A stretch of 63,369 bases of DNA from Acidobacteriaceae bacterium (GTDB lineage Bacteria; Acidobacteriota; Terriglobia; Bryobacterales; Bryobacteraceae), in contig JADCJL010000152.1 of the NCBI GenBank assembly GCA_020247055.1, positions 1-63,369 of the forward strand, in the 5' to 3' direction. Positions 1 through 63,369 of the stretch are shown piece after piece. The number at the start of each line of letters is the position of its first letter. Position 1 is the first letter of the stretch. Below the pieces are notes generated by a model. That model did not search any database. It was not told the DNA's origin and saw only the letters and a program-made list of their open reading frames with translations. A program made the position numbers and the translations under genes.

Positions 1-2
1 AC

Positions 3-2750
3 CTGTCGGCCGAAGAGAAAAATCTGTACGATCTCGTCTGCCGCCGCCTGCTTTCGGCCTGGCACGGCGACTACGTCACCGACGTGACCACCGTGATCAC
101 CCACATCGTCAACGGGGAGATCACCGACCAGTTCCATTCGGCCGGAACGGTCGTGCGGGAGAAGGGCTGGAAGGTGCTCGATCTGGTGGTCGAGAAGAAG
201 GGTAAGAAGGGGGAGGAGGCCGCGGACGCCGCCGACCAGACGCTGCCGGCGGAGCTGCGTCCGGGCCAGCCGCAGGAGGTGGTGAAGGCCGATTCGCTGC
301 TCAAGAAGACGCGTCCGCCCAAGCGCTTCAACGATGCCACGCTGCTCACGGCCATGCAGACGGCCGGCAAGACGCTCGATGAAAAAGAGCTCTCCGAGGC
401 GATGAAGGAGAACGGCCTGGGTACGCCGGCCACGCGCGCGGCCATCATCGAAGTGCTGCTCAAGCGCGGCTACATTCAGCGCAACGGCAAGACGCTGGAG
501 GCGACCGATAAAGGCATCCGGTTGATTGAAGTGGTCCACCCGGAGGTGAAGAGCCCGATCATGACGGGGCAGTGGGAGGCCTTTCTCAAGCGCATCGAAC
601 GGGGCCAGGCCGAACTGGCGCCGTTTGTCAAAGGCATTGAGGAGTACGTGACGGCCGTGGTGGGCAAAGTGGGCCAGGCGCCGCCCGCTCCGGCGGCGGC
701 TCCGGCCGCGGGGGCTCCGCCGCCGGCGGAACTGCCGCCCTTAACCACCACGGACCTGCCCACGCTGCTGCACGAAGCCTTCGGCTTTAAAGAGTTCCGC
801 CCCAGCCAGGAGGCGGTTTGCCGTGCCGTCGTCGAGGGCCGGGACGTCCTGCTGGTGATGCCGACCGGGGCCGGCAAATCGCTCTGCTATCAGCTGCCCG
901 GTTTGGCGCGGGGCGGCACCACGCTCGTCATCAGCCCGCTCATTGCGCTGATGGAAGATCAGGTGGCCAAGCTGCAGCAGCGCGGCTTCGCGGTGGAACG
1001 CATCCACTCCGGGCGCGACCGCGCGGCTTCGCGGCAGGCGTGCGTGGACTATCTGGCCGGGCGTCTGCACTTTCTGTTCATTGCGCCGGAGCGCCTGCGC
1101 GTGCCCGGCTTTCCGGAGATGCTGGCCAAGCGGAAGCCGACGCTGGTGGCCGTCGACGAAGCGCACTGCATCTCGCAATGGGGCCACGACTTCCGGCCGG
1201 ACTACCGCACGCTCGGCCAGCACCTGCCCGCGCTCCGCCCGGCGCCGGTGATCGCGCTGACGGCCACGGCCACGCCGCTCGTACAAAACGACATCGCCGA
1301 GCAGTTGCAACTGGGCGCTAGCGGCCGCTTCATTCAGGGCTTCCGGCGCGACAACATTGCGATTGAAGTCGTGGAAGCCAATCCGAGCGAACGCGCCGAT
1401 CTGGCCCGGCAGCTTTTGCAGGAGGCCGACCGGCGCCCGGCGATTGTGTACGCGCCCACGCGCAAGCAGGCCGAGGAGGTGGCGGTGACGCTGAAGGGCG
1501 TCTGCCCCACGGCGTCCTACCATGCCGGGCTGAGCGCGGAGGTGCGCGCGCGGGTGCAGGCGGGTTTCCTCGACGGCCGGCTCGATGTGATCGTCGCCAC
1601 GATCGCCTTCGGCATGGGCATCGATAAGCCGAACGTCCGCACGGTGATCCACACGGCGCTGCCCGGGAGCCTGGAAGGATACTACCAGGAGATTGGCCGC
1701 GCGGGCCGCGACGGCGAGATGTCGCGCGCAGTGCTGATGCACTCCTACGCCGACCGCCATACGCACGACTGGTTCCACGAACGCGACTACCCGGACGTCA
1801 AGATCCTCGAGAAGATCTACCACGCTCTCTCGGCGCAACCCATGGCCAAAGAGGAACTGCAGGGCAAAGTGCGCATGGAGCAGGAGGCGTTTGATAAGGC
1901 GCTCGAGAAGCTCTGGATCCACGGCGGCGCACTCGTCGATTTCGCCGAGAACGTGACGCAGGGGCGGCCCGAATGGCAGGCTCCCTACCAGGCGCAGATC
2001 AACCAGAAGCTCGCTCAGTTGCAGAGCATGCTGCGCTTTGCCGATGGCAGCCAGTGCCGCATGGCCGCGTTGGTGGCCCACTTCGGCGATAAGGCCGGGG
2101 CGGCGGACCCGTGCGGCATCTGCGATTTCTGCGCGCCCGATGCCTGCCAGGCCCAGGTGTTCCGCGAGGCCACCGCCCGCGAACTCACCGTGGCCGCCGA
2201 GATCCTCAAAGCGCTCAAGAAGTCAGACGGGCGGTCTACCGGCAAGCTGCACACGGAACTGTGCGGCGGCACGACGCTTTCGCGCGACAACTTTGAGCAG
2301 ATTCTGAGTGCCATGGCCCGCCTCAATCTGGTGGAGCTGAAAGAGGAGACATTTCAGGCCGAGGGCCGGGAGATCGCCTTCCGGCGCGTCCTGCTGACGT
2401 GGGAGGGCAGCCAGGCTGAGGCGGCGGAGCTTGACCTGCTGATCAAAGACCGGCCGGAGCGAGCCGCGGCGGGCCGCCGCGCCAAACCGGCGGCAAAGAA
2501 GGCCGCCAAGCGGGTGCGGGCGCGGGCGGAGGCGGCAAGCCCGGTGGTGGAAGCGTTGAAGAAATGGCGGCTGGAACAGGCCAAAAAAGAGGGCGTGCCG
2601 GCGTTCCGGATTCTGACCGACAAGGTGCTGGCGGAGCTGGCCGACGACCTGCCGGCCACGCAGGAGGAGTTGCTGCAGGTGGCTGGCCTCGGCCCGCGCA
2701 CGGCGACCCGCTACGGGGCGCATCTGTTGAAGATTCTCAGCCAAGCCTAG
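3..2750 (+). CDS. DNA topoisomerase III-RecQ helicase-HRDC fusion (5' truncated)
   Basis: The reading frame is open from base 3, so the gene begins upstream of the window; 915 residues are visible. Visible residues 1 to about 225 match the C-terminal part of type IA topoisomerase III, including the PPKRFNDATLL and GLGTPATRA segments. After an Ala/Pro-rich linker, a complete RecQ helicase starts near residue 252. It has Walker A PTGAGKS (287-293), DEAH (385-388), LTATATP, the motif V stretch GMGIDKP and the motif VI stretch QEIGRAGRDG. The RecQ zinc-binding cysteines follow (CGICDFC region), and a C-terminal HRDC-like domain ends the protein. The product should unwind and decatenate DNA during recombination and repair, acting in the cytoplasm. 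The catalytic Toprim and tyrosine region of the topoisomerase would lie outside the window. The fusion is seen directly; that both halves are active is inferred from motif retention in the helicase only. Confidence 0.92.
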   Translation: MSAEEKNLYDLVCRRLLSAWHGDYVTDVTTVITHIVNGEITDQFHSAGTVVREKGWKVLDLVVEKKGKKGEEAADAADQTLPAELRPGQPQEVVKADSLLKKTRPPKRFNDATLLTAMQTAGKTLDEKELSEAMKENGLGTPATRAAIIEVLLKRGYIQRNGKTLEATDKGIRLIEVVHPEVKSPIMTGQWEAFLKRIERGQAELAPFVKGIEEYVTAVVGKVGQAPPAPAAAPAAGAPPPAELPPLTTTDLPTLLHEAFGFKEFRPSQEAVCRAVVEGRDVLLVMPTGAGKSLCYQLPGLARGGTTLVISPLIALMEDQVAKLQQRGFAVERIHSGRDRAASRQACVDYLAGRLHFLFIAPERLRVPGFPEMLAKRKPTLVAVDEAHCISQWGHDFRPDYRTLGQHLPALRPAPVIALTATATPLVQNDIAEQLQLGASGRFIQGFRRDNIAIEVVEANPSERADLARQLLQEADRRPAIVYAPTRKQAEEVAVTLKGVCPTASYHAGLSAEVRARVQAGFLDGRLDVIVATIAFGMGIDKPNVRTVIHTALPGSLEGYYQEIGRAGRDGEMSRAVLMHSYADRHTHDWFHERDYPDVKILEKIYHALSAQPMAKEELQGKVRMEQEAFDKALEKLWIHGGALVDFAENVTQGRPEWQAPYQAQINQKLAQLQSMLRFADGSQCRMAALVAHFGDKAGAADPCGICDFCAPDACQAQVFREATARELTVAAEILKALKKSDGRSTGKLHTELCGGTTLSRDNFEQILSAMARLNLVELKEETFQAEGREIAFRRVLLTWEGSQAEAAELDLLIKDRPERAAAGRRAKPAAKKAAKRVRARAEAASPVVEALKKWRLEQAKKEGVPAFRILTDKVLAELADDLPATQEELLQVAGLGPRTATRYGAHLLKILSQA

Positions 2751-2769
2751 GATGTTATGATCTGTTCCC

Positions 2770-4416
2770 ATGCCCCGACTCAGCCTGTGTCTCGTCCTGT
2801 TCGCCGCGCTGGCCAGCGCGCAAAAAACTGATCGCACGCACGGCCGTTCGCTGGTGATCGCGACCGGCGGCATTGTCGCTACGAGCCAGGTGCTGGCCTC
2901 GCAGGCGGGCGCCCGGATTCTCGCCGAGGGCGGTAACGCTGTCGATGCGGCCATTGCCGCCAACGCCGTGCTGGGTCTGGTGGAGCCGATGATGTGCGGT
3001 ATCGGCGGCGATCTGTTTGTGATGTATCGCGACGCCAAGACCGGCCAGGTAACCGGGCTCAACGCCTCCGGCCCCGCCCCGCAGGCGATGTCGATTGCGG
3101 CGCTCGAGGCCAAGGGTCTCCAGAAGATGCCCTCGACCGGCATCCATTCGGTGACCGTGCCGGGCTGTGTGCGCGGCTGGCAGGCGATGCATAAAAAGTA
3201 CGGCCGGCTGCCGTGGAAGGCGCTGTTTGCCACGGCCCTCCGCCTGGCGCGCGAGGGCTTTCCGATCCAGGAGATGGTCGGGCGCGGTTGGGATTCGGCC
3301 GTTGTCCGGCAGGACCCGGAGGGCGTACGGGTCTTCTATCCCCACGGCAAAGTGCCCGCCGTGGGCGACCTGTGGAAGAACCCGGATCTGGGCCGGGCGA
3401 TGCAGCTGATCGCCGAGCAGGGCGCCGATGCCTTCTACACGGGCGAGATCGCCGCGGCCATTGTCAAGAAGTCGCAGCGCCTCGGCGGCCTGCTCACCGC
3501 CGCGGATCTGGCGGCCTTCGAACCGGAGTGGGTGACGCCGCTGGCGACCACCTACCGGGGCTGGCGCGTGCACGAGCTGCCGCCGAACGGGCAGGGGCTG
3601 GCCGCGCTTTCGATGCTCAACATCCTTGAGACGTTTCAGCCGGGCGGCCCGTTTTCAGCCACCGAGTTTCATCGCAAGATCGAGGCCATGAAGCTCGCCT
3701 ACGCGGATCTCAAGTACGTCGCTGACCCGCGCGCCGTCGCGGTGCCCACGGCCGGCATGATCGCCAAGCCCTACGCGGCGCAGCGGGCCCGGCTCATCAA
3801 CCCCGCCGCGGCCAACTGCGCCGTGGCGGCCGGACAGCCGCCCACCTCGAGCGATACGACTTACTTTTCGGTGGTGGATCAGGAAGGGAATATCGCCTCC
3901 TGGATCCAGAGCGTGTCGGGCGGTTGGGCCTCCGGGGTGATGGTGGATGGCATGGGCTTCCACCTGCACAACCGGGGCGCCAGCTTCAGCTTTGACAAGG
4001 CGGCGGCCAACGCGCTCCAGCCCGGCAAGCGCCCGTTTCACACGATCATTCCCGGCCTGGCGCAAAAGGACGATCTGCACATCGGGTTCGGTATCATGAG
4101 CGGCCCGAACCAGCCCCTGGCGCACGCACAGTTTATCTCCTACCTTGCCGACCACGGGATGAACCTGCAGGAGGCGCTTGAGGCGCCGCGCTTCACCAAG
4201 ACCCGGGCAACGGGTTGCGACGTCACCATCGAGTCGCGCGTGGGCCTCGCTACGCTGCAGCAGCTTTCGGCCATGGGCCACCAGATCACGATTGCGCAGC
4301 CGTACTCGGTGCGGATGGGCCGCGGCAACGCCGTGATGCACAACGCGCGGACGAAGGTGAACACGGGGGCTTCGGACCCGCGTGCCGATGGCGCCGCGAT
4401 CCCGCAGGCGCAGTAG
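2770..4416 (+). CDS. ggt: gamma-glutamyltransferase (Ntn hydrolase)
   Basis: 548-residue exported protein with a short signal peptide ending near LASAQ. It transfers or hydrolyses gamma-glutamyl groups of glutathione and related peptides, normally in the periplasm after autocleavage into two subunits. The N-terminal half carries the family signature GGNAVDAAIAAN and GIGGD. The cleavage and nucleophile site reads DTTYFSV, with Thr363 the expected N-terminal nucleophile of the small subunit. Length agrees with the family (about 550-580). It starts 19 bp after the topoisomerase-helicase stop and converges with arfB, leaving only 3 bp between stops. The tail ends soon after the second-subunit core, slightly shorter than the E. 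coli enzyme. Family assignment is firm; substrate is not known. Confidence 0.93.
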   Translation: MPRLSLCLVLFAALASAQKTDRTHGRSLVIATGGIVATSQVLASQAGARILAEGGNAVDAAIAANAVLGLVEPMMCGIGGDLFVMYRDAKTGQVTGLNASGPAPQAMSIAALEAKGLQKMPSTGIHSVTVPGCVRGWQAMHKKYGRLPWKALFATALRLAREGFPIQEMVGRGWDSAVVRQDPEGVRVFYPHGKVPAVGDLWKNPDLGRAMQLIAEQGADAFYTGEIAAAIVKKSQRLGGLLTAADLAAFEPEWVTPLATTYRGWRVHELPPNGQGLAALSMLNILETFQPGGPFSATEFHRKIEAMKLAYADLKYVADPRAVAVPTAGMIAKPYAAQRARLINPAAANCAVAAGQPPTSSDTTYFSVVDQEGNIASWIQSVSGGWASGVMVDGMGFHLHNRGASFSFDKAAANALQPGKRPFHTIIPGLAQKDDLHIGFGIMSGPNQPLAHAQFISYLADHGMNLQEALEAPRFTKTRATGCDVTIESRVGLATLQQLSAMGHQITIAQPYSVRMGRGNAVMHNARTKVNTGASDPRADGAAIPQAQ

Positions 4417-4419
4417 CGG

Positions 4420-4824
4420 TCAGTCGTCGTGCGGCCGCGTCCGCTGCTTCTTGGTCTGGCCGCGTTCGGCCTTCGCGGTGAGGCGCCGCTGGCGGGAGGC
4501 GGCGGTGGGCGCGGTGGCCCGGCGGCGCTTGGGGGGGACTTCGGCCCGAGCGATCAGTTCGTCGAGGCGGGCGCGGGCGGCGGCCCGGTTGCCCTCCTGC
4601 GTCCGGTGCTCGCTCGCGGTGATCACCAGCACCCCTTCCTGGGTCAGACGCTTGCCGGCGAGGGAGCGCAGACGCTGTCGCACGGCTTCGGGCAGCACCG
4701 TTGACCGTTCCACGTCGAAACGCAACTCGACGGCCGTCGAAACCTTGTTGACGTTTTGTCCGCCGGGTCCGGAGGCTCGGACAAAGGTTTCGGTCAGCTC
4801 CGAGTTGGGAATGTGAATCGGCAC
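4420..4824 (-). CDS. arfB: ArfB-type peptidyl-tRNA hydrolase (ribosome rescue)
   Basis: 134-residue protein of the class-I release-factor-like family (YaeJ/ArfB). It hydrolyses peptidyl-tRNA on ribosomes stalled without a stop codon. The catalytic GGQ is at residues 21-23 in the context SGPGGQNVNKV, and there is no codon-recognition domain, as expected. The C-terminus is rich in Arg/Lys (RRLTAKAERGQTKKQR), matching the basic tail that ArfB inserts into the mRNA channel. The start codon is GTG. It runs convergently with ggt and divergently from the DHDPS-like gene with about 50 bp between starts. Confidence 0.95.
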   Translation of the reverse strand: MPIHIPNSELTETFVRASGPGGQNVNKVSTAVELRFDVERSTVLPEAVRQRLRSLAGKRLTQEGVLVITASEHRTQEGNRAAARARLDELIARAEVPPKRRRATAPTAASRQRRLTAKAERGQTKKQRTRPHDD

Positions 4825-4874
4825 CCTGCTTTCAGAATAGCGGCCCGCGGCGGCCTGCGTGCGAGAATACGGGG

Positions 4875-5834
4875 ATGATCAGCCGTCGTGATGTCCTGAT
4901 TGCGGCTTGCGCCGCGCCGCTGTGGGGCCGGGGGCCGGGTCGTCTTCCCGCGGGGCTGTGGCCGGTGATGTTAACGCCGTTTCGCGCCGACCGGTCGATC
5001 GACTGGCGGGCGCTCGATGCGATCACCGATTGGTACCTGGCGAACGGCGCGGTAGGCCTGTTTGCGTGTTGCCAGTCGAGTGAGGTGTGGGAGTTGACCG
5101 AAGCCGAACGGCTGGAGGTGGCGGCTCGCGTGGTGAAGCGGGCGGGCCGGCGGCCGGTGGTGGCTGGCGGTTTGCCGGGCTTTGCCGCGGGCCCGCTGGG
5201 CGAGTTTGTCCGGCGGCTGGAGGACAGCGGGGTGGCGGCTGCCGTGCTGACCACTTCGCAGGTGGCGGCCAAGCCGGAGCCGGATAGCCTGTGGCGCGAG
5301 CGCGTCGAGGCCATACTGGCGGCGGCGCCCGGACTTCCGTTCGGACTGTACGAAGCGCCCAGCCCCTATAAGCGCCTGCTTACTCCCGAGATGATGGCGT
5401 GGGCGGGCCGGACGGGCCGGTTCGTTTTTCACAAAGACACGACGTGTGAGATCGAGGCCGTGCTCGCCAAGGTTCGGGCGGCGCAGGGTACCGCCGTGGG
5501 TATCTTCAATGCACACGTGCCGATCCTGGTGGACTCGATCCGTGGCGGGGCCCATGGCTTCAGCGGAATTGCGGCGAACGCCTATCCGAACGTGGTGGCC
5601 CGCGCGGTGGGGCAGGCGCGGAAGCGTGGCGCCGAGGCCGGGCGGCTGCAGCGGTTTCTCACTGAGGGGGAGCCGACGCTGTCGCTGCGGTATCCGCTCT
5701 CGGCCAAGCTGATGGCCGCGTGGGCGGGGGTGCCGATCGCTCCGGTTTGCCGCCGTAAGGTGGTCGAGTTGACCGCCGAGCAGACCGAGCGGCTGCGCGG
5801 CTTGCGCGCTGCCGCCGACCAACTGCTGAGTTGA
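4875..5834 (+). CDS. exported dihydrodipicolinate synthase/NAL-family lyase
   Basis: 319-residue class-I aldolase of the DapA/N-acetylneuraminate lyase family. The Schiff-base lysine is Lys187 in FVFHKDTT and the conserved tyrosine is Tyr159 in GLYEAPS. The canonical substrate-binding GTTGE loop is replaced by ACCQSSE, so it is probably not a true DHDPS; a 2-keto-acid sugar lyase is more likely. The N-terminus begins MISRRDVLIAACAAP, a Tat-like twin-arginine segment, suggesting export, which is unusual for the superfamily but common for paralogues in Acidobacteria and Planctomycetes. It stands alone between arfB and a convergent membrane-protein gene. Substrate cannot be told from sequence. 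Confidence 0.82.
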   Translation: MISRRDVLIAACAAPLWGRGPGRLPAGLWPVMLTPFRADRSIDWRALDAITDWYLANGAVGLFACCQSSEVWELTEAERLEVAARVVKRAGRRPVVAGGLPGFAAGPLGEFVRRLEDSGVAAAVLTTSQVAAKPEPDSLWRERVEAILAAAPGLPFGLYEAPSPYKRLLTPEMMAWAGRTGRFVFHKDTTCEIEAVLAKVRAAQGTAVGIFNAHVPILVDSIRGGAHGFSGIAANAYPNVVARAVGQARKRGAEAGRLQRFLTEGEPTLSLRYPLSAKLMAAWAGVPIAPVCRRKVVELTAEQTERLRGLRAAADQLLS

Positions 5835-5884
5835 CCACGGGCGGACCCGGGGCCGGTCACTGGCCGTGGCCTGCGGCCGGCTCC

Positions 5885-6883
5885 TTACCGGATGACCAGC
5901 AGACCCAGCAGCGGAACGCCTACGATCGCGGCCAGAAGCACCCAACTGATCGGGTTGGCGAAGTTCAACGTCCAGCCAAGGCCAAACCGCTTTTCGACGA
6001 GCAGGGCCGGATCCTCCGGGTTCACGTAGAACACGCCGAGCCGCCAGTGCTGATCGGCCGTCTGATCGCCGCCCGGCATGTCGCTCCACGTCGACCGGAC
6101 CATCGCCACCAGCCAGACGGCCACCATGGCCAGCAGCAGGAACGGCGCGTAGGGCAATGTAAGAGTCATGTTGTCGAGCGGCGGAAACCCGAGCGCGAAG
6201 ATCCAGCCGAGGCCGATCAGTCCGCCCGCGCTGAGGCGGCGGTAGCGCTGCTGGGCGCGGGCGGCGGACGCCGGGGCGGTGATGCGGCGAGCGCGGTGCA
6301 CCGTGGCCCAGGCCATATAAAGCATCACGGCGCAGAGCAGGGCAAAGGTAGCGAATTGGCCGTAGACAGCGGCCGGGGTCTTGGCCGTCCACCGGTCGGG
6401 CCCTTGGAGGCCCCAGTGGATGGGGAAACGCAGCGGCATCTCCTCCCAGCTGAGGTGGCACTCGTAGGCCCGTGCGGCCAGCACGGCAAAGGGCGCGAGC
6501 AGAGCGAAAAGGCCGCCGGGCACCTCCTCGGGCCGCGGTTCGAGAGCGGCGGTGCGGACCGGGTCGACCGGGGCGGCGTAGGGCAGCGTGGCGCGCCGGC
6601 TCAGGACAAACGCCGCGAGCCAGACGGCCAGTCCACCCAGGATGGCGAGGAGGAAAGCCGGGCCCAGACGCGGGGGCAGCAGAACGACCGGCGCCAGCAG
6701 CGCCGTGCCGGCCCAGCCAAGTTGCCGGTATCGCCGCACGAGCGCGGCGCCGGCGGGGCTGGCGCGGAAGCCCGGCGGAACGGTGACGGCGAACAGGAGA
6801 TCGGGATGCGTCCAGCGGGGATGCGCGCTGTTGGCGAGGGCGATCAGCAGCAGGTGCGCCAGAGAGAGCAGGGCAATGGTCAT
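5885..6883 (-). CDS. multi-pass membrane protein with DUF1648/DUF5808-type regions
   Basis: 332-residue protein with about seven to eight hydrophobic segments spread along the chain. A central segment around FPIHWGLQGPDRW fits the DUF1648 motif, and the C-terminal stretch around GVFYVNPEDPALLVEKR fits the DUF5808 domain. Both are typical of membrane proteins encoded beside YtrA-type GntR regulators. Its ATG overlaps the stop of the upstream GntR gene by 4 bp (ATGA), so the two are translationally coupled. Its biochemical role is unknown; envelope-stress or antibiotic response is an inference from this class of gene pair. Confidence 0.8.
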   Translation of the reverse strand: MTIALLSLAHLLLIALANSAHPRWTHPDLLFAVTVPPGFRASPAGAALVRRYRQLGWAGTALLAPVVLLPPRLGPAFLLAILGGLAVWLAAFVLSRRATLPYAAPVDPVRTAALEPRPEEVPGGLFALLAPFAVLAARAYECHLSWEEMPLRFPIHWGLQGPDRWTAKTPAAVYGQFATFALLCAVMLYMAWATVHRARRITAPASAARAQQRYRRLSAGGLIGLGWIFALGFPPLDNMTLTLPYAPFLLLAMVAVWLVAMVRSTWSDMPGGDQTADQHWRLGVFYVNPEDPALLVEKRFGLGWTLNFANPISWVLLAAIVGVPLLGLLVIR

Positions 6884-7272
6884 GCTTCGAGCCCCTTGGC
6901 CACCAGGAGCAGTTCGCGCAGGATGCGGGGCCGCGTGACGCCCGCCGCGCGGACTTCGGCCACCAGCTCCCGCAGGCGGCGCGCAAAGAGCATGGCGGCG
7001 GCCGGATCGGCCGGGCGCGGAACGCCGCGCCGCAGGACGAGGGCGCCGCGGCGGCGCTTCAGATCAAGCCAACCCTCTTCGGCGAGGATCCGGTAAGCCT
7101 CGGCGACGGTGTTGAAGTGAACGCCAAGGTCCATGGCCAGTTGGCGGACCGGCGGGAGGTGGTCGCCGGGGGCGAAAGCGCCGTCGACGAGGTGAGTGCG
7201 GACGGCGTCCACGATCTGCCGGTAGACGGGGGTGGCGATGCTGAGGTCGATGCGGATCAGGGGCGGCAACAT
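6880..7272 (-). CDS. GntR-family (YtrA subfamily) transcriptional regulator
   Basis: Short 130-residue regulator with an N-terminal winged helix-turn-helix (PVYRQIVDAVRTHLVDG, LPPVRQLAMDLGVHFNTV) and only a short dimerisation tail, the hallmark of the YtrA subfamily. I chose the ATG at 7272 because the protein homology starts with MLPPLIRIDL; a longer in-frame extension upstream reads through the operator and shows no homology. It is coupled by a 4-bp overlap to the membrane protein it probably controls. Two TGTACA boxes lie just upstream and are a likely autoregulatory operator. Confidence 0.9.
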   Translation of the reverse strand: MLPPLIRIDLSIATPVYRQIVDAVRTHLVDGAFAPGDHLPPVRQLAMDLGVHFNTVAEAYRILAEEGWLDLKRRRGALVLRRGVPRPADPAAAMLFARRLRELVAEVRAAGVTRPRILRELLLVAKGLEA

Positions 7273-7279
7273 TGTTGTA

Positions 7280-7298
7280 TGTACACAGACAATGTACA
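7280..7298. promoter_or_regulatory. putative GntR/YtrA operator, paired TGTACA boxes
   Basis: Two copies of the palindrome TGTACA (7280-7285 and 7293-7298) are separated by 7 bp, giving a 13-bp centre-to-centre spacing. They lie 8-26 bp upstream of the GntR start codon. YtrA-like regulators are known to bind GTAC-containing inverted repeats at their own promoters. Binding here is inferred. The site also lies within 100 bp of the first TonB receptor gene on the other strand, so it could affect both directions. Confidence 0.55.
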
Positions 7299-7372
7299 AT
7301 GGGGCGCTGCCGTGGTCAAGACCGAAGCGCGAGCATTGACTCGCCGGGCCGAAATTGATAAAAGTGACAGCA

Positions 7373-10300
7373 ATGTTCTTATTGCGAAGTCTTCTTTTAC
7401 TATCCATTTCGGCTGCGGCCGGCCTGGCTCAATCCGGTACCGGCGACCTGGGAGGAACCGTGATCGACTCCTCCGGCGCCGCGGTGGGCGGCGCGACCGT
7501 CACCATCTCGAACCCCGCGACGGGCTTTTCCCGCGTGCTGCGCACGAACGAAGGCGGCATCTATGCCGCGCCGGCGTTGTCGCCGGGGGCGTACACCATC
7601 AAAGTGGAAAAAGAAGGATTTCAGAGCCAATCACGGGCCGGGGTGGAACTCCAGGTGGGCCAGGCGCCGACGTTGAACTTTACGCTTGCTGTCGGCAACG
7701 TGGCCGAAGTCATTGAGGTGAAGGGTGGCGCGCCAGTACTGGAGACCGAAACAACCTCCGTCGGAACGGTGATTGAGAACAAGCGCATTGTGGAGTTGCC
7801 GCTCAATGGCCGCAACTACCTGCAGTTGGCCTCGCTGATCCCCGGCGCGACCACCAACGGCCCGGCGTCGAGCCAGGGGCAGCAGCGCATGGGCGGAGCC
7901 CGCAACGCGTTTGCCCTGAACGTGGCCGGCCAGCGCGTCCACTTCAACCACTACACGCTCGACGGCATGGAGAACACCGACCCGAACTTCAACACCTACC
8001 TCTTTCTGCCCTCGCTCGACGCGCTGCAGGAGTTCAAGGTGGAGTCCGGCCTGTTTTCGGCCGAGTACGGCCGCGGCATTGCGCAGGTGAACGTGTCCAC
8101 CAAGGGCGGGACGAACGACCTGCACGGCGTGGGGTTCTCGTTCGTGCGGAACTCTTTCTTTGACGCCCGGAACTTCTTCGCCCCAGTGAACCCGCCGTTC
8201 AAACGGAATCAGTTTGGCGGAACGATCTCGGGGCCCGTGCGGATTCCGAAGGTGTTCGACGGCCGGAACAAACTCTTCTTCATGTTCAACTACGAGGGCC
8301 TGCGGGAGCGGCGTGCGCTGACGCAGCAGAGCACGCTGCCCGATGCGCGTTTCCGCAGCGGCAACTTCGCGTTTCTGAACCGGGCCATCCGCGACCCGCT
8401 TAACGCCGGACAGGTGTTCCCGGGGGCGATCATTCCGGAGAGCCGCATCAGCCCGACCTCGCGCCGGGTATTGACCGAATACTATCCCGGGCCGAATCAG
8501 ACCGGCGGCGGGGCGTTGGGGATCACCAACAACTACCTGAACGACGAATCGCGCCGGACGGACGGCGACCAGTTTACGACCCGCGGCGATTTGACGGCGT
8601 TCCAGAATCAGACGTTCTTCTTCCGCTTCTCGCAAACCAAGGAGCCGCAATACATTCCGTTCAATATCCGCAACACCGGCAACAACGTGGATATTCTGGG
8701 CCAGCAGGGCGTGCTCGGCCACACGGCCGTGATTGGCGCCAATAAGGTGAACGAGTTCAAGTTCGGCATGAACTACTTCAACTCGGCCAACATTCAGCAG
8801 CGGGCGTTCAAAGAGAACATCGTCGGCAAGCTGAATCTGCCCGGCATCTCGCAGGACCCGCTGTTCTGGGGGCTGCCCGTCTTCCAGATCTCCGGCTTCG
8901 CCAACGTCGGCGAGTGTAACGACTGTCCGTTCGTGAACTGGAACACGACGTTCCAGCTGTCCGACAACTTCTCCTGGACCTCCGGCCGCCATACGTTTAA
9001 GTTCGGCGGTGAGTACCGGCGGCTGCGCTACAACCAGATTGGCGCTGTCGTGCCGCGCGGGCGTTTTTCCTGGAACGGCCAGTATACGGGCGAACCGATG
9101 GCCGATATGCTGCTCGGCCACATGTCGAACACCGAGGGCCAGGTGGGCGCGCCGGTGGCAAGCTTCCGGCAGAACTACATGGCGCTGTATCTGAACGATA
9201 CCTGGAAGATCACCAACAAGCTGACCATGAACTGGGGTTTGCGCTGGGAGTATGAGTCGCCGTTCGCGGACAAGAACGACGCGATTGTGAACGTGGACTT
9301 CGCTTGGGATAACTCGCGCGAGCCGGTCTTTGTGCGGGCGGGCAAGGGCGACCTGAACCAGGGCAATCCGGCGTTTCCCGCGCCGGCCGGCTGGCAGTTG
9401 GTGCGCGACGGACGCTTCGGACGGGGCGCGGGCGTACCGGACCGGAACGATTTCGGGCCGCGCGTGGGTCTTGCTTATCAACTGGACGCGAAAACGGTGC
9501 TGCGGACGAGCGGCGGCATCTACTACGTGCGCGACATCGGCAACGCCGTGTTCGACATTGTCCGTAACATTCCGTTCACTATCCGCCAGGCGGAGGTTGC
9601 GGATACCACGCGGCCGAATCTGAGTTGGAGTCAGATCTTCACCCGGCCGGGAGCGCCGAGCTTCCTGCTGATCAATCAATACGGGGAGCGGACTTCGTAT
9701 GTTGCGCAGTGGCAGACCTCGGTCCAGCGGCAGTTGACGCAGGACATGTCGCTCGAAGTGACCTACATGGGTTCGGCCGGTATCAAGCTGCGCCGCCTGA
9801 CCAGTTATAACAACCCGGAGCCCGGGCCGGGCAACCCGAATCTGAACCGTCCGTTCCCGAAGTTCAACGGCAGCTTCCAGAATATGAATGCCCCGGCGCA
9901 TTCGAGCTATCACGCTCTGCAGATGCGTCTGCAGCAGCGTTTCTCGAATGGCTTCACCCTGCTGGCTTCTTATGCCTACGGCAAGTCGATCGACAACGGC
10001 TCGGGCGTCCGCACGACGGACGGTGACCCGCTGACTCCGTCGAACAATTACGACCTCAGAGCGGAGCGCGGCCTTTCGGCGTTCGACTTCCGGCAGCGGT
10101 TGACGGCTTCGTTCCTTTATGAACTGCCGTTTGGCAAGGGCCGAAAGATTGCGTTGGCCAATGGCTTCGTTGACGCGGTCCTCGGCGGATGGCAGATTGG
10201 CGGCATCACGACGTTCCAGGACGGGTTCCCGGCGACGGCGTTTTGCGGACCGGGCAACGTGCAGAACGGCGGCGGGTATTGCAAGCCCGACGCGGTGGCG

Positions 10301-10663
10301 AGCGAGAAGACCGGACTGCCGGACAACCAGCGCACGGTGCAGCGGTATTTCAATACCAACGCGTTTGTGGACCGTCTGGGCGTGGCTCCCGGAGCGGCGC
10401 AGCCGGTTTTCCGGTACGGAACGGCGGGCCGGAACACCATCATCGGACCGGGAATCATTGGCATCGATGCGAGCATCAACAAGTTCTTCCGCTTCTTTGA
10501 GGGCAAGCATGCCGTCGAGTTACGCGGAGAGTTCTTTAATGCTCCCAACCGGGCCAACTTCTCCCAGCCCGGGACAACCCTGCGGACCCCGGACTATGGA
10601 GTGCTGAGTTCGACCCGCATTGACTCCCGGCAGATTCAGATCGCGCTGCGTTATAGCTTCTGA
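7373..10663 (+). CDS. Oar-like TonB-dependent receptor 1
   Basis: 1096-residue outer-membrane receptor. The signal peptide ends at LAQS, followed by a carboxypeptidase-regulatory-like Ig-type domain (about residues 22-105), a plug domain containing VELPLNGRNYLQL and the TLDGMENTD loop, and a long beta-barrel ending in the aromatic tail ALRYSF. Such proteins import large substrates using TonB energy; the ligand is unknown. The ATG at 7373 is preferred over an in-frame TTG at 7355 because the signal peptide starts there. It is followed at once by a hairpin and 118 bp later by a second receptor of the same family. Confidence 0.93.
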   Translation: MFLLRSLLLLSISAAAGLAQSGTGDLGGTVIDSSGAAVGGATVTISNPATGFSRVLRTNEGGIYAAPALSPGAYTIKVEKEGFQSQSRAGVELQVGQAPTLNFTLAVGNVAEVIEVKGGAPVLETETTSVGTVIENKRIVELPLNGRNYLQLASLIPGATTNGPASSQGQQRMGGARNAFALNVAGQRVHFNHYTLDGMENTDPNFNTYLFLPSLDALQEFKVESGLFSAEYGRGIAQVNVSTKGGTNDLHGVGFSFVRNSFFDARNFFAPVNPPFKRNQFGGTISGPVRIPKVFDGRNKLFFMFNYEGLRERRALTQQSTLPDARFRSGNFAFLNRAIRDPLNAGQVFPGAIIPESRISPTSRRVLTEYYPGPNQTGGGALGITNNYLNDESRRTDGDQFTTRGDLTAFQNQTFFFRFSQTKEPQYIPFNIRNTGNNVDILGQQGVLGHTAVIGANKVNEFKFGMNYFNSANIQQRAFKENIVGKLNLPGISQDPLFWGLPVFQISGFANVGECNDCPFVNWNTTFQLSDNFSWTSGRHTFKFGGEYRRLRYNQIGAVVPRGRFSWNGQYTGEPMADMLLGHMSNTEGQVGAPVASFRQNYMALYLNDTWKITNKLTMNWGLRWEYESPFADKNDAIVNVDFAWDNSREPVFVRAGKGDLNQGNPAFPAPAGWQLVRDGRFGRGAGVPDRNDFGPRVGLAYQLDAKTVLRTSGGIYYVRDIGNAVFDIVRNIPFTIRQAEVADTTRPNLSWSQIFTRPGAPSFLLINQYGERTSYVAQWQTSVQRQLTQDMSLEVTYMGSAGIKLRRLTSYNNPEPGPGNPNLNRPFPKFNGSFQNMNAPAHSSYHALQMRLQQRFSNGFTLLASYAYGKSIDNGSGVRTTDGDPLTPSNNYDLRAERGLSAFDFRQRLTASFLYELPFGKGRKIALANGFVDAVLGGWQIGGITTFQDGFPATAFCGPGNVQNGGGYCKPDAVASEKTGLPDNQRTVQRYFNTNAFVDRLGVAPGAAQPVFRYGTAGRNTIIGPGIIGIDASINKFFRFFEGKHAVELRGEFFNAPNRANFSQPGTTLRTPDYGVLSSTRIDSRQIQIALRYSF

Positions 10664-10684
10664 TCGGGATGCTCCTCATCCCGA
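10664..10684 (+). terminator. hairpin directly after TonB receptor 1
   Basis: A perfect 8-bp stem, TCGGGATG pairing with CATCCCGA, with a CTCCT loop. It begins on the base after the stop codon. No T-tract follows, so it may act as a 3' mRNA-protecting hairpin or a weak terminator. Confidence 0.5.
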
Positions 10685-10781
10685 GGGGCTTGCAACGCGG
10701 TTCTAACTCGCATACGATACCTCGAGCGCGGCCAGCTAACATCGCCGGCCGCGCCTATTTACCAATCTTCGAGGTCCTCGT

Positions 10782-13700
10782 ATGAGTTTGAGATTGTTGG
10801 CGGTGTTGTTCGCTGGTACCTGTGCCGCCTGGGCGCAGGGGAGTCTGGGTGGGCTTACCGGTCGCGTGACGGATGCTTCGGGCGCGCCCATGCCCGATGT
10901 TTCCATTCAACTGCGAAACATAGAAAACGGGCAGGAGACCAAAAGCGCCACGACGGCCGAGGGCTCTTATCTGGTGACTAACCTCGCCCCCGGGCGCTAC
11001 CGCGTGGCGATGTCTAAGACCGGCTTCCGCTCCGCCGTGCGCGAGTCGGTACTGGTGAGCACCGCGACTCTCTCGAACGCCGACTTCGTGCTGGAGCTGG
11101 GTGCGGTGACGGACTCGGTTACCGTGTCGGGCAGCGACGTGCAACTGCAGACCACCTCGGCCGAGATCGGCACGGTGATGCCGACCAAGGCGATCCTCGA
11201 CCTGCCGATTTCGATGGGTGGCGCGGCGACAACCGGCGCAACCGGACGCCGGCAGATTGAAAACTTCATGTTTCTCACGCCGGGCGTTACCGGCACGCAG
11301 TGGAACAAATCGATCAACGGGGCGCCGGGCTTCAGTCAGGAGGTACTGATCGACGGCGTCGATATGCAGAACATCGGCGCCCCGGGCTTCATTGCCGAGG
11401 CGAGTCCGCCCTATGAAGCCGTAGAGGAGTTTAAGGTACAGAATACGCTCTACCCGGCCGAGTTCGGCGGGGGCTTCGGGGTGATGAACTTTACCATGCG
11501 ATCCGGCACGAACGCTTACCACGGCAACCTGTTTGAGTTCTTCCGGAACGAGGCGATGGATGCCCGCACCTTCTTCGGTGGCAGCAAGAAGGCGCTGCTG
11601 CGGCAGAACGAGTATGGCGGAACGTTCGGTGGTCCGGTGCGGCTGCCCAGGTATAACGGCCGCGACCGAACCTTCTTTTTCTTTGCTTACTCCGGCTTCC
11701 AGCTGCGCGGCGGCATTCCGGTGGGTGCTTTTGTCACTCTGCCCACCACGCAGCAGCGGGGCGGGAACTTCGGAGATTATCCCTTTCCGATTTACGACCC
11801 CGCGACAACGGCGGCCGTGGCGGGCGGCGCCTTTGAGCGCAACCCGTTTCCCGGTAACCTGATTCCGGCGTCCCGCATCAGCGGCGTCGCCCAACGCACC
11901 CTGCCGCTCATTCCCCAGCCGGATCTGCCGGGCTTCTTCAATAACTACCGGAGCCGGCAGAACCAGCCGAGCACGGACAACGTCTGGAGCGTGAAGATGG
12001 ATCATCAGCTCTCGGACAAGCAGCGGCTTTCGGGATCCTACTGGCGCGTACTTGGGGAGACGACGATCAACGGGGCGGTGGCCGGAGAGTTGAATCCCGC
12101 CTACCGGGTCACCCCGACGGTGGCCGGGGGCTTGCGGCTCAACCACACGTATACGATCTCTCCCACGCTGCTCAACCGGATCGGCTTCGGCTACACCCCG
12201 ACGAGCCCGACCTGGTCCCGGTGGCTGCTTGACCCGCGCGAGGGCAACAAGGTGCTGCGCATTCCTGGTATCCCGGAGTCCTCACGCGGCTTCCCCATCC
12301 TGAACTTCGCGGGTCCGACGCCCTACGCCAGCCTCGGGAACTCCAACAACAACGGCACTGATCCGCAGTTCTTTCAGAACTGGAGCATTGTCGATGACGT
12401 CTCCTGGGTGCGCGGCAAGCACCAGATCAAGTTCGGCGGCACGTTCCGCTACCGGCGGATGACGGTGCAGGACCGCCGGAACGAGGGCGGTACGTTCAAC
12501 TTCAACGCCCTGTCGACCTCGCAGCCCAACAGCGCCGACTTTGCGCGCTTCGGCAACCCGTTTGCCTCCTTCCTGCTTGGGCAGGTCTTTTCGGCCAGCG
12601 CCGCCGTGCCGGCGCCGACGCGCCAGTACAACGATCAGTTTGTCGCGTTCTACTTTGAAGACGTTTTCAAACTCACTTCGCGGCTGACCATGAGCCTGGG
12701 AATGCGGTATGAGCTGCCGCTCTACGTGCGGGAGAAGGATGGCGTTATCTCCTTCATGGACCCCTCCCGGCCGAATCCGGCGGCGGCCAACCGGCCGGGG
12801 GCGCTGATCTTCCTCGGCAACGGCAACGGGCGCACTGGCTCGAACCAGATTCTGCCGCTCTACAAGCACGGCTACTCCCCGCGCTTCGCGCTGACCTACG
12901 CCTTCGATAAGAAGACGGTCATCCGGACTGGCTACGGCATCTTCCGCGTGCCCACGGCGGTTGGCCGGATGAACAGCTGCCAGTTCTGGTGTTCGGGCTT
13001 CGGGCTGCAGCCCTTCTACACCAGCACCAACTCCGGCGTCACCCCGGCCTTCCCGCTCGATCAGGGTTTCCCGCTCAACCCGGTGGCCCCGCCGATTTTC
13101 GATCCCTCGTTGAACAATAACGGCAGCGTGACGATGATCAACGGAGATGCCAACCGGATGGCGCTGAGCCAGAGCTGGACGTTTGCCGTGCAGCGGGAGC
13201 TGCCATTTGGCGTGAGCCTCGACGCGGCCTACGTGGGCACCAAATCGAGCGGCACCTGGACCGGTCTCTCGGTGCCGAATCAGGTACACCCGCGGTACCT
13301 GGCGCTGGGCCAGACCCTGAACGCGAGCATCAACTCGGCCGCGGCGGCGGCGGCGGGGGTGTTGCCGCCCTATCCCGGGTTCACCGGTTCGGTGGCGCAG
13401 GCGCTGCGGGCGTTTCCGCAATATGCCAACGTCGATGACGTCTATCAGCCGACCGGATACAACTTCTACAACTCGATGCAGATGCGCGTTCAGAAGCGGC
13501 ACTCTTCCGGACTCTCGTTTCTGGTCTCTTACACGCTGGCGAAGAACATCGGCTTTCCGGGCGGCGACATCTTCGGCGACACCGGCGGCGGGGGCGGGGC
13601 ACGCGGCGTCGATACGTTCAACCGGAAGCTCGAGAAGTCGATCGTTCCTTCCGACCAGACGCATGTGCTGGTCACTTCGTGGAGCTACGACCTGCCCTTC

Positions 13701-14219
13701 GGGCGCGGGAAGCGGTTCGGGGCCGGCGTGGGCCGGGGGATGAACCTACTGGTGGGCGGTTGGGCGCTGAACGCCATCCACACCTACCGTTCCGGCACGA
13801 CCATTGCGGTGAGCGGCGGGCCGGCGCTGCCGCTGTTTGGCGGAAACAACCGGCCAAACTGGGTGAGCGCCGATGTCCGGAGTTCGGTTTCGATGGGGAG
13901 TTTTGACCCGGCCCGGGACCGGTATCTGAATCTGAGCGCCTTCAGCCAGCCGCCGTTGTTCACCATCGGCAACGCTCCCCCGCGCATGCCGCACGTGCGG
14001 ACGCCCGCGTTTCTCAACGAGGACATCTCGCTGTTCAAGAACCTGCAGTTCACCGAGCGGGTGATGCTGCAGATTCGCGGCGAGTCTTATAACCTGATCA
14101 ACCGCGTGGTCTTTAGCGGGCCGGCGGCGAACGTGAACAACCCGAACACGTTCGGTGTCATTGGCGGCCAGGCGAACAATCCGCGGCTGGTGCAGCTGGG
14201 ACTCAAACTGATCTTCTGA
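10782..14219 (+). CDS. Oar-like TonB-dependent receptor 2
   Basis: 1145-residue receptor of the same architecture as its upstream neighbour: signal peptide (ending CAAWAQ), carboxypeptidase-regulatory-like domain (GGLTGRVTDASGAPMPDV), plug with the IDGVDMQN loop, and a beta-barrel ending QLGLKLIF. A GAGG motif lies about 9 bp before the ATG at 10782. Sequence between the paralogues is clearly diverged in the barrel, so different ligands are likely. A conserved 88-bp repeat element starts 5 bp after its stop. Confidence 0.93.
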   Translation: MSLRLLAVLFAGTCAAWAQGSLGGLTGRVTDASGAPMPDVSIQLRNIENGQETKSATTAEGSYLVTNLAPGRYRVAMSKTGFRSAVRESVLVSTATLSNADFVLELGAVTDSVTVSGSDVQLQTTSAEIGTVMPTKAILDLPISMGGAATTGATGRRQIENFMFLTPGVTGTQWNKSINGAPGFSQEVLIDGVDMQNIGAPGFIAEASPPYEAVEEFKVQNTLYPAEFGGGFGVMNFTMRSGTNAYHGNLFEFFRNEAMDARTFFGGSKKALLRQNEYGGTFGGPVRLPRYNGRDRTFFFFAYSGFQLRGGIPVGAFVTLPTTQQRGGNFGDYPFPIYDPATTAAVAGGAFERNPFPGNLIPASRISGVAQRTLPLIPQPDLPGFFNNYRSRQNQPSTDNVWSVKMDHQLSDKQRLSGSYWRVLGETTINGAVAGELNPAYRVTPTVAGGLRLNHTYTISPTLLNRIGFGYTPTSPTWSRWLLDPREGNKVLRIPGIPESSRGFPILNFAGPTPYASLGNSNNNGTDPQFFQNWSIVDDVSWVRGKHQIKFGGTFRYRRMTVQDRRNEGGTFNFNALSTSQPNSADFARFGNPFASFLLGQVFSASAAVPAPTRQYNDQFVAFYFEDVFKLTSRLTMSLGMRYELPLYVREKDGVISFMDPSRPNPAAANRPGALIFLGNGNGRTGSNQILPLYKHGYSPRFALTYAFDKKTVIRTGYGIFRVPTAVGRMNSCQFWCSGFGLQPFYTSTNSGVTPAFPLDQGFPLNPVAPPIFDPSLNNNGSVTMINGDANRMALSQSWTFAVQRELPFGVSLDAAYVGTKSSGTWTGLSVPNQVHPRYLALGQTLNASINSAAAAAAGVLPPYPGFTGSVAQALRAFPQYANVDDVYQPTGYNFYNSMQMRVQKRHSSGLSFLVSYTLAKNIGFPGGDIFGDTGGGGGARGVDTFNRKLEKSIVPSDQTHVLVTSWSYDLPFGRGKRFGAGVGRGMNLLVGGWALNAIHTYRSGTTIAVSGGPALPLFGGNNRPNWVSADVRSSVSMGSFDPARDRYLNLSAFSQPPLFTIGNAPPRMPHVRTPAFLNEDISLFKNLQFTERVMLQIRGESYNLINRVVFSGPAANVNNPNTFGVIGGQANNPRLVQLGLKLIF

Positions 14220-14224
14220 CGAAC

Positions 14225-14312
14225 GCGCACAACGGACGCGATTCGGCCCGGCGGGAGGGGTGAGTTCCTCGCCCGCTGGTGCCGGGCCGGCGCCGCCTGG
14301 GCGCTTCTGACC
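14225..14312 (+). repeat. GCGCACA 3' repeat element, copy A
   Basis: 88-bp element starting 5 bp after the stop of receptor 2. It begins GCGCACAACGGACGCG and ends GCGCTTCTGACC. It contains nested complementary arms: GGCCCGGC with GCCGGGCC, and GGGTGAG with CTCGCCC (one G-U wobble, TTC loop). Aligned without gaps to copy B at 54355-54442 it is close to 87% identical, with equal length. It could act as an RNA terminator or stability element, or be a non-autonomous REP-like repeat. Confidence 0.75.
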
Positions 14313-14320
14313 GGTCGGAT

Positions 14321-15223
14321 TTAATTCGAGGGCTGCGAACCGTAGATCCTGAGCAGCCGCTCGAACTCGGCGCGGGCCGCGGCAGCCTTCGTGGGCGCGC
14401 CGTTGGCCTGGTAGAGCCGGAAGAGCTGATAACGGATGGTGGCGTCGACGGGGGCGAGGCGGGCGGCGGTTTCGAGAGCCGTGATCGCCTCCTCCCGCTG
14501 CCCCAGCGCCGTGTAGAGGCGGGCGGCCAGCTTGGGGGCGGAGGCGTCGGCCGGGTCGATGGCCATGGCGCGGATGGCGTGGGGCAGGGCTTCGGCCGGC
14601 TGGCCGGCAGCGAGGCGGAGCCGGGCGAGACCCAGTTGCGAGTTCAGCAGCGTTGGGGTGGCCGTGTAGGCGGCGGCCGCCTCCCCGGTCTCGCCAAGGC
14701 GTTCGAGGCAGAAGCCGAGATAGGAGCGGGAGCGGGCGTGGCCGGGGTGGCGTTCGAGTGCCCGGCGGAACCAGCCGGCGGCGGTCTCGGCGTCGTTGCC
14801 GTCGGTGTCGTAGTGGCGGCCGAGGTAGTAGTAGGGGCCGAAGTCGAGGGGGTCGCGCCGGATGGCCTCGGTCATCTGATCGCGGAAGAGCAGATGCTGC
14901 CCGGCGAGGTAGTAGGCGACGCCGAGCAGTTTGGGCTGGTTGGCCGGGCGCAGCAGGCGGATGGCCGCCGGGGCCTCGCGGCGGAGGATGGCCAGCAGGC
15001 CGAGCCAGACCGGGCGGTCCGCCGCCGGCAGCGCCGCGGCGAGGGAGGCGGCGCGCGGCAGGTCGCCGGCCAGGAGCGCCTGGCGCACCGCTGCGGTGGC
15101 GGGCGCCGGGGGCGGCAGCAGAGCCTCCAGGTCTTGCCGCTGCGCGCCGAGGGGCGTGTGACATACTACGAGCAGGATGAGGGCAATCGCGGTTCTGGCA
15201 GGCTGGATTACGGCGGGCAACAT
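14321..15223 (-). CDS. exported TPR-repeat protein
   Basis: 300-residue protein with a hydrophobic signal segment (IALILLVVCHTPLGAQ) and several tetratricopeptide units in the second half, including DFGPYYYLGRHYD, ARSRSYLGFCLERLGE and REEAITALETAARLAP. TPR proteins act as protein-binding scaffolds; no enzyme domain is present. The function is unknown. The ATG at 15223 is the only start codon upstream of the signal segment, so the gene overlaps its divergent neighbour head to head by 47 bp. Its 3' end faces the repeat element after receptor 2. Confidence 0.8.
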   Translation of the reverse strand: MLPAVIQPARTAIALILLVVCHTPLGAQRQDLEALLPPPAPATAAVRQALLAGDLPRAASLAAALPAADRPVWLGLLAILRREAPAAIRLLRPANQPKLLGVAYYLAGQHLLFRDQMTEAIRRDPLDFGPYYYLGRHYDTDGNDAETAAGWFRRALERHPGHARSRSYLGFCLERLGETGEAAAAYTATPTLLNSQLGLARLRLAAGQPAEALPHAIRAMAIDPADASAPKLAARLYTALGQREEAITALETAARLAPVDATIRYQLFRLYQANGAPTKAAAARAEFERLLRIYGSQPSN

Positions 15224-15878
15224 CCTATGCTACGCGCAGTTTCTGCCCGATCTGCAAGCCCGTACGCCGGCTGAGTTTGACGCCTATCTTGAGGTGCTCG
15301 AGGCGCCGGGCGTTGCGCGGAGCGAGGCCTTCCTGCGCGAGTTTCCGGACTCCGCGCTGCGGCTGCCCGTCTGGGAGCTGCTGGCCAGGGCCCGGCGGGC
15401 CGAAGGCAACGCCGCGGCGGCGATCCGGGCGGTGCGGGCGGGGTTGGCCGTGGCGCCGGAGTACGCGCCGCTGCTGGTGGAGCTGGCGGACCTGCTGGCC
15501 AACGGGGCGACGGGCTGGGAGGAGGCCGAAGCGCCGGCGCGGAGTGCACTGGCCGTGCTCGACCGGGTGAAGGCGCCGCAGCGGGTGGGGCCCGCCGAGT
15601 GGACCGCGGCGGTTCAAACGCTGACGGCGCGGGCGTATGCGGCCTGGGGGCTGGTGCTGTTCAAACGGAACGACGTCGCCGGGGCTATCCGGCAGTTGGA
15701 GGCGGCCCTGCGGCAGCAGCCCGCGGGGGATGCCACGCTGCACTACCGGCTGGGCCGTCTGTACGCCGTCGCGGGGCGCACCCGGGAGGCGCGCGCCGAG
15801 TTGGCCGAGGCGGCGCGGAGCGGCGTGGACGAACTGCGTGCCCTGGCCAGACAGGCGCTGGCCGGGCTGCCGGAGTAG
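15177..15878 (+). CDS. exported TPR-repeat protein
   Basis: 233-residue Ala/Arg-rich protein with an N-terminal hydrophobic segment ending near ILCYAQ and TPR units, the clearest being ATLHYRLGRLYAVAGRTREA at the C-terminal side. It probably scaffolds protein contacts in the periplasm; no catalytic motif is visible. Its start region is antisense to the start region of the divergent TPR gene, so the promoters of both must lie inside each other's coding sequence. It converges on the LptFG gene with 7 bp between stops. Confidence 0.78.
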   Translation: MRAIAVLAGWITAGNILCYAQFLPDLQARTPAEFDAYLEVLEAPGVARSEAFLREFPDSALRLPVWELLARARRAEGNAAAAIRAVRAGLAVAPEYAPLLVELADLLANGATGWEEAEAPARSALAVLDRVKAPQRVGPAEWTAAVQTLTARAYAAWGLVLFKRNDVAGAIRQLEAALRQQPAGDATLHYRLGRLYAVAGRTREARAELAEAARSGVDELRALARQALAGLPE

Positions 15879-15885
15879 CGCGGCG

Positions 15886-18210
15886 TCAGGAGCGCATCCG
15901 GGTCATCATATAGAGCCCGGCGAGCAGGAAGATGGCGTCGGGGCTCCAGGCTGCCACGGGCGCCGGCAGCTGGTTTAGATTGCCGACCTGCACGAACAGT
16001 TCATCGCAGGCGCGGTAGGCGATGGCGATGCCGAAGCTGGCGCCCACGCTGGCCATGGCGCCGCGCCGGCCGCCCAGGAAACTGAACGGCACGGCGATGA
16101 CGGCCAGAATAAAGGCAAACAGCGGAACGGAGAACTTGCGGTGGAACTGCACCTGCAGCCGGATGGTGTCAAAGCCGCTCTGCTTCAGGTCCTGGATGTA
16201 GCTGTCGAGCTGCCGGAAGTTCATCTGCTTGTACTGCTTCTCTTCGATCAGGAAGTAGTCGGGCTGCTCGTCGAGCTCGGAAAACGTGCGGACCTGATAC
16301 TCCTCGTAACCCTTGATGCGGATATCCTCCATGTCGCGCACCCAGCCGTTTTGAAAGACCCAATTGCCGACATTCGGCTGCCAGTGGGCGCGTTCGGCGG
16401 CGATGTGGCGCACGAGGCGGAAGGTCCCCGGATCGAGTTCGTAAACATGAACCCCGACCATGACCTTTTCGGCCGGGTCGAAGTACTTGTAGTAGTAAAT
16501 CCGGGAGTTATGGCCGAAGATCCACTTCCGGTCGGGCCGCAGGTAGGTCTGCGGCGCCTTGCCTTTGATTTCGGCGCGGATGCCGTCCTGAATCAGATTG
16601 GCGTCGGGCACAACGTAGTGGTCAAAGGCGAACAGGGCGCCGCTGAGCGCCATGCCGGCCAGCAGGACCGGGGCGGAAAGCCGGTAGAGACTGACGCCGG
16701 AGGCCTTAAACGCCGTCACCTCGTTCTGATTGGCCATGACGCTGAAGGTGATCAGGACGGCGACGAGCGCGGCAACCGGCGAGTAGTCGTAGATAAACTT
16801 GGGGCCGAGAAACAGGTGATAGCGGAAGACCTTCGCCATGGGGATCTGATGGCGGATGATGTCGCTGAGCAGCTCAAAGAAGGTGAACACCTGGGTCAGG
16901 ACGACGAAGCTGATGAGACAGAGAAAGAAGTAGAAAAGAAACTCGCTCAGCACGTAGGTGTCGATGAGTTGGGGCAGCAGGCGGATGGTGACGCGGGGGG
17001 CGCGCCGGGCCAGGCGCTCGCGCTTGGAACGGTAGCGCGCCGCCCAACCGCTGAACGTTTCAAGGAACCACGCGCGGATGGCGCCAATCAGGTCGCGGTC
17101 GCCGGGGATTTCCAGGCGGACGAGCAGGACAAGGCCGACCAGGGCAAACAGGATATTCGGGGTCCAGGCGGCCACGGCCGGGCTCAGCGTTCCCTGCTTG
17201 GCGAGGCCGAGCAGGCTCACCTGCGCCATGAAGTAGAGAAAGGCGAGGAAGACGGTGAGCACGAAGGCGGCCGACTTGCCGGCTTTGCGGGAGGAGACGC
17301 CCAGCGGGATGCCCACCAGCGCGAGCAGGATGCAGGCCGGGGGCAGGGAGAGGCGCCGCTGGAGTTCAATGTCGGCCTCGCGGGAGAGTTTGGCTTCGGC
17401 GCGCAGGAGGCCGGTCTCCATGTCGGAGTAGGCGCGGGCCTGTTTTTCGGCCGGTTTCTGGGCTTCGAGCGCCTGGTCCATGAGGGGGAAGGCGGTGTTG
17501 AAGTACTGGCCGCCCTCTTTGCCCACCTCGTGGTTGCTGCCCTGCTGGAGCCGGAGACGAATGCGGTTGTTGGCCGAGTCGGGGACGGCGACGGCGGCGG
17601 TGGCGATGGTGATGCGGGGAGCGTCGGCGGCGGCTTCCTGCGTGCTGCGCTTCCGCTGCCCGGGCGGGGTCATGTCGGCGATGAAGACGTTGCGCCAGCG
17701 CGTCGCCGGGCCGGAGATGACGTCGCCGATGTAGATGGTTTTGTTGGGGAACTGTTCGGCGAAGACGCGGGGTTGGATCTCGGCCGTCATCTGGTCGGCG
17801 ACGATCTGGTTGAGGATGCGGACGGTTTCGCGGATCGAGTAGGGGGTGAGGTAGAGCGAGCAGGCGGCGGTGAGGAGGAAGCCAAGGGAGGCAAAGACCA
17901 GCACCGGGGCCAGCACGCGCCGTCCCGGGACGCCGGCGGCGCGCAGGGCGATGATTTCGCCGTCCGAGGACATCCGGCTGAGGCCGATCAGGACCCCGAC
18001 GAGGACCCCGACGGGGAGGGTCATCATCAGCGTGAACGGCATGACGAGCAGGAACAGATAGCCGACCGTGGAGGCGGAGGCGGCGCCGCGCACCAGCTGT
18101 TCAAACAGCAGACTGATGCGCTGCAGGAAGAGGACGAAGCTGAACAGCAGGGTGCCGAGGCCGGCTCCCGCCAGGACCTCCCGGAAAATGGCGCGGCTCA
18201 GCAGGCTCAT
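15886..18210 (-). CDS. LptF-LptG fused lipopolysaccharide export permease
   Basis: 774 residues containing two consecutive LptF/LptG-family permease modules. The first (about 1-370) starts with SRAIFREVLAGAGLG and has the RMSSDGEIIALRAAGV segment. The second (about 410-774) starts near LIDTYVLSEFLFYFFLC and has NEVTAFKASGVSLYR. Each has six transmembrane segments around a periplasmic beta-jellyroll region. In the Lpt system LptF and LptG are separate subunits that pair with the LptB2 ATPase to push LPS to the outer membrane; here one chain appears to supply both. It follows the PmbA-like gene by 9 bp on the same strand, so the three genes may be one transcript. Confidence 0.9.
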   Translation of the reverse strand: MSLLSRAIFREVLAGAGLGTLLFSFVLFLQRISLLFEQLVRGAASASTVGYLFLLVMPFTLMMTLPVGVLVGVLIGLSRMSSDGEIIALRAAGVPGRRVLAPVLVFASLGFLLTAACSLYLTPYSIRETVRILNQIVADQMTAEIQPRVFAEQFPNKTIYIGDVISGPATRWRNVFIADMTPPGQRKRSTQEAAADAPRITIATAAVAVPDSANNRIRLRLQQGSNHEVGKEGGQYFNTAFPLMDQALEAQKPAEKQARAYSDMETGLLRAEAKLSREADIELQRRLSLPPACILLALVGIPLGVSSRKAGKSAAFVLTVFLAFLYFMAQVSLLGLAKQGTLSPAVAAWTPNILFALVGLVLLVRLEIPGDRDLIGAIRAWFLETFSGWAARYRSKRERLARRAPRVTIRLLPQLIDTYVLSEFLFYFFLCLISFVVLTQVFTFFELLSDIIRHQIPMAKVFRYHLFLGPKFIYDYSPVAALVAVLITFSVMANQNEVTAFKASGVSLYRLSAPVLLAGMALSGALFAFDHYVVPDANLIQDGIRAEIKGKAPQTYLRPDRKWIFGHNSRIYYYKYFDPAEKVMVGVHVYELDPGTFRLVRHIAAERAHWQPNVGNWVFQNGWVRDMEDIRIKGYEEYQVRTFSELDEQPDYFLIEEKQYKQMNFRQLDSYIQDLKQSGFDTIRLQVQFHRKFSVPLFAFILAVIAVPFSFLGGRRGAMASVGASFGIAIAYRACDELFVQVGNLNQLPAPVAAWSPDAIFLLAGLYMMTRMRS

Positions 18211-18219
18211 GGCGACCGG

Positions 18220-19977
18220 CTAGTCTTCGCCCTCGAGCGGCGGCGGCGGCACCAGCGGAGCGCTCGGACGTTCCTCCTGCGGACGGTCGAGGTCGAGTTC
18301 GTCAAACAGGAGCGAGGGCGTGACCACGCTGACGCCGGTAACGAACCCGCCGGCTCCCATGAGGGCCAGCGGATAGCTGTTGAGCAGCAGATTCAGGCTG
18401 TGGGTCTCGGTGCTGGCGGCGACGATGTCGCGGAGAGCCCGCACCGTCAGCCCGCGGAAGCGCATGCCGCGAACGGGCTCTTCACGGCCATCGGGGTAGA
18501 CGCGATAGACGGCCAGGGGGAGCGAGACGGGCCGGCTGCTGCCGCCGCCGGCCTGCAGGGAGGAGGCCAGACGACGTAGTTCGCCGACACTGGCCGAACT
18601 GGGGAAGTCGATCTTCCGCACAATCAGCCCATACGGCTTGTTGCGCTGGCGGACGGCATCGAGGAGTTTGGTCTTGAGCGCGGCCAGCGGCACGGTCTCT
18701 CTGGCCGTGACGAGCAGGTTGCTGGGCAGGGCGGTGCTGGCGCCGAAGCCGCCGGGGAGGCGGGCGCGGCCATTGGAGCCTTCAAAACCGCGGACGGGCT
18801 GCCGGGTGAGCAGGAAGTTCTTCAAGACCCCGTTACGGACGATGGGAAGCGGTTGGGGCACGACCCCCTCCATGTCAATGGGGTAGTAGCCGAACAGCGG
18901 ACGGCCCTGGCTGTCGCGGGCGAACGGATCGTCGGTGATATCGAGAAACTCCGGCATGACGCGGGCGCCGAGGCGGCCTTCGAAGTCCGAAGGCGGGAGG
19001 TTGACGGGGCGGCCGGGCTCGGAGATCGGCGAGCGAACGGGCGACAGGTTGCCGCCCAGCATCTGGGCGAGCAGTTGTGCGGCGGCTTCGCCTTCAAACA
19101 GAACCGGGCCGCTGTAGGCTTCGCCGAGCGGGGCGGCGCAGAGCGTGGTGAGGCGGGCGGCCATGGCGTGGATGGCTTGGCCGATTTCGGCGTCCCCGGG
19201 AAGCCCGGCGGCCGAAAAGGCATGGAAGGTGAGGTAGTCCCGCAGCGGGCTGCCATCGTCGGCGAGCGCCTCGGCGCGCACCCGCAAGGTGGTGATGTTT
19301 TCCGGGAAACGGTAGAAGGTGCCCTCAGTGTCGCCAAAGTAGGAGGAGGAGAAGCCCTCTTCGTACTCGACGCGGGAGTCGAGGATCTTCGGATAGCCCC
19401 TGAGCAGGGCCGAAAGAGTCCGGACGCGTTCATTCGCCCGCTTTTCGTCCATCCGGCCCGCGGGAACCGGCAGCACTTTGACCACCGGAGCCTGCTTGGC
19501 GAAGTCGTTCAACTTCTCCGCCTGGTTGATGTTTTTGATGGCGGCGCGTTTGAGCGACAGGGTTTCCACCGCGGCTTTGTAGCTGCGGTCGGTGGCGAGC
19601 CAGAGGTCCAGGCGGATCTGGTCCACGCCGGCTTCGAGGGGCCAGTTTTCGTTGTCAAAACGGGCGCCGCGGATCATGCCGGTGTAAACGCAATTGGTGT
19701 TGTCGAACTCGTAGCTGCCGACGCGGACCTGCACCCGGGGGACCCGGTAGTTGGAGCGGCGGGACAGCAGCAGGCCCCCGAGGGTGGCCGAACAGGTGAA
19801 GTTGGCGCCCTGGTCGAGGCCGTACTGGATGTAGTACGGGGTTTCCCCGGCGAGGCTGAGCCGCAGGGAACGGCTGAGTTCGGCCCGCATGGCTTCAAGG
19901 ATGGGATCGTTGAGCTTCTCCTGCGCCGGAGCGGCGGCGGCCGCGCCCAGCAGGAGGCTGAAGGTACGGCGCTTCAC
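18220..19977 (-). CDS. exported TldE/PmbA-like protein lacking the metal motif
   Basis: 585-residue TldD/PmbA-family protein with a Tat-like signal (MKRRTFSLLLGAAAAAPAQ) and the family's C-terminal half (LFGYYPIDMEGV, VLKNFLLTRQPV, VYRVYPDGREEPV). The position that carries HExxxH in TldD reads AAAQLLAQMLGG here, so it is probably the non-catalytic partner, as TldE/PmbA is for TldD. It starts with GTG, overlapping the TldD-like stop by 4 bp, so the two are coupled and likely form a heteromer. The E. coli TldD/E pair is cytoplasmic; the signal peptides here point to a periplasmic version. Confidence 0.85.
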   Translation of the reverse strand: MKRRTFSLLLGAAAAAPAQEKLNDPILEAMRAELSRSLRLSLAGETPYYIQYGLDQGANFTCSATLGGLLLSRRSNYRVPRVQVRVGSYEFDNTNCVYTGMIRGARFDNENWPLEAGVDQIRLDLWLATDRSYKAAVETLSLKRAAIKNINQAEKLNDFAKQAPVVKVLPVPAGRMDEKRANERVRTLSALLRGYPKILDSRVEYEEGFSSSYFGDTEGTFYRFPENITTLRVRAEALADDGSPLRDYLTFHAFSAAGLPGDAEIGQAIHAMAARLTTLCAAPLGEAYSGPVLFEGEAAAQLLAQMLGGNLSPVRSPISEPGRPVNLPPSDFEGRLGARVMPEFLDITDDPFARDSQGRPLFGYYPIDMEGVVPQPLPIVRNGVLKNFLLTRQPVRGFEGSNGRARLPGGFGASTALPSNLLVTARETVPLAALKTKLLDAVRQRNKPYGLIVRKIDFPSSASVGELRRLASSLQAGGGSSRPVSLPLAVYRVYPDGREEPVRGMRFRGLTVRALRDIVAASTETHSLNLLLNSYPLALMGAGGFVTGVSVVTPSLLFDELDLDRPQEERPSAPLVPPPPLEGED

Positions 19978-21662
19978 CGGTCGCCCCCGTCGGACGGCAA
20001 GGGGCGTCCGAGCAGCGGCGGACGCTCCTGCGAACGGCTCTTGCGCTGCACTTCGATTTCACTCACCAGCAGCGCGGGCGAGATGGCCGAGACCGGGACG
20101 CTGCCGCTCTCGGCCCCGCAGTAGCCATTGAAAACCTGCGGCTGGTTTCCGGTGGCGAGGATCTTGGCAAAGCTCGCCAGCGGCGTGCCGACGATGTCGG
20201 CGCCGCGGACGAGTTCGTCGGGCCGCCCATCGGGGTAGACCCGGTAGACCACCAGGGGAATGACGGTAAAAGCCTGCAGGCCGGCGCGTCCCGTCGTGGT
20301 GAAGCCGCCCGTGACGCTCTCAAAATAGAGGCCGTAGGGTTTCTGCTGTTTCCGGATCTCGGCGATCAGCAGTTCGCGCAGTTGGGCGGCGGGGACGCTG
20401 TTCTGGGAGGTGACAATGAGGTTGCTCTGCCGGGAGACGATCTCCGCGCCGGCCTGCCGGCGGCCGTGGCCGTTGGACTGGGCAAACCCGGCGACGGGGG
20501 AACGCGAGAGCAGAAAGGTCTTGAGAATGCCGTTCTCGACGATCGGCACGCGGCGGGCGACCACGCCTTCGTCATCAAAGTCATACCAGCCGTAGAGGTC
20601 GGTTTCGGCCAGGCGCCGGACGGTGGGGTCGAAGGTGACCGACAGAAAAGGAGGGAGAACCGGGGCGTTGATGCTCTTGGTGAAGGTCTGCCCTTCGGTG
20701 TCGTCCTTTTGGCGGTGCCCTTCGATGCGGTGGCCGAAGATCTCGTGGAAGAAGACGCCGGCGGCCCGTCCGGAGAGGATGGCGGGACCGACGAAGGGAT
20801 CCACTTCGGGGGCGCGCAGGAGGCCGCGGAGGTCCTTGGCGACCCGGTCGATGGCAGCTTCGACGGCTTTGTCGGAAGGGAGGCGGTTGGGGCTGTCCGC
20901 TTCGAGGGTCTCCGAGGTGGCCAGATCCATGCCGTCGGCGGCCTTCGAGCGGGCCGAGATGAGAATCCGGGCGAAGGTGCGGCCATGCTGGAGGCGGGTG
21001 CCTTCCGTGTTGACGAAGGTTTTGATCTCCTGCTGGGCGAGGACGGCGACCGAGGAGTTCAGGATTTCGGGATACTCTTCAAACCGCTTGGACCAGTGGC
21101 GGGCGCGGGAGGCCCATTTGTCGGTGTCGAACTGGAGTTCGCTGACCGGTTTGACGGAGATGACAGCAGGTGCAGGGGAGAAGTCCCCCGACTGGTCGGT
21201 CGCGGCGACTTTCACTTCCTTATTGGTACGGATGTTCAGGAGGCGCTGCGAGGCGGCGCGGTAGACGGCATCGGTATCCATCCACAGGCGGCGTTTGAGG
21301 GCATTGGGGTTATCGTCGAGCGAGAGGAGGGAGCCGTTGGTGAACGACGGGGCGTTGCCGCCGACGCGATGGTAGTTGTCCAACTGGGGGGAGCCGATGC
21401 GGAGGGTGACGTCGAGGCTGCGGGTTTTGGTCGTGTCTTTCGAGGCGAGCATGCCGCCGGTGGCCGCCAATAGGTGCGTCTCCTGCTGGGTAACGGCGTA
21501 GGCCAGGAAGTAGGGGACCGGGTCGGCCTTGGATTTGAGGGCGGCGAAGTTACGGTCCATTTCGGCGGCCAGGATCGTCACGAGCGGCGGGGAAGGCGGG
21601 GCCTGGGCGGACAGGCAGGCGGGAAGGAGCGCGAGGGGGACAATCAGGAACGGGTACCGCAC
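19974..21662 (-). CDS. exported TldD-like metalloprotease
   Basis: About 562 residues if translated from the GTG at 21662. That start puts a signal peptide (RYPFLIVPLALLPACLSAQ) at the N-terminus and avoids the 92-bp overlap with the LuxR gene that the longest frame would cause. An in-frame TTG at 21683 is an alternative. The zinc motif is HEIFGH with His306, Glu307 and His311, followed by the conserved RIEGH. The C-terminus has the YCGAESGSVPVS segment typical of TldD. It should cleave unfolded or modified peptides with the PmbA-like partner encoded directly downstream. A Cys within LPACLS could make it a lipoprotein. Confidence 0.85.
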   Translation of the reverse strand: MRYPFLIVPLALLPACLSAQAPPSPPLVTILAAEMDRNFAALKSKADPVPYFLAYAVTQQETHLLAATGGMLASKDTTKTRSLDVTLRIGSPQLDNYHRVGGNAPSFTNGSLLSLDDNPNALKRRLWMDTDAVYRAASQRLLNIRTNKEVKVAATDQSGDFSPAPAVISVKPVSELQFDTDKWASRARHWSKRFEEYPEILNSSVAVLAQQEIKTFVNTEGTRLQHGRTFARILISARSKAADGMDLATSETLEADSPNRLPSDKAVEAAIDRVAKDLRGLLRAPEVDPFVGPAILSGRAAGVFFHEIFGHRIEGHRQKDDTEGQTFTKSINAPVLPPFLSVTFDPTVRRLAETDLYGWYDFDDEGVVARRVPIVENGILKTFLLSRSPVAGFAQSNGHGRRQAGAEIVSRQSNLIVTSQNSVPAAQLRELLIAEIRKQQKPYGLYFESVTGGFTTTGRAGLQAFTVIPLVVYRVYPDGRPDELVRGADIVGTPLASFAKILATGNQPQVFNGYCGAESGSVPVSAISPALLVSEIEVQRKSRSQERPPLLGRPLPSDGGDR

Positions 21663-21723
21663 CCCTAGCAGGATAGCATGCAAGGGGTGCGGGGCCCGCG
21701 ATTGGCGGTGGGGAGCGGAGCGG

Positions 21724-22383
21724 CTAGGAGGCTTTGGCAAGCTGGTCGAGGCCACCGCGCTGGCGGATGACAGAGAGGGCGAGGCCGTAGCGGCCGCGGA
21801 CGCCGGTCTTCTCAAAAATGTGCTTGAGATGAATCTTGACCGTCCCGGGGCGGATGCCGAGTTCGCGGGCGATATCCTTGTTCTTCATCCCCTGCTCGAC
21901 GAGTTCGAGCACCTGCTGTTCGCGGGGCGTCAGCTCGCTGCGGGAGTTTCGTTCGTGGCGGTTCGACTCCTGGAAAATGGAATCGGCCATCCAGCTGCTG
22001 CCATCGGCAACGGCGTGGAGACAGGCGAGAACGGTTTCCGGGTCGGAGGTCTTCCTCAGAATGCCGCGGGCGCCCGATTTCAAGAAGCGCAGGGCTTCGG
22101 CTTCGGTGATCGAGACGCCCCAGATGATCACTTGCGTTTTGGGAGGCAGGACCACCTTGGCGAGCGCCAGCCAGTCCAGAACCGCCTGAATCCCGAGGGA
22201 TTTATCGATCATGACGAGATGGGGAGCCTGCTGGCGGACAATCTCGCTGACGCCGGCCAGGGTCTCGGTACGTCCAATGTATTCGAGGTCCGACGAGGAC
22301 GCAAGAATCGCGCGGAGGCCTTCTGCGGTTAGCGGCTGCGTCTCGCATAAAAGCACGGCCTTCTTATCTGGGTTGTATTCCAT
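21724..22383 (-). CDS. NarL/LuxR-type response regulator
   Basis: 219 residues from the ATG at 22383. It has an N-terminal receiver domain, with putative phospho-acceptor Asp in LVMIDKSL and conserved Lys in ILRKTS, and a C-terminal LuxR helix-turn-helix (ELTPREQQVLELVEQGMKNKDIA and KIHLKHIFEK region). The acidic pair near the N-terminus is reduced to CET, so phosphorylation is uncertain. A longer frame upstream (to 22488) shows no homology. It is divergent from the CpaE-operon with about 150 bp between starts. No partner histidine kinase is in the window. Confidence 0.88.
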   Translation of the reverse strand: MEYNPDKKAVLLCETQPLTAEGLRAILASSSDLEYIGRTETLAGVSEIVRQQAPHLVMIDKSLGIQAVLDWLALAKVVLPPKTQVIIWGVSITEAEALRFLKSGARGILRKTSDPETVLACLHAVADGSSWMADSIFQESNRHERNSRSELTPREQQVLELVEQGMKNKDIARELGIRPGTVKIHLKHIFEKTGVRGRYGLALSVIRQRGGLDQLAKAS

Positions 22384-22431
22384 ATGCTTGTACCCCGAGG
22401 GGGGATCACTCCTATTTACAGGGCATATCGG

Positions 22432-22450
22432 CCCCGGTCCGCGGGGTTTT
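22432..22450 (+). terminator. small GC hairpin with T-run in the CpaE leader
   Basis: CCCCG pairs with CGGGG around a GTCCG loop and is followed by TTTT. It lies 83 bp upstream of the CpaE-like start, in the plus orientation. No gene on the plus strand precedes it, so it could be an attenuator of the CpaE operon. Only 5 bp of stem, so weak evidence. Confidence 0.3.
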
Positions 22451-22532
22451 AGTAGAAATCCTGGCCCTTGGGGCGGAATGATCCTCATGTTTTTCGCCGG
22501 TACCGCCGATCTATTCGACTAAGGAACAGAGT

Positions 22533-23747
22533 TTGCCGCAGGAGAACTGGCAGGTCATTGTCATCAGTCCGCACGCCGAGTCGATCGGGGAGCTGCGTCC
22601 GCTGTTGGCCGGGGAGTTGGTTGGGGCGCCCGTTGTCGAGATGGCCGGGTATCCGGCGGCGGATCAGCTGCACGAACTGCCGCTTACCAGCATGCCGACG
22701 CTCTGCTTTCTTGATGCGGCGAGCAACCCGGAAATGGCGCTGCCGCTGCTGACGGCGATGACCGCGCTCAAGGCCAATCTCCACCTGGTCGCGCTCGTGG
22801 GCGGGGCGGACCCGAATCTGATCCTGCAGTGTCTGCGGGCCGGGGCGCAGGAGTTTCTGACTCGCCCGTACACGGTTGAGCAGATGCGGCAGGTGATCGA
22901 GAAGCTGAGCCGGCTGAGTCCGTCGCTACGGGCCAAGCGGGGGCGGGTGACGGTGGTGGTCCCAGCCAAGGGTGCCTGTGGCGCGACCACGGTGGCGGCC
23001 AACCTGGCGGTGCACCTGCAGCGGGTGGGCGAGGGGCGGGTGCTGCTGGCGGATCTCGACCCGCTCACCGGCACCGTCTCGTTCTTGTTGAAGCTGCGTT
23101 CCACCTACAGTTTCCTGGATGCGCTGCAGCATGCCGCCAGTCTCGATGACGACCTGTGGCGGGGCATGGTGGTCTCCGCGCAGGGAATCGATGTGTTGCT
23201 GCCGCCCGAAAACCCGGTGGACAGCATTCACGGACTGCCTCCCGCGACGGCCGTGCTCGAGTTTGCCCGCCGGATCTATGACCACGTGGTGATCGATCTC
23301 GGAACTATCTTCGGGGCGTGGACGGTGGCGTTGGCGCGGGTGGCCGACGAAGTGCTGGTGGTATCGACCAACGAACTCGGGGCTTTGCACGCCGCCTCGC
23401 GCGGGATGCACTATCTCGAAGAAGAGGGAGTTCCGGCGCAAAAGACCAAGCTGATCATCAACCGGTTGAACCCGGACGCCGGCCTGACCAGGGAGCTGAT
23501 CGAGATGGCCTTGCATACCGAGGTCTATCACGTGGTGCCCAGCGACTACGCCAGTGTGCAGCGGGCGCTGCTCGACGGCAAGGCGATTCCGGCGTCAACG
23601 GCCATTGGGAGGAGCCTGCTCGCGCTGGCGCAGGGGCTGCTTGGCAAGGCCGCGGTGGAGCCCGCGAGGGCCAGCCGGCGTCCGGCGGCGGGGGGGATGC
23701 TGTCCGGGAGCCTCAGCAGTCTGTTGAAAGCGTTCTCCCGGGGTTAG
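22533..23747 (+). CDS. CpaE-like pilus/Flp assembly ATPase
   Basis: 404-residue protein with a receiver-like N-terminal domain (about 1-125) and a MinD/ParA-type ATPase domain. The deviant Walker A is KGACGATT at 147-154, and VLLADLDPLTG supplies the second signature. CpaE localises Tad/type IVc pilus assembly. The start is TTG, supported by an AAGGAA Shine-Dalgarno about 7 bp upstream. It heads an operon with a kinase (15 bp gap), an enolase paralogue and a sulfatase. A prepilin peptidase gene lies separately at 41.3 kb. No other Tad gene is adjacent, so the pilus link is by family only. Confidence 0.85.
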   Translation: MPQENWQVIVISPHAESIGELRPLLAGELVGAPVVEMAGYPAADQLHELPLTSMPTLCFLDAASNPEMALPLLTAMTALKANLHLVALVGGADPNLILQCLRAGAQEFLTRPYTVEQMRQVIEKLSRLSPSLRAKRGRVTVVVPAKGACGATTVAANLAVHLQRVGEGRVLLADLDPLTGTVSFLLKLRSTYSFLDALQHAASLDDDLWRGMVVSAQGIDVLLPPENPVDSIHGLPPATAVLEFARRIYDHVVIDLGTIFGAWTVALARVADEVLVVSTNELGALHAASRGMHYLEEEGVPAQKTKLIINRLNPDAGLTRELIEMALHTEVYHVVPSDYASVQRALLDGKAIPASTAIGRSLLALAQGLLGKAAVEPARASRRPAAGGMLSGSLSSLLKAFSRG

Positions 23748-23762
23748 CTGGTATTCTGAAGC

Positions 23763-24713
23763 TTGGAGCCGCTGACGCCCACAAACGCCGCAGCATATCT
23801 GAGCGCACACGGTTATGCGCTGAGCGGGGTGGTGTTGCCGCTCGGGGGCGGCGTGTCGAATACGGTACTGCTGGCCGAGACCGTGCGTGGCCGTCTGGTG
23901 GTCAAACAGGCGCTCGAGCGGCTGCGGGTGGCCGAGGAGTGGCGGTCGGATCCGGCACGGACGCTGCGCGAGGCGGCGGCGTTGCGGGACATGGCCGGGT
24001 TGCTGCCGGCGGGCGCCACGCCGGGTGTGGCCTTTGTCGACGAGCAGAACTATATCTATGCCATGGAGGCGGCGCCGGAGGGGGCGCAGGACTGGAAGAC
24101 GCTGCTGCTGGCCGGGGTGATTGATCCGGCGGTGGGCGGAGCGGTGGGCCGGCTGCTGGCGCAGCAGGTCGCGGCGACCCGGCCGGCGGTGCCCTGGCGG
24201 GAGCGCTACGGGGATCAGCGGGTGTTTGACGAGCTGCGCCTCGACCCCTACTACCGGTTCACCGCGGCGCGGCATCCGGACCTGGCGCCCTACTTTGCGC
24301 AGGCAATTGCGCGCTGCCGGGAGCGGGCGGCGAGCCTCGTGCACGGCGACTGGTCGCCCAAGAATCTCCTGATTGCCGGGGGGCGGCCCATGGTGATTGA
24401 TTACGAAGTGGTGCACTACGGCGATCCGGCGTTTGACGCCGCTTTCCTGTTGAACCATCTGCTGCTCAAAAGTTATCACCGGCCGCAGTGGCGGAGCCGC
24501 TACGGAGAGGCGGCCGCGGCGTTCTGGCGGGAGGCGGCGCCCGTGGTGGACGCCGAGGGGGTGAAACTCCACCTCGGCTGCCTGCTGCTGGCGCGGGTGG
24601 ACGGGAAGTCCCCGGCCGAATACCTGTTTTGCGAAACGAAGCCAACGCTGCGGGCGCTGGCCCGCTCGATTCTGTTGACGCCTCCGGGCGATGTACTGGA
24701 GCTTTGGAAGTGA
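23763..24713 (+). CDS. aminoglycoside-phosphotransferase-fold small-molecule kinase
   Basis: 316-residue kinase of the APH/choline kinase/MtnK clan. The catalytic loop is HGDWSPKN (His194, Asp196, Asn201) and the metal-binding DFG-equivalent is IDYE with Asp213. The N-lobe has a glycine-rich loop LGGGVSNTVL and the ATP lysine in RLVVKQ. The start is TTG. The stop overlaps the enolase-like start (TGATG), indicating coupled translation. It probably phosphorylates a sugar or other alcohol used with the enolase paralogue and sulfatase; antibiotic resistance is less likely given the context. Confidence 0.85.
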   Translation: MEPLTPTNAAAYLSAHGYALSGVVLPLGGGVSNTVLLAETVRGRLVVKQALERLRVAEEWRSDPARTLREAAALRDMAGLLPAGATPGVAFVDEQNYIYAMEAAPEGAQDWKTLLLAGVIDPAVGGAVGRLLAQQVAATRPAVPWRERYGDQRVFDELRLDPYYRFTAARHPDLAPYFAQAIARCRERAASLVHGDWSPKNLLIAGGRPMVIDYEVVHYGDPAFDAAFLLNHLLLKSYHRPQWRSRYGEAAAAFWREAAPVVDAEGVKLHLGCLLLARVDGKSPAEYLFCETKPTLRALARSILLTPPGDVLELWK

Positions 24714-25972
24714 TGTCTCTGACCCTGACCCATTTGCGCGCTCTTGAAATCCTCGACTCCCGCGGCCGCCCCACGCTGCAGGTGGAGGCCGGCCTGTCAA
24801 GCGGGGCGCGGGCCGTGGCGCAGGTGCCTTCCGGAGCCTCCACGGGAACCCACGAAGCGCACGAGTGGCGCGACGGCGGGACGTGGTACGGCGGCAAGGG
24901 CGTCCGGGGCGCGGTGCGGCACGTGGCCGAGATCTACGCGCCGGCCCTGCGGGGGGTGCCGGTGGAAGATCAGCGGGCGTTCGATGCCCGGCTCGTGGCC
25001 ATTGACGGCACGCCGGACAAGTCGCGGACGGGGGCGAACGCCGTGCTGGGCATCTCGTGCGCGGTGGCCCGGGCGGTGGCGGCGGCGCGGGGCGAACCGC
25101 TTTACCGGACGCTGGCGCTGGGCGAGCCGCGGCTGCCCATGCCAATGATTAATATTTTTTCAGGTGGCCTGCACGCCGGGGGCAACGTGGAGTTTCAGGA
25201 TTTCCTGATCATTCCGCATGGCTTGCCGACGATGGCCGAGGTGCTGGCGGCGGCGGTGCGCATTCATGGCGCCGCGGGGGAACTGGTCCGGCGCAGCGGG
25301 TATGTGTTGACGGGGGTGGCGGACGAGGGGGGCTGGGGGCCGTGGCTGCGGGGCAATGAGGAGGCGCTGTCGCTGCTGACGGCGGCGATTGCGGAGGCGG
25401 GGTATACGCCGGGCGGGGAGGTTTCGATTGCCATCGATGTGGCTTCGACGCACTTCTACCGGGCGGGGCGGTACCACCTGGCGAGTGAGAAGCGGTCGTT
25501 GACGGGCGCTGAGATGGTGGAGCTGCTCGAGGGGTGGTGCAGCCGGTTTCCGGTGGTTTCGATTGAAGACGGTCTGGCGGAGGATGACTGGGAGGGCTGG
25601 GTGCGGTTGACGAAGCGGCTGGGCCATGTCCAACTCGTCGGCGACGATCTGTTCACGACCAACGGGGAGCGGCTGCGGCGGGGCATCGAGTGCGGGGCGG
25701 CCAACGCGGTGCTCGTCAAGATGAACCAGATTGGCACGCTGACCGAGACGCTGGACGTATGCCGGCAGGCGCGGGCCGGGGGGTACCGGGCGGTGATTTC
25801 GGCGCGGAGCGGGGAGACCGAAGACTCGTTTCTGGCCGACCTGGCGACGGCGACCGGGGCGGGGCAGATCAAGATCGGTTCGGTGACGCGGTCGGAACGG
25901 CTGGCCAAGTACAACCGCCTGCTCGAGTTGGAAGGCTGGGATGGCTTATCCTTTTGTACGGAAACCCTATGA
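24713..25972 (+). CDS. enolase paralogue with substituted active-site residues
   Basis: 419 residues, full-length enolase fold with the N-terminal loop VPSGASTG. Metal ligands are conserved: Asp242, Glu285 and Asp311. The catalytic base Lys336 (VKMNQIGTL) and the acid Glu205 (DEGGW) are also retained. Two otherwise highly conserved residues differ: the QEF glutamate is Asp163 (QDF) and the SHRSGE histidine is Ala364 (SARSGE). It may therefore use a different phosphorylated substrate, or be a slow enolase. The ATG at 24713 overlaps the kinase stop, and its own stop overlaps the sulfatase start (ATGA). Whether the genome has a second, canonical enolase is not visible. Confidence 0.85.
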   Translation: MSLTLTHLRALEILDSRGRPTLQVEAGLSSGARAVAQVPSGASTGTHEAHEWRDGGTWYGGKGVRGAVRHVAEIYAPALRGVPVEDQRAFDARLVAIDGTPDKSRTGANAVLGISCAVARAVAAARGEPLYRTLALGEPRLPMPMINIFSGGLHAGGNVEFQDFLIIPHGLPTMAEVLAAAVRIHGAAGELVRRSGYVLTGVADEGGWGPWLRGNEEALSLLTAAIAEAGYTPGGEVSIAIDVASTHFYRAGRYHLASEKRSLTGAEMVELLEGWCSRFPVVSIEDGLAEDDWEGWVRLTKRLGHVQLVGDDLFTTNGERLRRGIECGAANAVLVKMNQIGTLTETLDVCRQARAGGYRAVISARSGETEDSFLADLATATGAGQIKIGSVTRSERLAKYNRLLELEGWDGLSFCTETL

Positions 25973-27366
25973 CGATTAGCCGCCGCGCTGCGCTGGCCGC
26001 CGCTGCCGCTCCCCTGCTGCCATTACGGGGCGCCGGGCCGGAGCGTCCGAACATTCTGTGGATTCTCGGGGACGATCTCGGGCCGGATCTGGGCTGCTAC
26101 GGGCAACCGCTCGTCAGGACGCCGAACGTGGACCGGCTGGCGGCCGAGGGTACGCGATTCACGCACTGCTTTACCACGGCGCCGGTGTGCTCGCCGGCGC
26201 GTTCGGCCTGGAACACCGGGGTGTATCAGACGACGCTCGGGGCGCACAACCACCGGAGCCACCGCAAGGACGGCTACCGGCTGCCGGAGGGTGTGCAGCT
26301 GATTTCGCACCGGATGCGGGAGGCGGGTTACTTTACGGCGAACGTGACGGAGATTGCTCCCGGGGTTCGCGGGTCGGGCAAGACCGATTTCAACTTTACG
26401 GTGGACCGGCCGTTTGACGGGACGCACTGGAAGCAGCGGGCCAAAGGGCAGCCGTTCTTTGCGCAAATCAACTTTACCGCGCCGCATAAGGGGCCGATGT
26501 GGCCGGCGGCGCGGCGGCAGAAAGACCTGGTGGATCCGGCGCGGGTGACGCTGCCGCCCTACTATCCGGACCATCCGGTGGTGCGGGACGAAGTGGCGAA
26601 CTACCTGGACGCGGTGAACCTGTGGGATGCGCAGGTGGGGGTGGTGCTGCGGCAGTTGGAGGCCGACGGGCTGCTCGACAGCACGGCGATTTTTGTCTTT
26701 GGCGACAACGGGCGATGCCTGATCCGGGGCAAGCAGTGGTTGTACGACGCCGGGACGCACGTGCCGCTGGTGGTGCGCTGGCCGGGGCGGGTGAAGGCCG
26801 GGGCGGTGCGGCGGGATCCGGTGATTGCGCTCGACATTACGGCGACGAGTCTTGAGATGGCCGGGATTGCGCGGCCGGCGCTGTTCCACGGGCAGGGGCT
26901 GTTCAGCGGGGCCAAGCCGCGAAAGCAGATTTTCACGGCGCGGGACCGGTGCGATATGACCGTAGACCGGATCCGGGCGGTGCGGGACAAACGGTTCAAG
27001 CTGATCCGCAACCTGATGCCGGAGCGACCCTACACGCAGTTCAACGAGTACATCCGGGCGAACTATCCGACGCAAGCGGTTTTGCAGGAGTTGGGAGCGG
27101 CCGGTAAGCTGACCCCCGTGCAGGCGCAGTGGCTCGCGCCGCGTAAGCCGGAGATGGAACTGTATGATCACGTGGCCGATCCGCATGAAGTGAACAATCT
27201 GGCCGGCGAGAAGCGCTATCAGGGGACGGTGCGGCGGCTCGCGGCCGATTTGGAGCGGTGGATGGAACAGACGGGCGACCAGGGACGGACGCCGGAGACG
27301 CCGGAGACGATCGAACGCGAGGAGCCGCGGTGGAATGTACGGCCGGGGACTACTGGAGCAGGTTGA
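25969..27366 (+). CDS. formylglycine-dependent sulfatase (type I)
   Basis: 465-residue sulfatase with a Tat-like signal (MTISRRAALAAAAAPLL). The metal site starts at NILWILGDDLG and the catalytic Cys74 lies in CSPAR, the exact CxPxR motif converted to formylglycine. It hydrolyses sulfate esters, probably of an organic compound or sugar, outside the cytoplasm. The start overlaps the enolase-like stop by 4 bp. A true formylglycine-generating enzyme is encoded at 35.7 kb in this window and could mature it. Its 3' end overlaps the convergent SET gene by 17 bp. Confidence 0.92.
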   Translation: MTISRRAALAAAAAPLLPLRGAGPERPNILWILGDDLGPDLGCYGQPLVRTPNVDRLAAEGTRFTHCFTTAPVCSPARSAWNTGVYQTTLGAHNHRSHRKDGYRLPEGVQLISHRMREAGYFTANVTEIAPGVRGSGKTDFNFTVDRPFDGTHWKQRAKGQPFFAQINFTAPHKGPMWPAARRQKDLVDPARVTLPPYYPDHPVVRDEVANYLDAVNLWDAQVGVVLRQLEADGLLDSTAIFVFGDNGRCLIRGKQWLYDAGTHVPLVVRWPGRVKAGAVRRDPVIALDITATSLEMAGIARPALFHGQGLFSGAKPRKQIFTARDRCDMTVDRIRAVRDKRFKLIRNLMPERPYTQFNEYIRANYPTQAVLQELGAAGKLTPVQAQWLAPRKPEMELYDHVADPHEVNNLAGEKRYQGTVRRLAADLERWMEQTGDQGRTPETPETIEREEPRWNVRPGTTGAG

Positions 27367-27817
27367 TCGTGCCGCGGCAGGAGGGGGCGCCGCAGGCGCA
27401 GGGAACGCGTTCGACGTCCTTGCCGAAGTGGTAGTCGATGGTCAGCTCTTCGCCGGGCTGGATATCGCGCAGGCTCATATAGAGAATATGCTCCTTGACG
27501 ATGCGGGCTTCGATGTTGGGTTCGCAGCAGTGGTTGACGTATTCGGCGCCGCTGCCGCCGGTGGAGCCGTCGATGCACCAGTAGCTGTTGAGCGTGAACA
27601 TGTAATTGAATTCCCGCTCGAAGACACGCCGCTTGGTTTCACGCCGGTTGCAGCGTTCGCCGGTGTACTCCATGATTTTGCGGCGCCGGGGAATGAACTC
27701 CTCGGCAAAAACGCCCCAGCGGTGGATGGCCGAGGGGCGCACGGAGAGCCGGAAGCAGGCGTATTTTTCGTTGATGCGCGGCGCTTCCGGCGCGACGTTG
27801 GGCTTGGCGCGGGCCAT
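27350..27817 (-). CDS. SET-domain protein methyltransferase
   Basis: 155 residues, essentially a bare SET domain. The AdoMet and active-site pseudoknot motifs are NHCCEPN (95-101) and GEELTIDY (122-129), with an N-terminal WGVFAEEFI strand. A post-SET zinc-type cluster follows, Cys140, Cys142 and Cys147, which with Cys98 gives four cysteines as in SUV39-type lysine methyltransferases. It likely methylates lysine in a protein, perhaps a ribosomal or DNA-binding protein. It is coupled by TAATG to the upstream 40-residue membrane peptide. Confidence 0.88.
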   Translation of the reverse strand: MARAKPNVAPEAPRINEKYACFRLSVRPSAIHRWGVFAEEFIPRRRKIMEYTGERCNRRETKRRVFEREFNYMFTLNSYWCIDGSTGGSGAEYVNHCCEPNIEARIVKEHILYMSLRDIQPGEELTIDYHFGKDVERVPCACGAPSCRGTINLLQ

Positions 27818-27939
27818 TAGAAGTCGTTTTCGTCCGCCTTGGCTTTCGTACCCTTCGCTTTGCGCCGCACGATGATGATGGCGACACAGGCGACCGCCAG
27901 GATCCCGGCGACCAGCTGTACTACCTGTTCTGCTTCCAT
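27817..27939 (-). CDS. 40-residue single-pass membrane peptide
   Basis: Starts MEAEQVVQLVAGILAVACV, has one transmembrane helix and a Lys-rich cytoplasmic tail ending ADENDF. The start at 27939 is preceded by a clear GGGAGGAG Shine-Dalgarno. Its TAA shares a base with the ATG of the SET gene, so they are translated together. No family recognised. The downstream SET enzyme could modify its lysine tail, but that is only a suggestion from coupling. Confidence 0.6.
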   Translation of the reverse strand: MEAEQVVQLVAGILAVACVAIIIVRRKAKGTKAKADENDF

Positions 27940-28036
27940 AAGCTGATTTGCTCCTCCCTTGATTTGAGCGACACGATTATACAAGAACCCGTGGCGGATT
28001 GGGAAGTTGCGCCCCACCCGCCACGGGAACCGGAGG

Positions 28037-28972
28037 CTAGTTTACCTTCTGCTGGAGGACGTCGACCAGTTCCTGGACGGCGGCGGCGCTCTTCTGGATC
28101 TGCGCCTTTTCGTCGTCGGTGAGCTGCACTTCGTAGATTTTTTCGATGCCGCTCGAGCCCAGTTTGACCGGGACGCCGAAGAAGACACCGTTCACGTTGT
28201 ACTCGCCTTCGAGGAGAGCGGCGCAGGGGAGCACCTTTTTCTGGTCCTTGAGAATGCTTTCCACCATTTCGACGGTGGCGGCGGAGGGGGCGTAGTAAGC
28301 CGAGCCGGTCTTGAGGTATTTGACGATCTCGGCGCCGCCGTTCTGGGTCCGTTCGACGATTTTGGCGATGGTTTCGGCGTCGAGGATCTCGCTGAGGGGT
28401 ACGCCGCTGACGTTGGTCAGACGGGTGATGGGCACCATGGTGTCGCCGTGGCCGCCGAGGACGAGGGCGTTGATGTTGGTGACCGAGACCCCCATGGCTT
28501 CCCCGAGAAAGGTGCGGAAACGGGCGGTATCGAGAACGCCAGCCATGCCGATGATCCGGTTCTTGGGCAGGCCGGTAACCTTCCAGGCCGCCCAGCACAT
28601 GGCGTCGAGGGGGTTGGTGACGAGGATCAGGATCGCGTTGGGCGAGTGCTTCATCGCATTCTCGGCGGCGGTCTTGACGATCTCGAAGTTGGCCAGAAGT
28701 AAGTCGTCGCGGCTCATGCCGGGCTTGCGGGGGAATCCGGCGGTGATGACGACGATGTCGGAGCCGGCCGTGGGCTCGTAGTCGTTGGCGCCCGTGATCC
28801 GGACGTCATAGCCCTGGACGGGGCCGGACTGCTGGATATCGAGGCCTTTGCCCTGCGGGATACCCTCCATGATGTCGACGAGGACGACATCGGCCAGTTC
28901 TTTGTCTGCGATTCGCAGAGCACAGTTGGCGCCGACGTTGCCGGCACCGACGACGGTGACTTTTTTGCGCAT
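28037..28972 (-). CDS. mdh: malate dehydrogenase
   Basis: 311-residue LDH-like NAD-dependent malate dehydrogenase of the TCA cycle. It has the NAD loop [10 protein letters not shown], the catalytic His in GGHGDTMVP, and substrate arginines in [11 protein letters not shown]. The length fits the MDH3/LDH-like group common outside the gamma-proteobacteria. It is oriented away from the MerR gene with a 191-bp intergenic region that holds the MerR promoter. Confidence 0.96.
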
Positions 28973-29095
28973 GTTAGAGAGTATACCGCCCCCGGGGCGG
29001 GCGAACGCGGAGCGGCAACCGGACGACTACCGAATGGAGTGCAAGTTGATGGAAATACAAGATCTTGTGGGGGGGAGATAGTTTTTTTCGAGGCG

Positions 29096-29123
29096 TTGAC
29101 AGACCGGGCCGTTTCCGTACAAT
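29096..29123 (+). promoter_or_regulatory. sigma70-type promoter for the MerR gene
   Basis: A perfect -35 TTGACA (29096-29101) and a -10 TACAAT (29118-29123) are separated by 16 bp, 40 bp upstream of the MerR-type start. This is the clearest housekeeping promoter in the window. Confidence 0.7.
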
Positions 29124-29163
29124 GGAGGGGACGTCCGCGGCAGTCAAACGGATCTGATGACTT

Positions 29164-29676
29164 ATGTTCAAAACAAAAAAAGTAGCGGCTGAGACGGAGC
29201 CCGGCGGGCGTTCGTTCACCTCGAGCGAGATTGCCGAGATGACCGGGGTGAGTTTGCGGCAGTTGCAGTGGTGGGATGAGCAGAAGGTGGTGTCGCCGCG
29301 GCACGAGGGGCACAAACGGGTGTACCTGGCCGAGGAGGCCGTCGAGATTGCCGTGATCGCCGAGTTGCGGCGCAAGGGCTTCTCGCTGCAGAAGATCCGG
29401 CAGGTGTTGCGGTTTTTGCAGAAAGAAATGGGCAAGCGCCTGGCGGAGATCTGCAGCGCCGAAAGCGAGTGGCATCTGATCACGGACGGCAAGACGATCT
29501 TGCTCGAAGACAACAACCAGCGCATTATCGACCTGTTCAAGAACGCGGATCAGCCGATGTTTCTCGTCTGCGTGACGGACCAGGCGCGGCGGTTGGGCGT
29601 GGTGGCGCCGGGGGCGGTGCGCAAGCCGGTGCGGAAGGAAGTTTCCGGCACCGCACGGAAGGCGCGCGCCGTCTAA
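29164..29676 (+). CDS. MerR-family transcriptional regulator
   Basis: 170 residues with an N-terminal winged helix (FTSSEIAEMTGVSLRQLQWW, HKRVYL) and a helical dimerisation region containing RRKGFSLQKIRQVLRFLQK. The C-terminus has a basic tail. No metal-binding cysteines are seen in an effector loop, so it does not look like a metal sensor. It may sense a small molecule or regulate the adjacent S41 protease gene 80 bp downstream. Confidence 0.88.
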   Translation: MFKTKKVAAETEPGGRSFTSSEIAEMTGVSLRQLQWWDEQKVVSPRHEGHKRVYLAEEAVEIAVIAELRRKGFSLQKIRQVLRFLQKEMGKRLAEICSAESEWHLITDGKTILLEDNNQRIIDLFKNADQPMFLVCVTDQARRLGVVAPGAVRKPVRKEVSGTARKARAV

Positions 29677-29758
29677 ATAGTGTGGCGCGCGGTGGGCCGC
29701 CGGTGGTTCCGCCGCTCACCTGATATACTCATCGATAGGTCTGCGGAGGTCTGCCGGT

Positions 29759-31351
29759 ATGAAGTTTGGCCGTTCATCATTCTTAATCCCCTCAACCGTA
29801 TTGTTGTGCTCGCTGTTGGGTGGCGTTCTTGGCCCCGGGGTGACGGGCGTTGCCGCCGCGGGCGGTGAGGACGAAGTACAGCAAAGCATCAAGACCTTTG
29901 CCAAGGTTTACGCGCTGGTTGAGGAGAATTTTGCCGACAAGGTGACGTCGGACAAAGCCATCTACAAGGGCGCGATCGGCGGGATGCTGCGGACGCTCGA
30001 TCCGCACTCGAGCTTCTTTGACCCGAAAGACTTCCAATCGCTGCGCGAGGATCAGCGCGGCCATTACTACGGCGTGGGAATGACGGTGAGCGAGCGCAAC
30101 CGCCGCACGGTGGTGATCGCGCCCTTCCCGGGTTCCCCGGCCTACAAAGCCGGCATCCGACCGGGAGACACCATTCTCGAGGTGAACGACAAGCGCACCG
30201 ACAATCTGACGACGACCGAGGTGGCCGATCTGCTGAAAGGGCCGCGCGGCACTCAGGTGCAGGTGAAGGTGACCCGGGAGGGCGTCGATAACCCGATTGT
30301 TTTCAACATTACTCGCGACGAGATTCCGCGCAAGAGCGTCCAGGATGCCTTCTTTGTTAAGCCGGGAATCCTTTATCTCGACATTGAATCGTTCAACGAG
30401 AACACGAGCCGCGAGGTGGAAGAAAACTTCCGGCGGGTGGGCGAGCAGAATGTAAAGGGCCTCGTGCTCGATCTGCGGGAGAATCCGGGTGGCCTGCTGA
30501 ACGAGGGTGTGGCCGTGGCCGGCCGTTTTCTCGCGCCGGGCCAGACGGTGGTTTCGCACCGGGGCCGGGCCTTCGCCGAGCGGCCGTACGTGGCCAAGAA
30601 CGGGAGCACGAAGCGCGACTACCCGATTGTGGTGCTCGTCAACCGGTACTCGGCTTCGGCGGCGGAGATTGTGGCGGGCGCGCTGCAGGATCACGACCGC
30701 GGGTGGATTGTCGGCGACAACACTTTTGGCAAGGGACTCGTGCAGACCGTGTACCCGATGGGGGACAACACGGGCCTCGCGCTGACGACGCAGAAGTACT
30801 ACACCCCGAGCAACCGGCTGATTCAGCGCGACTACCAGCACACCTCCTTTCTCGACTACTACTACCGCAAAGACACGGCGACGGCGAACATGAACGACGT
30901 CAAGATGACCGACAGCGGCCGGACCGTCTATGGCGGCGGGGGCATCAAGCCGGACGAGCAGTTCACCCCGGCCAAATACAACAAGTTCCAGACCGAACTG
31001 CTGCGCAAGTTCGTGTTCTTCAGCTACACGGCCAAGTACTTTGGCTCCCGCGAAGCGAAGCTGCCGCAGGGCTGGTCGCCGGACGCGGCGCTGATGACCG
31101 AGTTCCGCCAGTTTGTGACCAAGGCGGGAGCGGCGTTCACCGAGGCCGAGTGGAACGAAAACCTCGAATGGACCCGGCAGTCGCTGCAGCGCGAGCTGTA
31201 CCTGACGGCGTTTGGGGTGGAAGAGGCGCGCAAGCTGGCCATTGAAACCGACCCCATGGTGCTGAAGGCCGTCGATGCGCTGCCCAAAGCGAAATCGCTG
31301 CTTGAGAACGCGAAGAAACTGATTGTCCAGCGGATGGCTCCGCAGGAATAG
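29759..31351 (+). CDS. S41 carboxyl-terminal processing protease
   Basis: 530 residues with an N-terminal signal/anchor, a PDZ domain (about 100-170, VGMTVSER and PGDTILEVN) and the S41 catalytic core. The expected nucleophile is Ser300 in RYSASAAEI and the general base is Lys325 in TFGKGLVQ. It trims C-termini of periplasmic proteins. A strong GGAGGT Shine-Dalgarno sits 8 bp before the ATG. A C-terminal extension of about 150 residues beyond the core is helical and of unknown role. It is followed by guaA after only 13 bp. Confidence 0.94.
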   Translation: MKFGRSSFLIPSTVLLCSLLGGVLGPGVTGVAAAGGEDEVQQSIKTFAKVYALVEENFADKVTSDKAIYKGAIGGMLRTLDPHSSFFDPKDFQSLREDQRGHYYGVGMTVSERNRRTVVIAPFPGSPAYKAGIRPGDTILEVNDKRTDNLTTTEVADLLKGPRGTQVQVKVTREGVDNPIVFNITRDEIPRKSVQDAFFVKPGILYLDIESFNENTSREVEENFRRVGEQNVKGLVLDLRENPGGLLNEGVAVAGRFLAPGQTVVSHRGRAFAERPYVAKNGSTKRDYPIVVLVNRYSASAAEIVAGALQDHDRGWIVGDNTFGKGLVQTVYPMGDNTGLALTTQKYYTPSNRLIQRDYQHTSFLDYYYRKDTATANMNDVKMTDSGRTVYGGGGIKPDEQFTPAKYNKFQTELLRKFVFFSYTAKYFGSREAKLPQGWSPDAALMTEFRQFVTKAGAAFTEAEWNENLEWTRQSLQRELYLTAFGVEEARKLAIETDPMVLKAVDALPKAKSLLENAKKLIVQRMAPQE

Positions 31352-31364
31352 CTCGACTGACTTT

Positions 31365-33125
31365 GTGAACGATCCCGCACTCGAACCGCAGATTTATATA
31401 CTGGACACCGGTGGGCAGTACACCCACCTGATTGCTCGAAAGGTTCGGGAATTGGGGGTTTACGCCGAGGTGGTCGCCAGTGAGACTCCCGTGGCGCGGT
31501 TCGCCAAGGCGAGGGGCGTGATCATTTCGGGAGGGCCGTCGAGCGTTTACGAAGCGGGCAGTCCGACGATTGACGGGGAGCTTCTGGGCGCTGGTCTGCC
31601 GGTGTTGGGGATCTGTTACGGCCAGCAGTTGATGGCCTACCGGCTGGATGGCGCCGTCACCAAGGGAGCGAAGGGCGAGTATGGCCTGGCGCATCTGGAT
31701 ATTGCCGGGGCCAGTCCTCTGTTCAAAGGGGTAGCCAACCATCAGCAGGTTTGGATGAGCCACCGGGACACGGTGACCGAGCCGCCCGCCGGCTATGTGG
31801 TGCTGGCGTCCACGGATACCTGCGCCGTCGCGGCCATTGGCAACGAGGCGAAGCGGCAGTACGGGGTGCAGTTTCATCCGGAGGTCGTGCACACGACCGA
31901 GGGGATGAAAATTCTGCGGAACTTCGTGTTTTCGATCTGCGGCTGCCGGGAGGACTGGGAGCCGGCGAGCCGGATTCCGGTGGTGGAGCAGCAGATTCGG
32001 GAGACGGCGGGAGACCGGAACGTTTTTTTCTTCGTGAGCGGCGGGGTGGATTCGACGGTCGCCTACACGCTCTGCCTGCGGGCGCTCGGCGAGGAGCGGG
32101 TCCACGGGGCCTACGTCGATACGGGCCTGATGCGGGAGGGCGAGACGGAGTTTGTGCGGGGGATCTTTGCCTCGCTGGGGGCCCGCCATTTTCGCATTGA
32201 AGCGGCGCAGGAGCAGTTTCTGGGAGCGCTTTCCGGGGTCACCGAGCCGGAGCGGAAGCGGAAGATCATCGGCGAGAAGTTCGTCGAGATTCAGGAGGCG
32301 GTGCTCGAGAGCGGTCCCTATCTCGATGGGCACTGGATTCTGGGGCAGGGAACGATCTATCCGGACACGATTGAAAGCGGCGGAACGGCGAAGGCGGATT
32401 TAATCAAGACGCACCACAACCGGGTGGCGGGTATTCAGAAGCTGATTGACGCCAAGCGCATCGTGGAGCCTCTCGCGTCCTTCTACAAAGACGAGGTGCG
32501 GGAGATTGGCCGGGAGTTGGGGTTGCCGGCGGAGTTTTTGGAGCGGCATCCGTTTCCCGGCCCGGGGCTGGGCATCCGGTGCTTAGGGGCGGAGCAGGAT
32601 GAACCGGTCGAGGCGATGACGGACGGCTGGATTGCGCCGGTGCACTCGGTCGGGGTGCAGGGAGATTCGCGCAGCTACCGGCCGGTGCTGATTGTCGACC
32701 ATCTCGACCATGCGCGGGCGACCGAAGCGATTAACGCCAATCCGCGGGTGAACCGGGTGATCGGCATCGTCGGGCTGCACGCGCCGGTGGAGCGGATGAG
32801 CGTGGTGGCGAGCGGGATCAGTCCGGAGCGGATGGCCCGGTTGCGGGAGGCGGACGCGGCGGTGCGGCGGTTGTCGGCCGAGGCGGGATTTGAGGCGCAG
32901 GTTTGGCAGTTTCCGGTGGTCCTGATTCCGTTGGGCGGGGAGGGGCGGCCGGATTCGGTGGTGCTGCGGCCGATTCACTCCGTTGACGGGATGACGGCGC
33001 AGAGTGTGGCGATGCCGGAGGAGTTGTTGGGGCAGATGCGGGAAACCCTGCTCGCCATTCCCGGCGTGGCGGCCGTTTTTTACGATTTGACGCACAAACC
33101 ACCCGGCACGATCGAGTGGGAGTGA
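31365..33125 (+). CDS. guaA: GMP synthase (glutamine-hydrolysing)
   Basis: 586 residues from the GTG at 31365; this start fits because homology begins at PQIYILDTGGQYTHLI and a longer frame would invade the protease gene. It makes GMP from XMP using glutamine amide nitrogen. The class-I amidotransferase domain has the nucleophile in GICYGQQ and the HPE pair in FHPEVV. The ATP-pyrophosphatase loop is SGGVDST, and the C-terminal dimerisation domain ends GTIEWE. It is longer than the roughly 525-residue E. coli enzyme because of insertions in the synthase half. Confidence 0.95.
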   Translation: MNDPALEPQIYILDTGGQYTHLIARKVRELGVYAEVVASETPVARFAKARGVIISGGPSSVYEAGSPTIDGELLGAGLPVLGICYGQQLMAYRLDGAVTKGAKGEYGLAHLDIAGASPLFKGVANHQQVWMSHRDTVTEPPAGYVVLASTDTCAVAAIGNEAKRQYGVQFHPEVVHTTEGMKILRNFVFSICGCREDWEPASRIPVVEQQIRETAGDRNVFFFVSGGVDSTVAYTLCLRALGEERVHGAYVDTGLMREGETEFVRGIFASLGARHFRIEAAQEQFLGALSGVTEPERKRKIIGEKFVEIQEAVLESGPYLDGHWILGQGTIYPDTIESGGTAKADLIKTHHNRVAGIQKLIDAKRIVEPLASFYKDEVREIGRELGLPAEFLERHPFPGPGLGIRCLGAEQDEPVEAMTDGWIAPVHSVGVQGDSRSYRPVLIVDHLDHARATEAINANPRVNRVIGIVGLHAPVERMSVVASGISPERMARLREADAAVRRLSAEAGFEAQVWQFPVVLIPLGGEGRPDSVVLRPIHSVDGMTAQSVAMPEELLGQMRETLLAIPGVAAVFYDLTHKPPGTIEWE

Positions 33126-33175
33126 GTGTCGCGATATAATTTCAAGAGTATCTTCAGTCAGGAGTTCCCTTTTCC

Positions 33176-35104
33176 ATGTTCGACTTTTTCCGCCGGCGCG
33201 ACAGGAATGTCCGCATTATCTTGACCATCCTGTTGGGTTTCGTTGCACTTTCGATGGTGGCGTATCTGATTCCCGGAGGTCCCGGCGCGCCCGGGATAGG
33301 GACCAACGATACGGTGATCGCTGAGATTGGCGATGAGCAGATCACGATGATGGAAGTGCAGCGGACGCTGCAGGGGGCGATGCGCGGCAAGCAGTTCCCG
33401 CCCGAGATGATGCAGAACTACATTCCGACGCTGGTGGACCAGATGATTGCCGAGCGGGCGGTGGCCTACCAGGCTGCGCGAATGGGCTTCACGATTTCCG
33501 AGGACGAGTTGGGCAACGCGCTGCGGTCGATGCTCGGCAACCTGCTGCAGGGTGGTTTCGACAAGGAGCGCTACCAGGCCTTCCTGGCGCAGCAGAACCT
33601 GACGGTGGCCGACTTCGAGAGCAACGTGCGCAAGCAGATGCTGCTGACCAAACTGCGCAACATCGTACTCGAAGGGGTGGTGGTGACGCCCGACGAGATC
33701 GAGGGCGAGTTCCGCCGGCGCAACGAGAAGGTGAAGCTGGACTACATCCTGTTCAACACCGAGAACCTGAGAAAGCAGGTCAACCTGACGCCGGAGGATC
33801 TGAACACGTATTTTGCCGCGAACAAGGCCAACTACCGGGTTCCGGAAAAGCGCAGCTTTGAGGTTCTGGTGGCGAATGAAGAGAAGATTGGCGCGGCGAT
33901 CAATCTGAGCGATGACGAGCTGCGGAAACTGTACGCGGCGAGCCTGGACCGGTATCGGACCGGGGAGCGCGTGATGGCGCGGCACATTCTGCTGATGACG
34001 CAGAATAAATCGGCGGATGATGTGAAGAAGCTCGAGGCCAAGGCGGCCGACCTGTTGAAGCAGGTGAAGGGCGGGGGCGACTTTGCCGAGCTGGCCAAGA
34101 AGAATTCGGACGACCCGGGTTCGGCGCCCAAGGGCGGCGACCTTGGCTGGGTGACCAAGGGGCAGATGGTGCCCAACTTCGAGGCCACGGCGTTTTCGCT
34201 CAAGAAGGGCGAAATCAGCAACGTCATCAAGACCGAGTACGGATTCCACATCGTCCAGGTGACCGAACGGGAAGACGCCCGCGTGAAGCCGTTTGACGAG
34301 GTGAAGGCGGAACTGGCCACCGAAAGCAAGAAGCAGCTGGTTTTCGACCGGATGCAGAGCTCGATTGAGCAGGCGCGGGCGGCCCTCGTGAAGAGCCCCG
34401 CCTCCGGGGCGCAGATCGCGCAGCAGTTCAACCTGAGCCACTACGTGGTGCAGAACGCCGGCAGCAACGATCCGATCCAGGAGATTGGGATCAACGCCGA
34501 GTTCGCGGGCAGTATGTTCGGCCTGCAGAAGGGTGGCGTGACGCCGGTGGTGACGGCTCCCGGGAATAAGGTGGCGGTTGGGGTGCTGACCGGTGTTACG
34601 CCGGCGCGGCAGGCCGAGTTGGCCGAGGTTATGGATCAGGTGCGGGAACAGGCGACCGCGGTGAAAGTGCGCGATTTGCTGACGGCCAAGAGCGCGGAGT
34701 TGGCGCGGTCGGCCCCGCAGGCGGCGGGGGACCTGGCCAAGCTGGCGAAGTCTCTGGGCGGGGAAGTGAAGACGACGGCGGAGTTTGGCCGGGACGGCGC
34801 CGCGGAAGGGATCGGCGAAGCGGCTTACTTCGCGGAGGCTTTTGTGAAGCCGGTGGGCACGGTGATCGGACCCGTGACGATGCCGGGCCAGGTGGTGATT
34901 GCCAAGGTAGCGGCGAAAGTGGAAGCCGATATGGCGAAGCTGGCGGCGGAGCGGGAGGGCATGGTGAGTGCGCTCAAGGGACGGAAGTCGCAGGAGCGGA
35001 AGGATCTGTTCGAAGACGGGCTGGTGCATCGTCTGGTGGAGCAGGGTAAGGTGAAGATCAACACGGACGCCATTAAGCGCCTGCAGAGCAGCTACCGCAG
35101 CTAA
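33176..35104 (+). CDS. PpiD/SurA-like periplasmic chaperone and parvulin isomerase
   Basis: 642-residue membrane-anchored protein: one N-terminal transmembrane helix (IILTILLGFVALSMVAYL), a SurA_N-like chaperone domain (about 45-190), a central parvulin PPIase domain (about 265-365, MARHILL, DPGSAPKGGDLGW, YGFHIVQVTE) and a C-terminal helical region. This is the PpiD layout. It assists folding of exported and outer-membrane proteins at the inner membrane, relevant to the many beta-barrels encoded nearby. An AGGAG Shine-Dalgarno precedes the ATG. DedA follows 4 bp later. Confidence 0.92.
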   Translation: MFDFFRRRDRNVRIILTILLGFVALSMVAYLIPGGPGAPGIGTNDTVIAEIGDEQITMMEVQRTLQGAMRGKQFPPEMMQNYIPTLVDQMIAERAVAYQAARMGFTISEDELGNALRSMLGNLLQGGFDKERYQAFLAQQNLTVADFESNVRKQMLLTKLRNIVLEGVVVTPDEIEGEFRRRNEKVKLDYILFNTENLRKQVNLTPEDLNTYFAANKANYRVPEKRSFEVLVANEEKIGAAINLSDDELRKLYAASLDRYRTGERVMARHILLMTQNKSADDVKKLEAKAADLLKQVKGGGDFAELAKKNSDDPGSAPKGGDLGWVTKGQMVPNFEATAFSLKKGEISNVIKTEYGFHIVQVTEREDARVKPFDEVKAELATESKKQLVFDRMQSSIEQARAALVKSPASGAQIAQQFNLSHYVVQNAGSNDPIQEIGINAEFAGSMFGLQKGGVTPVVTAPGNKVAVGVLTGVTPARQAELAEVMDQVREQATAVKVRDLLTAKSAELARSAPQAAGDLAKLAKSLGGEVKTTAEFGRDGAAEGIGEAAYFAEAFVKPVGTVIGPVTMPGQVVIAKVAAKVEADMAKLAAEREGMVSALKGRKSQERKDLFEDGLVHRLVEQGKVKINTDAIKRLQSSYRS

Positions 35105-35108
35105 CCCA

Positions 35109-35759
35109 ATGCTGCATACGGTGCTCGAGTTTCTCAAAAGCCTGACCAACCCGGACGGCTTGATGCAGCTTCTGAGCCTGGTGTTTTCGGGCTGGCAGGG
35201 TTATGCGCTGCTGTTTGGGATCGTGTTTGCGGAGACGGGTCTGCTGGCGGGGTTTTTTCTGCCGGGAGACTCGCTCCTGTTTACCGTGGGGGTGGTGGCC
35301 GGGGCGGGCGGTTTGAACATCTGGGCCATTATCGGGGTGCTGATTGTGGCGGCGGTGGTGGGCGACGGGGTGGGCTACCTGCTGGGCCGGAAGGCCGGGG
35401 TGAGCGTGTATAACCGGCCGGACTCGCGTTTGTTCAAGCGGGAGCATCTGCTGCGGACGCAGGCGTTCTATGAAAAGCACGGGGGCAAGACGATCATCTA
35501 TGCCCGGTTTGTGCCGATTGTGCGGACCTTTGCGCCGTTCATTGCCGGGGTGGCGCAGATGGATTATCCGCGATTCCTCTCCTTCAATGTGTTTGGCGGG
35601 ATCGGGTGGGTGATCTCGATGACGATGGCGGGTTACTTTCTCGGCGAGGTGGAACTGGTCCGGCGCCACTTTGAGAAGGTCATCATCGGCATCGTCATTG
35701 TATCTGTGTTGCCGATTGTGCTCGAGTACCTCAGAGGTCGCGGGCGCAGCGAAAGCTGA
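35109..35759 (+). CDS. DedA-family membrane protein
   Basis: 216-residue inner-membrane protein with the DedA/SNARE-associated signature: FAETGLLAGFFLPGDSLLF near the N-terminus and FYEKHGGKTIIYARFVPIVRTFAPFIAG in the middle. DedA proteins are linked to phospholipid scrambling and undecaprenyl-phosphate recycling. It follows the PpiD-like gene in the same direction and overlaps the 3' end of the convergent FGE gene by 29 bp. Confidence 0.92.
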   Translation: MLHTVLEFLKSLTNPDGLMQLLSLVFSGWQGYALLFGIVFAETGLLAGFFLPGDSLLFTVGVVAGAGGLNIWAIIGVLIVAAVVGDGVGYLLGRKAGVSVYNRPDSRLFKREHLLRTQAFYEKHGGKTIIYARFVPIVRTFAPFIAGVAQMDYPRFLSFNVFGGIGWVISMTMAGYFLGEVELVRRHFEKVIIGIVIVSVLPIVLEYLRGRGRSES

Positions 35760-36714
35760 TATTGGTGGTGGCGCTGTCGGGGGTATTCTTGGTCCGGGCG
35801 GCGGGGCGGTAGCGGTTGCAATAGCTTTTGTGGCAGAGGTAGCTGCCGCCCTTCATGACGCGTTCGCGGCCGGTGGGCGGGCCAACGGGGTTGCGGTGGG
35901 TCGTTGTCAGGTGCCAGGCGGCGTCGAACCAATCCTGGCACCATTCCCAGGCGTTGCCGGTGACCGAAAGCAGGCCGTAGCCGTTGGGTGGGAAGGCGTC
36001 GACGGGCCCGGGAGCGGTGAAGCCGTCCTCGCCTAAGTCGATTTTTGGGAACTCCCCCTGCCAGATGTTGCACAGGTGGCGGCCGCCGGGGGTGAGTTCG
36101 TCGCCCCACGGATACTTCTTTTGCACGAGGCCGCCGCGGGCGGCGTACTCCCATTCGGCCTCTCGCGGGAGGCGCTTGCCGGCCCATTCACAGTAGGCCT
36201 GGGCATCGTTCCAGGCGATCTGGACGACGGGGTGGTGGGGGCGCTGGTCGATGGAGGAGTCCGGGCCTTCGGGGTGGCGCCAGTCGGCGCCGGGCACCTT
36301 GCACCACCACTCGTGGCCGAGGACGGTATCTTCGACGAGGCGGCGGTACTTTTCGGCGGGAATGTGGCCGGCGAAGACGAAGCTCCAGCCGAAGCGCTCG
36401 CTTTCGGTGCGGTAGCCGGTGGCGCGGACGAACTCGCGGAACTGTTCGTTGGTGACCGGGGTGGTGTCGAGGAAGAAGGGGTCGACGTGCACTTCGCGGA
36501 TGGGGCCTTCGCCGTCGGCGGGGAATCCTTCGGCGTCCTCGGCGCCCATGAGGAAGGGGCCGCCGTCGAGTTTGGTCATGCCTGTGGTCGAGCCGGCGCG
36601 GATGACGAGGCGCTCTTCGGCGAGACGCCGGGAGAGGGCGAGGTTGGCCTCGCGCTGGCGGCTGGGGATACAGCAGGGGTTCACCCCGCCGAGGAGGCGG
36701 AACGGGTCGCTCAT
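35731..36714 (-). CDS. formylglycine-generating enzyme (sulfatase maturase)
   Basis: 327-residue SUMF1/FGE-sulfatase-family protein. Unlike many look-alikes, it keeps the catalytic cysteine pair Cys294 and Cys299 in GGSYLCHKSYCNRYR, very close to the human enzyme's sequence. It also has the surrounding KNTPDSATTNISFRC. It oxidises the cysteine of CxPxR sulfatases to formylglycine using oxygen and copper. The N-terminus (VNPCCIPSRQ) is typical of bacterial FGEs and has no signal, so it acts in the cytoplasm before export. Its ATG overlaps the stop of the upstream parvulin by 4 bp. The sulfatase at 25969 is a candidate substrate. Confidence 0.94.
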   Translation of the reverse strand: MSDPFRLLGGVNPCCIPSRQREANLALSRRLAEERLVIRAGSTTGMTKLDGGPFLMGAEDAEGFPADGEGPIREVHVDPFFLDTTPVTNEQFREFVRATGYRTESERFGWSFVFAGHIPAEKYRRLVEDTVLGHEWWCKVPGADWRHPEGPDSSIDQRPHHPVVQIAWNDAQAYCEWAGKRLPREAEWEYAARGGLVQKKYPWGDELTPGGRHLCNIWQGEFPKIDLGEDGFTAPGPVDAFPPNGYGLLSVTGNAWEWCQDWFDAAWHLTTTHRNPVGPPTGRERVMKGGSYLCHKSYCNRYRPAARTKNTPDSATTNISFRCARDL

Positions 36715-37595
36715 ACGTTGGCCGCGGGCGCTTTGGCGGTTTTGATTACCGCGGTTTCCTTCAACCGGTCGACGAAGGCTTCGAGGGCGCGTTCCCGTTT
36801 TTCGGCCTGCAGGACGCCTTCGATTTCGGCGCGGACATCATTGAAGGGGCGGACGCCCTCCGGGCGGCGGTCGTGGAGCTGGGCGATGTGGAAGCCGAAG
36901 ACGGAGCGGAAGACGGGGCTGATCTGCCCGGGTTCGAGGGCGAGGACGGTATTTTCAAACTCCTCGACCATTTCGCCGACCGGGAACCAGCCGAGGCTGC
37001 CTCCCTGGCCGGCGCAATCGGAGTGGCGGTCGGCGACCTCGGCGAAGGGGGCGCCGGCGGCGAGTTCGGATTCGGCGAGGGCGATGGCGGCCTGGGCGGT
37101 GGCCTCGTCCACCGTATCGTTGACGTTCTTGACGATGTGGGAGGCGTGGAGCATGGGGGGCAGGAGGAAGCGCACGCGGTTGGCCTGATAGAAGTCGAGG
37201 AGCTCCTGCTTTTTCGGTTTGGGGGCTTTTTCGCCGACCTCCTGGACGAGCCGTTCGAGCTGGATCTGCGCGAGGATTTCGGCCTTCATGGCCTCCTGGT
37301 CGACCCCGGCGCGGGTGGCGCCCGCTTCGCAGTTGTCAGGGTCGCCGGGGGGCGGGAGGAGGGCGGTGAGCCGTTCGTTCACCTCGTCGGGGGGGATGGC
37401 GGGATGGCGACGGGCCGCCTCCTGACGGAGCAGGACCCGTTCGATGACATTCTCCCGGCTCCAGTCCTTCAACTGTACCTCGCGGGCGACCGGTTCCATG
37501 TCGCCCATCATGGCTTCGTAGTGCGGCCGGAGGGCGGCCATCTCCTGGCGGATGAGGGCGTCGTCGACGTATTCCCCGTTGATGAGTAGACCCAT
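36711..37595 (-). CDS. cytoplasmic parvulin-type peptidyl-prolyl isomerase
   Basis: 294 residues with no signal peptide or transmembrane helix. It has an N-terminal SurA-like helical region and a C-terminal rotamase domain (about 150-245, LHASHIVK, CAGQGGSLGWFPVGEM, VFGFHIAQLHDRRP). Nitrogen-fixation-type NifM-like parvulins share this layout. It is translationally coupled to the FGE gene (ATGA), suggesting it helps fold FGE or its substrates. The start is ATG at 37595. Confidence 0.88.
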   Translation of the reverse strand: MGLLINGEYVDDALIRQEMAALRPHYEAMMGDMEPVAREVQLKDWSRENVIERVLLRQEAARRHPAIPPDEVNERLTALLPPPGDPDNCEAGATRAGVDQEAMKAEILAQIQLERLVQEVGEKAPKPKKQELLDFYQANRVRFLLPPMLHASHIVKNVNDTVDEATAQAAIALAESELAAGAPFAEVADRHSDCAGQGGSLGWFPVGEMVEEFENTVLALEPGQISPVFRSVFGFHIAQLHDRRPEGVRPFNDVRAEIEGVLQAEKRERALEAFVDRLKETAVIKTAKAPAANV

Positions 37596-37770
37596 ATTGC
37601 TTCTGTTATGCTAGCGCGACTGGCGGCGCGTCAGTGGAATCGGCTGCGGGCGTAGGTGGGGCTCGTTGGTTGTGCCGGGGCGGCTTGAGGAGGGAATAGG
37701 GGTCGGCGTGGGAGCGCTGAGGCAGAAACTGAGGGTAGGGGGCAAAGCGGCAAAGCCGCGGAAAAGCCAA

Positions 37771-37794
37771 CGGCCGCAGAGAGATCTGCGGCCG
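37771..37794. terminator. hairpin after the PEP-CTERM gene
   Basis: Ten-base arms CGGCCGCAGA and TCTGCGGCCG with a GAGA loop. It lies 31 bp past the PEP-CTERM stop (minus strand); on that strand the stem is followed by GTTGGCTTTTCC. Likely a terminator. Confidence 0.6.
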
Positions 37795-37824
37795 CTGGAT
37801 AGCAGGAGGATAAAGAGGATGTGG

Positions 37825-38634
37825 TTAGGAAGCCCGATGGCGGACGAAGGCCAGTACGACCAGTCCCAGGCCCATGAGCGCATAAGTCGAAGGCTCAGGG
37901 ATTGAGTTGGTAAAGACAGTCTCGAACGAGCCCGACGCGAGACCCTTGATCTCCCCGGTGAAGCCTTGGGAAGGTAGTCCGCCGATATAATTGCTGAGCG
38001 AGCCGGCGAAAGCGGCCAGGCGCGCAGCGTCTGTGGCGCCCGGAGAAGCCGGGTCGAATTCGTAGTTAAGGTAGTAGCAATTGCAGAAGAGCGCATTAAC
38101 GGGCGTGAAGCGGGATGCGCCGCCGGTGACAAAGGAATCGTCGCTCCCCCCAAGGGCGCCATCGCCGCCGTAATTAACACCGAGAACGAAGTTTCCATCA
38201 TATGTGTCGGTTGCGGTGTCATACCGCAATTGGACGGTAGGAGTGATGAAAAGGCTGTCGTTGATGATCAGGTCATTCAGCGTGAAGGTATCCGCACCGT
38301 TCGCTCCTACAACGCGAAGACCGAAGTAAAGGGAATTGCCGAACTCGCCGCTGAAGGCACCGGTAGGATTGGCAAGACCGAGCCAACTAGTGAAGTAACC
38401 CGTGGTGTCGATGATGTGCGATGGGTTGATGGGGGTGGTCGCGCGACTATATAGTCCGGCACCGACGCCTACAGGCAACGTCGGGTCGGACTGCAGAGCC
38501 TGCATCGCGTTTTGGATGTAGGTGCTGTAGTTCGGACTGCTAGAAACAGGTCCGATGGACGGAATAATGGTGATGGTTGGCGCTCCAAAGCTTAACCCGG
38601 CCACCGCGACGAACAGCGAAAGTATTTTCCTCAC
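37825..38634 (-). CDS. PEP-CTERM sorted extracellular protein
   Basis: 269 residues from the GTG at 38634, chosen because an AGAGGA Shine-Dalgarno lies 8 bp before it and a signal peptide (KILSLFVAVAGLSFGAP) follows. The C-terminus has the sorting tag PEPSTYAL, a hydrophobic helix and the basic tail RHRAS. The body is Gly/Ser/Asn-rich, beta-type and contains a CNCYY cluster; no catalytic motif. PEP-CTERM proteins are processed by exosortase and linked to exopolysaccharide. No exosortase is in the window. Confidence 0.88.
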   Translation of the reverse strand: MRKILSLFVAVAGLSFGAPTITIIPSIGPVSSSPNYSTYIQNAMQALQSDPTLPVGVGAGLYSRATTPINPSHIIDTTGYFTSWLGLANPTGAFSGEFGNSLYFGLRVVGANGADTFTLNDLIINDSLFITPTVQLRYDTATDTYDGNFVLGVNYGGDGALGGSDDSFVTGGASRFTPVNALFCNCYYLNYEFDPASPGATDAARLAAFAGSLSNYIGGLPSQGFTGEIKGLASGSFETVFTNSIPEPSTYALMGLGLVVLAFVRHRAS

Positions 38635-38720
38635 GATATGAATCCTCTCTTCCAACGTATTTCGTTTGTTGTACATCGGCGGTTTTCCGCCTTGTTATTA
38701 GCACTGCTTACGTTTGCTAT

Positions 38721-38749
38721 ACAGTACCCTGAGTAGGACCAAAGGTCAA
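38721..38749 (-). promoter_or_regulatory. putative promoter of the PEP-CTERM gene
   Basis: On the minus strand, TTGACC (38749-38744) and TACTGT (38726-38721) with 17-bp spacing. The leader of about 80 bases contains a small GGCGG/CCGCC hairpin with a four-base loop (38678-38691). The -10 is weak. Confidence 0.45.
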
Positions 38750-38809
38750 TACCGTTGGGCCGTTCGTACCAGGATTTCTGTACGAGGATTGTTGGAGAAG
38801 GTACTGGTA

Positions 38810-39571
38810 CTAGAAAAATCCGAACCATTTGCGCCGTTTTTCGGGGGGATCGAGGGGGCCAGGTTCGATTCTGTACCCGTCAATGACGGCTTGGGGGTGG
38901 ATTTTGAGGAGCGCTTCGGCGTAGTCGGCGCCGTATTTGTCAGACACGCGCTTCCAGGTCTGGTCGAGAACGGGGGGGCGGCGCTTGGTGTCGTGGGCGT
39001 CGCTGGCGAGGAAGTGGACCCACCCTTTTTCAATGAGGGATTCGGAGAACTTCCGGACTTCATTCCCGAAGAAGCCAAGCAGAGACTGGCCGGTAACCTG
39101 GAGGAAGGCACCCTGCTGGACCCAGGCTTCGAGGCGTTCCGGTTTCTGGCGGAGGAGCCAGTTGCGTTCGGGGTGGGTGACGATGATGCGCATGCCGGCG
39201 TTTTCGAGTTGGACGAAGATCTCTTCGGTGTTGGGGAAGATCATCAGGTCTGAGAACTCGACGAGGAGCCAGCCGCGGCCGTTGATGGTGTACTTGGTGG
39301 GGTGGGCGATGGCGTCCTGAATGTTGTCGAGTTTCAGGTGAAAGTCGCAGCCGGTGTGGATGCGGATGGTTTCGCCGAGCCGCTCCTGCAGCTCCTGGCG
39401 GCGTTCGTTGATCAGATCGGGCTCGAAGGGGAACTGCAGATCGGCGTGGGGCGTGGCGACGATGTCGGTGGTGCCATGGGCGGCGGCCATGCGGAGCATC
39501 GCTTCGCTCTGCTCCAGGGTCCGGGCCCCGTCGTCGAGGCCCCACAGCACATGACTATGGATATCGATCAT
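38810..39571 (-). CDS. CpsB/YwqE-type PHP-domain tyrosine phosphatase
   Basis: 253 residues from the ATG at 39571. PHP-superfamily metal motifs are MIDIHSH, TPHADLQF, THPERN and SDAHD, in the order of CpsB/YwqE phosphatases, which dephosphorylate the tyrosine kinases of exopolysaccharide synthesis. It lies 5 bp after the Gfo/Idh/MocA gene and 61 bp before the PEP-CTERM promoter. No BY-kinase gene is present in the window. Confidence 0.88.
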   Translation of the reverse strand: MIDIHSHVLWGLDDGARTLEQSEAMLRMAAAHGTTDIVATPHADLQFPFEPDLINERRQELQERLGETIRIHTGCDFHLKLDNIQDAIAHPTKYTINGRGWLLVEFSDLMIFPNTEEIFVQLENAGMRIIVTHPERNWLLRQKPERLEAWVQQGAFLQVTGQSLLGFFGNEVRKFSESLIEKGWVHFLASDAHDTKRRPPVLDQTWKRVSDKYGADYAEALLKIHPQAVIDGYRIEPGPLDPPEKRRKWFGFF

Positions 39572-39576
39572 GCGTC

Positions 39577-40764
39577 CTAGGCTTCCGTCTCGCGCCGGGC
39601 GGGATTGAAGCGGATGCGGCGGCCTTTCCGAAGCGACTCCATGGCCATGCAAAGGGCGATGTTGGTGGCCTGAGCCGCTTCGACCGGGGCGTTGGGCTGC
39701 TGCCGGCTCTTGACGCACTCGAGGAAGTTGCGGATGTGGGCTCGGGTGGCCGGGCCGAAGCTGCCGGGGAGGCGCTTTTCGAGCGACGGTTTGAGGTCGA
39801 CGGCTTTTGGATCTTCGCGGAAGAGGCTGTAGCTTTCGCGGCCGAGGTCGAAGCGGGCTTTTGAGCCGTGGAACTGGGCGAGCTGGTCATTAACCGGGGC
39901 GTAGCGCATGGCTTTGTAGCCGACGGTGAAGACGGCGAAGTAGTTTTCGGGATACTCGAGGCAGATGGTGGTGGTTTCGGGGACTTCGACGCCGGGCAGA
40001 TTCGCCTGGCCTCCGGCGGTGGTGACGGCCAGGGGGTAGGCCGAGCCCAGGAACCAGTGGAAGACGTCGAGCATATGGGCGGCCTGGCCGACCATGAGGC
40101 CACCGGAGTAATCCCAATAGTAGTACCAGTTGAAGAAGCGCTGGGCGTCTTCCGGGCGCGCCGGGGCGGTGCCGAGCCACTGCTTCCAGTCGAGCTTGCC
40201 CTTGAGGGGTTCGTTGCGGATGGAGGCCTGGTGGTTGTACCACCAGGAGTTGATCAGCCGGACATCGCCGAGGTCGCCGGCCTTGAACTGGCGGTAGGCT
40301 TCCTGAAACAGCTCCGAGCTGCGGCGCTGCATGCCGACCTGGACAATGCGTTTGGTCTGGCGGACGGCGGCGAGGATGCGGTCGCCTTCCGCGATGGTGT
40401 GCGCGAGGGGCTTTTCAACGTAGACGTCCTTGCCGGCGTGGACGGCGTCGATGACCATCTGGGCGTGCCAGTGGTCGGGGGTGGCGACGATGACGACCTG
40501 GATGGATTTGTCTTCGAGGAGCTTTTTGTAATCGGAGTAGGGGGTGGCGCCCGAGGAAGCTATGGCGAGGCCGGCCTGGAGGTTGGGCTCGTAGACGTCG
40601 CAGACGGCGGCCATTTGCACGCCGATTTCCTTAAACTCGCCGGTGAGGTAACGGCCGCGTCCTCCGGCGCCGATGATGGCGCCGCGGACGGGGCCATCGG
40701 CGGCGAACGCCGCGGTGGAGGAGAGAACGAAACTACGCCGGTCGATTCCTGGGATCATCATCAT
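39577..40764 (-). CDS. exported Gfo/Idh/MocA-family oxidoreductase
   Basis: 395 residues. An N-terminal Tat-type signal (GIDRRSFVLSSTAAFA) is followed by the nucleotide loop GAGGRGRY and the family motif EKPLAH, then a C-terminal alpha/beta domain. It oxidises or rearranges a sugar or cyclitol with a bound or recruited NAD(P). Three consecutive ATG codons begin at 40764; the first is taken. The divergent membrane-protein gene starts only 16 bp away. Substrate unknown. Confidence 0.87.
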   Translation of the reverse strand: MMMIPGIDRRSFVLSSTAAFAADGPVRGAIIGAGGRGRYLTGEFKEIGVQMAAVCDVYEPNLQAGLAIASSGATPYSDYKKLLEDKSIQVVIVATPDHWHAQMVIDAVHAGKDVYVEKPLAHTIAEGDRILAAVRQTKRIVQVGMQRRSSELFQEAYRQFKAGDLGDVRLINSWWYNHQASIRNEPLKGKLDWKQWLGTAPARPEDAQRFFNWYYYWDYSGGLMVGQAAHMLDVFHWFLGSAYPLAVTTAGGQANLPGVEVPETTTICLEYPENYFAVFTVGYKAMRYAPVNDQLAQFHGSKARFDLGRESYSLFREDPKAVDLKPSLEKRLPGSFGPATRAHIRNFLECVKSRQQPNAPVEAAQATNIALCMAMESLRKGRRIRFNPARRETEA

Positions 40765-40780
40765 TGATTGCGAAGGTAAC

Positions 40781-41221
40781 ATGGAAACGGGACGCCTGCC
40801 ACTCCTCATTCACGCCGCCGCGACTTTGTACATGACGGGATTGATCTGGTTTGTGCAAGTGGTGCACTATCCGTTGTTCAGCCGCGTGGGGGAGGCGGGC
40901 TACCGGCAGTATCAGGTGGCGCATCAGAACCTGACGTCGCTGGTGGTGGGCCCGGCGATGCTGGCGGAGTTGGTGACGGCGGTCTGGCTGGTGTTGGCCG
41001 ATGGCCGCGACGCGTGGCGGTGGGTGGGGCTGGCGGCGGTGGCGGCGCTGTGGGCTTCGACGGCGCTGGTGCAGATGCCGCTGCATGCGGCGCTGGCCGC
41101 GGGGTTTGATGCCGAGGTGCACGGGCGCCTGGTGGCTTCCAACTGGGTGCGGACGGTATTGTGGACGGGGCGGTCGGGCCTGGTGTTGGTTTTGATTGCC
41201 CGGGCCTGGCCGTCGCGGTGA
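40781..41221 (+). CDS. four-helix membrane protein of unknown function
   Basis: 146 residues with about four transmembrane helices (first MTGLIWFVQVVHYPLF, last VLWTGRSGLVLVLIA). A GAAGG Shine-Dalgarno lies just before the ATG at 40781. The conserved-looking HYPLF and QMPLHAAL segments suggest a real small family, but I do not recognise a name for it. It lies divergent from the oxidoreductase and convergent with the prepilin peptidase. Confidence 0.7.
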   Translation: METGRLPLLIHAAATLYMTGLIWFVQVVHYPLFSRVGEAGYRQYQVAHQNLTSLVVGPAMLAELVTAVWLVLADGRDAWRWVGLAAVAALWASTALVQMPLHAALAAGFDAEVHGRLVASNWVRTVLWTGRSGLVLVLIARAWPSR

Positions 41222-41266
41222 ACCGGGTGGCGGCGGCGGGGACAGGGGCGAGCGAGCCGGTTGGGC

Positions 41267-41743
41267 TTATTGCCCGCGCATGGCAATCGCGGTGAACAGC
41301 GCGGCGACGGCCACGACAGGGGCGTGCGGCAGGGCGAGCGAGCCGGGTTGCCCGAGTTTCTGTTGGGGCAGACGGCGAAGATTCTGCAGGGTTTGCCGAA
41401 GGCGGCCACGGGCGAGAACCGTCAGGACGGCGACGAGGCCACCGATGACGGCGCTGAGCGCGAACAGCAGCAGCCAGTTGCTCCAGCCGATGAGGGCGCC
41501 CATGGCGGCCATCATCTTCACATCGCCGGCGCCCATGCCGCGGAGAAGAAACAGCAGCAGATAGATCCCGAAAGCCGCCCCGCAGCCGGCCCCGGCAAAG
41601 GCCAGGCCCTCGAGCCCGGCGCGCCAGGCGTGGAGCGAGAAGCCGGCGAGCGCGCCGGTGACGGTGAGCCAGTTCGGGATGCGGCGGCACCGAAGATCGG
41701 TTACCGCGCAGGCGGCCGCGAAGACGAGCAGCAGGGGGATCAT
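41267..41743 (-). CDS. A24-type prepilin peptidase (CpaA-like)
   Basis: 158-residue membrane aspartic protease without the N-methyltransferase domain, as in CpaA/TadV. The catalytic aspartates are in AVTDLRCRRIPN and GAGDVKMMAA. It cleaves leader peptides of Flp/type IV pilins. The ATG at 41743 overlaps the amidase stop by 4 bp. Together with the CpaE-like ATPase at 22.5 kb it suggests a Tad-like pilus whose genes are scattered. Confidence 0.88.
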   Translation of the reverse strand: MIPLLLVFAAACAVTDLRCRRIPNWLTVTGALAGFSLHAWRAGLEGLAFAGAGCGAAFGIYLLLFLLRGMGAGDVKMMAAMGALIGWSNWLLLFALSAVIGGLVAVLTVLARGRLRQTLQNLRRLPQQKLGQPGSLALPHAPVVAVAALFTAIAMRGQ

Positions 41744-43173
41744 GCCGGCAGCGGGGGCCGGCGCCGGTGCCAATCGGTCTGGGACTGGAACTGCTTGCCG
41801 ATGGCGAGCAGAAGGTTCTCTTCAAAGGGGCGGCCGACCAGGCTGAGGCCAAGCGGCAGGTTTTGGGCAAAGCCGCAGGGCAGGGAAAGGGCCGGGAGCC
41901 CGGCGAGGTTGCCGGCGGCGCCGAGGTCCTTGAGGCCGCGTTTGGCCGATCCGTCCGGGGCGGCGGCGCGGTCGAGCGGTTCGTCGATTCGGGTCGCCAC
42001 GCCGGGGCGGCTGGGGCTGAGCAGTACGTCGACGGTGGAGAAGAGCTTGGCCATGGCGTCCTGGATCAGGCGGCGGATGCGCAGCGCCTTGAGGTAATCG
42101 GTGGCCTTATAGCCGGTGGCGGCTACGATGCCGGCGGCCTGGTTCTTGTCGACGAGCTGGTCGATGGTGCCGTTGGCGACGAGAGGCTCGAAGATGGAGG
42201 CCATTTCACAGCCGATGATCGTCGAGGCGACGGTGCGGTAGGGGAGGTCGGGAAGTTCCACCTCCCGGACCTGGAAACCCATTTGGAGGAACAGCTTCGT
42301 CGCGTCGGCGAAGGCTTGGCGGGCGGCGGGGTCAGCCACGGCTTCGAGATCGGCGGGGCTCCAGCCGAGGCGCAGGACGGAGAAGGGCCGGACGTACTCC
42401 GGGGTGTAATAGAAGCTCTTGCCGGCGGATCCGGGATCGTCGCTATCGCCGCCGGCGATGACCTGCAGCACCAGGCCGCAATCTTCGGCGGTGCGGCAGA
42501 GCGGGCCGATCTTGTCCATGGTCCAGGAGAGGGCCATGGCGCCGGAGCGGGAGACGAGGCCGTAGGTGGGCCGGAGGCCGGTGACGCCGCAGTAGGCGGC
42601 CGGGGTGAGAATGGAGCCCCAGGTCTCGGAGCCGATGGCGAACGGGACGAGGCCGGCCGCCACCGCGGCGCCGGAGCCGGAAGAGGAGCCGCCGGCCCAG
42701 CGGGTGGGGTCCCAGGGGTTCAGGCCAGGGCCGGTGGAGGAGGCGTTGGGGAAGCGGTAGCCCCCGCCGCCGGCCAGTTCGACCATGGCGAGCTTGCCGA
42801 TGCAGTTGGCGCCGGCGCCTTCGAGTTTGGCGATGACGCGGGCGTGCTCCCGAAACACCTGCCCTTTGTATTGGGGCGCGCCCCATTCGGTGGGGTGGCC
42901 GGCGTAGCTGAGCAGGTCCTTGGCGCCGTACGGGATGCCGTGGAGGGGGGAGCGGAAACGCTCGCGGCTGAAATCCTTGTCGTGAGACTTGGCCGCCTTC
43001 AAGGCGGGCTTGCGCAGAGAGTGGGCGAGGGAGTTGTAGCGGGGGCCGAACTGATCGAGCCTCCCGGCCCAGGCTTCGGTCAGCTCCTTGACCTTGAACT
43101 CTTTGGCGCGCAGTTTGGCTTGGATCTGTCCCAGGGGGAGGAAGAAAAACTCCTCGGGGAAGGTGGTCTTCAT
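41740..43173 (-). CDS. amidase-signature-family hydrolase
   Basis: 477 residues with the Ser-cisSer-Lys catalytic set: Lys85 in GIPYGAKDLL, cis-Ser in GGSSSGSG (161-168) and nucleophile Ser187 in GSETWGS. The usual TDTGGS is changed to SETWGS. It hydrolyses a carbon-nitrogen amide bond; it is not GatA because gatB/gatC are absent and sequence is diverged. No signal peptide. A 61-residue exported protein is encoded 2 bp upstream. Confidence 0.88.
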   Translation of the reverse strand: MKTTFPEEFFFLPLGQIQAKLRAKEFKVKELTEAWAGRLDQFGPRYNSLAHSLRKPALKAAKSHDKDFSRERFRSPLHGIPYGAKDLLSYAGHPTEWGAPQYKGQVFREHARVIAKLEGAGANCIGKLAMVELAGGGGYRFPNASSTGPGLNPWDPTRWAGGSSSGSGAAVAAGLVPFAIGSETWGSILTPAAYCGVTGLRPTYGLVSRSGAMALSWTMDKIGPLCRTAEDCGLVLQVIAGGDSDDPGSAGKSFYYTPEYVRPFSVLRLGWSPADLEAVADPAARQAFADATKLFLQMGFQVREVELPDLPYRTVASTIIGCEMASIFEPLVANGTIDQLVDKNQAAGIVAATGYKATDYLKALRIRRLIQDAMAKLFSTVDVLLSPSRPGVATRIDEPLDRAAAPDGSAKRGLKDLGAAGNLAGLPALSLPCGFAQNLPLGLSLVGRPFEENLLLAIGKQFQSQTDWHRRRPPLPA

Positions 43174-43175
43174 GG

Positions 43176-43361
43176 CTAGTAGGCCTTGAACGAGGTGGCG
43201 GGTTCGAGCGCGATGGGGACGGCGAACCGGGCCAGTTCGGCCGAAGCGGCCTGCACCCGTTGGCGGGCGGCGGCCAGGTTATCGGAAGGGGCCGGGGGCG
43301 GGGGCTGCGCCGGGGCGGGTAGTCCGGCGAGGAGGAGCGAGGCTAGGTCGCGGCGGCGCAT
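43176..43361 (-). CDS. small Pro/Ala-rich exported protein next to the amidase
   Basis: 61 residues from the ATG at 43361: MRRRDLASLLLAGLPAP forms a short Tat-like signal, then a Pro-rich stretch and a helical segment ending EPATSFKAY. It lies 2 bp before the amidase start and 7 bp after aroDE, in one same-strand string. No family recognised; it may be a helper of the amidase. Confidence 0.5.
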   Translation of the reverse strand: MRRRDLASLLLAGLPAPAQPPPPAPSDNLAAARQRVQAASAELARFAVPIALEPATSFKAY

Positions 43362-43368
43362 TTCCCCA

Positions 43369-44892
43369 TTATGCGCTTTTCGCGGCCAGGGCCTCGAGAG
43401 CCGCCTTCTCCATGACGCTGCGCGGGGCGTTTTCGCCGGTAAAGATCTGGAACTGCTGCGAGGCCTGTTCGAGGAACATCTGCAGACCGTCGATGACCTC
43501 GCGGCCCTGCTCCCTGGCCCTCTTGAGCAGCAGGGTTTCAAGGGGGTTGTAGACCATGTCGAAGACGATGTCGCCGGGGATCTTGTCGTCGAAGAAGCAG
43601 TCTTTGACGTTGGGCCACATCCCGATGGGCGTGGCGTGGACCACGACGTCGAAGTGCTTTTGGACGGCCTGTTCGCGCGACAGCGCTTCGCCGCCGCAGA
43701 CGCGGGCGAGGGCGCGGACGCGGTCGAGATTCCGGCCGACGAGCGCGATCTTGGCCCCGGCGTCGGCGAGGGCGAAGGCGGCTCCGCGCGCCGCGCCGCC
43801 GTTGCCGGCGATGAGGACGGAGGATTTGTTCAGCTTGACGCGTTTGGCGAGCGGCACGGTGACGCCGGCGGCGTCGGTGTTGGTGCCGCGCCATTTGCCG
43901 GCCTTTTTCCAGATGGTGTTCACGGCGCCGATGCGGCGGGCCAGGGGGTCGACGGCGTCGAGATAGCGGATGATCTTCTGCTTGTGGGGGATGGTGATGC
44001 TGCAGCCGGCGAGCGGGAGGCTGTCGGCGAAGGTGAAGAAGTCCTTCATCTGGGCGGGCTGGACGAGGAGCGGGAGGTAGACGGCGTCGAGGCGGCGGGC
44101 CTGGAAGGCGCGATTGTGGACGCTGGGGGAGATGGAGTGGCGGACGGGGTCGGCGACGACGCCGAAGATTTTGGCGTTTTTCGAAAACTTTTCGATGCGG
44201 TAGAGGTTGCGGAGGAGGCGGGCGGAGACCTGGCCGCTGGCGGTGCCCTCGGCGGCGTTGGGCGCGGCGTAGGTGTAGATGCCGCCCCAGGCGGGGGAGA
44301 GGACGCGGGTGGGGAAGCCGGTTTCGCCCATGGCGAGGAGGATGAGCTTCTCGCGCGGGTAGTTCTTGGCGAGCGCCAGGAGCTTCTGGCTGTCGTTGGG
44401 CTTTTTGGCGGTGGTGACGACCTTGTAGGCATGGGCCGGGATCTTCATCATCCGCTTGAGGATGGATTCGGGCGGCGGCGTGGCGTCGTAGTTGTGATAG
44501 CTGAGGACGAGCGTGGTTTCCGCGCGAAGATGTTCGAGCTTGCCGGGGGCGCTTTCGGCGCTTTCGATTTCGACGTCGACGGCACAGGCGCCGTGGCGCA
44601 CGGCCGCTTCGAGGATGCGAATCTGCTCCTCGATCGAGCCGTTGAAGCGGCCATGGTTCTGGTGCCGGCGGCAGGTGGCAAGGATGGAAACGTCGGGATT
44701 GGCTTCGAGGAAGCCGGCGATGGCGTCGGCGCCCGCGGCCGGATCCGGGAGGTAGTCGAGACGGAATTCGAGAAAACGCTCGCCGCTTTCGATTTCAGCG
44801 CGGGCGTGCTGGAGCAGTTTTTCAACCGTGGGCAGCCCGAGGGCGATGCAGATCTTAGGGAATTGCTGGGGAAGCGGTTTACGCGAGGGCAT
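43369..44892 (-). CDS. aroDE: bifunctional 3-dehydroquinate dehydratase/shikimate dehydrogenase
   Basis: 507 residues catalysing two steps of the shikimate pathway. The N-terminal type I dehydroquinase has the Schiff-base Lys157 (AYKVVTTAKK) and His133 (LSYHNYD). The C-terminal shikimate dehydrogenase begins near residue 241 (SISPSVHNRAF), with catalytic Lys304 (IPHKQK), Asp340 (NTDAAG) and the NADP loop GNGGAARGA. The same order occurs in plants and chlamydiae. Divergent from the PhoD-like gene with 60 bp between starts. Confidence 0.94.
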   Translation of the reverse strand: MPSRKPLPQQFPKICIALGLPTVEKLLQHARAEIESGERFLEFRLDYLPDPAAGADAIAGFLEANPDVSILATCRRHQNHGRFNGSIEEQIRILEAAVRHGACAVDVEIESAESAPGKLEHLRAETTLVLSYHNYDATPPPESILKRMMKIPAHAYKVVTTAKKPNDSQKLLALAKNYPREKLILLAMGETGFPTRVLSPAWGGIYTYAAPNAAEGTASGQVSARLLRNLYRIEKFSKNAKIFGVVADPVRHSISPSVHNRAFQARRLDAVYLPLLVQPAQMKDFFTFADSLPLAGCSITIPHKQKIIRYLDAVDPLARRIGAVNTIWKKAGKWRGTNTDAAGVTVPLAKRVKLNKSSVLIAGNGGAARGAAFALADAGAKIALVGRNLDRVRALARVCGGEALSREQAVQKHFDVVVHATPIGMWPNVKDCFFDDKIPGDIVFDMVYNPLETLLLKRAREQGREVIDGLQMFLEQASQQFQIFTGENAPRSVMEKAALEALAAKSA

Positions 44893-44952
44893 GACGTGCG
44901 CGGTTCCTTAGCTTATCACTGGTTAGTAGTCCGTATGTAATAGGATATCGGG

Positions 44953-46761
44953 ATGAAATGGAATCGCAGGCAGTTGGCCAAGGCGGCGCTGGCGAGTAGC
45001 GCCAGTTTGCAGGGCGGGTCGGCGCAATCGACCATTACGCACGGGCCGTTTTTGGGTCATGTGGGGATGACCGAGGTATGGATTTGGGCGCGGACGCCGC
45101 GGCCGGGGGCTTACCGGGTTCGTTACGGTTTGTCGGCCGAGGCGATGACCCAGCTTTCGCCGGAGGTTCCGACCACGGCCGACCGGGACTGTTCGGCGTG
45201 GATGCGGCTGAGCGGCCTCGAGCCGGGGACGCGGTACTTTTATGCGATCGAGGGTTCGCCGGTGACGGCTACCTTTGCGACGGTGCCGAGTCCGGAGCGG
45301 TATCGCGATGCCGGGACCAATCCGCGGGGCCTGTTCAATTTCAGCTTTCAATTCGGTTCCTGCGCTAACCAGAAATCGGGCGGAGAGCTCGGGAGCACGC
45401 TGCCGGCGTATAAGAACATGCTTGAGAAACATGGCCGCAAGGTTTTGTTTTCGATCATGAACGGCGACTGGGTGTACGAAGAGAAGCGGGACTTTACCGT
45501 GGCCGAGTGGAAGGCCCAGACCGGGCAGACGGAGACGCCGCGGCTGGCGCGGATTGCGCCGGGGATTACGGGCGTTTGGGAGAATTTCAAGCTGTATCTC
45601 GAACGGGGTAAGAACCTGGCGGCGTGGCACCGCGAGGTTCCCGGTTACTTTACTCCGGATGACCACGAGATTCTGAACGATGTCTACGGCACCGGCACGG
45701 CGGGCATCCGTACGCAGGAGGCGGTGTTTCGCGATATCGCGCTCGAAGGCTGGTATCACTACATCGCCGGGAGTAATCCGCTGGCCACGCGGCAGGCGAT
45801 CCACTTTGGGCAGGCGACACTGCAGGGCAATCTGCTCACCGATCCCGCGGCCGACTTCACGCGGCTGAGCCGGGCCGAGATCACCAATCTGCACGTGCAC
45901 TGGGGCGGGCCACGGGCCGGGGTGCCGCCGGGCCAGGCCAAGGCGCCGGCGGGGAACCCGAGCGCCGGGGTATACGAGATTGAGGCGGTCGTGGACCGGA
46001 CGCGGCTGCGCGTCCGGCCCGGTTTTCCGGTGGACGGCGAATGCTCCTACTCGATCGGCCGGCATAACTACGGCAGTTTCCGCGTCGGGAACGCCGAGTT
46101 TTATCTGCTCGATACGCGCGGGATGCGCGACATGCACGACGTGGCCAATCCGTCCAAACCGGGGCTGTACATGCTCGGCCGGGCGCAGCATGAGTGGTTG
46201 AAAGCGTCGATGGCGCGCAGCGACGCCGATTTCTTCTTTATCGCCTCGACGGTGAATCTGATGATTCCGCACGTGGGCGCCCCGAACTCGATGGACCCGA
46301 TTGCGGGCAAAGACGACGCCTGGACGGCGTTTCTAGCCGAGCGGGAGGAGCTGATTCAGTTCTGGGAGGGCCTCGGCAAACCGGTGCTGGTGATGACGGG
46401 CGACCTGCATAACTCGTGGGCGGTCAAGGTGACGGATCGCGTTTGGGAGTTTGCCTCCGGGCCGCATAACTCGCAAAATCATCCGCTGACGTCCGAGGGC
46501 GGGCGGCCGTATAACGGTGAGTTCGACTCGCGCGGCCGGAAATGCGATATCCGTTGGTCGAGTTTCGTCCGGAACGATGTGCCGCCGCCGCTGCGCTGGC
46601 GGCCGATCTACGCCGTGGCGCAGGTGAATAACGTCTTCCGGAACCCGGGGCCGGATGGCCGGGAGCGGTGGGTGGCCTATAACAAGCCGCATGTGGTGAT
46701 TCAGTATTTTGACGGGGTGACGGGAGACTTGCTGTATGCCGAGCCGGTGCATGTCCGATAG
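44953..46761 (+). CDS. PhoD-like alkaline phosphatase
   Basis: 602 residues with a Tat-like signal (MKWNRRQLAKAALASSASL), a fibronectin-like N-terminal domain, and the PhoD metallophosphoesterase core (FGSCANQ, NGDWVYEEK, PGYFTPDDHE, VMTGDLHNSW). It hydrolyses phosphate mono- or diesters in the periplasm. It is longer than typical PhoD because of an insertion around residues 280-360. The CusF-like gene starts inside its last codons. Confidence 0.85.
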   Translation: MKWNRRQLAKAALASSASLQGGSAQSTITHGPFLGHVGMTEVWIWARTPRPGAYRVRYGLSAEAMTQLSPEVPTTADRDCSAWMRLSGLEPGTRYFYAIEGSPVTATFATVPSPERYRDAGTNPRGLFNFSFQFGSCANQKSGGELGSTLPAYKNMLEKHGRKVLFSIMNGDWVYEEKRDFTVAEWKAQTGQTETPRLARIAPGITGVWENFKLYLERGKNLAAWHREVPGYFTPDDHEILNDVYGTGTAGIRTQEAVFRDIALEGWYHYIAGSNPLATRQAIHFGQATLQGNLLTDPAADFTRLSRAEITNLHVHWGGPRAGVPPGQAKAPAGNPSAGVYEIEAVVDRTRLRVRPGFPVDGECSYSIGRHNYGSFRVGNAEFYLLDTRGMRDMHDVANPSKPGLYMLGRAQHEWLKASMARSDADFFFIASTVNLMIPHVGAPNSMDPIAGKDDAWTAFLAEREELIQFWEGLGKPVLVMTGDLHNSWAVKVTDRVWEFASGPHNSQNHPLTSEGGRPYNGEFDSRGRKCDIRWSSFVRNDVPPPLRWRPIYAVAQVNNVFRNPGPDGRERWVAYNKPHVVIQYFDGVTGDLLYAEPVHVR

Positions 46762-47053
46762 GCGCGCCTGGCTGCTGGCGGTGGCCGGGCTGGCGGCGTG
46801 CGGCAAGCCGCCCGAAGAGGTGAAGCGGTATCCGTTGCGCGGGGTGGTTCTGTCGCTGCAGCCGGCCGACCGGATTACCGTGGTGCGGCACGAAACAATT
46901 CCCGGCTTTATGGAATCTATGGCCATGGAATTCCCGGTAAAAAACCCGGAGGAGTTTGCCCGGCTGCGGGTGGGGCAGCAGATTCGCGCCACGCTGTGCC
47001 AGACGAGGAGCGGGCTCGAGTTTTGGCTCGAAGGAATCGTCGTGGAGAAGTAG
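46751..47053 (+). CDS. CusF-like copper-binding lipoprotein
   Basis: 100 residues from the ATG at 46751. Signal with lipobox LAAC (cysteine 18), then a small beta-barrel domain with ETIPGFMESMAMEFPV, matching the methionine-rich copper site of CusF-type proteins often found beside SCO1. It probably carries copper in the periplasm. It overlaps the PhoD-like gene by 11 bp and precedes a cytochrome gene. Confidence 0.82.
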   Translation: MSDRRAWLLAVAGLAACGKPPEEVKRYPLRGVVLSLQPADRITVVRHETIPGFMESMAMEFPVKNPEEFARLRVGQQIRATLCQTRSGLEFWLEGIVVEK

Positions 47054-47122
47054 GGTGGAAAAGTAGGGGATTCTCCGGGTATGCTTGTTCGGGGATTTAA
47101 AAATTAAATCAGGAGAGACTGC

Positions 47123-47521
47123 ATGAAACGTTTGCTTGCAATGACGCTGCTGCTGGGCGTTAGCGCGATGTTTGCCGATGATCACGAAGCCTTTGAAGCT
47201 TCGATGAAGAGAGCCGGCAAGACGATGGGCCCGCTCAAGAAGGCTTTGGACGGGGACGCGTTTGCTGATGCTGCACCGGGCGCCGCGGCGCTGGTGGAGA
47301 TCTATGACGTGACCGAGAAGTTCTGGAAGGCCAACGGCGCGGCCGACGCCATTGCCATGAGCGCGACCGGAAAGGCCGCCGCCGCCGACCTGGTGGCCGC
47401 GGTGAAGGCGTCCAACGGCGCGAACGCCAAGGCGGCGTTCACCAAGCTGGCGGGCACCTGCAAGGGCTGCCACGAAGCGCACCGCGAAAAGCTGCCCGAC
47501 GGCAAGTACAAGATCAAATAA
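47123..47521 (+). CDS. cytochrome c-prime-like protein
   Basis: 132 residues with a signal peptide (MKRLLAMTLLLGVSAMFA), a four-helix body and one haem motif, CKGCH at 113-117 near the C-terminus, as in the cytochrome c' family. It is a periplasmic electron or gas-binding carrier. AGGAGA Shine-Dalgarno before the ATG. Convergent with the ABC ATPase gene across a terminator hairpin. Confidence 0.88.
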   Translation: MKRLLAMTLLLGVSAMFADDHEAFEASMKRAGKTMGPLKKALDGDAFADAAPGAAALVEIYDVTEKFWKANGAADAIAMSATGKAAAADLVAAVKASNGANAKAAFTKLAGTCKGCHEAHREKLPDGKYKIK

Positions 47522-47549
47522 GTAGACGGCAGGAGAGACCTGCCGGGTG

Positions 47550-47586
47550 CCCCGGTGACCTGCTCTTTGTGCGTGGGTTACCGGGG
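47550..47586. terminator. bidirectional hairpin between cytochrome and ABC genes
   Basis: CCCCGGTGACC (47550-47560) pairs with GGTTACCGGGG (47576-47586) with one wobble. It sits between two convergent stops. The right arm is repeated 18 bp later (GTGGGTTACCGGG twice). Confidence 0.55.
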
Positions 47587-47594
47587 TGTGTGGG

Positions 47595-48299
47595 TTACCG
47601 GGCGGCTTCCGCCGTGGGTGTGCCTTCTTCGACAATGCGACCGTCGAACAGGCGGATGTTCCGGCCGGCGTGGCGGGCGTAGCGGGGGTCGTGGGTGACC
47701 ATGCAGATGGTGGCGCCATCGCGATGCAGGTCGCTGAGCAGGCTCATGACCTGGTCGCCATTTTGCGAGTCGAGATTTCCCGTCGGCTCGTCGGCCAGCA
47801 GTACTGTCGGCCGGCCGGCGAGCGCGCGCGCTACGGCAATGCGCTGCTGTTGTCCGCCGGATAGCTGGGCAGGGTAGTGGTTGATGCGGTGGAGCATCCC
47901 GACCCGCTCGAGCGCTTCCTGCGTTTGCTTCTTGCGCTCGGCGCCGGACAGGCCGCGGTAGGTCAGCGGCAGTTCGACGTTTTCATAGACCGTGAGATCG
48001 CCAATCAGGTTAAAGGCCTGGAAGATGAAGCCGATTTCGCGATTGCGGATCCGTGCCCGTTCGGCGGCACCCAGCGACTGCACGGGGGTGCCGTTGAGCA
48101 CGTAGGTGCCACCGGAAGGTGAATCGAGCAGGCCCAGAATGGCGAGCAGCGTCGATTTGCCGCAGCCGGACGGGCCGGAGATGGAGACGTACTCGCCCTG
48201 GTTGATTTCGAGATGAATGCCTGCGAGGGCATGGGTTTCGACGTCATCGGTGACGAAGACCTTGGTCACCGCATCGAGCCGCAGCAGCGCTGTCGACAT
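47595..48299 (-). CDS. MacB/LolD-type ABC transporter ATPase
   Basis: 234 residues with Walker A GPSGCGKST, signature LSGGQQQR, Walker B VLLADEPTG and H-loop MVTHDP. This type drives a MacB-like permease in lipoprotein export or efflux. It follows the HlyD-type adaptor by 15 bp, yet no permease gene is adjacent; it must be encoded elsewhere. Confidence 0.93.
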   Translation of the reverse strand: MSTALLRLDAVTKVFVTDDVETHALAGIHLEINQGEYVSISGPSGCGKSTLLAILGLLDSPSGGTYVLNGTPVQSLGAAERARIRNREIGFIFQAFNLIGDLTVYENVELPLTYRGLSGAERKKQTQEALERVGMLHRINHYPAQLSGGQQQRIAVARALAGRPTVLLADEPTGNLDSQNGDQVMSLLSDLHRDGATICMVTHDPRYARHAGRNIRLFDGRIVEEGTPTAEAAR

Positions 48300-48314
48300 G
48301 GTTTCTCGTCTCCC

Positions 48315-49568
48315 TTACTGCAGCCGCAGCCGTTGGTGCGCATCATACGACGACATATCCGACAGAATGACACGATCACCGGCCTGTAATCCATCGACGA
48401 TTTCAATCGAATTCACCGAAGCCCGGCCGAGTCTGACCGGTACGCGGAGCGCTTCCTTGCCATCCGGGTTGATGCGGAACAGGGTAATCGTCGAGAAGGG
48501 TTGCCCGTAGACGGGCCGTCCCATCTGCAGCACATCGCTCAGGCGTTCGAGTTCGACCGTCCCGTCGACGGAGAGGTCCGGGCGGGCGCCGGCCGGCAGC
48601 GCCGAGGTGAGTTTGACGTCGACCGTCACCGTGCCGTTCACGGCCGCCGGATCGATCCGGGAGACCACCCCCTCGAGGAGGCCGTTCCGGGTATCGATCG
48701 TCGCCGGCAGGCCCAGCGCGATCTCCTTCACCTGCGTCTCGGCGATCTTCAGTTCGGCCTTGAGCCGGGTGGGTTGGGCGATTTTGGCCAGGACCGACCC
48801 CGCGAGAATCCGCTGGCCCACCTCGACCGGCATCTGCTGGAGCACCCCGGCGGCGCCGGCCCGGACTTTGAGTTCCGCCACCTGCCGGCGCTTCAGCGCC
48901 AGGGCGGCCTTGAGCTTTTCCACCTGCACCTGCTGGGCAGCCAACTGAGCCTCGATGGACTCCCGGGAGATGTCCAGGCGCTGGCGTTCAATCCGGTAGC
49001 GGCCGGCCAGTTCGTCCGCCTTGGCCTTTGCCAGTTTCGATTCCAGGTCCGACTTCAGTCCCATTTTGGTGAGCGTCTCGTCGCGCTCTGCCGTCAGCCG
49101 GGCCTGGCTCCACTCCGACTGCACGCGCGCCGTGGCGGCCTCCTGATCGAGGCGGGCCGATTCGAGTTTCACCCGCAGATCCTTGCCGTTGGCTTCAGCC
49201 TGCTTCAGTTGCCATTCGGCATCCACCGCGGCCAGTTCCAACTCCGGATTGGTCAATTCGAGCAAAATCGATCCGGCCTGGACCGCCGCCCCCGCCCGCA
49301 GATGGATCCGATGGACCTGCCCATCGGTAAGCGCCGGCACAAACAAAACCTCTTCGGCTACCAGCGTGCCGAGGCCGCGCACGTTACGCACCAGGGGGCC
49401 GCGCTTGACGATGCCCGGCCACAACGTTGCCGAGTCCACCGCGAGCGCCGCCGGCTGCAGGCGGGACACCCCAAAGCTTACGGCGCCAAGGACGCCGAGG
49501 CCCAACAGCACCAGCGTCACCCGCTTGAGGTGCTTGGTTGACGAGACTCCGGAACGGGGGAGATCCAT
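48315..49568 (-). CDS. HlyD/MacA-type periplasmic adaptor
   Basis: 417 residues from the ATG at 49568. One N-terminal membrane helix (TLVLLGLGVLGAVSFGV), a lipoyl-like half-domain, a long alpha-helical hairpin (about residues 120-230, Glu/Lys/Ala-rich) and beta-barrel C-terminal domains. It links an inner-membrane ABC permease to the outer membrane. Forms an operon with the ATPase downstream. Confidence 0.9.
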   Translation of the reverse strand: MDLPRSGVSSTKHLKRVTLVLLGLGVLGAVSFGVSRLQPAALAVDSATLWPGIVKRGPLVRNVRGLGTLVAEEVLFVPALTDGQVHRIHLRAGAAVQAGSILLELTNPELELAAVDAEWQLKQAEANGKDLRVKLESARLDQEAATARVQSEWSQARLTAERDETLTKMGLKSDLESKLAKAKADELAGRYRIERQRLDISRESIEAQLAAQQVQVEKLKAALALKRRQVAELKVRAGAAGVLQQMPVEVGQRILAGSVLAKIAQPTRLKAELKIAETQVKEIALGLPATIDTRNGLLEGVVSRIDPAAVNGTVTVDVKLTSALPAGARPDLSVDGTVELERLSDVLQMGRPVYGQPFSTITLFRINPDGKEALRVPVRLGRASVNSIEIVDGLQAGDRVILSDMSSYDAHQRLRLQ

Positions 49569-49672
49569 GGGGTTTTCCGGACCCGACGGATGCAATCCGG
49601 GTGCCAACCCGTAAAGCTCGTTACGTCAATCCTTTGCGAAATTCTGAATTTCCGAGCAGTGTTCGCTTTCGG

Positions 49673-49714
49673 GACGAGGCGGCGCGAAACAGGACAGTTC
49701 CGCGCCGCCTCGTC
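49673..49714 (-). terminator. terminator hairpin of the sugar dehydrogenase gene
   Basis: Perfect 14-bp stem GACGAGGCGGCGCG with CGCGCCGCCTCGTC and a 14-base loop, beginning 9 bp past the stop on the minus strand. No T-run is obvious. Confidence 0.6.
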
Positions 49715-49723
49715 GAGCCAGAG

Positions 49724-50944
49724 CTAGTTCGGGGTAACGTGAATCAGCGCGCCCGGGTTGGCGTCTTCAATCATCCAGAGCGAACCATCCGGAGCCTGCG
49801 CGACGGCGCGGATCCGTTTGCCCACGTCCCAGCGCTCGGCCGGCTTGGCGCCGCCCTTGCCGTCGAAGACAATGCGGTTCAGCGAATGGCTGCCCAGGCC
49901 GCTGATGAAGCCGTTGCCGTCCCATTGGGGGAACATCTTCTTGCCGGTGTAGAACATCAGGTTGCCCGGGGCGATCACCGGAACCCAGTACAACGCGGGC
50001 TTGGTGAACTCGGGCCGGGTGTCATGGCTGGGGATGGGCACCTCGTTGTAGTTCATCCCGTAGGAGACTTCGGGCCAGCCATAGTTTTTGCCCTTTTCGA
50101 CGAGGTTCAACTCGTCGCCGCCGCGCGGACCGTGTTCGACCTCCCAGAGTTCGCCGGTGGGCGAGAAGGCGAGGCCGTAGGGAGCGCGAAAGCCGCTGGC
50201 CCAGGTCTCCGAGGGGGTCATGTTGGGCCCGGGGAAGGTGTAGGTGCTGACGGTCGGGGCCGATTTGGCCAGCTCGGTGTCGCGGGGCGGGTCGATGAGC
50301 GAGATGGTGCTCGAACCCGTTTTGCCGTAGTTGGGGTTGCCCGGCGCGGGCTTGCCGTCGAGCGTGAGGCGGAGGATCTTGCCCACGGGTTGGTTGGGGT
50401 CCTGCGCGGGGGTCATGCGCTGGCGGTCGCCGACGGCCATGTAGATGTATTGACCGTCGGGTGAGAAGGCGATCTGGCCGCTGGCCTGGCCGCCTTTGCC
50501 GCGGGGCATCTGCCGCCAGATAACCTGCAGGTCGAGCAGGCGGGGCACACGCCCGGCGTTCAGTTTCGCTTTGGCGAGCACTTGGCTGCCGCCGTATTCG
50601 CCGGGTTCGATGTAGGTGAGGTAGATCGTCTCGTCGGAAGCGTAGTGGGGGGAGAGAAAGACGCCGAGCATGCCGTTCTGCCCCTGCCAGTAGACGGGCG
50701 GGGTTCCGCTGAGGGGCGCGATCTTCTCCCCTTTGGCCGAAACGAGCCAGATGGGTCCGATCTTTTCGGTGACCAGCATGCGGCCGTCGGGCAGGAAGGC
50801 AATGCGCCAGGGCAGGGCAAAGCTGGATACCGTCGTCATTTTGAACGGCAGGGTGGGTTCGGGTTTTTGGGTGCCGACATTCACCTGGGTCCAGGCGGTG
50901 GAACATCCCAGAGCGAACAGCAGGGCCGCGTTGGCCAGTCTCAT
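49724..50944 (-). CDS. PQQ-type soluble sugar (glucose/sorbosone) dehydrogenase
   Basis: 406 residues from the ATG at 50944, chosen because AAGGAG lies 8 bp before it and the signal peptide MRLANAALLFALGCSTAWTQ follows. A six-bladed beta-propeller typical of the GSDH/YliI family, with PWRIAFLPDGRMLVTE, GQIAFSPDGQYIYMAVGDR and WASGFRAPYGLAF. It oxidises aldose sugars in the periplasm. Divergent from TonB receptor 3, whose start region has a similar AGGAGTAA sequence. Confidence 0.88.
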   Translation of the reverse strand: MRLANAALLFALGCSTAWTQVNVGTQKPEPTLPFKMTTVSSFALPWRIAFLPDGRMLVTEKIGPIWLVSAKGEKIAPLSGTPPVYWQGQNGMLGVFLSPHYASDETIYLTYIEPGEYGGSQVLAKAKLNAGRVPRLLDLQVIWRQMPRGKGGQASGQIAFSPDGQYIYMAVGDRQRMTPAQDPNQPVGKILRLTLDGKPAPGNPNYGKTGSSTISLIDPPRDTELAKSAPTVSTYTFPGPNMTPSETWASGFRAPYGLAFSPTGELWEVEHGPRGGDELNLVEKGKNYGWPEVSYGMNYNEVPIPSHDTRPEFTKPALYWVPVIAPGNLMFYTGKKMFPQWDGNGFISGLGSHSLNRIVFDGKGGAKPAERWDVGKRIRAVAQAPDGSLWMIEDANPGALIHVTPN

Positions 50945-51073
50945 CGTGATTACTCCTTGCTTCACAAAATAGCAGTCCGCGGGGGCGTGCCGCAGCCCAG
51001 GCCAACCGCGCCGTCCCGGGCGCCCGGGCCATACCCCTTTACTCCGGCGCGGCGGAATGATAGGAGTAACTTT

Positions 51074-54000
51074 ATGAAATCGTTACTCCGGTCTCTGCTC
51101 TTGTTTACTGCGCTGCTTTCCGGCATTTATGGCCAGGTAGAACGCGCTTCGGTGGTGGGTACCATCACGGATAAGTCGGGCGCCGTCATGGCCGGCGTGG
51201 AGGTAACCGTCACCAATGTGGCGACCAATACCTCGCAGCGCCTGGTTACCGATGAAGCCGGTGCATACTCGGCCGTGAATCTGATTCCCGGCGTCTACAC
51301 CGTGCAGGCGGCGAAATCCGGTTTCCGGAACATGGTCTTTAAAGATTACACGCTGCAGGTTAGTCAGGCCGCCCGTCTCGACGTGGTCATGGAAGTGGGC
51401 GAGGTGAACCAGTCGGTGGAGGTCACCGGCGCGGCGCCCCTGCTCCAGACCGAAAACGCCAGCGTCGGTCAGGTAATTGCCAAAGAGGCGGTGCAATCCC
51501 TGCCGCTCAACGGACGGAACTTTGTGCAACTCGCCATCCTGGCTCCCGGGGTGACGGGACTCGATTACGCCCAGTCCAACACCATCAATTCAGGGCGCCG
51601 GCCGGATGAACTCCGCCCGGGCGGCACGGCGCTGGCGGCCAACGGCGCGCGGAGCACCTCCAATCAGGTGCTGATTGACGGCATCGATAACACGGAGATG
51701 ATTTCGCAAACCTTCATCGTCCGCCCCGCGGTCGAAGGCATTCAAGAGTTTAAGGTGCTCACGAACAACGCCGGCGCCGAGTACGGCCGTTCAGCCGGTG
51801 CGGTCGTGGTGATCACCTCCAAGTCCGGCGGCAACGACTTCCACGGGTCGCTGTTTCACTTTCTGCGGAACGAAGCGTTTGATGCCAGGAACTTCTTTGC
51901 CCGCACCGATGCTCCCAAGCCGCCCTTCAAGCTGAATCAGTACGGCGTAGCGCTGGGCGGGCCGATAAAGCGCAACAAGACCTTCTTTTTCGCCGATTAC
52001 GAAGGCTACCGGGAGGTCTTCGGCGACACCCAGCTCGTCACCGTTCCGACCGCCGCCATGAAAACAGGCGACTTCCGGGGCGTCGCTCCCAACGGCATCT
52101 TCGATCCTCTCACCACCACCGCGAACCCCGCCGGCGGCGCCGCCATCCGCCAGCGCTTCCCCAATGACACCATTCCCGCCAGCCGCTTTGATCCCATCGG
52201 CGCCGGCATGGCGCAGCTCTGGCCGAATCCGCAGCGCTCCGGACTCATCAACAACTTCGTCGCCAATCCGGTGAAAAAGTCCAGCCTGCACCGGGCCGAC
52301 GGTCGCCTCGATCACGTCTTCGATTCGAACAACACCGCGTTCTTCCGTTACTCCATCGACAAGAGCCTGATTACCATGCCCGATACCTTCGACACCAACA
52401 TCGGCGGCAACGAAGCGAGCTTCGCGGGCAACCTCGACGCGACCGGTCGCAATGTGGTGGGCGCCTACACGCGCGTCATGTCCCCGTCCACGGTTGGAGA
52501 CTTCCGCTACGGTTACACGCAGTACAACTCCGCTCTGATTCCCACGCAGCTCACCAACCCGATCTGGTCCCGGATTCCCGGCCGCGATTCGGGCGATCCC
52601 CGGCAGCCCTCGGCCCCCATTGTCGGTACCGCCGGCTACGCCGGCTTGGGTAACGCGCGCTCTACCCCGCTGATCCGCGATCAGAAGATGCACGAACTGA
52701 TTGCCAACATCTCCACGCTCAAAGGCAAGCACAACATCAAGTACGGTATCGACCTCCGTCTCCGTACAACCGGCGAGACCGCTTCGCCTCCCGGAGAGTC
52801 CGCCTTCGGTCGCTGGAACTTTGATCCCGCCTACTCGCGCAATCCCGCCGCCCCGGCCGGCACCGGCGACACCGTGGCCACCATGATCCTCGGCTATCCG
52901 CTGGCGCTCCGCCGCGATGTCTTCCTGCCCGGAACCGCGACCCTGAATACCAACGAGTGGAATCTCTACATTCGCGACGAGTGGCGCGTCACCTCGAAGC
53001 TGACGCTCAACATCGGCCTGCACTACGAAGTCAATACTCCGTTCGTTGAAAGGAAAAACCAGTGGGTCAACTTCAATCCGGCCTCCGGTGCGCAACTGGT
53101 CGCCGGGGTCAACGGCGTCTCTAACACCGGCAACATCAACACCGACTGGAAGGCCTGGGGACCGCGCCTGAGCTTCGCCTACCAGGTCGACAAAAAGACG
53201 GTCATCCGCGGTGGCTACGGCCTCTTCTATGAGCCGCAGGGGAACTTCAATACCTCCATCCGGCAGTTCCGCCAGCCCCCCTTCGGCTTTGTGATCAACA
53301 TTCCGTTCAGCGGCAACGATGTACCCACGCGGCGCGCCGCTGACGGCTTCCCGATCACCACCCAGGTCCCCGACCTGACCCGCGGCCCCGCCTTCTATGC
53401 CCTGCGCGGCGTAACCCCCAACTACCGGAACGGACAACTCCAGCAGTTCAATCTCAGCGCCCAGCGGGAGATCGCCAAGGACACCGTCGTTACCCTTGGC
53501 TTTGTCGGTTCGGCCGGTGCGCTGTTGAGCTGGCAGCGGAACCTGAATCAGCCCGACCCCGGCCCCGGCGGCATCGACGCCCGCCGGCCCTTCGCCCGGC
53601 AACTGCCCGGCGTCACCAACATCCAGTGGCTCGAGTCCTCGGCCAACTCGGCCTACACCTCCATGCAGCTGAATGTCGAAAAGCGCTACGCCAAGGGCCT
53701 CTACCTACTGAGTAACTGGACCTGGGCGCATGGCCTCGATAACGTCGGCGGCGACGGCGGCGCCAACGGCCCGGTGCCGCAGGACCCCGGCAACCGGCGG
53801 GCCGACTGGTCGAGTTCCAACTCCGATATCCGCCATCGCATCAACTTCGCCGCCTCCTACCTGCTCCCGTTCGGCGCCAACCTGCAAGGCCCGGCCAAGT
53901 TCGTTCTCCACGGCTGGGAGTTGGGCGGCTTGACCGTGATTCAAAGCGGCCTGCCCTTCACGGTTACCGTTCCCGGTTCGCCCTCGAACACCGGTTCGGG

Positions 54001-54349
54001 ATCGCGCGCCAACGCTGTGGCGGGGGTCAGCCCTGCGGCCACGAATCGCAGCATCACCAGCTGGTTCAACCCCGCGGCGTTTTCGGTGCCCCCCGCCTTC
54101 ACCTGGGGTAATCTGGGCCGGAACACCCTGCGCGGGCCGGGCATTTGGAACCTCGATCTTTCGGCTGCCAAGAAGTTCAACTTCTCGGAGACCCGGCGCC
54201 TCGAGTTCCGTGCCGAATTCTTCAATTCGCTCAACCATCCGCAGTTCGGGCTGCCCGGCTCAACCATCGGCGTGGGCGGCGTGGGCACAATCACCGCAAC
54301 GCAGCGCGCCAACCGGCAGATCCAGTTCGCTCTCCGCTATGCTTTCTAA
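51074..54349 (+). CDS. Oar-like TonB-dependent receptor 3
   Basis: 1091 residues from the ATG at 51074 (TAGGAG Shine-Dalgarno). Signal ends at SGIYGQ; then the carboxypeptidase-regulatory-like domain (SVVGTITDKSGAVMAGV), plug with LPLNGRNFVQLA and LIDGIDNTE, and a barrel ending QFALRYAF. Sense-strand third positions look richer in C than in the cytoplasmic genes nearby. The 88-bp repeat (copy B) begins 5 bp after its stop. Ligand unknown; the adjacent sugar dehydrogenase hints at sugars. Confidence 0.93.
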   Translation: MKSLLRSLLLFTALLSGIYGQVERASVVGTITDKSGAVMAGVEVTVTNVATNTSQRLVTDEAGAYSAVNLIPGVYTVQAAKSGFRNMVFKDYTLQVSQAARLDVVMEVGEVNQSVEVTGAAPLLQTENASVGQVIAKEAVQSLPLNGRNFVQLAILAPGVTGLDYAQSNTINSGRRPDELRPGGTALAANGARSTSNQVLIDGIDNTEMISQTFIVRPAVEGIQEFKVLTNNAGAEYGRSAGAVVVITSKSGGNDFHGSLFHFLRNEAFDARNFFARTDAPKPPFKLNQYGVALGGPIKRNKTFFFADYEGYREVFGDTQLVTVPTAAMKTGDFRGVAPNGIFDPLTTTANPAGGAAIRQRFPNDTIPASRFDPIGAGMAQLWPNPQRSGLINNFVANPVKKSSLHRADGRLDHVFDSNNTAFFRYSIDKSLITMPDTFDTNIGGNEASFAGNLDATGRNVVGAYTRVMSPSTVGDFRYGYTQYNSALIPTQLTNPIWSRIPGRDSGDPRQPSAPIVGTAGYAGLGNARSTPLIRDQKMHELIANISTLKGKHNIKYGIDLRLRTTGETASPPGESAFGRWNFDPAYSRNPAAPAGTGDTVATMILGYPLALRRDVFLPGTATLNTNEWNLYIRDEWRVTSKLTLNIGLHYEVNTPFVERKNQWVNFNPASGAQLVAGVNGVSNTGNINTDWKAWGPRLSFAYQVDKKTVIRGGYGLFYEPQGNFNTSIRQFRQPPFGFVINIPFSGNDVPTRRAADGFPITTQVPDLTRGPAFYALRGVTPNYRNGQLQQFNLSAQREIAKDTVVTLGFVGSAGALLSWQRNLNQPDPGPGGIDARRPFARQLPGVTNIQWLESSANSAYTSMQLNVEKRYAKGLYLLSNWTWAHGLDNVGGDGGANGPVPQDPGNRRADWSSSNSDIRHRINFAASYLLPFGANLQGPAKFVLHGWELGGLTVIQSGLPFTVTVPGSPSNTGSGSRANAVAGVSPAATNRSITSWFNPAAFSVPPAFTWGNLGRNTLRGPGIWNLDLSAAKKFNFSETRRLEFRAEFFNSLNHPQFGLPGSTIGVGGVGTITATQRANRQIQFALRYAF

Positions 54350-54354
54350 GAAAC

Positions 54355-54442
54355 GCGCACAACGGACTCGCTTCGGCCCGGCAGGAGGGGCGAGTTTCTC
54401 GCCCGTTGGTGCCGTGCCTGTGCGGCCTGTGCGCTTCTGACC
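54355..54442 (+). repeat. GCGCACA 3' repeat element, copy B
   Basis: 88 bp, same length as copy A, starting 5 bp after the receptor 3 stop. Nested arms: outer GCGCACA with TGTGCGC, then CGGCA with TGCCG, then a perfect GGGCGAG-TTT-CTCGCCC hairpin. Where copy A has a G-U pair in the inner stem, this copy has G-C. The decayed MLE-family gene begins directly at its right end. Confidence 0.8.
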
Positions 54443-55210
54443 ATGCAATCGCCGACCTGCAGGCCTTCACCCTCCGCGAGCCCGGCTCCGGACGGGGTTA
54501 TTCGCTACTGAAAGCCTCCACGGACCAGTGGCTGACGGGTTGGGGCGAAAGCCCTCCCGCCTCGTTGACGCTGGCCCGTTCCGTGGCCGTCGGCCAGGAG
54601 ACCTTCCGCTATGACGTGCTCACCCGGTGGCTCTCCGGCGACCCCATAGCCGCCGCGGTGAACATGGCGCTCCTCGATCTTTACGGCCAAGAGGCCAAGG
54701 CCCCCATCTTTCAGCTGTTCGACTGGCCTACCCGCTTCAAAGCAACCTTCGTGAATTCTTCTCTCCCCATGCCGGGATCGGCTGTGGATGCACTCTGCTG
54801 ACCCAATCGGCGCAGAACGATCCCTACCGCTCCGCGGGTCCGCCGGGCGCGGCCGACCAGATGGATGATTTCGTCAAGATCGGTAGCCACCAGGGGACGG
54901 CTGAGGCAAAGGCACGCTCGAAGGCAAAAGTGCTGCCACCATCTACTGCGTGGAGGGCTTTAAAGCTTCTCTGGTTGGCGCCGACCCGATACCGGTAGAG
55001 CACCTCTGGCCGTCGATGCCCCACCATGATCAACCATTGCGGTCGCATTCCCGGGGGGAAAGGTGGCCCCTATCGGCAAGTATCCCCTGCCCACCAGGCC
55101 GGGCCTCGGCTTCGATCTGGACGAAAAGCAGGTGGCCCGGTACCGGTTTGAAGGCACCCGTCCCATGGCCCGGGTCTTCCACCCGGACGGCGCCGTGGCG
55201 GCCTGGTAAC
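54443..55210 (+). pseudogene. decayed mandelate racemase/muconate-lactonizing (enolase superfamily) gene
   Basis: The first part, about 54446-54801, encodes the typical N-terminal capping domain: IADLQAFTLREPG, TGWGESPP and AVNMALLDLYGQEAKAPIFQL. It lacks a start codon, since the sequence begins right after the repeat, and stops at 54801. The central barrel, with the catalytic lysines and metal ligands, is missing or unreadable. In a shifted frame near 55057-55206 the family C-terminus reappears (PGLGFDLDEKQVARYRF and ending GAVAAW). Two frames and large internal loss make it non-functional. Confidence 0.75.
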
Positions 55211-55234
55211 CCGCCGCCGGAAGTGACCCCGCTC

Positions 55235-55276
55235 AAGCAGCAGCGCCTCCCGCCGAAACGGGAGGCGCTGCTGCTT
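55235..55276. terminator. 18-bp perfect hairpin
   Basis: AAGCAGCAGCGCCTCCCG pairs perfectly with its reverse complement around a CCGAAA loop. It lies between the decayed gene and the 3' end of receptor 4, so it may terminate receptor 4 on the minus strand or both directions. No T-tract. Confidence 0.55.
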
Positions 55277-55293
55277 GGGGTTGGGCGGTTGCC

Positions 55294-55342
55294 GGTTAGA
55301 AGCGCACAGGTCGCGCCGAGCCTACGCGGGTCCGTTGTGCGC
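55294..55342 (-). repeat. GCGCACA 3' repeat element, copy C (short form)
   Basis: In the sense of receptor 4 it starts 5 bp after the stop: GCGCACAACGGAC, then a shortened centre, then CCTGTGCGCTTCTAACC. Both ends match copies A and B, but about 39 bp of centre is missing. The outer GCGCACA/TGTGCGC arms are intact. Confidence 0.75.
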
Positions 55343-55347
55343 GGTCC

Positions 55348-58300
55348 TCAGAAGTACAGCTTCAGGGCCGCCTGCATGATCCGCGGGTCCCTGGCGCTGG
55401 TGATGCGGCCGAAGGCGGCGTTCTGGAAGGCCGCCACCGGGTTGCCGAAGTTGGGCTTGTTCATGGCGTTGAAGATCTCCCAGCGGAACTCGAGCTTACG
55501 CTTCTCGGCGAACTGGAAGCTCTTGAACGCGCCGGCGTCGAGATTCACGAGACCGGGTCCGTACAGCAGATTCCGGCTCGAAGTCCCGAACGTGCCCAGC
55601 GCCGGCAGCGCGAAGGCGGCCGTATCAAAGTAACGCTGGATCATCGCCCCGCGCGCCGCGCCGCCGTAAACTTCCGGCATCCGCAGGATGTCGGCACGGT
55701 CCCGGCCAATACCGGCCAGGCTGCGGTCGACGCCCGCCGAAACGCTGAACGGCAGACCACCCTGCAGCGTCAGAATGCTGTTCAGCTGCCAGCCGGCAAA
55801 CAGCACCTTCTTGATGCCGGTAGCGCCTTTGGCAAACGGAACGTCCCAAAGGATGCTGTTGACCACGCGATGGCGGACGTCAAAATCACTCGGGCCTTTG
55901 TCCAGATTCTGCCGGAACGGGTTGGTCGACTGGTTGCCCGTGCCGGAGTTGCCGTCGTTCGACGCCAGGTCGAGCGACTTGGCCCACACGTAGCTGCCGA
56001 GAATGGAGAAGCCGCTCGCCAGCCGCCGGTTCCAGCTCAACTGGAACGAGTGGTAGGTGGAGTTGGCCGTTGACTGCGTCGAGCGGATCTCGCTGAAGCC
56101 CGGGTAGAGCCGGCGCGCATCAACGTTTCCGGTCGTGGACTGCCCGGGGACGAACACGGCGGGGTTGATGTTCTGGCCCACCATGAACTTGGTGCCCTTG
56201 GAACCGATGTAGGCAAACGTGAAGACCGTCTTGCCGAGCAGTTCCCGTTGGATGTTCAGATTCCACTGCTGCATGTAGCCGCTCGTGAAATCCGGGTCCA
56301 CCGAGTTATGCGTAATCGGCAGCACGAACTGCCGGCGGGCGCGGTCTTCGGCCGTGACCGGCGGGACGTAGTTCCGCAGAATGTTCAACTGGCCGGGGTT
56401 GGCCGCGTAGGGGTCACTCAGCTGCACCGTGAAGGTCCGCAGGCCGAACGAGAAGGGCTGGTTGATCGAGTTGGTGTTGAGGCCCACCAGACGCAGCGTG
56501 TCCCAGAAGACGCCGTAGCCGCCGCGGACGCTGGTCTTGCCATCGCCGAACGGATCCCAGGCGAAGCCGAAGCGGGGCGCGGGCTTGTTCCAGTCGTCGC
56601 CGACAATGCCGTTGGGGATGCCGGAGTCACCCGGGAAGAGTGCACCGACCGGGGCTAGCGGGTACATCCGGCTCTGCTGGCCGGCGCGGAAAGCGCCCAG
56701 CTCCTGATTCTTTTCCTTCACCATCAGGAAGGGCTCCCAGCGGAGTCCGATGTTGAGGGTCAGCCGGCGGTTGACGCGCCAGTCGTCCTGGAAGTAGAGA
56801 AACGGCGTCCACTTGTACTGATAGGCGCGGATGGGCGAGTTCTGGTAGACGTCGTTGGCGGCGCCGAGGAAGAAGTCCGCGTAGCCGTAACCCTGGTTAC
56901 CGGTGCGCTGCCCGTTCACGCTGAACTGGGGATCTTTCTGGAAGAACTCCCGCCCGTTGCGGCGGATGCGGGACATTTCCCCACCGAACGTCATCGTGTG
57001 GCTGCCGCGCGTATAGGTCATGTTGTCGATGACCTGGTAGTTCATCATGTAGCTGTTGAAGTTGGTGTCCACGCGCACGCCGAGGCCGTTGGCGATCGAG
57101 ATCGACCAATCGGTCGGCACGCCGGGCGGCGACAGCGAGATGCAACTGCGACAGCCGAGGGCCGCCCAGTCAAGGGCCGGCTCGGTGGTGAGCGGAGCGC
57201 GGACGAAGGTGTTGCGCGCTACCGTGGCCGTGAAGGTGTTGACGAGATTGGGCGTGAACACATAGCTGTGGTTCAGTGTGGAGTTGTAGGTTACCCAGTT
57301 ATTCTGCGAGTTGAACAGCAGCAGCCCGCTGTTCTGATTCCGGCGGAAGTCGTCAAAGAAGAAGCGGAAGCTGGTCTTCTGCTTGTCCGAGATCGAGTGG
57401 TCAAACTTGATGGTGACCTGGTCTTCCTCGGTGGGAAGCGAGACGTTATAAGCAAAGATGTTGCCCGGGCTGTTGGGTAGCGGCATGAAGACGTCGGCGA
57501 AGCGCCGGGCGACCGGATCGAGCCGCGAGGCGGGGATAACGGCGCCCGGGAAGGGAACGCCCTGCGGATTCTGCGACGTCACGGTTTCCGGAGGAGCTAC
57601 CGAGACGGGCGTGCCGCGAATGCTCGACGCGCTGAAGTTCCCCTGCCGCTCGAGCGCCGTGGGAACAATAATCGACGACGAAGTGGCGCCGAGCCGCTGG
57701 CGGGTGCCTTCGTAAGCGAAAAAGAAGAACGATTTGTCCTTGCCGTTATACAGCTTCGGGATCACAATCGGCCCGCCGAGCGTACCGCCAAACTGGTTGC
57801 GGCGCAGCGGGTCCTTGCCGCGCGCAAAGAAGTTGCGGGTGTTGAGTTTGTCGTTGCGCAGGAAGTTAAACAGCACCCCGTGATACTCGTTGGTGCCGCT
57901 CTTGGTCACCATGTTGATCACGGCGCCGCCGTTGCGGCCGTTCACGGCGTTGTACCCGTTCTGCAGGATGGAGAACTCCTGCAGGGTATCCGGATTGGGG
58001 AAGGCGGCGGGCAGGTTGTTGTAACCGTCCATATTCAAGCCGCCATCAAGAGTGTAGGCGCTCGAGTTCGGGCGCGCGCCGTTGACGCTAAAAACAATGT
58101 TGGTGTTGAGCGCGATGCCGCTGGCCGCCGACCCCGTGCCCATCTGGATGGAGCCGGGCAGCAGAGCCTGGAGTTGCAGCGCGTTGCGCCCGTTCAAGGG
58201 CAGTTCGACGACGCGTCCGCTGTCGACCACCTCTTTGACGGTGCCGCTGAACGTATCTACCGTTGTGGCCGTGGCGGAGACGTCAAGGACCTGTTGCACT

Positions 58301-58629
58301 TCGCCAACCTGCATCGAGAAATCCTGCCGGGCGCGCTGGTTGATTTCAACGAGCAGCGCCTTCACCTGCGCTTTGCGGAAGCCGGAGGCTTCGACATCAA
58401 TCGAGTAGGTGCCGGGGCGCAGAGTGGGGAAGATATAGTCGCCGCGTTCGTTGCTGAGCGCCGTGTCGCGCGCGCCGGTACCTTCGAGAGTAACCGTCAC
58501 TTTCGCGCCCACCATGGCTGCGCCGGAGCCATCGGCAACGGTGCCGAAAATAGTTCCGGTGGCCGATTGACCAAACAAGCTGACTGTGCTAACTAAAAGC
58601 CCCAATAGTAAATGTTTCCCTGGAATCAT
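55348..58629 (-). CDS. Oar-like TonB-dependent receptor 4
   Basis: 1093 residues. Signal peptide (LLLGLLVSTVSLFGQ), carboxypeptidase-regulatory-like domain (GTIFGTVADGSGAAMVG), plug with VELPLNGRNALQL and TLDGGLNMD, and a barrel ending MQAALKLYF. Same family as receptors 1-3 and 5. It lies 159 bp downstream of receptor 5 on the same strand but is separated from it by a strong terminator, so it probably has its own promoter. Confidence 0.93.
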   Translation of the reverse strand: MIPGKHLLLGLLVSTVSLFGQSATGTIFGTVADGSGAAMVGAKVTVTLEGTGARDTALSNERGDYIFPTLRPGTYSIDVEASGFRKAQVKALLVEINQRARQDFSMQVGEVQQVLDVSATATTVDTFSGTVKEVVDSGRVVELPLNGRNALQLQALLPGSIQMGTGSAASGIALNTNIVFSVNGARPNSSAYTLDGGLNMDGYNNLPAAFPNPDTLQEFSILQNGYNAVNGRNGGAVINMVTKSGTNEYHGVLFNFLRNDKLNTRNFFARGKDPLRRNQFGGTLGGPIVIPKLYNGKDKSFFFFAYEGTRQRLGATSSSIIVPTALERQGNFSASSIRGTPVSVAPPETVTSQNPQGVPFPGAVIPASRLDPVARRFADVFMPLPNSPGNIFAYNVSLPTEEDQVTIKFDHSISDKQKTSFRFFFDDFRRNQNSGLLLFNSQNNWVTYNSTLNHSYVFTPNLVNTFTATVARNTFVRAPLTTEPALDWAALGCRSCISLSPPGVPTDWSISIANGLGVRVDTNFNSYMMNYQVIDNMTYTRGSHTMTFGGEMSRIRRNGREFFQKDPQFSVNGQRTGNQGYGYADFFLGAANDVYQNSPIRAYQYKWTPFLYFQDDWRVNRRLTLNIGLRWEPFLMVKEKNQELGAFRAGQQSRMYPLAPVGALFPGDSGIPNGIVGDDWNKPAPRFGFAWDPFGDGKTSVRGGYGVFWDTLRLVGLNTNSINQPFSFGLRTFTVQLSDPYAANPGQLNILRNYVPPVTAEDRARRQFVLPITHNSVDPDFTSGYMQQWNLNIQRELLGKTVFTFAYIGSKGTKFMVGQNINPAVFVPGQSTTGNVDARRLYPGFSEIRSTQSTANSTYHSFQLSWNRRLASGFSILGSYVWAKSLDLASNDGNSGTGNQSTNPFRQNLDKGPSDFDVRHRVVNSILWDVPFAKGATGIKKVLFAGWQLNSILTLQGGLPFSVSAGVDRSLAGIGRDRADILRMPEVYGGAARGAMIQRYFDTAAFALPALGTFGTSSRNLLYGPGLVNLDAGAFKSFQFAEKRKLEFRWEIFNAMNKPNFGNPVAAFQNAAFGRITSARDPRIMQAALKLYF

Positions 58630-58734
58630 GTCACCAACGGTATCATCGGTGGCGCACTACGGCAAGGGGGTAGACTTAGCAGCAGCTTAGTGCGGGAAGC
58701 GTCGGGCTGATGAGGAATCACGCGCAAAAAAGAA

Positions 58735-58769
58735 AAATCGCGGATTCCCGGTGGGGGAATCCGCGATTT
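58735..58769 (-). terminator. rho-independent terminator of TonB receptor 5
   Basis: Perfect 15-bp stem (AAATCGCGGATTCCC with its complement), GGTGG loop, followed on the minus strand by TTTCTTTTTT. It begins 20 bp past the receptor 5 stop. The best intrinsic terminator in the window. Confidence 0.85.
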
Positions 58770-58788
58770 AGGGCAAGCAGGGGGATTG

Positions 58789-61700
58789 TTAAAACACGAA
58801 GCGCAGTCCGAACTGAATGTTGCGCGGATTACCGCCCTGTACAATCTGTCCGAACAGCGGGCTAGCCACGTCCGTCGTCGCGCCGCGCGCGTCAAGGGCG
58901 GGGGTGTTGGAGATGTTGTAGAACTCACCGCGGAACTGGAGATTGTAGCGTTCGCCAAACCGGGTGTTCTTGAGGAAAGAGACGTCGAAGTTCACGCGGC
59001 CGGGACCGCGCAGACGGGGCTGGCTGACCGAGTCGGTGGGCAGCGTGAAGGGGGCGGCGCGTTCAAAGGCCGTCGTGTCGAACCAGCGGGTCAGCGACTG
59101 CTGGTCGCTCGGCAGCACCGGATCCTTCAGCCGGTTGGCGCGGCCGTTGGTGGAGCTGAAGTTGAACAGGCTGGTCGTGTCGGGCGCCGTGATCATCACC
59201 GGGCGGCCTTTCTGCAGCACGGTGATGCTTGAAACCTGCCAGCCGCCGGCGATCTTCTGGACCACGGAGTTGGCGTCGTTGAGGAACTTACGGCCTTTGC
59301 CGAACGGCAGGTCGTAGAGGTAGCTCAGGACGAGCCGCTGCGGGATGTCGTTGGCCTCAATGCCCCGGTTATAGCGGGCGTTATAGAGACTGTTGGAGGG
59401 GCCGACCACCCACGTGTTCGATTGCATCGTATTGGCGATGGTCTTCGAACCCGTAAACGAGGCCGACAGCGTCATGCCGTTCGAGTACTGCTTTTCAAGG
59501 CGCATATACCAGCTCTGGTAGCTCAGGTCCCCGTACGGATCGCGGAAGATCAGCAGGTCGAGGAACTGAGGATACGGACGGAGCGCCTGGCGGGCGGAAA
59601 TCGTGGGGCCCGAAAGCGCGCCGGTGCGGATCTTGCCGAAAAACGGGTTCGGCACCGGCTGCAGCAACTGGCTGCCGAGCCGCATCAGCGACGGATCGTT
59701 CTGGTTCCGCTGGCGGTTCCAATACAGGTGGCTGGTCTTCGATCCGACGTAGGCGACCTCAAACATCGTGTTGGCGCTGAGCATCCGCTGGATGGAAAAC
59801 GACCAGTTGCCCATCGAAGCATTCGGTCGGTAGCGCACATCGGCGCGGACGTTCTGGCCGGCGAAGTTGGTGTTGCGATCCGGCACGATGATGCCGCCGG
59901 CGAACGGATTGGACCAGGACCCGCCCACGGGCGGCGTCGAGGGCAGCGTATTCGGCTGGCCCAGGAAGAGGGCATTCGAAAGGAAGCTGCCGTTGCCGAA
60001 GTCGGTGGCGGCGGCGTTCACACCCAGGTAGGAGGCGTAGAAGATCGCCGCGCCCGTGCGGATCACCGTCTTCGAATTCAACTGGTAGGCGATGCCGAGC
60101 CGCGGCGAAAAGTTCTTCCGGTTCGGGTCGGACTGGTAGCCGCCCGGCTCGATCAGCTTGAAGGTTCCTTTCGTGCCCGCCACCGGGTCGATCGCATCGA
60201 AATCGATGTACCCGATCTGGCCGAACTTCTCGGCGTACGGTGTCGTGTACTCATAGCGGAAGCCGAGGTTCAGCGTGAGCTTGTCGGTAACGCGCCAGTC
60301 ATCCTGGATATACGCGCCCCAGTAGCGCTGGTAGAGGAACAGCGGACGCGTAATCGTAATGGCGCCGTCCTGCGGAACGCCGAGCAGGAAGCTGGCAAAG
60401 CCGTGGCCGGAGTTGAGCGCGGTGACCGTGGGGTCGGGGCCCTGCGAATAGACGCGGTCGAAGATGTACTGCCCGGCGGACTGCTGCGAGTTGAACGCGT
60501 TCAGTTTGATCAGCTGATGGTCGGCGCCGGCCTTGATCTTGTGGCGGGTTTTGATGATGGTGGCGTGGTACTGCGCGTGCCACGTGTCCTGCGGGTTGAG
60601 GTTTCGTCCGACGCCGCCGAGTTGGTCAAATTCATTCGGCGCGGCGCCCGTGACGGCAAGGCCGGCGCCCTGGGCGTAGGTCTGGATGGAAACCTGCGGG
60701 AACTGCTGGAACAGGATGTTGCGGGTAACCGCGCTTGAGAAGCCCAGGGCGCCGACGTCAAAGCCCTCGCTCAGCGGCCGGGAGTCGAACTGGAGCCGGG
60801 TATACGAGATCCGCCCTTCGCCGATCATCGTGGGGCTGAAGGTGGACGTCAGCGAGATCAGAGCGCTGTTGGCGGGGTTGGAGCTCAACGAGCGCGGAGG
60901 GAAGGCGGGGTTGAGGGCGACCTGCGTGGACGACTTCAACTCGCGGCCTCCGTAGCGACCGTAGAGGCGATGGCGGTCGCTGAGGATGTGGTCGATGCGG
61001 CCGAACCAGTTGTCGGAGTTCGTGATGGATTTGCCCACGCGGAAGTAGTTGTTGACGAGCGAGGCGCCTTCACCCGGGCGGTTCGATTCGCCCCAGAACG
61101 GGACGACGCGGGCCGAGATCGGATGGACACGCGTCGAAGGAATGCGATTGCCGGGGAAGGGATCGCGGATGAAGCCGCCGGTGGGGTTGGTCCGCGTCGT
61201 GGTGTAGTCGTAGATCGTGTTCAGCCGGCCCGTACGGTCAAAGGTCTGCGAGAAGTCGCCCTGCCGCTGGAGCGCCGTCGGCACCGTCAGCAGCGCCTGG
61301 TCGGGGCTGCCTTGGCGGGTGCCTTCGTAGATGGCGAACCAGAACGTTCGATCTTTGATGATCTTGCCGCCCGCGCCCGCGCCAAACTCGTTGCGCTGGA
61401 ACAGGCCCTTCGGCACGCGGTTCCGGTTGTTCTGCCAGGAGTTGGCGTTGAGATGGTCGTTGCGAAGGAACTCGTACGCCACCCCGTGGATCTGGTTGGT
61501 GCCGGACTTGGTGGCGACGTTGACGATGCCGCCCGCCGCGCGGCCGAACTCGGCCGAGTAGGTCGAAGTTTCGACTTTGAATTCGCCCACGGCTTCGAGC
61601 GGAACCGTGTACGCATTGCCGGACTCGGTGGTCCCGCGCGATTCGCCGCCGTCGATCAGTACGCCGTTCTGCTGCGCGAGGCCGCCGTTGATCTGGGATG

Positions 61701-62244
61701 TGGTCGAGACGCCGACGATGTCCTGGCCGGTGCCGCGCTGGCCGGAGGTGGGCAGCACGCCCGGCGCGGTGGCCGCGAGCGCGAGCGGGTTGCGGCCGAG
61801 CAGGGGGAGTTCCACCACGCGCCGCTGTTCAACCACCTTGCCCAGGCCGGAGGTTTGGGCTTCCAACTGCACCGCGGTAGCGGTCACCTCCACGGCTTCG
61901 GTAACCGTACCGACTTCCAGGGTCACGGGAACCGTCGCCGTCAGGCCAACGGTGAGGCGCAGGGCGGCCACGCGGGCGGGGCGGAAGCCCTGCTTGGTGA
62001 TGTTGATCTCATACTCGCCCGGCTGGAGATTCGTGAGGTAGTAGAGTCCGGCGTTGTTGGTGGTGGACCGGGTGGTGACGTTAGTGGCGGTGTTGCGGAT
62101 AGCGACGGCGGCATCCGGGATGGTGGCGCCGGAGGCATCGGTAATGGTTCCGGTAACGTTGGCGCGCTCGCCCTGAGCCAAAAGGCTGAGGGCCATCAGG
62201 GTCGAAAAGACAGCTCGTAGTGGAAATGAGATGAGGGTACGCAT
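58789..62244 (-). CDS. Oar-like TonB-dependent receptor 5
   Basis: 1151 residues. Signal peptide (LRAVFSTLMALSLLAQ), carboxypeptidase-regulatory-like domain (NVTGTITDASGATIPDA), plug with VELPLLGRNPLAL (one change from the usual NGRN) and LIDGGESRG, and a barrel ending QFGLRFVF. Unlike receptors 2-4 it is followed by a classical T-tract terminator, not the GCGCACA element. Confidence 0.93.
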   Translation of the reverse strand: MRTLISFPLRAVFSTLMALSLLAQGERANVTGTITDASGATIPDAAVAIRNTATNVTTRSTTNNAGLYYLTNLQPGEYEINITKQGFRPARVAALRLTVGLTATVPVTLEVGTVTEAVEVTATAVQLEAQTSGLGKVVEQRRVVELPLLGRNPLALAATAPGVLPTSGQRGTGQDIVGVSTTSQINGGLAQQNGVLIDGGESRGTTESGNAYTVPLEAVGEFKVETSTYSAEFGRAAGGIVNVATKSGTNQIHGVAYEFLRNDHLNANSWQNNRNRVPKGLFQRNEFGAGAGGKIIKDRTFWFAIYEGTRQGSPDQALLTVPTALQRQGDFSQTFDRTGRLNTIYDYTTTRTNPTGGFIRDPFPGNRIPSTRVHPISARVVPFWGESNRPGEGASLVNNYFRVGKSITNSDNWFGRIDHILSDRHRLYGRYGGRELKSSTQVALNPAFPPRSLSSNPANSALISLTSTFSPTMIGEGRISYTRLQFDSRPLSEGFDVGALGFSSAVTRNILFQQFPQVSIQTYAQGAGLAVTGAAPNEFDQLGGVGRNLNPQDTWHAQYHATIIKTRHKIKAGADHQLIKLNAFNSQQSAGQYIFDRVYSQGPDPTVTALNSGHGFASFLLGVPQDGAITITRPLFLYQRYWGAYIQDDWRVTDKLTLNLGFRYEYTTPYAEKFGQIGYIDFDAIDPVAGTKGTFKLIEPGGYQSDPNRKNFSPRLGIAYQLNSKTVIRTGAAIFYASYLGVNAAATDFGNGSFLSNALFLGQPNTLPSTPPVGGSWSNPFAGGIIVPDRNTNFAGQNVRADVRYRPNASMGNWSFSIQRMLSANTMFEVAYVGSKTSHLYWNRQRNQNDPSLMRLGSQLLQPVPNPFFGKIRTGALSGPTISARQALRPYPQFLDLLIFRDPYGDLSYQSWYMRLEKQYSNGMTLSASFTGSKTIANTMQSNTWVVGPSNSLYNARYNRGIEANDIPQRLVLSYLYDLPFGKGRKFLNDANSVVQKIAGGWQVSSITVLQKGRPVMITAPDTTSLFNFSSTNGRANRLKDPVLPSDQQSLTRWFDTTAFERAAPFTLPTDSVSQPRLRGPGRVNFDVSFLKNTRFGERYNLQFRGEFYNISNTPALDARGATTDVASPLFGQIVQGGNPRNIQFGLRFVF

Positions 62245-62569
62245 TCGGCTTCAGAATGGAGAGAGTGGGCTGGACGCGGGCCAAAACAACGTTCGGCTTG
62301 GTTCCGTAACAGCGAGTTAACCGGCGTCGAGCTCCTACTATATATCGTGGCGGTGGACGAAGTGCAAACCGAACCCGTGGCCATCCGGAGCAGTGCGCAA
62401 ATCCGCTCCGCTGAATCGCCAGCCCGGCGACGCTGCCCGTGGTGGGGAACCTGATCGCTGGCGCCCTGCTGACCCGGCGGGGAATACGCCGCCATCTCCA
62501 TCGTTGCGCCCGCAGCCAGTTCGCCCCCAACGGTGATAGACTGCCGGGCACCCAACGCTTGAGGACAAC
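62245..62569. other. intergenic region upstream of receptor 5 and the small membrane protein
   Basis: 325 bp between divergent starts. It must hold both promoters, but no convincing -35/-10 pair is seen; a TATATAT run at 62338-62344 is the only AT-rich patch. On the minus strand a short frame encodes APDGHGFGLHFVH before a stop at about 62338, reminiscent of the end of a VOC-fold or kinase protein, too short to assign. An AGGA Shine-Dalgarno precedes 62570. Confidence 0.4.
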
Positions 62570-63019
62570 ATGAACCCCACCGGCACTCCGCACCCCCGCA
62601 CCCCGTGGCATCTCTGGGCCGTCGGCGCCCTCGGACTCCTTTGGAACGCCTATGGCGCGATGGACTACTTTCTGTCGAAAACTCAGGGCGATGTCTATCT
62701 CCGAAGCGTTGGGATGAGCCAGGCCCAAATCGATCACTTCCACGCGATGCCGGCCTGGATGACCGCCGTTTGGGCCGTGGGTGTCTGGGGCGCTGTCCTC
62801 GGCACCGTCCTGCTGCTGCTCCGCCGCCGCCTCGCTGCTCCGGTCTTTCTCGCCTCCCTCCTGGCCTTCGTTATGAGTCTGGTCCACGCCTATGCCATCG
62901 ACCCGCTACCCGAGAGCAACAGCCCGGCGATGATGGGTATGCAGGCCGTCATCCTCACCGGCTGCCTGCTCTTTGTCTGGTACGCGCAGGCGCAATCCAA
63001 GTCCGGCGTCTTGCGTTGA
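62570..63019 (+). CDS. small four-helix membrane protein of unknown function
   Basis: 149 residues with four hydrophobic helices: ALGLLWNAYGAMDYFL, MTAVWAVGVWGAVLGTVLLL, APVFLASLLAFVMSLV and MQAVILTGCLLFVWYA. Start supported by AGGACAAC before the ATG. It belongs to a widespread type of uncharacterised small membrane protein. No operon partner. Confidence 0.75.
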   Translation: MNPTGTPHPRTPWHLWAVGALGLLWNAYGAMDYFLSKTQGDVYLRSVGMSQAQIDHFHAMPAWMTAVWAVGVWGAVLGTVLLLLRRRLAAPVFLASLLAFVMSLVHAYAIDPLPESNSPAMMGMQAVILTGCLLFVWYAQAQSKSGVLR

Positions 63020-63025
63020 AGCGAT

Positions 63026-63062
63026 CCGTCCCCTGTGCCCCTTCCCGCCCCCACGGGGACGG
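63026..63062 (+). terminator. hairpin after the small membrane protein
   Basis: CCGTCCCC (63026-63033) and GGGGACGG (63055-63062) form an 8-bp stem with a 21-base loop just after the stop. No T-run. Confidence 0.4.
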
Positions 63063-63141
63063 AGCGCCCCGGCGGGAGTAAGGAAGAAACACTCCTCGGG
63101 AACACAGCGAGACATCCCGCCGTCCCCAAGCTGGCACCACC

Positions 63142-63369
63142 GCGCACAGGTCGCAGCGCGTCCGTTGTGCGCGATTTCAAAAGAGCGCACAGGCCGCAGC
63201 GCGTCCGTTGTGCGCGATTTCAAAAAAGCCCACAGGTCGCAGCGCGTCCGTTGTGCGCGATTTCAAAAGAGCGCACAGGCCGAAGCGCGTCCGTTGTGCG
63301 CGGGTCCAAAAGAGCGCACAGGCCGCCGCGCGTCCGTTGTGCGCGATTTCAAAAAAGCGCACAGGCCGC
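63142..63369 (-). repeat. tandem array of GCGCACA hairpin units, 43-bp period
   Basis: Units start at 63142, 63185, 63228, 63271, 63314 and 63357 (last one cut by the window end), an exact 43-bp period. Each has a 31-bp core beginning GCGCACAGG and ending TTGTGCGC, plus a 12-bp link, usually GATTTCAAAAGA. The core matches copy C in the same orientation (the 3' side of a minus-strand gene). Core and link are both conserved, so it is not a CRISPR. The upstream gene it may follow lies beyond the window. Confidence 0.9.

Follow-up and report, generated by a model that had tools for sequence, protein, structure and literature searches.

The structured repeat found behind Oar-like receptor genes in the 63,369-nucleotide stretch of DNA analysed here (the window) is very probably a non-autonomous mobile palindromic element that inserts at the tetranucleotide TTYT, and its copies are probably passengers scattered over the genome, not control elements of the receptors. 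It has the size of a REP or a MITE, with a hairpin core of 31, 41 or 80 nt, and the layout RAGGAAC(N0-2)-[GCGCANA..hairpin..TNTGCGC]-TTYT, placed directly 3' of a TTYT (Table 1). As described in the initial annotation, each of the copies A, B and C has GCGCACAACGGAC as its start, at a distance of exactly 5 nt from the stop codon of a receptor gene and in the orientation of that gene; of 88 positions, 11 are different between A and B. The genes upstream are indeed Oar-like receptors, with a PF25183 barrel and PF13620 (E-values from 9e-193 to 1e-234). The ending CTTCTRACC, attributed to all three copies, is present after A, B and C if the count starts at the final C of the core, but only in part belongs to the repeat, since comparison with relatives identifies the RACC 3' of CTTCT as host sequence. 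The array of 43-bp short units at the window edge was absent from the initial annotation.

Table 1. Copies of the repeat and Oar-like receptor genes in the window.
Feature	Position	Strand	Remarks
Copy A, core	14225-14304	+	80-nt hairpin core
Copy A, long form, 91 nt (GACGAAC + 80-nt core + TTCT)	14218..14308	+	adjoins TTCT 14214-14217
Copy B, long form	54348..54438 (core 54355-54434)	+	adjoins TTCT 54344-54347
Copy C, 41-nt core variant with flanks	55298..55349 (core 55302-55342)	-	adjoins TTCT 55353-55350
Head-to-tail array of 43-bp short units, 5.3 or more	63142..63369	-	cut by contig end
Oar-like receptor, host gene of site A, ends ..GLKLIF*	10782..14219	+	PF25183, 9.4e-193
Oar-like receptor, host gene of site B, ends ..ALRYAF*	50582..54349	+	PF25183, 1.2e-234; ORF start uncertain
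Oar-like receptor, host gene of site C, ends ..ALKLYF*	55348..58629	-	PF25183, 1.2e-229
Fourth Oar-like receptor, ends ..GLRFVF* (TTTTAA), without copy	58789..62244	-	profile match

Orthologous sites in related genomes were found both empty and filled. Empty sites contain a single TTYT, and in filled sites the right-hand TTYT is immediately followed by host sequence. Site A is empty in the more diverged genome G004 and filled in G015 and G016, while in G002 it contains a TTCT-GAGGAACAC-GCGC left end with a different hairpin behind it, and is neither clearly empty nor filled. Site B is empty in G015 (CTTCTGACCATG), G001 and G009, and site C is empty in G016 (TTTTAACCGGCAAC) and filled in G015 with a 31-nt core. 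Empty counterparts were also identified for site D, in G001 and G009, and for site E, in G015 and G016 (aligned by eye). On this reading, the GA of the receptor stop codon at site A lies within the inserted part.

The same tetranucleotide is enriched next to the copies in general. In the draft genome from which the window is taken (G000), 31 of 53 outer left flanks have TTYT(RA/AG) at a distance of 4-8 nt from the core (background 0.4%) and 21 of 49 outer right flanks have TTYT (background 0.5%); many copies deviate from TTYT on one side. For 32 of the 40 matches from other genera, the corresponding numbers are 18 on the left and 21 on the right. The insertion specificity is TTYT, of which TTY is a Phe codon, and either the left or the right TTYT may be the one that belongs to the host. 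Insertion at TTYT accounts for the spacing of 5-7 nt after stop codons.

The hairpin is real, and its stem is kept by compensatory change across nine other genera. The comparison used 25 hand-chosen copies, six belonging to the same genus and the other 19 to ten genomes from nine further genera. Both sides have changed in 11 of 20 stem pairs, and 36 such cells were counted as compared to 11.5 in shuffles, with none of 500 shuffles reaching as high a value. The claim of a structured repeat with maintained pairing is thus upheld by the comparison across genera. The wobble example given for the paired arms holds at one position, but no covariation is seen among the copies of the genus itself (double change in 2 of 25 pairs, covariation term +0.17). 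Copies A and B fold better than their shuffles (z -2.9 and -3.6, respectively), while copy C alone does not (z +0.4).

In the long form, the apical loop reads GTTCCTC and is thereby complementary to the GAGGAAC of the element's left flank. The longest complementary run measures 5.3 nt in 77 copies from the genus, a set from which two copies were dropped by filters, and 5.9 nt in the 32 copies from other genera, as compared to 3.8-3.9 nt with reversed flanks. When copies were permuted, values as high were obtained in 2 of 300 cases in the genus and in 20 of 300 elsewhere, the latter a weak signal. The complementarity suggests that loop and flank may form a tertiary contact in the transposition complex; to our knowledge, no such contact has been described for REPs.

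Why, then, do receptors stand out? In an 825-kb sample of G016 they account for 19 of 636 crude gene calls (3%) but hold 14 of the 34 TTYT-R stop codons, which explains their prominence among the copies. In this sample, a copy follows 2 of the 14 receptor stops, 1 of the 20 other stops and 11 of the 116 intergenic TTYT sites, a count that includes sites internal to arrays. Among 160 receptor candidates, 65 were scored, and a copy was found within 60 nt of 8 of the 63 scorable receptors. At least 11 of the 52 outermost copies lie behind a recognised receptor stop and the other 41 were not so recognised; the former number is a lower bound, since a few of the others (e.g., L040) end in barrel-like C-termini, and at least one of the 52 sites (L078:4118) looks spurious.

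These numbers bear on the functional role proposed in the initial annotation. An element in the 3' UTR that acts as terminator, RNase block or translation brake and is selected behind receptors, perhaps of mobile origin, would fit a co-directional hairpin directly after the stop codon, the compensatory stem changes and the T-run that follows the hairpin in the window array, where four terminator-like sites were matched as compared to 0.6 in shuffles; moreover, E. coli REPs located at most 15 nt from a stop codon can lower translation (PMC12306157). Such a role is nevertheless unlikely, and specificity for the receptor family does not hold, given that only 8 of 63 receptors have a copy, that orthologous sites are empty, that copy number is patchy and that no receptor stop was recognised ahead of 41 of the 52 outermost copies. 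Moreover, no intrinsic terminator (GC stem with U-tract) was matched at A, B or C in a scan for short unbulged stems with 5 T in 8, and the fourth receptor has a terminator of its own (58769-58735). The alternative that the repeat was duplicated together with the gene ends is also unlikely, because repeat-free orthologous receptor ends exist and copies also occur away from receptors. A mobile hairpin can thereby mimic a gene-family-specific regulatory element when its target, TTYT, coincides with the terminal Phe codon of barrel proteins.

We also compared the tetranucleotides on the two sides of 26 single copies. The identity was 2.88 of 4 positions, exactly as after permutation (2.88, p 0.54), although TTCT prevails on both sides and the power of this test, which comes from the few deviating copies, is limited. 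The lack of correlation between the left and right tetranucleotides speaks against a target-site duplication. A MITE of a DDE transposase, with GCGCACA/TGTGCGC as terminal inverted repeats and a 4-6 bp target duplication of TTYT(RA), would explain the inverted ends, the small size and the TTYT on both sides, but it is improbable in view of this result, of site C in G015, which has TTCT on the left and TTTT on the right, and of the conserved pairing, which reaches far inside the ends.

The exact 13-mer core occurs 126 times in G000 (97.7% complete, 358 contigs) and its reversed pattern not once; the contrast is smaller if two mismatches are tolerated (378 versus 143). In 18 congeners, the exact core was found 0 to 155 times per genome. 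Copies are arranged as singles and as head-to-tail arrays, and arrays form the ends of many G000 contigs. Copy number is patchy, from 0 to more than 100 between species of one genus, as counted by the exact core and with model R1, the latter on at most 150 candidates per genome and hence as lower bounds. G000, G015, G016 and G006 are rich in copies, and G001, G003, G014, G017 and G018 are free of them. The same model recovered diverged copies in at least 14 of the 76 genera of the family, the genus of the source organism included, again a lower bound, with at most 31 candidates scored per genome and stricter filters. Neither plasmids nor viral contigs matched the repeat, and there were no Rfam matches at the gathering cut-off in the window and three further loci (L053, L072, L080). 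No description of the repeat was recognised in the literature searched, the closest being the class 3 structures of PMC6006769. A coding reading of the core was dropped, since no frame common to different genera was seen on inspection by eye.

For the mobile element, a plausible course of events can be outlined. Outer-membrane barrel genes mostly end in Phe-stop (TTY-TRA), which makes the last codon a ready target, and the RA at the left end of the element rebuilds the stop codon; insertion is harmless because a stop codon is kept. The right-end TTYT could in turn serve as a target, and adjacent copies resemble each other, so that either new insertions or local duplication may enlarge the arrays. 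Movement would proceed by recognition of a single-stranded hairpin, of the IS200/IS605-REP kind (HUH, one-tyrosine), with GGAA at the hairpin foot as a putative guide for TTCT; we consider the chances of mobilisation by an HUH enzyme to be about even. The spacer is complementary to the right TTYT at 3.23 of 4 pairs and to the left TTYT, chosen by its fit to TTYT, at 3.58 of 4, as compared to 2.07 for random tetranucleotides, and at the level of single copies there is no covariation of guide and target (p 0.28 and 0.67). In a check for replication-strand bias, the 20-kb GC skew was found to swing from -0.29 to +0.30 along a contig in the 825-kb sample of G016.

The search for a mobilising gene covered several sets of sequences. 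The PF01797 (Y1_Tnp) profile had no match in the G000 draft. At the 20 Y1 loci checked, out of 71 PF01797 matches in the genus, the exact core was absent, and four had a match with two mismatches that lacked the right end. No RAYT gene flanked by cognate REPs was found in G000 or at these 20 loci, the drafts being incomplete. Five Y1 queries against ORFs of at least 70 aa had no match in the 231 kb that surround copies in other genera; among the G000 loci and the further loci listed, they matched only the known RAYT-like gene of G015. For 23 intervals between close copies, the longest ORF of each was compared, and no homology among these ORFs was seen. The enzyme may be encoded in sequence that is unassembled or lies outside these sets.

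Solibacter usitatus is a bacterium related to the source organism. It has three genes for class 3 TnpA_Y1, a HuH protein also described from other bacteria, and class 3 genes are associated with atypical flanking structures with a CnGA foot (PMC6006769). That an enzyme of this class, lost from or unassembled in G000, mobilises the element is a candidate explanation, at somewhat less than even chances. It would agree with the diverged copies matched by R1 in at least 14 of the 76 genera and with the many G000 contigs that end in element arrays, where the gene could be lost, but the PF01797 matches checked in the genus have no flanking element, and of the two motifs that would fit, CTGA lies where TTCT meets RA and CGGA lies within the core, neither of them clearly at a foot. 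More tentatively, the repeats may represent a family-wide group of tag-less single-hairpin mobile elements with a single-stranded DNA transposition system of their own, for which the Phe-stop of barrel genes would serve as a safe harbour and the stop codon would be rebuilt from the left end. It is unlikely that the mobiliser is the IS200-like TnpA or the single-copy RAYT-like protein of the genus, although both are of Y1 type and the receptor that carries the element in G000 has an IS200 copy at its Phe-stop in G006. The IS200 family has a constant CTA before all 19 distinct left ends listed, with TTCT in only three. The RAYT-like protein has AVH in place of HUH in five aligned orthologues and is also encoded in G001 and G017, two genomes without any match to R1, and the element flanks none of the 20 of 71 Y1 loci checked.

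Like the GTAG REPs and REPINs of the REP/RAYT systems, the element is a short, intergenic, high-copy palindrome with a patchy distribution between species, and those repeats are thought to move as single-stranded hairpins; in E. coli, cleavage by TnpA_REP occurs at a CT next to the REP (PMC8266576). As a high-copy, short extragenic palindrome it resembles the GTAG REP class, but it lacks the GTAG/GTGG foot tag, its foot consensus being RAGGAAC(N), and it differs from REP/RAYT by its head-to-tail arrays, its 80-nt long form, its insertion at TTYT and the lack of a cognate RAYT among the sequences searched. With the CGTC REPs it shares abundance without a dedicated transposase, whereas its left-end consensus contains no CGTC, TGTC or CCTC tag and its arrays are head-to-tail, unlike the CGTC dimers, which are mostly head-to-head (PMC3733652). 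Insertion 3' of a fixed tetranucleotide without target duplication and a right end equivalent to the target are features in common with IS200/IS605 elements such as IS608 and ISDra2 (in part PMC6006769 and PMC8266576, otherwise general background), in which the hairpin has a 5' guide complementary to the target. The putative guide of the element is complementary to TTYT on average but shows no guide-target covariation at the level of copies, and the element further differs in having one hairpin instead of two and no gene. By their description, with a CnGA foot, the class 3 TnpA_Y1 structures are likewise high-copy atypical hairpins, and the structure present in about 600 copies in Solibacter usitatus (PMC6006769) may be kin to the GCGCANAACGGACTCGC hairpins. 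The element is a tag-less REP-like element, without the GTAG and CGTC tags of known REPs, and provides a resource of clean empty and filled sites in a family with strong covariation across genera. TTYT offers a concrete target for finding the enzyme, which bears on how REP-like sequences spread without a linked transposase.

Three repeat copies (A, B and C), each located 5 nt past the stop codon of a receptor gene, had been described in the initial annotation, and the stops and starts were found where described. The host genes were identified by profile search as Oar-like receptors with a PF25183 barrel and a PF13620 domain. No copy was found at a fourth receptor (58789-62244). Copies A and B, with 11 differences over 88 positions, fold as single strands better than shuffled sequences (z -2.9 and -3.6, respectively), and copy C folds no better than its shuffles (z 0.4). 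The gene downstream of copy B (54439-55210) appears broken compared to its orthologue in the congener G015.

Repeat copies in the window and their positions relative to the receptor stop codons
Feature	Core start	Strand	Relation to stop codon	Stop codon
Copy A	14225	+	5 nt past stop	TGA 14217-14219
Copy B	54355	+	5 nt past stop	TAA 54347-54349
Copy C	55342	-	5 nt past stop	TGA 55350-55348
Tandem array, 43-bp units of shorter version	window end			

Within the genus, the stem pairs barely vary, with a double change in 2 of 25 and a covariation term of +0.17. For a cross-genus alignment, 25 copies were chosen by hand to span lineages, 6 from the own genus and 19 from ten genomes of nine other genera. 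Across its 20 stem pairs, 88.9% of the cells were paired, and both sides had changed in 11 pairs and 36 cells, as compared to 5.9 and 11.5 in shuffles, none of which reached as high (0/500). Sliding the partner by 1-3 columns reduced the paired cells to 28-48%. The clearest compensatory change is from GCGCACA/TGTGCGC to GCGCAAA/TTTGCGC. The hairpin is real and old, and the structure proposed in the initial annotation was right, on the basis of a cross-genus covariation that the annotation could not see. In the long form, the apical loop (GTTCCTC, or GCGCGTTCCTC in some copies) matches the reverse complement of the left end of the same element (GAGGAAC, GAGGAACGCGC) over up to 11 nt, as in L072:57-153 and L429:7451-7530.

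The exact core, GCGCACAACGGAC, was matched 126 times in the 6.56-Mb source genome (G000), as compared to 0 for the reversed pattern; with two mismatches allowed, the numbers were 378 and 143. Some copies stand alone and others form head-to-tail arrays, whose period is about 43 bp with the 31-nt core and 92-93 bp with the 80-nt core. The inner hairpin, which in the long core sits between two GGCC motifs, is missing from the short one. Because many of the listed matches are located at contig ends, the arrays probably break this assembly. Across the 19 genus genomes, exact cores numbered 155 in G015, 126 in G000, 108 in G016 and 55 in G006; three further genomes had 23, 13 and 11, and the remaining twelve had 0-1. 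A covariance model of the long form (R1), built from 26 sequences and scored on up to 150 candidates per genome, gave at least 125 matches in G000, then at least 122, 106, 83, 34, 17 and 15, with 1-6 in seven genomes (lower bounds) and none in 5 of 19. Since the distribution is patchy between genomes, the repeat is most likely mobile.

Among the 80 loci listed in a scan of named genomes, all are titled Acidobacteria or Bryobacteraceae, including Candidatus Sulfopaludibacter sp. SbA3 and Lake Pavin MAGs. A search with R1 across the family identified diverged copies in 14 of 76 genera, one of which is the own genus, and in 20 of 150 genomes. Some of these again form arrays of about 93 bp, and one of those in other genera, in G141, follows a 680-codon ORF ending in AYVNLRYRF*. 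A 250-bp flank upstream of an array in G000 (L053) is 100% identical to G016 (L178), as compared to roughly 83-97% for other stretches compared between these genomes, which may reflect very recent transfer, strong conservation or cross-contamination of the drafts.

We also compared empty and filled orthologous sites. Site B is empty in G015 (CTTCTGACCATG) and filled in G000 (TTTCTAAGAAAC-core-TTCTGACCATG), and site C is empty in G016 (TTTTAACCGGCAAC), filled in G000 (TTCTGAGGACC-core-TTCTAACCGGCAAC) and filled with a shorter core in G015. Site D, behind another receptor (..MKVLF*), is empty in G009 (TTCTAGGCATCG) and G001 (TTCTAAGCGTCA) and contains two cores in G000 (TTTTAAGGAACCC-two cores-TTTTAAGCCTCG). 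Site E, aligned by eye, is empty in G015 and G016 (TTCCAGGG), the filled form being TTTTAGGGAAC-core-TTTTGAGGG. At site A, the element is present in both G015 and G016, and the site is empty in G004, which is more diverged. Host DNA picks up directly after the right TTYT, with no apparent loss. Since one of the two TTYT belongs to the host, the inserted unit can be given as RAGGAAC(N)-core-TTYT or just as well as TTYT-RAGGAAC(N)-core. Where the target is a Phe-stop, the stop codon is completed by the RA on the element side. At the receptor end of site D, G015 (L408 ~363-373) and G016 (L403 ~6357-6367) carry a different 14-nt insert, TTCTAG-GTGGGTTG-TTCTAG, which looks like the footprint of another TTCT-targeting insertion. 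The site A receptor in G002 (L154, reverse strand from ~1961), where the site looks neither plainly empty nor plainly filled, is followed by a TTCT-GAGGAACAC-GCGC left end and then by another kind of small hairpin (z -2.3), which may be a copy that has decayed or diverged.

Among the outer flanks in G000, 31 of 53 on the left had a TTYT(RA/AG) that ended 4-8 nt ahead of the core (background 0.37%), and 21 of 49 on the right had TTYT immediately after the core (background 0.48%). The linkers within arrays, 46 in number and 11-13 nt long, fit TTYT plus the left end. The corresponding numbers for 32 copies in nine other genera were 18/32 and 21/32. TTYT does not look like a target-site duplication, because left and right tetranucleotides of 26 single copies agreed no better than when permuted (2.88/4 in both cases, p 0.54). 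Immediately 5' of the hairpin lies a spacer that is complementary to TTYT, with a mean best pairing of 3.58/4 on the left, where the tetranucleotide was chosen by TTYT fit, and 3.23/4 on the right, as compared to 2.07 for random tetranucleotides; no copy-by-copy covariation of this pairing was detected (p 0.28 and 0.67).

In place of the receptor-specific UTR element suggested in the initial annotation, the best reading is a mobile hairpin that inserts site-specifically at TTYT and has natural, safe targets in Phe-stop codons. Of 160 candidate receptors, 65 were scored and 63 were scorable; 58 of the 63 end in Phe followed by T, and 8 of these have a copy within 60 nt of the stop (at 5 or 7 nt in seven cases and at 22 nt in the eighth), as compared to none of the remaining five. 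Around the first 100 matches listed, a recognised receptor stop precedes 11 of the 52 outermost copies. In 825 kb of G016, picked for contig size and synteny with the window, receptors account for 19 of 636 crude gene calls yet 14 of 34 TTYT-R stop codons. Here, a copy follows 2/14 receptor and 1/20 other such stops, and 11/116 intergenic and 4/576 in-gene TTYT sites (array-internal sites counted). On these small numbers, receptor ends are hit about as often as other non-coding TTYT sites. Within the limits of our terminator scan, no terminator-like match was found at A, B or C, and in the array only the T-rich linkers gave matches; the fourth receptor, without the element, has a strong intrinsic terminator (58735-58769; 15-pair stem, T-rich tail). 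The element may also affect transcript ends secondarily, which would leave its distribution unexplained.

PF01797, the Y1_Tnp profile, gave no match in G000 and 71 in the genus, and none of the 20 loci checked was flanked by the element. The genus IS200 has CTA before the left end in 19/19 ends compared. In G006 (L094:1230-1970), an IS200-like IS of this family is located at the Phe-stop codon of the receptor that bears the hairpin element in G000 (L044:4852-4942). A RAYT-like protein of 191 aa, present as a single copy in eight of the 19 genus genomes (identity of at least 65%; L186-L193; G015, G016, G017, G009, G001, G006, G011, G012), has AVH replacing HUH in five aligned orthologues, also occurs in copy-free genomes and looks domesticated. 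The catalytic-type Tyr is Phe in the G015 protein. In other genera, 231 kb of sequence surrounding copies was searched with five Y1 queries, without a match.

The best lead for the mobiliser is the class 3 structure of Solibacter usitatus, a bacterium of the same family. A hairpin with no gene of its own, which goes in at a fixed tetranucleotide and leaves it unduplicated, has that tetranucleotide at its end and bears a complementary guide at its foot, behaves as an IS200/IS605 end or a REP does; the enzyme would be of the HUH Y1 type. For IS200/IS605 and REP elements, selection of the cleavage site by a guide tetranucleotide and cleavage at CT have been described (PMC8266576, PMC6006769), and an atypical structure in about 600 copies and three class 3 genes are mentioned for S. 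usitatus (PMC6006769).
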